The notes under the pieces were generated by a model. It did no database searches and had not been told where the DNA came from. It worked only from the letters and a program-made list of their open reading frames with translations. The translations under genes and the position numbers were made by a program. Shown piece after piece: positions 1 through 22,945 of a stretch of 22,945 nt of DNA. Position 1 is the first letter of the stretch. Each line of letters opens with the position of its first letter. The DNA is from a virus: the IMG/VR virus record IMGVR_UViG_3300035659_001111, positions 1 through 22,945 of that record. One strand, 5' to 3'.

Positions 1-134
1 GGCGTCGCCGCAAGTTGATGCTGAATGGCCGCCATTGCCTGATGGACAGGACCGGGCCGTACCGCCGTCTACTGGCGGAGCAACTGCGGGAGTACGAACA
101 CGCCGAACGGCGGAAAATCTATAGGGAGGGGTGA
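1..134 (+). CDS. C-terminal end of an unidentified gene (5' truncated by window)
   Basis: An open frame enters from the left edge (first full codon at base 3) and stops at TGA 132-134, giving about 43 residues rich in Arg, Leu and Glu (LLAEQLREYEHAERRK near the end). An ATG at base 18 could be an internal or true start, so it may be another short gene of the small basic type seen downstream. Its stop lies 3 nt before the next ATG, and the GAGGGG ribosome binding site of that gene is inside its last codons. This is the compact operon spacing seen throughout the window. Function not recognised. Confidence 0.55.
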   Translation, partial: RRRKLMLNGRHCLMDRTGPYRRLLAEQLREYEHAERRKIYREG

Positions 135-137
135 GAG

Positions 138-380
138 ATGGCTCAGATCATGCGTAAGCGTCCAAGTCGGTTCGCCTACATTTCGACGAGTGGGCCGAAG
201 ACTGGTTCCCGTTCAACCATTGCCAAGCACATGAAAAAGATGCGCCGCGACAAAGCGGCGTTCGAGGCAAAGCACCCTGGGAACCGGATGTTGACGGCAT
301 TGGGCCAACAACATCGTGAGGTCAAGGCGACTATTCAACGAGTGCGGCGGCGCAAGGTTTGGGTGCGTGGAAAATCGTAA
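138..380 (+). CDS. Small highly basic protein (80 aa)
   Basis: The product has 80 residues with about 23 Lys/Arg and only 3 Asp/Glu. The start has a strong GAGGGGTG ribosome binding site 4-9 nt upstream. The middle part (KHMKKMRRDKAAF, residues about 30-42) resembles an amphipathic basic helix, and the C terminus is an Arg/Lys block (RVRRRKVW). No known domain is recognised. It is the first of 19 such genes in the window. I infer a nucleic-acid-binding or virion-internal role from composition and from location in the structural operon. A ribosomal-protein-like function is an alternative but no ribosomal family signature is seen. Confidence 0.75.
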   Translation: MAQIMRKRPSRFAYISTSGPKTGSRSTIAKHMKKMRRDKAAFEAKHPGNRMLTALGQQHREVKATIQRVRRRKVWVRGKS

Positions 381-403
381 CTCAGTACAGGGTAGGGTGA
401 ACT

Positions 404-568
404 GTGAAAGCGGTAAACTACGAACGCAAATCTAGGAAGGAACAGAACGCTGAAAGAAGGCGAGCCACGTCCAGCGACGGAAACGGTACGCAACGATGTT
501 CCAATGAGAAGGCGGCTTGCGATGAAGCAGAACACGCGGAAACTCGTGAGTTCCTTCCGCATATTTAG
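404..568 (+). CDS. Possible small basic ORF, GTG start (54 aa)
   Basis: A GTG at 404 with TAGGGTG upstream opens a 54-codon frame ending at TAG 566-568. The first 20 residues are basic (KAVNYERKSRKEQ) and would fill the otherwise unused gap 381-521. The last third overlaps the better supported gene starting at 522 in another frame and there looks like a shadow translation. It could be a real short gene, a decayed gene, or chance. Confidence 0.25.
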   Translation: MKAVNYERKSRKEQNAERRRATSSDGNGTQRCSNEKAACDEAEHAETREFLPHI

Positions 569-692
569 CGAGATGCACCCTGCGGTTCGCAAGAGGATTG
601 CCGTACAGATGCGAGACCGAAAAACGCGGTTTGGATCAAAGGCAGTTCGGCGGGTGCATATTTCTGAGAAACTAAGGATGCCGACAACATGA
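522..692 (+). CDS. Small basic protein with TR-motif N terminus (56 aa)
   Basis: Residues begin MKQNTRKL, the N-terminal signature shared by several neighbours. There are about 16 Lys/Arg and 3 Asp/Glu in 56 residues. I chose ATG 522 over the in-frame ATG 504 because GAGAAGG lies at a usable distance upstream of 522 and because the start then matches the shared motif. The stop overlaps the next ATG (ATGA at 689-692), which implies translational coupling. Function unknown; by context a minor virion or DNA-associated protein. Confidence 0.7.
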   Translation: MKQNTRKLVSSFRIFSEMHPAVRKRIAVQMRDRKTRFGSKAVRRVHISEKLRMPTT

Positions 693-850
693 AGTCCAAG
701 ACCCGCAGACTGATCGCCCGCGTGAAGGCCGACAGCCGCAGCCATGCGTCCGCCGGCCGGCTTGGTATCTCGGCGATGACGCGGAAGGAACGGGCCAAAC
801 TGCTCAAGCGGCAGCCGCACTGGGCCAGAAAGCACAACTACCCAAGGTGA
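689..850 (+). CDS. Small basic protein with TR-motif N terminus (53 aa)
   Basis: The 53-residue product starts MKSKTRRL and carries about 17 Lys/Arg against 2 acidic residues. It overlaps the preceding gene by 4 nt (ATGA) and its TGA (848-850) abuts the next start. The segment TRKERAKLLKRQ (about 31-42) is predicted to be a basic helix by eye. Its similarity to the 522-692 and 1259-1471 products is confined to the first eight or so residues, which fits a shared tag on divergent bodies rather than simple gene duplication. Confidence 0.72.
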   Translation: MKSKTRRLIARVKADSRSHASAGRLGISAMTRKERAKLLKRQPHWARKHNYPR

Positions 851-853
851 ATG

Positions 854-1054
854 ATGCGGCAGCACGGCCCGACGTTTGGCATGTTCATGTTGGGTTCCGG
901 CCAGAGAAAACCGGGCCACAAGTACAATGCCTTCGGAGTGGACAAGGCTTTCGGGCGGGCATACTCTGCGTACTACAAAAAACGCGACCGCCTAGAAAAA
1001 AAACACGGGACTGCCGTTGCCCGCAAGATGCGCTTTTCAGTGAAAGCAAGATGA
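854..1054 (+). CDS. Small basic, aromatic-rich protein (66-67 aa)
   Basis: Two adjacent ATGs (851 and 854) are possible. I prefer 854 because AAGG at 844-847 is then about 6 nt away. The product has roughly 17 Lys/Arg and 3 acidic residues, with Gly, Phe and Tyr enriched in the first half (GMFMLGSG, AFGRAYSAYY) and a basic helix at the end. It lacks the TR motif of its neighbours. The stop TGA (1052-1054) overlaps an ATG at 1051. No family recognised. Confidence 0.7.
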   Translation: MRQHGPTFGMFMLGSGQRKPGHKYNAFGVDKAFGRAYSAYYKKRDRLEKKHGTAVARKMRFSVKAR

Positions 1055-1098
1055 AAAGCGTTGTCGATCATAACAGGAAAGCAAGAAGTGACGCATGA
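1051..1098 (+). CDS. Candidate 15-residue micro-ORF bridging two genes
   Basis: ATG 1051 overlaps the upstream stop (ATGA) and its own TGA 1096-1098 overlaps the next ATG 1095 (ATGA). It encodes 15 residues, MKSVVDHNRKARSDA. The micro-ORF exactly bridges the gap between its neighbours, so it may serve translational coupling rather than make a functional peptide. Chance cannot be excluded. Confidence 0.3.
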   Translation: MKSVVDHNRKARSDA

Positions 1099-1256
1099 GC
1101 AAGGTCTACTATTGGCTTGGCGGCGTAGGTGCGTACCTGACGGGTTCGGTAGTCATGTTTGTCTACTTGCACAACCATGAGTTACACCGGCCTATCATCG
1201 GCGCGCTACTCTGGCCCCTCCGACTGTTGTTGATCTTGGCGGGGATAGGGCAGTAA
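1095..1256 (+). CDS. Two-TM small membrane protein, holin-like in architecture (53 aa)
   Basis: The frame gives 53 residues with two hydrophobic segments, about residues 6-25 (WLGGVGAYLTGSVVMFVYL) and 34-51 (PIIGALLWPLRLLLILAG), joined by a short His-containing turn (HNHELHR). Size and topology are compatible with a class II-like holin or another phage inner-membrane peptide, but there is no adjacent endolysin, so the function is inferred only. It is the single non-basic gene in this left cluster. The start sits in an ATGA overlap. Confidence 0.65.
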   Translation: MSKVYYWLGGVGAYLTGSVVMFVYLHNHELHRPIIGALLWPLRLLLILAGIGQ

Positions 1257-1258
1257 CC

Positions 1259-1471
1259 ATGAAACAATCAACGCGAAAATTGGCGGGAAAGTTGGCTTTT
1301 GCGAGAACGCAGACGCGATTAGCGATGTTCGACATCGGACAGAGAGAACCGCGTCACGGTCCTTCCTTGGTAAGTCGGCGTGTGTTGGCTGAACACCACC
1401 GCAAAAGTCGCAAGCGGATCGGATCGAGCAAGTATCGCGCGATGCTGAAACAGTGGACCCGTTCTTTCTAG
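1259..1471 (+). CDS. Small basic protein with TR-motif N terminus (70 aa)
   Basis: The product begins MKQSTRKL, nearly identical over eight residues to the 522-692 product (MKQNTRKL), and then diverges. About 19 of 70 residues are Lys/Arg and 3 are acidic. GATAGGG lies 11-17 nt before the ATG. The gene ends 10 nt before the protease/scaffold gene, whose GAGGA ribosome binding site lies in that gap. This adjacency to head-assembly genes supports a head-associated role, which is inference. Confidence 0.72.
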   Translation: MKQSTRKLAGKLAFARTQTRLAMFDIGQREPRHGPSLVSRRVLAEHHRKSRKRIGSSKYRAMLKQWTRSF

Positions 1472-1481
1472 CGAGGACACA

Positions 1482-2768
1482 ATGAAGTTCACGAAAGACT
1501 TGTTAAAACCAGGCGTGTACCTTGCCCAAGGGCTCGACGGCACGCGGAAACCTCGCACGATCACCGCCGAGCATCTCCGCATGACGGCTAAGACCTTCAA
1601 CGAGATGCTGGCCGCCGGCCTGCAAGTGCCCGGCCCGTGGGCGCACAACCTGCCAAACCCGCTCGGTCCCGTGATCGGGGACAAATCCAAGGAGATTCCG
1701 GCGAATGAGAACGCCGGCTTTTGGGGCCGCGTTTGGTTCGACGACAAGGACAACACGCTGTACGGCGAACTTGAGGCCCCGCGTGACGAGGATTCCGACC
1801 GCATCGGCAAGACCGTGCGGGAAGTGTCCCCGCTGATTAAGACTTTCGTGGACGGTTCCGGGAAGAAGTGGGACAATGCGCTCTATCACATTGCCCTGGT
1901 GACGCATCCCGTCATGGCGAATCAGGGCAATTTTCAGCCCCTCGAAGTCGCCGCAAATCTTGACGCTGGCGATGGTTACGCCTTGGCTCTCTCCGATCTT
2001 CAGGAACTTCTCTTGACCGATAAGCCGCCCATTGCGGAAACTGTCGAAAAGCAAGAGGGAGTTGCCATGGCGCAGGTCGGCGAGCCGGTGAAATTGGACA
2101 AGTCGGCGGCTCCGGCCAACGCGAGCAACGCCGGGGTTGCGGAAGCTATCAAGGCCCTGGTGAAACTGAAGATTGCCCTTCCCGATGACACGACCCCCGA
2201 GAACTTCATCGAACGGCTGGTAATCGCCATCAACGCCATCGAAAAAGCAAACGAACCGGACAAGCCGGACAAGCCGGACAACAAACCGGCCATCGAACAG
2301 CCGATGCCGATTGCCATGACATTAGGAGACCCTACCGTGGCCGAACCAATTACCCCCGCCGTCAACCCTTTGCAAGTATTTGCGGAGGGGCAGGCCCGCA
2401 AATCATACATCGACCGGATCGAGGCCCTAGTGAAGACCGGGCGCACGACTCCGGCTTATGCCCTGAAACATCTGAAGACGTTGGTCGAAGGATTTGCCTT
2501 GTCGCTTGGCGACGACGGCGAACCCAAAAAGGGTCTGCTCGATGAATTGTTGGAAGCCCTGGAGGCCATTCCCGAGAACACGGTGCTGAATGTGTCGGGG
2601 TCGGCCAAGACCGGCAAGGACAAGAAGGGGATCGCGTTCTCCTTCGAGGAACCGTTGCCGGAAGGTTATGAGGGCGAGCCGGGCAAGGTCGATGATGCGG
2701 AAGCCATCAAGGCGGCCGACGAGCAAGTGAAGAAGATGGAGGGCCGGACCGAAACGGTCGCGGCCTAG
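1482..2768 (+). CDS. Prohead maturation protease with fused scaffold domain
   Basis: The N-terminal ~160 residues resemble Mu gpI-like prohead proteases: an opening strand, a TAEHLRMTAKTFNEM helix, a PWAHN motif (His55), a small-residue VREVSPLIK motif (Ser116) and LYHIALVTHP (His136, His142). His55, Ser116 and one later His are candidate catalytic residues. A charged linker containing a PDK repeat (three 9-bp units, 2256-2282) leads to a helical, acidic C-terminal region typical of a scaffold. Location before decoration and major capsid genes matches lambda C/Nu3-D-E. The protein (428 aa) should cleave head proteins and itself during capsid maturation. Start ATG 1482 follows GAGGACACA. Confidence 0.75.
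   Translation: MKFTKDLLKPGVYLAQGLDGTRKPRTITAEHLRMTAKTFNEMLAAGLQVPGPWAHNLPNPLGPVIGDKSKEIPANENAGFWGRVWFDDKDNTLYGELEAPRDEDSDRIGKTVREVSPLIKTFVDGSGKKWDNALYHIALVTHPVMANQGNFQPLEVAANLDAGDGYALALSDLQELLLTDKPPIAETVEKQEGVAMAQVGEPVKLDKSAAPANASNAGVAEAIKALVKLKIALPDDTTPENFIERLVIAINAIEKANEPDKPDKPDNKPAIEQPMPIAMTLGDPTVAEPITPAVNPLQVFAEGQARKSYIDRIEALVKTGRTTPAYALKHLKTLVEGFALSLGDDGEPKKGLLDELLEALEAIPENTVLNVSGSAKTGKDKKGIAFSFEEPLPEGYEGEPGKVDDAEAIKAADEQVKKMEGRTETVAA
2067..2768 (+). CDS. Probable nested scaffold protein, internal ATG start (233 aa)
   Basis: Within the protease gene, in the same frame, an ATG at 2067 follows AGAGGGAG at about 6 nt spacing, a much better ribosome binding site than expected inside a coding region. 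Translation from here gives 233 residues, dropping the protease domain (residues 1-195) and keeping the scaffold. Lambda Nu3 is made the same way from within gene C. Expression is inferred from the site only. Confidence 0.5.
   Translation: MAQVGEPVKLDKSAAPANASNAGVAEAIKALVKLKIALPDDTTPENFIERLVIAINAIEKANEPDKPDKPDNKPAIEQPMPIAMTLGDPTVAEPITPAVNPLQVFAEGQARKSYIDRIEALVKTGRTTPAYALKHLKTLVEGFALSLGDDGEPKKGLLDELLEALEAIPENTVLNVSGSAKTGKDKKGIAFSFEEPLPEGYEGEPGKVDDAEAIKAADEQVKKMEGRTETVAA
2256..2282 (+). repeat. Three tandem 9-bp units encoding a Pro-Asp-Lys linker
   Basis: CCGGACAAG occurs at 2256 and 2265, followed by CCGGACAAC at 2274. It encodes a flexible, charged PDKPDKPDN stretch between the protease and scaffold halves, a place where copy number could vary without harm. 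Confidence 0.8.
2337..2768 (+). CDS. Second possible nested scaffold start (GTG, 143 aa)
   Basis: An in-frame GTG at 2337 is preceded by TTAGGAGACCCTACC, with AGGAG 8 nt from the start. The product would be 143 residues, beginning just after the PDK linker and containing the Leu/Ala-rich helical region. It competes with the 2067 start as the true scaffold initiation site; both could be used. Confidence 0.45.
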   Translation: MAEPITPAVNPLQVFAEGQARKSYIDRIEALVKTGRTTPAYALKHLKTLVEGFALSLGDDGEPKKGLLDELLEALEAIPENTVLNVSGSAKTGKDKKGIAFSFEEPLPEGYEGEPGKVDDAEAIKAADEQVKKMEGRTETVAA

Positions 2769-2774
2769 TGGATC

Positions 2775-2969
2775 ATGGCAAAGAAGTCCAGCGCACAGAA
2801 ACTTGTCCGCAGTACGAAGTTGGCCGTTGCCAGAACGACCAATCGGACATACGGCCTTGTCGGTGCGCAACGCAAGACTGCCGCAACTGACCTTCGGGCA
2901 TCGAAGGGAAAGAAGCGGAGTGCCAAGAGTTTGGCGCGACATTACCGGAGCGGCCATTGGCCGATCTGA
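2775..2969 (+). CDS. Small basic protein in head module (64 aa)
   Basis: Sixty-four residues with about 17 Lys/Arg and a single acidic residue. It is Ser/Thr/Ala-rich (AKKSSAQKLVRSTKLAVART), reminiscent of histone-tail or protamine-like composition. It sits between the scaffold stop and the terminator at 3047, so it is transcribed with the protease/scaffold. The ribosome binding site is weak, so coupling to the upstream stop 6 nt away is likely. A role binding DNA in the head is inferred. Confidence 0.68.
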   Translation: MAKKSSAQKLVRSTKLAVARTTNRTYGLVGAQRKTAATDLRASKGKKRSAKSLARHYRSGHWPI

Positions 2970-3046
2970 CCGAATAGCGTTTGACAATTTGACCAGCAAC
3001 TAACCGGAAGCCAGGCCAGGCGACTGGATTAGCGGCGAAAACTAGA

Positions 3047-3084
3047 GGCCCATGCGCGGGCGCATCCGTTGCATGGGCCTTTTT
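3047..3084 (+). terminator. Intrinsic terminator before decoration gene
   Basis: A perfect 9-bp stem GGCCCATGC (3047-3055) pairs with GCATGGGCC (3071-3079) around a 15-nt loop and is followed by five T (3080-3084). It closes the protease/scaffold/basic gene group, so the decoration gene needs readthrough, antitermination or its own promoter. I see no convincing promoter in 3085-3149. Confidence 0.85.
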
Positions 3085-3149
3085 GTTTGCGCCCGCTGGT
3101 CAGAACCATAGCCAATCAGGATCACTCCCTCACACGAGAGGAAATCACC

Positions 3150-4994
3150 ATGTCGATCGGATACAGTTACGACGCTGCCTATCTTGCCCCGGGCATTTTG
3201 GGGGAACTCGATACCGTCGAGGCCGCGCTTTACTGGGGCGGCGATGAAAAGCAAGTCCGCAAGATGGGCGGACTCATCAGCGGCAGCAGCCTGGACCTCG
3301 CCAACACGCCGACCGACGTTCTCCGCCCGGGCATGTTGCTGGGCAAGATTACGTCCAGCGGCAAGTTGATCCAGTGGGACCCCACGGCGACGAACGGCAG
3401 CGAACAGATTTGGGGTATTTTGGGCCATGACCTGAAGGTCAACCTGAACGGCACGGGCACGGATCGGTTCTATGGCCCGATCATCGTTGGTGGCCCGATC
3501 AAGACCAATGCGATCTTCCGCTCGAACGCCACTTACGGCAACCCTGGATCGTTCACTACAGACCCGTATGAGAACGTCGCGCGCCTCCAGATGCGCGGTC
3601 GGTTCCAACTCGACGACGACTTGGCGCAGACGCCGTTTACCGGCTGGAGCCGAGTCAAGTCGCTCAAAGACGTGGCAACAAGCAACGCCTACACCGTGTT
3701 GGCGGCCGACAACGGCTCGCTCTTCACCAATACGGGGACCAGCGCATCGCAAAATCTGACGTTGCCCGCTATGACGGGGACTCCCGCCCGGGCCGAGAAC
3801 ACCTTGGGATTCCACATCGGAATCTGGATGACGGAAGCCCAGAACATTGTTCTTACCCTGCCAGCCGGGTCTACCTTGTACTCGCCCGGGTCGGCTGCCT
3901 CCTCTGGCCCCTTGACGATTAGTGGGTCCATCGGAACAGTCATCGATCTTCAAGGCGTGTTCGACAAGACGGCCGCCAAGTGGCTTGTCACGATCAACTC
4001 GGCCACTAACACGATCTACGGCGGCAACGCCGGCGTCTTGGAAGCGGTTACGGCTAAAGGCAGTAGCCGTAGCGATTGCCAAGCTATCGCGGCCAGTACG
4101 ACCGTTGCCAAACTCACTTGTGCCTCCGCTGCCTACGGCGTCGTGTTGCCAGCGGCGGTGTTTGTCAACCAGCGAATCAGCTTGGTTGGCGGCGACAAAG
4201 ACTGCCATGTGTATGTGCCGTCGTCGGGCACCCTCAACGGGGTGGCTGGCGCAACCGGGCAGATTCTTCCGGCTGGCAAGGTAGTTGATGTGGTTTGCAC
4301 AGACATCACCGCCAGCACGCAACTGTGGGTGTCGGTGCCGCTTGATGGCCTTGCGGGATATAGCACGACGGCGACGGCCACCACCGATGGAGCGAGCACC
4401 GGCATTATCGCCGCCGGTGCCGGGTACGTGGCAGTGACGTGTGGCACGGCTGGATACAAGGTGACGTTGCCGACCGCCACCTACGAAGGGCAGCGACTGG
4501 TGATTCTGAACGGGGCGAAGCCGCTGAACATCATCGGCGTCTCGGGAACCATCGACGGCGTGGCCTACGGAACGGGAATCACCGTGGGCAAGGCCACGCT
4601 GGTGACATTGATCTGCACCGATGCTAGCGCGGCTGCAAACCTCTGGGTGTCCAATGTGACCGTGCAGTCTCGGAACACCATCAATACCGCCGTGGTGGCG
4701 ACGGCCAGCGGAACCATCAGCAATTCCAACGCCGTTTACGAGGGAGTCACGATTGTCACTGGCGCTAATGACGCAGCGGCGGCCGTGTTGTTGCCGGTTG
4801 CTGCGATTGGCATGGAGGTGCGGTTGATTAGCACTACCGCCAGCAAGAACCTAGAGGTCTTTCCGCAAGTCAATTCGAGCATCAACAACCTCGGTGCCAA
4901 CGTCGCCTATAACTCGGCACAGGACGCGCCGAACCTGATATTCCAAGCAACCTCGGCAACGCAATGGTACGTGATGTCCGATCTTGCCGGGTAA
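3150..4994 (+). CDS. gpD-like head decoration protein with four beta-repeat extensions
   Basis: Residues 1-~165 resemble the lambda gpD head-decoration family: LGELDTVEAALYW, a run ending VLRPGMLLGKIT and KLIQWDP, then a Gly-rich core. The remaining 450 residues form four similar beta-rich repeats, about 166-282, 295-396, 402-502 and 508-609. Each has a VTLP/VVLP strand, a central turn and a closing W-V-S or similar strand (KWLVTI, QLWVSV, NLWVSN, QWYVMS). Classical gpD is ~110 residues, so this is greatly enlarged. I chose ATG 3150 (GAGAGGAA upstream) because the longer frame from 3069 starts inside the terminator. It likely stabilises the capsid and displays spikes on its surface. Confidence 0.72.
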   Translation: MSIGYSYDAAYLAPGILGELDTVEAALYWGGDEKQVRKMGGLISGSSLDLANTPTDVLRPGMLLGKITSSGKLIQWDPTATNGSEQIWGILGHDLKVNLNGTGTDRFYGPIIVGGPIKTNAIFRSNATYGNPGSFTTDPYENVARLQMRGRFQLDDDLAQTPFTGWSRVKSLKDVATSNAYTVLAADNGSLFTNTGTSASQNLTLPAMTGTPARAENTLGFHIGIWMTEAQNIVLTLPAGSTLYSPGSAASSGPLTISGSIGTVIDLQGVFDKTAAKWLVTINSATNTIYGGNAGVLEAVTAKGSSRSDCQAIAASTTVAKLTCASAAYGVVLPAAVFVNQRISLVGGDKDCHVYVPSSGTLNGVAGATGQILPAGKVVDVVCTDITASTQLWVSVPLDGLAGYSTTATATTDGASTGIIAAGAGYVAVTCGTAGYKVTLPTATYEGQRLVILNGAKPLNIIGVSGTIDGVAYGTGITVGKATLVTLICTDASAAANLWVSNVTVQSRNTINTAVVATASGTISNSNAVYEGVTIVTGANDAAAAVLLPVAAIGMEVRLISTTASKNLEVFPQVNSSINNLGANVAYNSAQDAPNLIFQATSATQWYVMSDLAG

Positions 4995-5050
4995 TTTGCA
5001 CAAGAGAGCAACTGAAAAACACAAACGCCGCCCAATAGGGAGCTATTACT

Positions 5051-6313
5051 ATGGCAACCACTTCACTCAGTCAACTACTCGGCTCCACGCGAGTGACCCG
5101 CGTGATTTCGCAACTCAAGGTGCCGCAGTCGCGCTTGCAGGCGGCCTTCGGTTGCAATCCTGGCGGGCCGAACATCAATCCCGTGGGCGGACGCACCACC
5201 GGATGGGACGTTTTCAACCGGACGCGCGGGATTGCCCAGGGGCGGGCACCCGGAACCGGACCGGCCGTAGTCAAGCCGCAGATCGTGGGGCATGTTACGG
5301 CCACGATCTATCGCGCGCACGAAAAGATTTTCCTCGACGACAACCGGCTACACCTTATGCGGCGGATGGGTCAGGACTGGGGCGTCGTGGATCAACGTGG
5401 CGAGCGGTACGTTGAAGGCCAGGAGCGGCACCTTGCCCAGCGGTTGCGGAACTCCCGCGAGTTCATTTTGTCCCGCGCCCTCCAGGGGGCCTTTTCACTT
5501 TATCAGGACGGCGACGATCTGATCCCTTGCGATTTGGGCACCAGCGGCGCGCAAATCAACCTCAACTACCAGAATCCGTACTGGTTCGATGGCACCTACT
5601 GGCAAGGGGGAGCGGCGGGCTATACGGTATCCTCGGGTCACATTCCAACGCTTGCCAACCTCAAGGCGTTCACAGTTACACTCCCTGGCAATACTGACAC
5701 GACCACGCCGTTCGGCGGTATGGCCGGAACCGTTGCTTGGGGTACGGTGGCGTCAAACGATCCGATCACCGACTGCCTGGGAATCAATGCTGGCTTCGAG
5801 GCCATGCACGGGCGGCAACTTACCAACGTCTGGTGCAACTCGACGACCATTGCCTACTTGTTCAACAGCACGGCAATGAAGGCTGCGGCCGGAACCGCCA
5901 ATACCGTGTGGGACAAGTACGACCGCACCGTGTTTGTCGGTGCCGACGGCGCGCGGGACACCGGCTTCGAGATCGTGTTCAAGGCCCTGCCCTGGATCAA
6001 GTGGCACGTCTACGACGCCGGCCTGGACGTGTGGGACGGCACCTACTTCAAGTTCAAGAAGTTTTTCCCTGATGGGTACGCGGCCTTTGTGCCGGACGTG
6101 GACGCCGACTGGTTCGAGCTTCAGGAAGGCTCGGAGATCGTTCGGGAGAACGTGCTTGATCCGGGTTCGATACGGTTCGGGCTTGCGGCCTGGTCTGAGA
6201 TCAAGACGCAACCGAGCGGCTTCGAGTTGATCGGCCTGGACAACTGCCTGCCGGTGATTTACGTGCCGAGTTGCGTGGCGTTCGTCAATGTGGCCTCAGT
6301 CAGTTCGTCGTAG
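5051..6313 (+). CDS. Major capsid protein, gpE type (HK97 fold)
   Basis: The 420-residue product follows the decoration gene as E follows D in lambda, and is of the expected size. Its opening (LLGSTRVTRVISQLKVPQSR), the early Gly/Pro loop and the central KIFLDDNRLHLMRRMGQDWG segment followed by the long charged helix (GERYVEGQERHLAQRLRNS) fit the major capsid protein E family. The end (WFELQEGSEIVRENVLDPG and later) fits the beta-rich axial domain. AGGGAG lies 10 nt before ATG. No N-terminal delta domain is evident, which agrees with a separate scaffold. A strong terminator follows. Confidence 0.8.
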   Translation: MATTSLSQLLGSTRVTRVISQLKVPQSRLQAAFGCNPGGPNINPVGGRTTGWDVFNRTRGIAQGRAPGTGPAVVKPQIVGHVTATIYRAHEKIFLDDNRLHLMRRMGQDWGVVDQRGERYVEGQERHLAQRLRNSREFILSRALQGAFSLYQDGDDLIPCDLGTSGAQINLNYQNPYWFDGTYWQGGAAGYTVSSGHIPTLANLKAFTVTLPGNTDTTTPFGGMAGTVAWGTVASNDPITDCLGINAGFEAMHGRQLTNVWCNSTTIAYLFNSTAMKAAAGTANTVWDKYDRTVFVGADGARDTGFEIVFKALPWIKWHVYDAGLDVWDGTYFKFKKFFPDGYAAFVPDVDADWFELQEGSEIVRENVLDPGSIRFGLAAWSEIKTQPSGFELIGLDNCLPVIYVPSCVAFVNVASVSSS

Positions 6314-6360
6314 GAGACAAGTAGCTTTCTTCAGTTCGCGGAAGATTGCCTTAATACGGG

Positions 6361-6398
6361 ACGCCGCGACGGGATCGCCTCCCGTTGCGGCGTTTTTT
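6361..6398 (+). terminator. Intrinsic terminator after major capsid gene
   Basis: ACGCCGCGACGGG (6361-6373) pairs over 13 bp, with one G-U, with CCCGTTGCGGCGT (6381-6393) across a 7-nt loop, and runs into TTTTTT (6393-6398). It ends the decoration/capsid unit and would keep capsid mRNA in excess over connector and tail mRNA. The next start codon lies only 17 nt after the T-run. Confidence 0.88.
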
Positions 6399-6414
6399 GT
6401 TAGGAAGTGAAATT

Positions 6415-7002
6415 GTGACAGCAGACTACACCATTGTCGGAACGCCGCTAGGAGAAACGACAGTAACGCCGGTCGGGAGTCCCTTGCCGTCGTATTACAC
6501 CTCGCAGGCGGAAATCGAGCGGATGTGGTCGTTGCGGGCGGCGGCGCTGCATGTGAGCGATTATGATTCGGAAGAGACGGCGCCGGTTGGGGACATTGCC
6601 TTTCGTGCGGCTGTTTGGGACGACATTCTCTGCGCGGCAACCGATGAGGTCAATTTCTACTTGCTGAAGTTTCACGAAGCATCGGACCTGTACAGCAGCC
6701 GGTGGGTGCGGACCAGGGCGACGTGGATCGGCTGCTACTTGCTCAGCCTCCGCCGTGGCGACCCTGGCTATTTCAAGACGCTGTACGATCAGGCGATTGC
6801 CCAACTGGAGCGAATCAACGAAAGCAACACGGTGCCGCGCCTGACGCTGAACCAGAACTTCACGCCGGCCCTGTCGAACATTCGGATTGACGACCGGTTC
6901 CGCGTGGCGAAAGAGCGCGTCGAGCCGACCATCAGTACCGGTGGCACGTCGGGCAGACAGGACTTGGACCCGGACTTGGTAATCGAACCATTCAACTATT
7001 GA
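6415..7002 (+). CDS. Probable head-tail connector/adaptor (195 aa)
   Basis: The GTG at 6415 has AGGAAG about 7 nt upstream. The in-frame start at 6385 lies within the terminator stem and is rejected. After a ~25-residue lead the protein is helical, with an AEIERMWSLRAAALH helix, an acidic stretch and a DDILCAATDEVNFYLLKFH helix, then a WIGCYLLSLRRGDP segment. This pattern (start helix, acidic patch, then a helix rich in aromatic/Leu residues ending in an RRG turn) is common in phage connector (gp6/gp36-like) proteins. Position directly after the capsid gene supports this. No specific family is certain. Confidence 0.5.
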   Translation: MTADYTIVGTPLGETTVTPVGSPLPSYYTSQAEIERMWSLRAAALHVSDYDSEETAPVGDIAFRAAVWDDILCAATDEVNFYLLKFHEASDLYSSRWVRTRATWIGCYLLSLRRGDPGYFKTLYDQAIAQLERINESNTVPRLTLNQNFTPALSNIRIDDRFRVAKERVEPTISTGGTSGRQDLDPDLVIEPFNY

Positions 7003-7017
7003 GGAGACCAGTGGCCG

Positions 7018-8382
7018 ATGGTAACAGACTCAACCTACACGATACTGGTTGGTGCCCCAGGCCCCAACTTCACTTGGGGTTGCGTACAGGGTTTGCTCGC
7101 CCTGACGGATAGCAAGCATACCGTGCAACTGACAAACTCTGGCAACGGGTTCGATGACTTCAACGCCATGTGGGTCACGGCCCTGAACGCATCCGAGGAA
7201 GGCAAGATTACGCATGTGGCGATGTTACACCTGGACATCGCCCCCCTTTGCGGTCGGGAGGACGGCATTTGGTTGGACACCCTGATCGCAGAACTCGACC
7301 GTCTCGATCTGGATTTTGTTTCCGCCATCTCGCCGATGAAGGATGGGAAAGGACTGGTCAGTTCCGGCATTGGCGACCCCAACGATCCCTGGACGCCGTA
7401 CCGACGGATTGCCATACGGGAGTTGTCGAGTTTGCCGGAAACCTTTGACGCCGCCACGTTGGGTTATGCCGGCTGGCCCTTGTTGCACAACTCCGGCTGC
7501 TGGGCGGCTGATCTTCGCAAACCGATTTTCCACCAAACCGATGCAAAGGGCGAATGTCCGATGCACTTCGGCTTTCCCGAAAAGGTGTTTCGCAATCCCG
7601 TTACGGGGAAATGGGAACAGGCGCGGGAATCGGAAGACTGGTTTTTCTCGCGGTGTCTGTTTCAAGTCGGGGCGAAAACGGCTGTCACCCGCAAAGTCAA
7701 ATTGATCCACTGGGGCCGGGCGGGCTACGGAAATTTCGGCACCTGGGGCCAGTTGGAACACGATACGCCGCTGGCTTACAAGTGGGCCGTGCCGCGCGGT
7801 CCCTGGGACGAGATTCAAGGCTGGTTCGACTTCGCCGACATCTATGAAGAGCAAATCGCCCGGGTGAACGGCGAGGCGGCGCACTTCGTTGAGGTAGGCG
7901 CATGGCTGGGCAAGTCCACCGTGTTCATGGCGTCGAAAATTCGCGGCTCCGGCAAGCCGATTGCCTTCGATTGCGTAGACACCTGGAAAGGCGGAACGAA
8001 CGAGCTAGACAACGGCTTGGCAACCGCGGAACGACTGGCGACAAACGGCCGCGATCTGTTTGCGGAGTTTTCCGAGAACGTGAAGGAGTGCGGCGTGGCG
8101 GAGTACATCCGGCCGGTAAGGAGCGATTCGGCAGAGGCGGCAGGTGCGTATCTCGACGGTTCGCTGGATTTCGTTTTCATCGACGCGGATCACTCATACG
8201 AAGGTGTGCGCCGCGACCTGGCGGCCTGGTGGCCGAAGGTGAAACCAACCGGCGTGTTGGCCGGTCACGACTACGACGAGAAGGGAGTGAGGAAAGCGGT
8301 TGACGAGTTTGTCGAGGCGCACCACTTGAAGGTCCAGTCGCGTCACCGCAGTTTCGTTTTGGAAAGGAACAATAAGCCATGA
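7018..8382 (+). CDS. Two-domain glycosyltransferase-methyltransferase
   Basis: Residues ~1-240 look like a GT-A glycosyltransferase: a beta strand at 7-12, a VAMLHLDI segment (67-74) where family 2 enzymes carry their metal-binding Asp motif, and ESEDWFFSRC (204-213) at the position of the family's ED motif. The canonical DXD is not intact (LDIAP), so catalysis is uncertain. Residues ~280-450 form a class I SAM-dependent methyltransferase of the Methyltransf_24 kind: VEVGAWLGKS (291-300, SAM loop), FDCVDTW (317-323), FVFIDADHSYEGV (385-397) and GVLAGHDYD (412-420). Being inside the virion gene block suggests modification of a capsid or tail protein glycan, but a cell-surface target is possible. 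It overlaps the next gene by 4 nt. Confidence 0.68.
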   Translation: MVTDSTYTILVGAPGPNFTWGCVQGLLALTDSKHTVQLTNSGNGFDDFNAMWVTALNASEEGKITHVAMLHLDIAPLCGREDGIWLDTLIAELDRLDLDFVSAISPMKDGKGLVSSGIGDPNDPWTPYRRIAIRELSSLPETFDAATLGYAGWPLLHNSGCWAADLRKPIFHQTDAKGECPMHFGFPEKVFRNPVTGKWEQARESEDWFFSRCLFQVGAKTAVTRKVKLIHWGRAGYGNFGTWGQLEHDTPLAYKWAVPRGPWDEIQGWFDFADIYEEQIARVNGEAAHFVEVGAWLGKSTVFMASKIRGSGKPIAFDCVDTWKGGTNELDNGLATAERLATNGRDLFAEFSENVKECGVAEYIRPVRSDSAEAAGAYLDGSLDFVFIDADHSYEGVRRDLAAWWPKVKPTGVLAGHDYDEKGVRKAVDEFVEAHHLKVQSRHRSFVLERNNKP

Positions 8383-8495
8383 AAACCGTAAGTCGCACTC
8401 GCCGAATCGTGCGTTCAGTTCGTTCCAAGAGGCTAACCCACCGGCAACGGCGGCAAAAGTACATCGGTGGTCCCATGCTGCCGAAGAGCAAATAG
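8379..8495 (+). CDS. Tiny, extremely basic protein (38 aa)
   Basis: Only 38 residues, 14 of them Lys/Arg and none acidic, making it protamine-like. It starts MKTVSRTRR, a variant of the shared N-terminal motif with Ser5-Arg6. Translation is coupled to the upstream gene through ATGA, and GGAAAGGAAC precedes the start. It is too short for most gene finders. It opens the main array of basic genes. Confidence 0.65.
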   Translation: MKTVSRTRRIVRSVRSKRLTHRQRRQKYIGGPMLPKSK

Positions 8496-8497
8496 CC

Positions 8498-8710
8498 ATG
8501 CTACAGAGAACGAAAAAGTTGATGGCAGGACTTCGCTTCGTACGTAGCGCCGGTGCATTGCAGGGGAAGTCGCGGCAAGACATCGCCGCATGGCAAAGGA
8601 AATCAAAGACCCAGATCGGCAGGAAGCGATTGGGTGCTTTGTTGTGGAGACAGGCAAAACCAGGACGGTACAACTTCATGGGAAAGGCGCGCCGTCCAAA
8701 AGGATACTGA
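8498..8710 (+). CDS. Small basic protein with TK-motif N terminus (70 aa)
   Basis: Seventy residues with about 20 Lys/Arg and one acidic residue, beginning MLQRTKKLMAGLRF, the shared motif with Thr5-Lys6 and Leu8. It starts 2 nt after the previous stop with only a weak ribosome binding site, so it is probably reached by reinitiation. The C terminus (MGKARRPKGY) is unstructured-looking and basic. No domain recognised. Confidence 0.7.
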   Translation: MLQRTKKLMAGLRFVRSAGALQGKSRQDIAAWQRKSKTQIGRKRLGALLWRQAKPGRYNFMGKARRPKGY

Positions 8711-8770
8711 CCACAAACGACACTTGAATTGCCGAAACGACTCACCAAAAAACAGTTGTGGGGGTAGAAG

Positions 8771-8977
8771 ATGGCTGCCAGAACCGGCGCGAGAGCGTTT
8801 CGTCAAGCGGCGATTGCCAAGGGGAAGGTATGGCAGATTTACCCTGACCGCAAACCGCGACACATCATGTTCGAGGGCACGAAAACGGCTGCGGGCCGTT
8901 ACCTCAGTGCGAACAGGCTGAACCGAGCGTACAAGAAGGGAACTATTCGGCGGGCACAAGTGATATGGGAGCGATGA
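8771..8977 (+). CDS. Small basic protein (68 aa)
   Basis: Sixty-eight residues, about 17 Lys/Arg and 3 acidic. A strong GGGGGTAGAAG precedes the ATG. The sequence alternates basic helices (ARAFRQAAIAKGK, NRLNRAYKKGTIRR) with a beta-like middle (VWQIYPDRKPRHIMFEG), so it is more likely to fold than the shorter members. A 60-nt gap (8711-8770) with no visible ORF or hairpin precedes it. Confidence 0.72.
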   Translation: MAARTGARAFRQAAIAKGKVWQIYPDRKPRHIMFEGTKTAAGRYLSANRLNRAYKKGTIRRAQVIWER

Positions 8978-8978
8978 A

Positions 8979-9176
8979 ATGAGACAACAAACTAAGCGAC
9001 TAATCGGGCGGCGTCGCACAGGGAAGATAATTAGTGCGGTTCATGGCGCGACGGGTTCAAGAACATTAGCTGTTGTTAGTACACGTTCGCGCATTCTGAG
9101 GGCAGCAGCGGTGCGAAAGATGCGAAAGAACCCAGCGTTTCGACGATTTCTCAAGCAAGACATCCATTCTATGTGA
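8979..9176 (+). CDS. Small basic protein with TK-motif N terminus (65 aa)
   Basis: Sixty-five residues with about 18 Lys/Arg and one Asp. The start MRQQTKRLIGRRR carries the shared motif. The C-terminal part AVRKMRKNPAFRRFLKQ resembles parts of the 138-380 (KMRRDKAAF) and 11523-11663 (KLQAFRNPGF) products, a hint of distant relationship. GGAG sits 6 nt before the ATG, inside the end of the preceding gene. Confidence 0.72.
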   Translation: MRQQTKRLIGRRRTGKIISAVHGATGSRTLAVVSTRSRILRAAAVRKMRKNPAFRRFLKQDIHSM

Positions 9177-9185
9177 GGTGAGATC

Positions 9186-9353
9186 ATGTCCAAGGGCTAT
9201 TTCAAGCGATTCGTTGACGGCGTTTTGGCAGCGAAGTTTGCCCGCAAGCCGGGCAGTTACTATCCCGCGGCACTCGCGGCAAAAGTGTCTCGTGAGAAAG
9301 AAGGCAAGCGGAAGTTTCAAGCAAAGGCCGCCAGAGGCCGCAGAAAGGGATAG
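9186..9353 (+). CDS. Small basic protein (55 aa)
   Basis: Fifty-five residues with about 17 Lys/Arg and 3 acidic. A strong GAGGTGAG ribosome binding site overlaps the previous stop. It begins MSKGYFKRFVDGVLAAKF and ends in a basic helix (KEGKRKFQAKAARGRRKG). It lacks the TR motif. The longer frame in which the next gene lies reads across this gene out of frame and is not real here. Confidence 0.68.
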   Translation: MSKGYFKRFVDGVLAAKFARKPGSYYPAALAAKVSREKEGKRKFQAKAARGRRKG

Positions 9354-9357
9354 AACC

Positions 9358-9546
9358 ATGAAAAAGTCTACCAAGGCGCTCATTAAAGGTTTGCAACGAT
9401 ACCACAATCGGCAATTTCTCAACGGTCCTAACACAATGAAGCGCGGGGCACCGGGCGGTTTCCGGGGAAGCGTGGCGTCGATGTTGAAACAGACTCGCAA
9501 GAACGCAAGTCGAAAAGCCGTCAGCAAATACATGAAGAAAAATTAG
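9358..9546 (+). CDS. Small basic protein with TK-motif N terminus (62 aa)
   Basis: Sixty-two residues with about 17 Lys/Arg and no Asp or Glu. It begins MKKSTKALIKGL, the shared motif, has a Gly/Asn-rich middle (NGPNTMKRGAPGGFRG) and a basic C-terminal helix. AGGGAT precedes ATG 9358. It stops at an amber codon (9544-9546), after which the same frame stays open for another 50 codons. Confidence 0.7.
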   Translation: MKKSTKALIKGLQRYHNRQFLNGPNTMKRGAPGGFRGSVASMLKQTRKNASRKAVSKYMKKN

Positions 9547-9558
9547 CAAAGGCCGTCG

Positions 9559-9699
9559 CTGGCAATCAGCGCGTCCGAAAGGCTGTTCCAGGCGCGCTTG
9601 GAGTTGGCTAACAAATTGCCGCGCGGCCGCGCTTTTCGGAAGTCTGTCGCCGCCGGAGTCAAGCGTGTACGCCGGATCAAACCGGGGAGCATCTTGTAA
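9559..9699 (+). CDS. Candidate basic ORF with no ATG/GTG start (46 aa)
   Basis: After the amber stop of the preceding gene the same frame runs to TAA 9697-9699 and encodes LAISASERLFQARLE and then ANKLPRGRAFRKSV and VKRVRRIK, about 12 Lys/Arg. It has the character of its neighbours, fills a 152-nt gap, and its stop overlaps an ATG at 9699. No ATG or GTG exists. CTG 9559 is 6 nt from AAAGG, TTG 9598 is another option, and amber readthrough from the gene at 9358 is a third. A start lost by mutation is also possible. Confidence 0.35.
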   Translation: MAISASERLFQARLELANKLPRGRAFRKSVAAGVKRVRRIKPGSIL

Positions 9700-9740
9700 T
9701 GCACGAATCAACCGCAACTTCTAGTGTGAAAGGTAGTACG

Positions 9741-9914
9741 ATGGCAACACTCCGCAAATATGCCAAGGCAGGTTACTCTACGGCTGCTCCGTTTGTGCGA
9801 ATGAGCGCCGGTGCCGCCCGGAAGGAATTATCCGCTTCGCGGGGTATGCCGCGCCGTCGATGGTTGAGACTCTGGGAAACCGCACATGCGAAGGTTTACA
9901 CGAGGAAACACTGA
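9741..9914 (+). CDS. Small basic protein (57 aa)
   Basis: Fifty-seven residues, about 14 Lys/Arg and 2 Glu, with an Arg cluster (MPRRRWLRLWE). Two starts compete: ATG 9741 with AAAGG at 7 nt, and ATG 9699 with GGGGAG at 9 nt, which would add a 14-residue Ser/Thr-rich lead. I chose 9741 because the product then opens like its neighbours with a basic helix (MATLRKYAKAG). Function unknown. Confidence 0.65.
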   Translation: MATLRKYAKAGYSTAAPFVRMSAGAARKELSASRGMPRRRWLRLWETAHAKVYTRKH

Positions 9915-9921
9915 ACCGCCA

Positions 9922-10131
9922 ATGCGAACACGAACACGCGAGTTGCGAGCCGGACTGAACCAGTTGCGCATACGAATGGCGCATTCCTATGGTGTGCCAT
10001 TGGAACGGCGTGGGAGTGTTTCTGGCCGTACTCTACGACAATCGCTTGCTACCAGTTATCGAGAAGGTCGGCTTAATCGTGCCGGTGCCAAGCGAGAGCG
10101 TGCTTACATTCGGAACGCGGGGCTGAACTGA
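9922..10131 (+). CDS. Small Arg-rich protein with TR-motif N terminus (69 aa)
   Basis: Sixty-nine residues, about 16 Arg but one Lys, and 4 Glu. It begins MRTRTRELRAGLNQLR, the shared motif in an Arg form. Start ATG 9922 is chosen over the in-frame ATG 9886, which would overlap the upstream gene by 29 nt. Its TGA overlaps the start of the virion morphogenesis gene (TGATG at 10129-10133). Confidence 0.7.
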   Translation: MRTRTRELRAGLNQLRIRMAHSYGVPLERRGSVSGRTLRQSLATSYREGRLNRAGAKRERAYIRNAGLN

Positions 10132-10883
10132 TGAACCGCCTGACCAAGAACATTCCGATGCCCGCCACTCGCCGCGATGCCGTGGGCGAGTTGAGGATGC
10201 TGCCGCGCTATATCACGGGCACCATGCCCGACATTCACGGCTGGGGCCGCCGGTTCAAGATGTTCTTCGCCTTTCATTTATTGGAGAAGATACACGATGC
10301 TTTCCTTACGAAGTCCGATGGTGGCACTGATGAGACAGGGCTGCGGTGGAAACCACTCAAGCGCGAGACCATCGCGCAACGGCCGCTCGGACCGGGAGAA
10401 GCAACGAAGTTCGGAATCCGGGGACTCGGTCGCAGTGGTCGGGGACTGCTCACTATGTCCCAGAACCGCCGGTGGAAGGGAATCTTTTACTCCACGTTCA
10501 AGCGGCTCTTGCTGAAGGTTGGGGAGGCGCAGGCTAAAGTGTTGGCCGCCAAGTTGGCATGGGCCATTCTGAAGTCCGAGGGGGCCAAGACGAAGCTGGA
10601 CGTGCTTGGGGACCGCAAGGTGCCGATCCTCCAGGTGAGTCACCGGCTGATTAAGAGCCTGACGCCCGGCAGTCTGTCGGACGATTCCTACTCGCCGCCG
10701 GAAGAGCAGATATTTGAGAGCCATTGGGGATCGGTCACGATTGGCTCGAAGGTGCCCTATGCGGCCAAGCAGCACAAAACAAGACCCTTGTGGCCGTCGC
10801 TGGCGGCGCAGGGTCGGGCAGGCTGGACAACTCAATCGGCGAAGTGGGCAATGCAACAACTAACCTCAGTAGTAAAGGCGTGA
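10131..10883 (+). CDS. Phage virion morphogenesis / tail completion protein (Mu gpG-like)
   Basis: The 250-residue product has the family layout: an N-terminal helix region, a G-L-R-W-K-P-L segment (about 68-74) matching the G..W..L motif, a central basic helical part, then a LIKSLTPGSLSDD segment followed by SVTIGSKVPYAAKQHKT, which matches the common 'vGs..pYA..H..G' ending. Such proteins act at the head-tail joining or tail completion step. It splits the basic gene array in two, so those genes are co-transcribed with joining genes. The start overlaps the previous stop. Confidence 0.7.
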   Translation: MNRLTKNIPMPATRRDAVGELRMLPRYITGTMPDIHGWGRRFKMFFAFHLLEKIHDAFLTKSDGGTDETGLRWKPLKRETIAQRPLGPGEATKFGIRGLGRSGRGLLTMSQNRRWKGIFYSTFKRLLLKVGEAQAKVLAAKLAWAILKSEGAKTKLDVLGDRKVPILQVSHRLIKSLTPGSLSDDSYSPPEEQIFESHWGSVTIGSKVPYAAKQHKTRPLWPSLAAQGRAGWTTQSAKWAMQQLTSVVKA

Positions 10884-10886
10884 AGC

Positions 10887-11105
10887 ATGTTTGTCCGAGT
10901 GGGTTCGCATCGCGCACGAGACAAGATGATTTCAGCCTTGGGACGCAAGCCGCAAGAGTATCACTACCCCATAACCGATAGAAGGTCTACTGAATTGGTG
11001 CGGGTGCGACGGACTGAACTTGGAAAACTCAGGGGCATAACGGGCATATCGCACGCCAAGAGAGTGAGAATCAGAGACGTGAGAAAATCGTGGAGCATGA
11101 TGTGA
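10887..11105 (+). CDS. Small basic protein (72 aa)
   Basis: Seventy-two residues, about 19 Lys/Arg and 6 acidic, the least one-sided of the array. It contains a likely folded middle (RKPQEYHYPITDRRSTELVRVRR cut into short helix and strand segments by eye) and a basic end (AKRVRIRDVRKSW). It begins 3 nt after the preceding stop, and AAGG is 12 nt upstream. Unrecognised. Confidence 0.65.
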   Translation: MFVRVGSHRARDKMISALGRKPQEYHYPITDRRSTELVRVRRTELGKLRGITGISHAKRVRIRDVRKSWSMM

Positions 11106-11284
11106 ACATAAAACGGTCGGGAACTATTCGGCTTGGCCGTTTGACCTTTTCACGCCATCAGGTTGCTCGCGCTGCCGGTGACGACGCTGGCAACGCTTCG
11201 ATGCGCCATACCGGTCGAAAGAAATGGAGTCGCGCCGACTACAACAGGGCCGTGCGAGAGTACAACCGAGTCAACCCAAGGTGA
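11102..11284 (+). CDS. Small basic protein, GTG start (60 aa)
   Basis: I chose GTG 11102, which overlaps the upstream stop (GTGA) and has GGAG at about 7 nt; an in-frame GTG at 11090 is possible. The product has about 15 Lys/Arg and 4 acidic residues. GTIRLGRLTFSRHQ looks like a short beta hairpin, and the C terminus (RADYNRAVREYNRVNPR) like an amphipathic helix. This could be a small folded DNA-binding unit, but no family is recognised. Confidence 0.6.
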   Translation: MNIKRSGTIRLGRLTFSRHQVARAAGDDAGNASMRHTGRKKWSRADYNRAVREYNRVNPR

Positions 11285-11288
11285 AACC

Positions 11289-11498
11289 ATGAGAAGAGTA
11301 ACAAGAGCGCACAAAATAGTTGAGGCGGTTCGCGTCCACGTTCGGGCCTTTACGCCTGTTGGTTTTGCCGCGCGTAAAACGACAGCGAACCGAAAAGCTA
11401 GGCGAGAACTCGCAACAAGTATCCGAAAGGTAAGAGCAAAGTCGCATCTGCGTGGCGTAGCAAAACAGTTAGTTCATGGTTACGTCAAGCATTACTAG
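11289..11498 (+). CDS. Small basic protein with TR-like N terminus (69 aa)
   Basis: Sixty-nine residues with about 19 Lys/Arg and 2 Glu. It starts MRRVTRAHKIVEAV, with Thr5-Arg6 as in the shared motif. AAGGTG precedes the ATG, 4 nt after the previous stop. The C-terminal half is one long basic helix by eye (NRKARRELATSIRKVRAK). Confidence 0.7.
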   Translation: MRRVTRAHKIVEAVRVHVRAFTPVGFAARKTTANRKARRELATSIRKVRAKSHLRGVAKQLVHGYVKHY

Positions 11499-11522
11499 AC
11501 AAACTTCCCGACGAGTAGCGCC

Positions 11523-11663
11523 ATGAAAAAGCCCACGACAATGCAAGTGCGGATGCCCGGTGTACGGGGAAAGGTCACGGTCATGCGCAAGGGATATGCG
11601 GCGTATTTGCGGAAGGTGAGGAAATTACAGGCGTTTCGCAACCCTGGATTCGGTGAAAGATAA
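11523..11663 (+). CDS. Tiny basic protein (46 aa)
   Basis: Forty-six residues, about 13 Lys/Arg and one Glu, too short for most gene finders. The first half (MQVRMPGVRGKVTVMRKG) looks like a beta hairpin, the second (YAAYLRKVRKLQAFRNPGF) a basic helix similar to the ends of two other array members. The ribosome binding site is weak. It ends 3 nt before the tail terminator gene. Confidence 0.6.
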   Translation: MKKPTTMQVRMPGVRGKVTVMRKGYAAYLRKVRKLQAFRNPGFGER

Positions 11664-11666
11664 CCA

Positions 11667-12254
11667 ATGTCCCTATCCGCCATGCTAGTCGCCGTTCGGG
11701 ATCAGCTTCGCTCGGTCTGTGGCTTCACGGACTTCGAGTGCGACTGCCACAACGACCCGCAGCCGCACCCAACGTCGGGCCGACGCTTCATTGCGGTCTA
11801 CCCCGGCGAGTGTCGGGGTGGCCCGCACAGCGACTCGGGCATCCATGAATGGATCGGGATAAACGTGGGGATCACCATGCGGTTCTCAGGTACTCCCCAA
11901 GACTATATTAGCAACGAGTTGTACTTGAAGGCCCTGACGGGCATGGAAACCTTACAACGGCAGGTACAACTGGCGATTCATGCCAACTACACCGTCATGG
12001 CGGCGGCCAACACGATCATCGCAACCGTCAACGACATCGCCTACAGCGCCGGGCCGCCAGTGGTCCCGGCGTTCACAACGGACAAGTTCATTACGCCGCT
12101 GGAGTGGCAGTACACCACGCCGGTCCCGGACGTGAAACTGGGCGACTGGTTTTTCTCAGACAACGAAAACGAAATCAGTAAAAAGTGCGGACTGTTTGTC
12201 GATGTCCGGTTCTCCGGCGCGCACCGGCCGCAACAGCTTTCCAAGATGAGGTAG
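11667..12254 (+). CDS. Probable tail terminator / neck protein (195 aa)
   Basis: It lies between a gpG-like joining protein and the tail tube gene, where siphophages and myophages place the tail terminator. The protein opens with a helix (MLVAVRDQLRSV), has a Cys-rich loop (FECDCHNDPQPH), a strand-rich centre (RRFIAVYPGECRGG, WIGINVGITMRF) and a long helix (LTGMETLQRQVQLAIH). The alpha-beta order fits the terminator fold. Assignment is by context and overall pattern only. Confidence 0.45.
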   Translation: MSLSAMLVAVRDQLRSVCGFTDFECDCHNDPQPHPTSGRRFIAVYPGECRGGPHSDSGIHEWIGINVGITMRFSGTPQDYISNELYLKALTGMETLQRQVQLAIHANYTVMAAANTIIATVNDIAYSAGPPVVPAFTTDKFITPLEWQYTTPVPDVKLGDWFFSDNENEISKKCGLFVDVRFSGAHRPQQLSKMR

Positions 12255-12258
12255 AAAA

Positions 12259-13257
12259 ATGACCGCAGCCTATATCGCTGGACATTATCAGGTTACGCTC
12301 GGCAGCGCGGGCATTGTCGGCGACACCGACGGCATCTGGATAAGCTGGTCGCCGTCGATTGAACTGATTGCCAACACCGACTCCGGCGGCAGGACGCCCA
12401 TTGACGGCATCTATCGGGGCGGCAACTGCTTCATCACCATCAATGTGCTGACGACCGATCCGCTTGCGCTGGCCGCCGTCACCTGGCCCTTCAGCGACAC
12501 GATTGGGCTGGTGAACAACATCGGCGCGCTGGCGTTCGACTTCTCGTTCGGTTTGGACTTAAAAAAGTTTACGGGGACCAACGCCACGCCGAACGAACTG
12601 ATTGCCCTGCACGTCATTCCCGCGCCGGATGCTCCGATCCGCGTCAACCTCGCGCCTTCTCTGTGGCGGACGACGCTGCGGTTCCAATGTTTGCCTTACA
12701 TCAGTAGCAACAACTACGTCTGGTTCACCACTTCTACTGCGACGGTTGCCCAGTCGCTTGGTTCGGGTTACATCGCTGGCGCGTGTTCGGTCCTATGGAA
12801 CACGACCCTAGCATTGGGCGATACGGACCTCAACAGCCTGCAATTTGAGTTCATGCACCACTACGAGCCGATCCAGGGCGACTCGGCTGGCGATACGGTA
12901 GTGGACATGATCTATCAGGGCTCGTCGGCTTATCTGAACATGGTGCTGTTGCAAGCAAACGCCGATGGCATTGCTGCTTTGTGGCCCTACGCCGCCCAGG
13001 GCATTGTCAACACGACGGCCGGCCTGATTGGCCGCCTCCACACTCCAGCCACGGCCATTGCGAAGCCGCTGATTATCACCCCCTACGCGGGCACACCGGC
13101 CGCCTTGGTGTTGGGCAGCATTTCCTCGACCTACGCCACTTTGGCCCCCGGCTTTGAGGTCCAGGGTCGCCTGGGGCCGACGTTGCGAAAACTGCCCTTC
13201 CGGGTGATCTTCTTCCCTGATTCGGGATCGCTCTTTACCATCTCTCCACCAGCGTAA
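12259..13257 (+). CDS. Tail tube (major tail) protein with internal duplication (332 aa)
   Basis: The product consists of two similar halves, about residues 8-165 and 174-332. Matching elements are GIVGDTDGIWISWSPSIELI with LALGDTDLNSLQFEFMHHYE; DGIYRGGNCFITINVLT with DMIYQGSSAYLNMVLLQ; ALAAVTWPF with GIAALWPYA; and late TTLRFQCLPY with RKLPFRVIFFPD. The GG/SS strand-turn pattern and position next to the tape-measure candidate match tail tube proteins. Each half would be one tube domain, so a ring may contain fewer, longer subunits. Clean spacing and strong composition match make it a well-supported CDS. Confidence 0.65.
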   Translation: MTAAYIAGHYQVTLGSAGIVGDTDGIWISWSPSIELIANTDSGGRTPIDGIYRGGNCFITINVLTTDPLALAAVTWPFSDTIGLVNNIGALAFDFSFGLDLKKFTGTNATPNELIALHVIPAPDAPIRVNLAPSLWRTTLRFQCLPYISSNNYVWFTTSTATVAQSLGSGYIAGACSVLWNTTLALGDTDLNSLQFEFMHHYEPIQGDSAGDTVVDMIYQGSSAYLNMVLLQANADGIAALWPYAAQGIVNTTAGLIGRLHTPATAIAKPLIITPYAGTPAALVLGSISSTYATLAPGFEVQGRLGPTLRKLPFRVIFFPDSGSLFTISPPA

Positions 13258-13272
13258 GAGGGGTAAAATGCG

Positions 13273-14496
13273 ATGTCTGAGGAACTCAGGGTAAACTTCG
13301 CCGGAGAGGTATCGGAGAAGGTTGGGCCGGAACTGACCCAATCCCTCGACAGGCTTGCCAGTTCGCTCGATAGCCTCACGTCAAAAGGCGCAGGGCTGCC
13401 ACCTGGGGCCTCTGTGGCTCCAATAGCAGGCCATGAGGCCCAATGGTGGAATGTTACACCAGAAGGCCAAGCCACACGGGAACGAGAACTAGAACGCATT
13501 AGGACCGCAACCTACGGCCTTGCCCCTACGGCTCATCCAATGGGGCCGGGTTTCCGCATGGTCGGGGCAAGCGAGCGGAAGAGCCTTGCCGAGATACTAG
13601 CCGAGCAAGCCGGAACCGCCAATCTCAGGCCGGGAGAAATCCCGCTGGAAGGCCCAATCCCCCGGCCACCTCATCTACCACCGCCCTTGCCGGGACCGCC
13701 GCCGACTTGGGGCCAGCGCATGGCCCAAAACATCGGTCAACAGGGGGCTGGATTAGCCGGTTCAGCCGTTGGCGGAATCGTAGGCGCGGCAACTGGTTCT
13801 CCAACGCTTGGTGCATTGGCCGGCGTAGGAACACAGTTGGCTATTTCGGCGGCAATGGCGGGCCACCCAGAACTTGGCTTGTTTATGATAGCCGCAAGCG
13901 CTCTTACCGAAACCTTCCACAAGTTGGATAGTGTCGTGAAGGGGGCGGCTGAGAACTTGGCGGAGTACGATGCCCGCGTGGCCCGGGCCTACGCCCAAAG
14001 GGAAGTGGCGATGATCCGCGAACGGTTAGCGGAGCGGGGAAGGATCGGCGGGTTGGCGGCTGAATACGTCGGCCAGCAAACCCGGATCGACGTGGAGTGG
14101 GAACGGATGAAGACGGAATTGGTCAAAGGGGTCGGCGGTCCAGTTATGGAGATCAAGGAACTGCTGTTGACCGCGCTGTCGGGCTGGCGGCAATTGTTGG
14201 AATTACTGAATGATGCAAAGGCTGGCGTGGACAAGTTGCCTGATGGCTTAGTCAACGGCATCTTGGCAAGCGTTTCACCGCAAACACTATTAGGAAAATT
14301 GATTTGGGATGCTGTCGCCTATCTTCGTGACATCGCCAAGAACACAAAGAAGGATGAGATTTTAGGACCTACGCCAAGCGAATGGCTCGATGATCTAATG
14401 AAGAGTCTTGGACCAATGACGGGGGATCATGTCGGGGCTGCATTTAAGCAACGGACGCATCCGAGAAGCCCCGCTAGACTACAGGTGTTTGGATAA
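13273..14496 (+). CDS. Probable tape-measure protein, short (407 aa)
   Basis: It directly follows the tube gene by 15 nt. It has a predicted N-terminal coiled coil (GPELTQSLDRLASSLDSL), a Pro-rich linker (residues about 123-145), a Gly/Ala-rich hydrophobic region (about 157-212) as in many tape-measure proteins, then long charged helices (YAQREVAMIRERLAERGR). The C terminus is basic. At 407 residues it would specify a short tail, if the usual length relation holds. GAGGGG precedes ATG 13273. No frameshift-chaperone ORFs intervene, unlike the usual order. Confidence 0.55.
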   Translation: MSEELRVNFAGEVSEKVGPELTQSLDRLASSLDSLTSKGAGLPPGASVAPIAGHEAQWWNVTPEGQATRERELERIRTATYGLAPTAHPMGPGFRMVGASERKSLAEILAEQAGTANLRPGEIPLEGPIPRPPHLPPPLPGPPPTWGQRMAQNIGQQGAGLAGSAVGGIVGAATGSPTLGALAGVGTQLAISAAMAGHPELGLFMIAASALTETFHKLDSVVKGAAENLAEYDARVARAYAQREVAMIRERLAERGRIGGLAAEYVGQQTRIDVEWERMKTELVKGVGGPVMEIKELLLTALSGWRQLLELLNDAKAGVDKLPDGLVNGILASVSPQTLLGKLIWDAVAYLRDIAKNTKKDEILGPTPSEWLDDLMKSLGPMTGDHVGAAFKQRTHPRSPARLQVFG

Positions 14497-16235
14497 TGAG
14501 TCGAGGACCGAGTTTAGGCACTGTTTCGTACAACGGCTGGGAGTTTCCCGGCCCGGTCGTAGTCAAGTTGCGCTGTACGCCGGTTCGTGACTTCGCCGGG
14601 CGCACGACGAAATACTACCACTACAGCATCAACTTCACCACCACAATCGTCCCAACAGACCTGGACTCGTATGCGACAACTAACGATCCCTTTCTCGGCA
14701 GTCTGCGCGCCACGCTGATGCAGCCGGGCAAGTTGTTGACCGTAACCGGTCACGGCCTTGGGGGCGACATTTCTTTAGATTGCACGAGTTGCATCGGATT
14801 TGGCCCGATCCCGACCGACTATCAATTTGAGGTTATCGGCGCGAATCTTGCCGGCCGGTTAGTGTGGAGTTGCGAGTTCGATGCGCCGCATTGTTGGGCC
14901 TATGGTATTTCTCCCCCGCAAAATCAGATCGGCGACCTGTCGTTTGCACTCAACTACAGCATCGACGAATCGGGGTTGACCACCAGAACGATTACAGGCC
15001 AAGCGGAAGTCGCCGTGTTCCTCACCCAGGACTTGCAACATATCACGGCAACGGCGGACTTGCTTATCGACATCATCAATCCGATTTTGCCGGAAGGATT
15101 CATGCGCCGGAAGTCTTACACGATAAGCCCGGATAAGCGGTTCCTCAATTTCGTCGTTACGGACCGGGAGTTGGGAACGTCTAACGTCTATCCCGATCAG
15201 ATCGTCCATGCCGATCTCGATTTTGACATACGCGGAGATACAACGAAGGATGCATTTTGGGACTGTGAACTCGGCGGAACGCTGGAAGTAGCCCAGGGAT
15301 ACGCCAAGGGGTTTGCACTTGAGGCAGTATTGCAGATTGCCAAGCAGCGCATCGACGGCATACAGAAAAGCATCCGCCAGCAGGACAACAACAAGAAGAA
15401 GGGAGCGGTAGTTCTGACTACGTTTCATTTGTCGGATTCCCTCTTCTCGCCAAGAATGCGCGTATCTCTTGCGTGGCGCGTTACAGGCCCAACTCTAAAG
15501 TATCTGCTTGCCAACAGCGGTCTATGGGAACCAGTCGGGGTGAGTTGGGACAAGTGGCAGAAATCCGATGGGATCAAGGCGAGCGTCCTTGCTCCTCGCG
15601 GCTATGCGAACCTGTCGTCACAGGCCACCGATGATATTGTAGTGTCGTTTTGCCAACCCGGCGCGCCATACTCCGGTCCAAAACAACAGGGACCGCTCAA
15701 GCCATACTCAAGCAGCATCACACATACCAATTACAACTCCGACAACAGTTGGATCAAGTACGACTTGAACCTGTCCTATAGCAAGGAGTCGGCGACGATT
15801 CTACACCGGGCAGCAACATCGGCTAAGGATTCGCAGACACCGCTGGCCCCAACGAACACAGGACTCGGTGGCAGAGTGACGGGTGGCGTCGTCGATAAGG
15901 GAACGTATGCCGCCGGAGTCGGCAACAAACCGACGCTGGTATTGCAGGAACGCGCCAACGCCGAAGGCGTGTTGATCTTAACGGGGCACGCGATCCGCGT
16001 TGGCTATCCCATTGAGGGCGGCGACTTGGCCGCTATCGACCAAGGCGCGCATGAGGAAAACGTGTTTATCGACGGTCCGAAGCGGATCGGCTTCACTCCC
16101 GAACGCATCTCGATCTACGAGGTGAAATGGAAGCGAATCTACCGGCAGATCGTGGATGGTCCGTGGGAACCGAAGGTCAAGCAGGGCACAGTGCCGACCT
16201 CACAAGTGGACTGGTTGACCTATGCACCAAGTTAA
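14496..16235 (+). CDS. Large tail protein, likely distal tail/baseplate (579 aa)
   Basis: The gene overlaps the tape-measure stop (TAATG), so it is coupled. The protein is beta-rich: a GTVSYNGWEFPGP start, many alternating hydrophobic strands, two Cys pairs in the first third, a helix around residues 275-300 (LEAVLQIAKQRIDGIQKSI) and a region of Trp-rich strands (GVSWDKWQ, WKRIY). Order after the tape measure implies a distal-tail or tip component. No known domain recognised. The C-terminal part (GHAIRVGYPIEGGDL) looks like another compact beta domain. Confidence 0.5.
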   Translation: MSRGPSLGTVSYNGWEFPGPVVVKLRCTPVRDFAGRTTKYYHYSINFTTTIVPTDLDSYATTNDPFLGSLRATLMQPGKLLTVTGHGLGGDISLDCTSCIGFGPIPTDYQFEVIGANLAGRLVWSCEFDAPHCWAYGISPPQNQIGDLSFALNYSIDESGLTTRTITGQAEVAVFLTQDLQHITATADLLIDIINPILPEGFMRRKSYTISPDKRFLNFVVTDRELGTSNVYPDQIVHADLDFDIRGDTTKDAFWDCELGGTLEVAQGYAKGFALEAVLQIAKQRIDGIQKSIRQQDNNKKKGAVVLTTFHLSDSLFSPRMRVSLAWRVTGPTLKYLLANSGLWEPVGVSWDKWQKSDGIKASVLAPRGYANLSSQATDDIVVSFCQPGAPYSGPKQQGPLKPYSSSITHTNYNSDNSWIKYDLNLSYSKESATILHRAATSAKDSQTPLAPTNTGLGGRVTGGVVDKGTYAAGVGNKPTLVLQERANAEGVLILTGHAIRVGYPIEGGDLAAIDQGAHEENVFIDGPKRIGFTPERISIYEVKWKRIYRQIVDGPWEPKVKQGTVPTSQVDWLTYAPS

Positions 16236-16269
16236 AGGGAGTCCTTCTGACACAACGCAAACAGAAGTG

Positions 16270-16914
16270 CTACGGCTGGCCTTCTGTGGGAATGGAGGAT
16301 ATGAGTTCGTCCAGTTTTTTTTCGGGAGAATCACCCCGCCGACGTTGTTCCCATTGTTCAACTTCTCCCGGCTTTCCCATCATAACATGATGCGTCAGCA
16401 TGTAACCCTTCACAACATCATGTTGGTCCAACACAAACACGTTGTCATTTTCATTGGTGCGTCCGAAACCTTCGTCGGATGTAAACTCGACTCGAAGGCC
16501 CCGACACTTGGCCGGTTCAATTCCTCTCGTATCAACGTCCTGAAATCCAGGGAACGCCCAATATCTTACACCATCGTCATGTTTTCCCCACGAGAAAGGA
16601 ACCCAACGAAGCCCCTCAATCCCAACGTAAACGAACGCATCGGCGAGCGATTCCACCGGATGTGTAGAGTGAATGGTATACTGGCGCTCATGCTTGTCCA
16701 GATATGCCCGCACGGCACTTTCGGAAGCCGACTGTCTCGACGGCGGTGTGGTCTGAGCCATGAAGACACCAACCAGCAACAGAACGATCAAGAGCGTGCC
16801 GCCAAGGCCCGCTGCAATGTACAGGCCGACGCGAGATCGCTTCTTCCGGCCCTTGATGGTTGCGCCAGCGAGCGGTTGGCAAAACGGCACCGGCGGTGGA
16901 CAGGTGTTCGGCAT
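16270..16914 (-). CDS. Single-TM membrane-anchored protein, likely cargo gene (214 aa)
   Basis: It reads against the structural operon. The start at 16914 is chosen because AGGGGATTGCC precedes it; the longer frame has no such site. It has a Pro-rich head, a KGRKKRSR positive stretch (21-28), one TM segment (about 30-53, GLYIAAGLGGTLLIVLLLVGVFM), then a ~160-residue extracytoplasmic domain with an N-terminal charged helix (SESAVRAYLDKHERQ) and Trp/Tyr-rich strands. The positive-inside rule places the C-terminal domain outside. Its strand and position suggest a cargo ('moron') gene, perhaps expressed in a lysogen for envelope modification or exclusion. No family recognised. Confidence 0.62.
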   Translation of the reverse strand: MPNTCPPPVPFCQPLAGATIKGRKKRSRVGLYIAAGLGGTLLIVLLLVGVFMAQTTPPSRQSASESAVRAYLDKHERQYTIHSTHPVESLADAFVYVGIEGLRWVPFSWGKHDDGVRYWAFPGFQDVDTRGIEPAKCRGLRVEFTSDEGFGRTNENDNVFVLDQHDVVKGYMLTHHVMMGKPGEVEQWEQRRRGDSPEKKLDELISSIPTEGQP

Positions 16915-17013
16915 GGCAATCCCCTTTCCGAGACAGAATGGGCGACACAACCAGCATACACAGTTTCCATAGAGTAGGCAATACCCCAGAAACGGGGGAT
17001 AGGAGAAGAGAAA

Positions 17014-17475
17014 ATGACTGGATACCCAGGGTGTGACCATCAGGAAGAGGCGACTTTTGCCGACTTAGTTGGCCAACTCGTCAGCGTGTTCATTGCGGGT
17101 ATTGTGTGGTTAGTGTGCGTTTACTTCATGGTTCACTGGCTACTTGCGCCTCCCGGTTTCCTTCAGGCCCTTGGTTGTCAGCCGATAATTCTGAACGTGC
17201 GGGTGGTAACTGACACAGGGAGCGATGAACCCCAACCGAGCCAGTTTCTCGACGCTGGCAACCAGGTCCGCAAAGCCCGCGGCGTCACGACCCTCCGACA
17301 GAAACCGGTTGCCGACCATCACGTACATCCGCTGGTCGCCCACCCCGACCTCAATCAGGCCAGTGCCAGCGCTAGCAACGTCAAGGATGAGTCTGTCGTC
17401 GTCGGTAAGTCTGTCGCGCCACCGCTGGAGAAGCATCCCTACCAGCCGGGGAATGAACCCCAAAAACCGCAATAG
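17014..17475 (+). CDS. Short membrane ORF, plus strand, overlapping antisense gene
   Basis: The ATG has an excellent TAGGAGAAGAGAAA lead. The first ~45 residues contain a strong TM segment (LVGQLVSVFIAGIVWLVCVYFMVHWLLA). From base 17140 on, however, the frame is fully antisense to the 17140-17484 minus gene, and the residues lack hydrophobic pattern and look like a shadow. Either the two genes genuinely overlap tail to tail, or this is a truncated gene whose stop has been lost. The TM start is real-looking; the rest is doubtful. Confidence 0.4.
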   Translation: MTGYPGCDHQEEATFADLVGQLVSVFIAGIVWLVCVYFMVHWLLAPPGFLQALGCQPIILNVRVVTDTGSDEPQPSQFLDAGNQVRKARGVTTLRQKPVADHHVHPLVAHPDLNQASASASNVKDESVVVGKSVAPPLEKHPYQPGNEPQKPQ

Positions 17476-17484
17476 GTATTCCAT
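17140..17484 (-). CDS. Small protein with amphipathic N terminus and winged-helix-like C terminus (114 aa)
   Basis: GGAGGTGTGCGCGG lies just upstream of ATG 17484 on the minus strand, a strong site. Residues 1-30 are hydrophobic/Arg-mixed (YLLRFLGFIPRLVGMLLQRW). After a beta-containing middle comes ADLVASVEKLARLGFIAP and later NYRLTTKGLKE, the helix-wing pattern of a winged-helix domain. This resembles the layout of SieB-type superinfection exclusion proteins, but the two TM segments of that family are not seen, so this is only a suggestion. Isolated gene on the opposite strand to the virion genes: probable cargo. Confidence 0.6.
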   Translation of the reverse strand: MEYLLRFLGFIPRLVGMLLQRWRDRLTDDDRLILDVASAGTGLIEVGVGDQRMYVMVGNRFLSEGRDAAGFADLVASVEKLARLGFIAPCVSYHPHVQNYRLTTKGLKETGRRK

Positions 17485-17539
17485 CCGCGCACACCTCCAC
17501 GTTTCATTTATCGGATTGGCGCTTGCCGAGGAACAAATC

Positions 17540-17569
17540 TTTTCGCAACGAACTGGAATCGGCTATAAC
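17540..17569 (+). promoter_or_regulatory. Weak sigma70-like promoter candidate before 17608 gene
   Basis: TTTTCG (17540-17545) and TATAAC (17564-17569) are separated by 18 nt in the intergenic region between the minus-strand cargo gene and the next plus-strand operon, where a plus-strand promoter is needed. The -35 is poor and host sigma specificity is unknown. Confidence 0.2.
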
Positions 17570-17607
17570 TACCCGTGTGTTGTCCTAAACCGTAAGGAGC
17601 GTTTTCA

Positions 17608-17997
17608 ATGAGCGTGACCCCAGAGCAAGCCCTTGTGGGCAAAGAGATTCCGAAAGGTCCGGTCGCTATCCCCGACTGGAAACTGAACGTGACGGTCGGC
17701 GATCCGCCGCAAGCGTTCACCATTGACGTGTGCGAGTGGGAGTCGGCGAACAGCCTTTTCCCGCCCGATGAAGTCCAGGGCGTCGGCACGCCGAACTGGT
17801 TCGCCTTCTGGAAGAAGCGCCAGGAGTGGGCCAAGCAAACCTACGGAATCGAGTTGTCCGTTTCGCAGGTCTACCAGATTTTCCAGTACGTGCGGGTGTA
17901 CTGGAACACGATGAAACCTTTTTTCGACAGAGACTTAGGGTTGGCTTTTGGTATCATGCCGACCCCTGGCGACTCGGAGAGTGGCAAGTCCGCCTGA
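17608..17997 (+). CDS. Upstream product of frameshift pair, probable tail assembly chaperone (129 aa)
   Basis: The 129-residue protein has an F-T-I-D-V strand, a helical middle (NWFAFWKKRQEWAKQTYG) and the segment IELSVSQVYQIFQYVRVYWN before the slippery site. That layout (small target-like strand, then 'w...~~g..ls..~a~~i~~~v') is seen in G-like tail assembly chaperones. TAAGGAGCG lies 10 nt before ATG. In zero frame it ends shortly after the slippery T-run with a Gly/Pro/Ser tail (PTPGDSESGKSA). It precedes the portal gene, an unusual place for a chaperone, so the identity remains tentative. Confidence 0.5.
   Translation: MSVTPEQALVGKEIPKGPVAIPDWKLNVTVGDPPQAFTIDVCEWESANSLFPPDEVQGVGTPNWFAFWKKRQEWAKQTYGIELSVSQVYQIFQYVRVYWNTMKPFFDRDLGLAFGIMPTPGDSESGKSA
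17919..17967 (+). promoter_or_regulatory. -1 ribosomal frameshift site: slippery heptamer plus stem-loop
   Basis: In the upstream gene's frame the codons read CCT TTT TTC, so T TTT TTC (17919-17925) is an in-phase X XXY YYZ heptamer. Eleven nt later AGGGTTGGC (17937-17945) pairs with GCCGACCCCT (17958-17967), 9 bp with one bulged C and one G-U, around a 12-nt loop. A slip by -1 at the heptamer enters the open frame that leads, without a stop, into the 62-residue downstream ORF. Confidence 0.6.
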
Positions 17998-18185
17998 TGG
18001 CCGAAGAGTTGCCGGACCTCTTGAAGGAGGCCCGGCAGCGACAAGCCTACGGACAAACCAAACTGAGTCCCAGCGACATGCGGGACTTGATCCTGCACGA
18101 TACCGGAAACAAGGAACTGGCCGAGCAGATCGAAAAGGAACTCTTGATGCAGGAGGCCGCGAAGATCGGTCAGCCAACAGGATAG
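17997..18185 (+). CDS. Downstream half of frameshift pair (62 aa alone, or C terminus of fusion)
   Basis: An ATG at 17997 overlaps the upstream stop (TGATG) and encodes 62 residues, ELPDLLKEARQRQAYG and then a helical acidic/basic C terminus. But the same frame is open upstream from the slippery site, and the extra residues (FWYHADPWRLGEWQVRLM) look coding, with a natural helix continuing into the 62-residue part. I therefore prefer the -1 fusion product of about 193 residues, the GT form of the pair, with the short form as an alternative by reinitiation. Confidence 0.5.
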   Translation: MAEELPDLLKEARQRQAYGQTKLSPSDMRDLILHDTGNKELAEQIEKELLMQEAAKIGQPTG

Positions 18186-18197
18186 GAACGATAGAAC

Positions 18198-19655
18198 ATG
18201 GAAACCGCCGAACATCTACTTGGCGAAGCCGTCACCCAAGACTACGTGCCCTCGATGTACTGGGGGCGCTACTATACGCTCCGCAAGGCCCCGCCGTTTA
18301 GCCTCTCCGTTGCGCTGGAGATGCTGACCGATCCGCGCATTACCCTGGGCATGTGGCTTATCAAAGGGCCGATCCTTTCCAAAACCCGGTTCTACGTGGA
18401 CTGCGACAATCAGGATGTCAAGGAGTTTCTCAAGACGCAAATCACCCGCTTCTGGCGGATGTCGAGCGTGAAGGCCATGAAGGCGGTTGAGTGGGGTTAC
18501 GGTTGCTCGGAAGCGCTCTACAGGTATCAGAACGGTCTGATTCACTTCGACACGCTCAAAGATTTGCACTCGTTAGACTGCCGCGCCGTGACGCAATATG
18601 GAAAACTGATCGGGGCGACGGTGAGGAACGTCCCCAACCAACCGGGCAAACGCAAAGTAACCATCGAAGGCGCCCGTTGTCTCTGGACGGTCCATGCCCG
18701 CGAAGTCCACCAGTGGTACGGCCAGAGCCGGCTCTTTGGCGCGTATCTGCCGTGGCTGGAGTTATGGACGGAAGGCGGCGTGCGCGACACGCGCAGATTG
18801 TACTTTCACAAGTATGCCTTCACGGGGCCGATTGGTTATCATCCTACGGCCGGCGTGACGCTCGCCGATGGCAAGGAAGTATCCAACCGCGATTTCATGC
18901 GCGAAATGCTGGAGAAGTTCAAGACCGGCGCGATAATGACCTTCCCTAACACGCTTAACGCACAGACTGGAAAGTACGCCTGGGATGTTATCCCGCCGGT
19001 CGTCAATCCGCCGCCCGAGCAGATCATGGAGTACATCCGCGACCTGCGCACGGAACTTCTCGAAGGGTTGGGAATCCCGCCGGAAGTGATCGAGTCGATT
19101 GGCGGAACTTCCGGCTGGTCGGGTAAGGCGATCCCGATGGAGGCGTTCTACAGTATCTTGCAGGACATCGTAAATTGGATCAGTCACGATTTACAACGAC
19201 AGATTCTCCGGCCGCTGGTGGACATCAACTTTGGCCCGGACATCGACTTTCAGATAGTTCCTTTCGGCCTGTCGTTTGCGCCGAGCACACCGTCAGATCA
19301 GGCGAACCAGGCGGAGCGCGTACAGGGGCAAACACCATCAGGTGAACAATACAGTCTCTACGGCGAGGATGCCGTAGCAGATCAGCCGCCACGGGGATAC
19401 CGGGCGAAACACGAGAGTCAATATGTGCCCGTTGCCTTCGCGCACGATGTCTCAAGCGAAGCCCGCGTAGCAAAGGGAAGCAGCAAGGGCGGGGCCAATC
19501 CGAAGGTGAAGCCAGCAGAACCGGGCAAACTCAAATCTGCGAAGCCCCAGGCGAAATCACAGAAAGTCAGCAAGTCGAAAGCTAAACGCGCGAGTATTGA
19601 GACGCTGGAGTTCAAGAACCCCGACATCACCATGAGCCTGACAGAAGAGGAATGA
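18198..19655 (+). CDS. Portal protein (Mu gp29-like, DUF935 type)
   Basis: The 485-residue product matches the general portal pattern: an early LSVALEMLTDPRITLGMWLIKG segment (family's 'eml.~D~~i.~~l..rk'), AVEWGYGCSEALYRY (typical 'a..wG.s..Ei.y'), YGQSRLFGAYLPWLELWTEGG, a KTGAIMTFPN strand, and a C-terminal ring-helix segment (GIPPEVIESIGG, then IVNWISHDLQRQILRP). The last ~110 residues are a Lys/Ala/Pro-rich tail. It forms the dodecameric DNA gate of the head. Its place after the tail genes is out of the usual order. AGGA lies 11 nt before ATG. Confidence 0.68.
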   Translation: METAEHLLGEAVTQDYVPSMYWGRYYTLRKAPPFSLSVALEMLTDPRITLGMWLIKGPILSKTRFYVDCDNQDVKEFLKTQITRFWRMSSVKAMKAVEWGYGCSEALYRYQNGLIHFDTLKDLHSLDCRAVTQYGKLIGATVRNVPNQPGKRKVTIEGARCLWTVHAREVHQWYGQSRLFGAYLPWLELWTEGGVRDTRRLYFHKYAFTGPIGYHPTAGVTLADGKEVSNRDFMREMLEKFKTGAIMTFPNTLNAQTGKYAWDVIPPVVNPPPEQIMEYIRDLRTELLEGLGIPPEVIESIGGTSGWSGKAIPMEAFYSILQDIVNWISHDLQRQILRPLVDINFGPDIDFQIVPFGLSFAPSTPSDQANQAERVQGQTPSGEQYSLYGEDAVADQPPRGYRAKHESQYVPVAFAHDVSSEARVAKGSSKGGANPKVKPAEPGKLKSAKPQAKSQKVSKSKAKRASIETLEFKNPDITMSLTEEE

Positions 19656-19658
19656 ATC

Positions 19659-19970
19659 ATGCCGCGCGGAAAAAAAACATACGGCCGGAAACCTCGTGGA
19701 GTCCGCTGGGGGAAGATGCGCGAGATCGATAAGCGAATCCACGTCGGCACCGGGGCATGGGAAGGGATGCCGCGCAGACTCAAACACCTCACTTCCTGGA
19801 GAAGGATGCACATGCTCCCGGGCGGAAAGGCCGCTCACATGCCGGTGCGCATGTACGGCACACGCGCAAAGGTCCGCCCATCATCGAACTTGCGGCTCAA
19901 GGGGTACAAGAACAAAGGCCGCAGCGGTCCCTCGAAGTTGGGTTACATCCAGCGCAAGGGAGGGTTCTGA
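19659..19970 (+). CDS. Basic protein after portal (103 aa)
   Basis: The largest of the basic set: 103 residues, about 29 Lys/Arg and 3 acidic, Gly/Pro-rich, with many His, Met and Trp (WGKMREIDKRIH, WRRMHMLPGGKAAHMP). GAGGAATGAATC precedes ATG, 4 nt after the portal stop, so it is coupled to the portal. It looks intrinsically extended (GYKNKGRSGPSKLGY). A DNA-binding role near the packaging vertex is an inference from composition and position; ribosomal-like composition is an alternative reading. Confidence 0.68.
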   Translation: MPRGKKTYGRKPRGVRWGKMREIDKRIHVGTGAWEGMPRRLKHLTSWRRMHMLPGGKAAHMPVRMYGTRAKVRPSSNLRLKGYKNKGRSGPSKLGYIQRKGGF

Positions 19971-20218
19971 TGGACGAGCCGCGCGATGACCTGTCCTTTG
20001 CCACTGATGCTGCGGTGCTTGCCGAACTAGAAGAGCGGTTTGACTACATGGTTTTCATCGGACTAAAGGAACACTTCTCTCCCAACCACAACCATGTCAT
20101 CACCCTTTCCAGCAAGGGACAACCTCACGTCTGCATGGGCCTATGTCACGATGCGTTGTCGCGCTTAGTTGGCAATATCGAGGTGGCACACGAGTCTGAG
20201 AGAGACGATCAGGGGTGA
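19970..20218 (+). CDS. Small acidic protein (82 aa)
   Basis: It starts in a TGATG overlap with the basic gene, and encodes 82 residues rich in Asp/Glu at both ends (MDEPRDDLSF, HESERDDQG), with a compact middle (EERFDYMVFIGLKEHF, CMGLCHDALSRLVGNI) having two Cys. A basic and an acidic gene made in coupled fashion suggests the acidic one might bind or neutralise the basic partner, which is speculation. No family recognised. Confidence 0.6.
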   Translation: MDEPRDDLSFATDAAVLAELEERFDYMVFIGLKEHFSPNHNHVITLSSKGQPHVCMGLCHDALSRLVGNIEVAHESERDDQG

Positions 20219-20224
20219 TAATCA

Positions 20225-21646
20225 ATGGCCGGCGAGTACGCAACCTCCAGTGTCACCTTCGGTGACCTGCCCTGTTTCGTTCCGCTGATGCTCTACAAAG
20301 AGGCGGAACGGTTGGACCTGCCCGTCGGAACATGGTGGGGGAAGGCCAACAGTTTCCGTTGCGTTCGCGGCCGGGAACCGGGGCGCGGCTGGCTGCTGAT
20401 GCTCCGACGCGATCTGACCGACGACGCCATTCAGACGCTCCAGAGTTCGCCGCAACAACTGGTATTCACGCACGGCGATTCCAGCGTGACGCTCAAAGGG
20501 CTCTACTTCGTCCAGGCGACGGCGATCTTTGCCGACGACGCCACGGAGACTTCCGACAATACGATGTTCCTGGTGGAACTTGCCGACCCAAGGATTCATC
20601 TGCGGAGTTCGATCTTTGACGGCGAGGTTTCAGATGGGGGCGATGCCTTTGACACCTGGATCGACCTGATTCAATTCCTCTGGGGAAAACTGCCGACGAC
20701 TGCCGGCAGCGCACCGAGTCTTCCAGATGGCGTGACGATAACCGCAACCCCGGAGGTCTTCACGCTTGCCGGCAGCAACGTGTGGGACACGATTTGCGGT
20801 TTGCTGACCCCGCTCGGCCTGGATGTGTTCTACAATCCGATCACGACGGCCTTCGAGTTGATCGACATGGCCAGCGAGCAGGACATCAGCAACCTATCAG
20901 AGGACGAGAACCTTCCCCGCCTCGATGCTTCCACCAACCACAAGGAAGGCGCGGCAAACTTCCCTGAGAAGATACGGGTGTACTTTCCGAAAGGCAAACT
21001 CTGGTTTACGTCGGGGCAGGATCAGATACTTGTCTCTGCGCCGTGGGGCGGGGGTGATTACTACAAGGACATCGCCACTGTGTTGACTGGCGCGGTGTCG
21101 GGTTCGCTAACGGTTCTCTGTTATCCGATTGGCGCGAACTCCTCGCTCAGTCACAACGATCTCGACGACATCGCCGATGAAGTCGCCGGAAACTACACGT
21201 CGCGCTTGATGTACGCCGTCAACTGCGGATTCCGGCGGTATCGTGCGCCGTTGTATCCGCCGTATTGCGGGAGCCAAATAGCAGAGGTGCGATTCTTCGA
21301 TTACGGCTGGGGCATGTTCACGGAGTTCTACGGCCAGCAGACGACGGAGCGTGAATATCGGGGGCCGATCAAGTTCTTGCCAGTGCCAGCCGGCTCTATA
21401 ATTGCTTGGGCAACCACTACAGCCGCTGTGGCGAAAACCGATGCGACATTCGATGTGAAATTGGTCGTGCCGTTCGACGGGTCTACTTGGATCGGGGACG
21501 GTGCAGGCGGCAACGAACCCTATCTTACCGTGTCGAACGACCCGGACGTTGGCACGGCAGACAGCGGGGCACGGGGCAAGATTATCTCGACCGTTGAGGA
21601 TGGCGTTGTCGTTTGGCATTATCTGGACTTCCCGTGTCCCACTTGA
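20225..21646 (+). CDS. Probable tail hub/baseplate protein (473 aa)
   Basis: Good AGGGGTGATAATCA lead. The protein is beta-rich with an early VPLMLYKEAERLDLP segment, a VFTHGDSSVTLKGLYFVQA beta stretch, a central VWDTICGLLTPLGLDVFYNPITTAFELID segment typical of hub domains ('~~il~~la~~~g~~~~~d~~g~~~l'), and a C-terminal Gly/Trp-rich beta domain (TWIGDGAGGNEP, VVWHYLDFP). This fits a tail hub or other baseplate part. The match is at pattern level and the family is not certain. Confidence 0.45.
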   Translation: MAGEYATSSVTFGDLPCFVPLMLYKEAERLDLPVGTWWGKANSFRCVRGREPGRGWLLMLRRDLTDDAIQTLQSSPQQLVFTHGDSSVTLKGLYFVQATAIFADDATETSDNTMFLVELADPRIHLRSSIFDGEVSDGGDAFDTWIDLIQFLWGKLPTTAGSAPSLPDGVTITATPEVFTLAGSNVWDTICGLLTPLGLDVFYNPITTAFELIDMASEQDISNLSEDENLPRLDASTNHKEGAANFPEKIRVYFPKGKLWFTSGQDQILVSAPWGGGDYYKDIATVLTGAVSGSLTVLCYPIGANSSLSHNDLDDIADEVAGNYTSRLMYAVNCGFRRYRAPLYPPYCGSQIAEVRFFDYGWGMFTEFYGQQTTEREYRGPIKFLPVPAGSIIAWATTTAAVAKTDATFDVKLVVPFDGSTWIGDGAGGNEPYLTVSNDPDVGTADSGARGKIISTVEDGVVVWHYLDFPCPT

Positions 21647-22605
21647 AAACACCCGCTGAACGATTGATCTTCCCGCACCTGTGGTTGCCGATGTTGCGGT
21701 TTCGACAGGGGAGGTGCTGTTGCGAAGAGGGATGCAAAGTGGTCAACTGCGACGGTGTAGGGCCGTCGTGTCTTGCCATTACTTTTTGGGGCATCACGCC
21801 CGCAGAGTTCGCTTGCGGCTGCATGAATCGCGTGTTTTACTTGGCGTGCGTTGACGATGGCGACGACACGCGATGGGAGCAAACCTGGGGTCTGATATAC
21901 GATCACGGAGATTTGGGATTAGTATTACAGAACACTACGGTTCTTCTTACGGTTGAGATTGTTTTGGTCGGCGACGACTATATCTTGCGTTGTACAAAAA
22001 GAGCAACAGCCGGACTGGCTTTCAGGATCACGGTGGTATGGGAACTATCGCTGGGAGAGACAAAACCCGATTGCAAAAGTTTCGATTCGGCCGAACTTGC
22101 GTTTGTCAGCTATGATCTTGTTGGCGGTGGTGCGTTGTGCGTCTACGAAGATTCTACGGTGACGATCACGGCGGTAGATGGACATGACTGCCCGGCAGAA
22201 GAATGTCATACGCCCTATTGTGAAGATTGCGAGGAAGTCGAATCGTACACGGTAAACATTGCCGGCGTTGTACCGTTGGACCCCGCGGACTGCGCCAGTT
22301 GCGTCGCCGATTACAATGGAACATGGGTCGTTGACCGGGAAGAACCGTGCGGGGTCGTGTATAGTTGCCCAATAATAACGGATTGTGACGGAACGGAATT
22401 GCAGTTAGAGATCAGCTCATCGGGGACAGGGCACCACACCTTTATGACTCTCAAGATTGTAAATGGTATGACTTATATGGTGGCGACTGCAACCACGCAC
22501 AAATGTCTTGTAGACGACGATACGCCGATGGCCGTAGACCCATCGAGCGCCAACGGAGTCTGCGATTTTTTGGGCGCGACCGTCACGATTTCGGCCAATC
22601 CATGA
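21643..22605 (+). CDS. Cys-rich protein with two tandem beta domains (about 320 aa)
   Basis: The stop at 22605 is secure, the start is not. TTG 21643 overlaps the upstream stop; GTG 21634 and ATG 21691 are alternatives. After a Cys cluster (CCCEEGC) come two related domains, about residues 42-190 and 223-320. Each opens with a short strand and G (ITFWGI, VNIAGV), then a C-x-C or C-x-x-C, then an N-containing strand (MNRVFYL, YNGTWVV). The pattern is known to me from Planctomycetota proteins, but no name can be given. Location after a hub-like gene suggests a tip, receptor-binding or adhesion part. Zinc or disulphide cross-links may stabilise it. Confidence 0.5.
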   Translation: MKTPAERLIFPHLWLPMLRFRQGRCCCEEGCKVVNCDGVGPSCLAITFWGITPAEFACGCMNRVFYLACVDDGDDTRWEQTWGLIYDHGDLGLVLQNTTVLLTVEIVLVGDDYILRCTKRATAGLAFRITVVWELSLGETKPDCKSFDSAELAFVSYDLVGGGALCVYEDSTVTITAVDGHDCPAEECHTPYCEDCEEVESYTVNIAGVVPLDPADCASCVADYNGTWVVDREEPCGVVYSCPIITDCDGTELQLEISSSGTGHHTFMTLKIVNGMTYMVATATTHKCLVDDDTPMAVDPSSANGVCDFLGATVTISANP

Positions 22606-22910
22606 ACAGCGCAGTATGCCAATGGGATAACGATGCGGGGCAACGTGTTTGCCTTGTTTGTGGATTTGTCTTTCCACACAACGAAGCCGGGCGCGTTACA
22701 CGAAGGTGTAGCATGTCACGCAAGCGTCCCTCGGCACCGATCACGCCGGAAGAGATTGCCCGGCGGAAGGCGATCTGCCTGGCGTGTTCCGACTGGGAGG
22801 GCGACGGCTGCGGGCTGATAGCCGAATACGAGCGCGCGCGGCTGAGCGCCTACAAGCAGGAGCACGGCCACTGTGCCCGCGGCTGCCGACAGGGTAAGCG
22901 GAAGTGGTGA
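22602..22910 (+). CDS. Cys-rich mini-protein, possible zinc binding (102 aa)
   Basis: Start ATG 22602 overlaps the previous stop (ATGA); the in-frame start 22503 lies inside the upstream gene. The 102 residues include RVCLVCGFVF (C-x2-C) with a further Cys after ~18 residues, then CLACSDWEGDGCG and HCARGCRQGKRKW. Such paired Cys motifs ending near a C-x(n)-W suggest one or two zinc knuckles. A helix (RARLSAYKQEH) separates the two halves. It may assist the preceding Cys-rich tail protein. No enzyme motif is seen. Confidence 0.55.
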   Translation: MNSAVCQWDNDAGQRVCLVCGFVFPHNEAGRVTRRCSMSRKRPSAPITPEEIARRKAICLACSDWEGDGCGLIAEYERARLSAYKQEHGHCARGCRQGKRKW

Positions 22911-22939
22911 CTCAGCGCAGCGACTCCAGAAAAACCCCC

Positions 22940-22945
22940 TTGACA
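22940..22945 (+). promoter_or_regulatory. Consensus -35 hexamer at window edge
   Basis: TTGACA ends the window. It is a perfect sigma70 -35 box, 30 nt after the last gene's stop, but any -10 lies outside the window, so it may be chance. Confidence 0.2.

Follow-up and report, generated by a model that had tools for sequence, protein, structure and literature searches.

The closest described counterparts of the proteins considered here are the internal proteins (IPs) of phage T4, which are basic, are present in about 300 copies each and bind DNA in vitro. A 10-residue N-terminus suffices to load them into the prohead core with gp21, their bodies are divergent and at least one of them, once injected, protects against a host nuclease (PMC9026906, PMC3012670). 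PMC10893049 describes the DNA of tailed phages as packed by a terminase motor. Basic internal or accessory head proteins are, as a kind, already known. Very basic, small proteins are also found among the protamine-like proteins of eukaryotic viruses, such as baculovirus P6.9, which are known as one gene per virus and not as a set, and which belong to a packaging principle that differs from that of the phage analysed here.

This phage is represented by the entire IMG/VR record IMGVR_UViG_3300035659_001111 (22,945 bases; hereafter, the window), which carries 19 small basic ORFs, against three IPs in T4. Like IPI, IPII and IPIII, which bear a capsid targeting sequence, the window set consists of small basic late proteins (27.6% K/R). 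Both sets vary between related phages. A common short N-terminus on divergent bodies may be a further parallel: the window motif (TRKL) is present in seven of the 19 proteins, the rest of which seven is also related. So may the company of a gp21-type protease with a core, which in the window is a prediction with a middling fold match. The TRKL proteins differ from the T4 IPs in having no [LI]xE near the N-terminus and in a homology that reaches the C-terminal half; they share no demonstrated sequence similarity with the IPs, and are putative head proteins.

Other known families are more distant. DUF6321 (PF19846) and the C-terminal module of phrog_727, phrog_3477 and phrog_30733 include a small basic protein from the interval between the major capsid protein (MCP) and the connectors of a relative (L048 11659-11952), and match none of the 19 window proteins. 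Portals of Andromedavirus phages match the window portal at about 25% identity, and the homologue of this portal in contig L100 matches the Mu portal family PF06074; the likeness to both groups is confined to the portal, and in the regions compared those phages have 0–2 basic ORFs of this kind.

Small basic ORFs of the head operon

The preliminary description had reported 19 small basic ORFs among virion genes, and exactly 19 (38–103 residues), all on the + strand, lie in the capsid/connector operon at the coordinates it gave. Its charge counts are likewise correct (14 K/R and no D/E among 38 residues at 8379, 20 and 1 among 70 at 8498, 17 and 0 among 62 at 9358), as is the general picture of very basic proteins with few acidic residues: taken with their best starts, the 19 ORFs comprise 1,223 residues, with 338 K/R (27.6%), 45 D/E (3.7%) and a summed net charge of about +293. 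They and their neighbours are as follows.

138-380, + strand: small basic ORF, orphan, 80 residues (23 K/R, 3 D/E), GGAGG ribosome site
522-692, + strand: small basic ORF, TRKL family (MKQNTRKL), 56 residues; alternative start 504 possible
689-850, + strand: small basic ORF, TRKL family (MKSKTRRL), 53 residues; ATGA overlap, core-like codon usage
854-1054, + strand: small basic ORF, orphan, 66 residues
1259-1471, + strand: small basic ORF, TRKL family (MKQSTRKL), 70 residues; adjoins the protease-scaffold gene, upstream; counterpart by position and sequence at L044 6193-6381
1482-2768, + strand: likely prohead protease (residues 1–160) fused to a helical scaffold region; H55/S116/H136 invariant
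2775-2969, + strand: small basic ORF, orphan, 64 residues; between scaffold and decoration gene, like L044 7765
3150-4994, + strand: head decoration protein, lambda D-like N-terminal part
5051-6313, + strand: major capsid protein (phrog_29, E = 1.4e-6; relatives)
8379-8495, + strand: small basic ORF, orphan, 38 residues; ATGA overlap with methyltransferase gene
8498-8710, + strand: small basic ORF, TRKL family (MLQRTKKL), 70 residues
8771-8977, + strand: small basic ORF, orphan, 68 residues
8979-9176, + strand: small basic ORF, TRKL family (MRQQTKRL), 65 residues
9186-9353, + strand: small basic ORF, ALAAxIGRxKYGKK family, 55 residues; homologues L042 18475 (E = 2.4e-6) and L100 7470
9358-9546, + strand: small basic ORF, TRKL family (MKKSTKAL), 62 residues
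9741-9914, + strand: small basic ORF, orphan, 57 residues
9922-10131, + strand: small basic ORF, TRKL family (MRTRTREL), 69 residues
10131-10883, + strand: neck/tail-completion protein, also basic (42 K/R, 19 D/E) (phrog_26, weak; relatives)
10887-11105, + strand: small basic ORF, orphan, 72 residues
11102-11284, + strand: small basic ORF, orphan, 60 residues; GTG start in GTGA overlap, GGAG site
11289-11498, + strand: small basic ORF, 69 residues, counted as orphan; possible distant TRKL member (MRRVTRAH ... RRELATSIRKVR)
11523-11663, + strand: small basic ORF, orphan, 46 residues
18198-19655, + strand: portal protein
19659-19970, + strand: small basic ORF, RWGHLxEID...HLSAWRRMH family, 103 residues; kept downstream of the portal at 53–64% identity in L100, L101 and L103

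The start at 9741 is better placed than that of the longest ORF, at 9699, and no convincing ATG gene was found in 9547-9740. The ORF at 1095-1256, within the small-ORF block, is of a membrane type and non-basic.

Their number cannot be chance. Counting ORFs with at least 24% K/R and a net charge of at least +9 in the 4,414 bases outside the core genes, we obtained 16 on the + strand and none on the − strand, against 2.1 ± 1.4 (maximum 7 in 500) in dinucleotide shuffles of the same stretches, so that a purine-rich composition alone is not their source. The stop/start overlaps reported earlier are present, and most of the ORFs are tightly tiled, the distance from the preceding stop lying between −4 and +10 nt in 13 of the 19. 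Most also have the reported ribosome sites, with Shine–Dalgarno matches better than those at other ATG/GTG codons of the same stretches (p = 4e-5). The view of real, basic, late virion-operon genes is upheld. Synonymous codon usage differs from that of the core genes (−0.10 versus +0.13 per codon; GC3 of 0.60 versus 0.73), with only 689 and 19659 being core-like, and 3-base periodicity is weak in each small ORF; codon-usage scoring thus left the individual small genes unconfirmed. This is not fatal, since the L042 homologue of 9186 is conserved and has an equally weak codon bias. We regard the 19 as mostly real late genes, among whose ten orphans some may not be genes.

The TRKL family and other small proteins

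The 19 had been described as distinct, which proved wrong for the seven at 522, 689, 1259, 8498, 8979, 9358 and 9922, which are paralogues. Nor does the wording "protamine-like genes", for one functional set, find support in what is a seven-member paralogous family together with two unrelated families. The TRKL consensus comprises an N-terminal MKxxTRKLxxGL and a C-terminal RxxIAxxxRKxR. Column information in the aligned N-termini of all 19 exceeds that of residue shuffles (z = 4.9, p < 2e-4), and the strict N-terminal motif follows seven of the 405 candidate starts that the window has on its + strand but none of the 463 on its − strand. Across all relatives it follows a single + strand start, that of a basic ORF immediately ahead of the protease. 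The codons for T5 (ACG/ACC/ACT/ACA) and L8 (CTC/CTG/TTG/CTA) vary synonymously, so that selection acts on the protein, and no long DNA repeat that would explain the motif was found in the window.

Searched against 10,732 ORFs of relatives, the seven-member profile returned one outlier, L044 6193-6381 (E = 4.6e-4, 20.2 bits; next 10.6), which matches over its full length, carries RxxIAxxxRxxR and immediately precedes the protease-scaffold gene, the place that 1259 occupies in the window. Candidates at the same position in L040 (E = 2) and G002 (E = 7.5) are weak and non-significant alone. Because the C-terminal halves of the seven are also related, the shared N-terminus may reflect ordinary homology and not a targeting tag. 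An ab initio body motif across all 19 was marginal (142.5 versus a shuffle mean of 129.9; s.d. 3.7, maximum 140.3 of 40) and was set aside, as it did not transfer to relatives; the seven-member profile is the valid test. In this phage the set has been enlarged, mainly through duplication within a single new family, the seven TRKL paralogues, for which there is no earlier name.

ORF 9186 stands apart from the TRKL proteins in a second family, which L042 and L100 also carry. ORF 19659 belongs to a third, a clade-wide gene that adjoins the portal in the closest relatives and is displaced and less basic in others. The identity of 19659 in relatives (53–64%) is above that of the portal itself (44–51%). 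Some of these homologues are not basic, and the function of 19659 therefore cannot be charge; the family is more probably an assembly cofactor. The predicted model of 19659 is helical (mean pLDDT 76.5), and no Foldseek match for it was found. For the other ten ORFs, the orphans, we found neither homologue nor motif.

In the profile comparisons proposed at the outset, mutual comparison brought out the seven-member family, and the Pfam-A and PHROG databases gave no match at E ≤ 1e-3, and no structural PHROG, for any of the 19. PDB profile searches with the three families gave no match either, the basic ApoE helices they returned (E > 0.5) being an apparent composition match that we discarded. 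A search of the open-access literature for phages with many small basic proteins gave no match, and no family or paper found there describes such an expansion.

Related phages and the probable protease-scaffold gene

Searches with single proteins (capsid, portal or protease) matched only the near-identical contig L002. A degenerate HIALVTHPV pattern gave access to the clade, and the conserved protease motif, together with capsid- and neck-protein alignments, yielded about 40 distant IMG/VR contigs besides L002. Their capsid proteins are 29–51% identical to that of the window, and they share the order protease-scaffold, decoration, capsid, insertions, connector, neck, further tail genes, portal and 19659-type gene. 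A pattern search of 84,980 bacterial and archaeal species genomes found neither relatives nor a related prophage, and an earlier guess at a planctomycete host was dropped on this account. Isolated phages gave a match for the portal alone, and a remote one; a portal-only search led to Bacillus phages, which have no useful synteny. The clade is thus without a member in the isolate and genome collections searched.

The relatives carry fewer small basic ORFs, at recurring positions in the operon: ahead of the protease gene, in the interval from capsid to connectors, between the neck gene and the one that follows it, and after the portal. A basic ORF lies directly upstream of the protease in the window, L040, L044, L039, L046, L049/54/55 and L032/56/58/59/68; several relatives have none there. 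Small basic proteins are a frequent feature of the clade's head operon. In pairs of related contigs such ORFs have dN/dS values of 0.06–0.23, next to 0.11–0.13 for the MCP in the same kind of pairs, and several of them are, judged by these ratios, under purifying selection. The low dN/dS to be expected of a conserved gene set is therefore present in frames at equivalent places in relatives, a result that covers the relatives and not most of the window's own set. Comparison with L002 was of no use here, as it differs from the window at 7 of 6,680 bases and has stop codons in two genes, the capsid gene (W110) and 1259 (Q28), which mark it as defective or erroneous.

In the protease-scaffold gene (1482-2768), H55, S116 and H136, residues of a catalytic type, are invariant in 26 homologues, one of which matches phrog_976, 'head maturation protease' (E = 3.7e-8). 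Its predicted N-terminal domain has T4 gp21 (5jbl) as its best match (Z 7.9, 110 residues, r.m.s.d. 3.1), a middling score reachable by unrelated models and obtained with a model of pLDDT 60 overall that is weak in places; herpesvirus assemblins follow. The gene product is likely to be a prohead protease resembling T4 gp21 and herpes assemblin, fused to a scaffold.

Possible roles of the small basic proteins

The reading we favour, at somewhat less than an even chance, is that the small basic proteins form a payload inside the head and act in the manner of the T4 IPs. It builds on what is directly supported, namely the ORFs and their paralogy, the recurrence of positions, purifying selection in relatives, and a gp21/assemblin-like protease model with an invariant His/Ser/His. 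The small proteins would be made together with the prohead core that the protease-scaffold forms and would co-assemble into it, the TRKL N-terminus being the likely docking element; their basic helices would keep them bound to the packaged DNA in the head, and some would be injected. A T4-IP-like mode is suggested by small basic late genes, seven of them with a conserved N-terminus and divergent bodies, that adjoin a gp21-like protease-scaffold and vary in copy number. Association with the virion is favoured, as a TRKL member lies directly upstream of that gene; location in the head, DNA binding, docking and injection we infer. We do not file the set as a member of the T4 IPs: inspection by eye of residues 1–20 in each of the seven TRKL proteins found no [LI]xE, the T4-type site at which gp21 cleaves after the N-terminal 10–19 residues, though the specificity of this protease may differ, and homology beyond the N-terminus may mean descent and not a tag. 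Doubtful, if of appreciable weight, is the wider claim of an independent and much larger second system of this type, in which some twenty small basic proteins, many with one new docking N-terminus, would be packed in the head as an expandable, injected or DNA-bound payload loaded through the protease-scaffold.

The proteins might instead be late nucleic-acid binders that act outside the virion, in host takeover, late transcription or translation regulation, or nuclease inhibition, and are merely located in the virion operon. Arms-race or accessory genes of this sort would be expected to be small, highly charged and quick to diverge, with copy numbers that depend on the lineage, and the lack of a structural PHROG match in all 19 also suits them. 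But in divergent phages their positions recur next to the genes for protease, decoration, neck and portal, translation is coupled and a TRKL member is tied to the protease gene; on balance we consider this account rather unlikely. Somewhat less probable is a general role in assembling the head or connector, as cofactors of a small structural or scaffolding type whose surfaces are basic. For 19659 that role is likely, given its place beside the portal, an identity exceeding the portal's, a helical model and non-basic homologues; it might extend to 9186, but does not account for the ten orphans or for a run of seven paralogues that diverge fast.

That the whole set condenses the phage genome as protamines would, for which the K/R content and summed charge speak, is less likely than a T4-IP-like mode, possible but improbable in our view: a terminase motor packs tailed-phage DNA (PMC10893049), so a condensing protein is not required, such ORFs are much scarcer in relatives that have these head genes, and the set itself mixes sequence families. 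Replacement of host nucleoid proteins and coating of the head, suggested alongside condensation, are likewise conjectural. That most of the ORFs are spurious or young products of a purine-rich, lightly used stretch, with 689, 1259, 9186, 19659 and a few more as the genes, would fit the weak codon bias and periodicity of each ORF and the ten orphans. It is very improbable against the 16 basic ORFs where same-dinucleotide shuffles give about two, the tiling and ribosome sites, a motif conserved at the protein level and the equally weak bias of the conserved 9186 homologue.

If the small basic proteins are in the head, the TRKL N-terminus would be a candidate for a short cargo tag in a phage other than T4, and the family a natural variant series for learning what internal basic proteins do. 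If they act outside the head, they would be late nucleic-acid binders in an unusual cluster. In both cases the analysis delimits a seven-member paralogous family, and a clade of phages missing from the isolate and genome collections searched.

Gene order around the portal gene

Throughout the clade the portal gene (18198-19655 in the window; relatives G001, G002 and G006-G009) lies downstream of the tail genes and is distant from the protease and capsid genes; in most tailed phages it stands ahead of the protease, capsid and tail genes. Homologues of 19659, the 103-residue ORF downstream of the portal gene, are found upstream of the capsid module, and not after the portal gene, in six related contigs (L061, L062 and L070-L073), where their charge is near-balanced.

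Insertions and minus-strand ORFs

Three further ORFs of the window are as follows.

7018-8382, 454-residue protein with a C-terminal Methyltransf_24 domain
16270-17040, minus strand, ORF with an apparent membrane anchor
17140-17484, minus strand, second minus-strand ORF of the operon

The methyltransferase gene is an insertion that separates the connector from the neck genes, and related genes occur upstream of the protease in L040 and L064/L065. The two minus-strand ORFs, the only exceptions in an otherwise plus-strand operon, had no match in a Pfam search and are possible cargo genes.

Differences from the near-identical contig

L002, a contig nearly identical to the window, departs from it at seven sites, four of them C-to-T or G-to-A. 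Its copy of 1259, the small basic ORF directly upstream of the protease gene, carries a stop codon at Q28 (window 1340), and in its capsid gene W110 becomes a stop through GG to AA (window 5379-5380). The candidate explanations are a faulty assembly, damage, and a phage that is itself defective.

Further small basic ORFs

The second largest cluster of small basic ORFs found is a run of five preceding the protease gene in G002 (L084-L086, 47131-48335), two of which are called on the opposite strand. Within the window's own run, 9547-9740 holds no convincing ATG gene, and an open frame at 9559-9699, which lacks an ATG but has a CTG or TTG start, would encode a further basic peptide. The small basic protein at L048:11659-11952 ends in a C-terminal module of DUF6321 type. 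Members of several families of large phage proteins (phrog_727, 3477, 30733 and 10346) have this module at their C-terminus as well, and it is possibly a shared terminal tag.

Follow-up and report, generated by a model that had tools for sequence, protein, structure and literature searches.

The locus at positions 17608-18185 of this stretch of DNA (the window, a 22,945-bp IMG/VR virus record) raises the question of whether a small gene lying directly upstream of a phage portal gene specifies one protein or two and, if two, how the second is made. Programmed -1 ribosomal frameshifting at 17919-17925 is the probable answer, with a probability of roughly 0.72 as judged from sequence comparison. 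This reading, proposed in a first-pass annotation, is now supported mainly by syntenic relatives that carry the heptamer A AAA AAG and a selected -1 ORF. The features on which the argument turns are these:

14496-16235, + strand: g14496, a large upstream gene, tail-like by inference, conserved beside the frameshift gene (tblastn E 2e-35 to relative L293 and 1e-32 to relative L294)
17608-17997, + strand: zero-frame ORF of 129 aa, the predicted abundant gpG-like product, whose homologue is L293 11900-12229
17919-17925, + strand: in-phase candidate slippery heptamer T TTT TTC (codons TTT TTC), no more than about 3 aligned residues from the A AAA AAG of the relatives
17925-18185, + strand: -1 frame ORF entered after slippage, 86 codons plus stop, a putative T-like domain
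17938-17945 / 17958-17965, + strand: 8-bp stem-loop, a weak candidate stimulator (z -1.1 to -1.6)
17997-18185, + strand: 62-codon ORF, which might be translated by coupled reinitiation instead of, or alongside, frameshifting
18198-19655, + strand: portal protein of the Mu gp29 / DUF935 type (PF06074, E 3.5e-13), the syntenic anchor

The 129-aa ORF is preceded by a good SD sequence (UAAGGAGC, -7.1 kcal/mol, 7 nt 5' of its ATG) and has an in-frame codon usage score of +0.475. The ATG of the 62-codon ORF (17997) shares a base with the TGA stop of the 129-aa ORF (17995-17997), giving TGATG at 17995-17999, and its SD is weak and distant (-3.1 kcal/mol at 12 nt). The -1 frame contains a TGA at 17769-17771, is then open from 17772 to 18182, and stops at 18183-18185; it therefore does run open into the 62-codon ORF, as had been claimed. 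A slip at 17919-17925 would join 106 residues to 86 to give a fusion of 192; the first product had been correctly sized at 129 aa, and the second, put at about 193, is one residue shorter.

The heptamer itself is present and in phase with ORF 17608-17997; no other strict X XXY YYZ heptamer occurs in the 74 codons over which this ORF overlaps the open -1 frame. Strict in-phase heptamers as a class are not rare (21 per 5276 codons); those with six identical bases number 3 per 5276 codons, and at that rate about 0.04 would be expected by chance across the overlap and about 0.004 in the 5 codons flanking the homologous slip site on each side. The T TTT TTC heptamer is thus mildly unlikely to have arisen by chance. 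(The window has another homopolymeric heptamer in phase, T TTT TTG at 22566-22572, near the end of ORF 21646-22605, and the -1 frame that follows it is open to 22910 and encodes a Cys-rich protein; there an ATGA overlap at 22602 is a simpler explanation than slippage.)

Two further supports offered by the first-pass annotation were not confirmed. A hairpin does exist downstream of the heptamer, with a stem of 8 bp rather than 9, a 12-nt loop and a spacer of 12 nt rather than 11. Its folding energy is ordinary and not beyond chance (z = -1.09, -1.64 and -1.34 for three stretches, in which between 15 and 32 of 200 shuffles fold equally well), and no counterpart is found in L293 or L294; a role as stimulator is not supported. 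The -1 frame between the slip site and the ATG had also been described as coding-like; the zero frame has the better codon usage score there (+0.21, against -0.18 for the -1 frame). For comparison, genuine coding windows of equal length have a median score of 0.34, with the 1st percentile at -0.21. When codon usage was used to locate a single frame-switch point, the end of the zero frame was preferred and 17925 was not supported. The window taken alone is ambiguous, given this zero-frame preference in codon usage past the heptamer; such usage is nevertheless compatible with frameshifting, since most ribosomes would remain in the zero frame.

Insight therefore has to come from other genomes. 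A degenerate protease-motif pattern (REVS...DG.G..W) retrieved two relatives, L293 (IMG/VR 3300036768_000459) and L294 (3300044941_000120), which are 78% identical to one another and encode a protease and head proteins related to those of the window; their portals share about 30% identity with that of the window (E ~1e-39). All three genomes have the order protease, head protein, g6406, tube-like gene, g14496, frameshift gene, portal, g20225. In the window only, the reverse-strand ORFs 16270-17040 and 17140-17484 separate g14496 from the frameshift gene; because these two genes abut in both relatives, 16270-17484 looks like an insertion. The portal ORF of L293 (12463-16803) has 1446 aa, and that of L294 has 1347 codons; the portal is of Mu type, extended by a long additional part at its C-terminus. 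At the far end of the 41.6-kb contig L293/L297/L299, an ORF that runs past the contig end is read, from its translation, as the large terminase, which would place the portal apart from the terminase in this phage group.

Other searches returned little. Patterns of 8 aa detected no direct homologue of the window fusion in IMG/VR, and no relatives of it were found among GenBank phages or GTDB contigs; among 392 planctomycete genomes the matches proved on inspection to be at chance level. A viral scan with the fusion of the relatives as query gave only the L293 and L294 records again, and a generic portal motif search gave 119 contigs with no close relative among them. No near-identical copy of the frameshift region was found from which selection in the window's own lineage could be gauged. 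Patterns from the portal and head protein retrieved only L003, a 6.7-kb contig 99.9% identical to the window (7 substitutions in 6680 bp, no indel) in which the frameshift gene is not included. L003 has an in-frame stop in the head protein gene (L003 4965-4971, window 5379-5380), where two adjacent changes convert TGG to TAA, and another in the small gene at 1259 (L003 929-931, window 1340). Portal and g14496 searches of planctomycetes gave remote Mu-type prophages only, or nothing; because such remote prophages, with related portal, protease and head genes, are found in planctomycete genomes, a planctomycete host is plausible for this virus.

Directly 5' of the portal, both L293 and L294 have a homologous small gene with an in-phase A AAA AAG. 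The zero-frame ORF stops soon after the heptamer, at the same place in both, and the -1 frame runs on for about 85 codons, which would give fusions of 182 and 181 aa. The arrangement is thus conserved in both relatives, in-phase heptamer and open -1 frame alike, with a heptamer that differs from that of the window. In the 34 codons that follow the slip, the two relatives differ in the -1 frame by 13 synonymous and 10 non-synonymous codon changes; the same stretch read in the zero frame has 1 synonymous and 20 non-synonymous changes (Fisher p 0.0003 between frames), and a non-synonymous count as low as 10 was reached in 0 of 5000 neutral simulations. From the slip point on, purifying selection acts on the -1 ORF of the relatives. 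A TAA interrupts the -1 frame of L294 9 nt 5' of the heptamer, and from there up to codon 40 past the heptamer the frame lacks ATG, GTG and TTG, so that the conserved -1 segment could hardly be reached without a change of frame; rare start codons such as ATC aside, frameshifting in L294 appears close to required. Downstream folds are ordinary in the relatives too (z -0.64 and +0.18). Both, however, have a strong SD-like sequence, UGGGAGGG (-10.7 kcal/mol), 9 nt 5' of the heptamer, and in L293 genes just 0.11% of the codon positions have an SD of this strength; known bacterial -1 sites have an SD spaced similarly 5' of the heptamer. The window lacks a strong SD stimulator, its upstream sequence reaching only -3.3 kcal/mol.

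Comparison of the products connects the window to this arrangement. The window fusion aligns with those of the relatives at 29% identity over 128 columns that span the slip site (hhalign E 0.01), and its C-terminal 86 aa are more similar to them than shuffled sequences are (p 0.003-0.005). By hhalign the 86-aa -1 product gives E 0.0048 and the 62 aa that follow the ATG give E 0.018; that is, the 24 residues before the ATG improve the match of the -1 frame. Tested alone, the 24-aa segment is not significant, and the zero-frame tail matches about equally. Frame switches placed at 17952, 17976 and 17994 score about as well as one at the heptamer, so homology does not fix the slip site, and it is the heptamer, together with its homologous position, that would carry the assignment of the site in the window.

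Several other mechanisms could produce such a pair of frames. One is translational coupling, in which ribosomes terminate at TGA 17995-17997 and restart at ATG 17997 to make proteins of 129 and 62 aa and no fusion. The TGATG overlap invites this reading, as do the zero-frame preference in codon usage right up to the stop and the resemblance of the 62-aa part alone to the relatives; against it, the relatives have no such overlap, L294 offers no usual start codon before its conserved -1 segment, ATG 17997 has a poor SD, and a strong heptamer at the homologous place would have to be put down to chance (~0.004). Coupling is accordingly regarded as unlikely, although worth keeping in mind. Alternatively, the two frames might be a single continuous gene broken by a 1-base deletion, be it a genuine inactivating mutation or an error of assembly or sequencing (T6 called instead of T7, or an indel farther along, near 17960). 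One extra base in the T run would indeed join the frames, and both frames in 17926-17994 somewhat resemble the relatives. Such a break is very improbable given that the frame changes at an A6 heptamer in each of two independent relatives (78% identical), whose zero frames end together; L003, while not covering the gene, also has 7 substitutions and no indel relative to the window in 6.7 kb. Least probable is programmed slippage of RNA polymerase, rather than of the ribosome, on the T6 run (A6 in the relatives), for which there is little chance: a homopolymer of six is present in the window, L293 and L294, but the seventh base preserves a tandem-slippage heptamer in all three, the SD of the relatives is placed as for ribosomal frameshifting, and a run of six is on the short side for slippage by RNA polymerase.

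With ribosomal frameshifting as the preferred reading, one gene would specify two products. Most ribosomes would reach the stop at 17997 and release the 129-aa protein, while a minority would slip at the heptamer, where the tRNA-Phe molecules of the P and A sites would re-pair with UUU UUU, and would then read on to 18185 to yield the 192-aa fusion with its added, predicted helical domain. As in lambda gpG/gpGT, the two forms probably constitute a tail assembly chaperone pair that has to be produced at a set ratio; we infer the slipping of the window's own site, the efficiency of the slip and the chaperone role.

Given frameshifting, a tail assembly chaperone is the likeliest role and, by analogy, a probable one. 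The lambda-type assignment made in the first-pass annotation is plausible on architecture and neighbourhood, but no sequence or fold match was found and the place of the gene beside the portal is unusual; the gene is accordingly likened to G/GT and not filed as a member. No Pfam, PHROG or NCBIfam match, PF06223 included, was obtained for the products of the window or the relatives, and fold searches, run with models whose pLDDT was 63 and 73, returned no significant match, an absence not taken as evidence. The putative tape measure genes (window 13273, L293 8687; no family match) lie 5' of the frameshift gene with at least one gene between. A different possibility is a real frameshift in a gene that belongs functionally to the head-tail connector or portal module, not to the tail. 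Its position directly 5' of the portal in all three genomes, with no chaperone family or fold match, is what such a role would lead one to expect; yet the upstream neighbours look like tail genes, and paired products of this kind in tailed phages are, as generally known, nearly always tail assembly chaperones (PMC5009743, PMC10885494). A connector or portal role thus seems doubtful, though not negligible. Somewhat less probable still is its more specific form, an undescribed family of frameshift-regulated portal/connector assembly proteins whose slip signal would alternate among relatives between A AAA AAG plus SD and T TTT TTC.

Comparison with known systems places the putative chaperone pair in context. 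In the gpG/gpGT plan, one gene among the phage structural genes has two products, the longer bearing a C-terminal domain added by a -1 slip (PMC5009743; PRFect, PMC10885494). The window gene resembles gpG/gpGT and its tailed-phage relatives (PMC5009743; Xu et al. 2004) in its short N-terminal product and predicted low-abundance -1 fusion, in the heptamer near the end of the first ORF, in the small C-terminal domain and in its place in a phage structural-gene operon. Unlike lambda, it has no detectable sequence or fold match, and it lies beside a Mu-type portal rather than between recognisable tube and tape measure genes. The relatives share with the -1 signal of E. coli dnaX both the heptamer A AAA AAG and an SD-like sequence some 9-10 nt 5' of it; the window differs from dnaX in its T TTT TTC, its ordinary hairpin and its lack of a strong upstream SD, and the genes are unrelated. 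Bacillus phage Eoghan, which has a related portal, carries two small genes (gp22/gp23) where a chaperone pair would be expected; the first ends in an A-rich run, and gp23 has by eye a similar Y/F-x-x-x-P-x-x-L motif. In contrast to the window pair, gp22/gp23 are placed before the tape measure gene, and hhalign gave no alignment with gp23.

Other genes of the window also deserve mention. At least 12 very small, very basic ORFs (50-85 aa) are scattered among the structural genes on the + strand of 138-11498 and look like tandem paralogues; several begin M-K-x-S/T-T-R/K-K/R-L, examples of the set being those at 689, 1259, 2775, 8498, 8979, 9699 and 11285. Within the structural gene cluster, 7018-8382 encodes a C-terminal methyltransferase domain (PF13578, 1.4e-23) and a glycosyltransferase-like N-terminal part. 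The 621-aa product of 3129-4994, possibly a decorated head protein, combines a decoration domain like that of lambda gpD (PF02924, 1.4e-6, narrowly below the cut-off) with a long stretch after it that looks repetitive.

If programmed -1 frameshifting is correct, it would add a previously undescribed protein family to the phage genes expressed by frameshifting. The frameshift would have been kept while heptamer and stimulator changed, making the gene pair recognisable in a phage group without database annotation. Were the portal or connector reading true instead of the chaperone one, a -1 frameshift would set a protein ratio in head-neck assembly. Finally, the fixed place of the gene beside the portal may call into question how strict the usual gene order of tail chaperones is.
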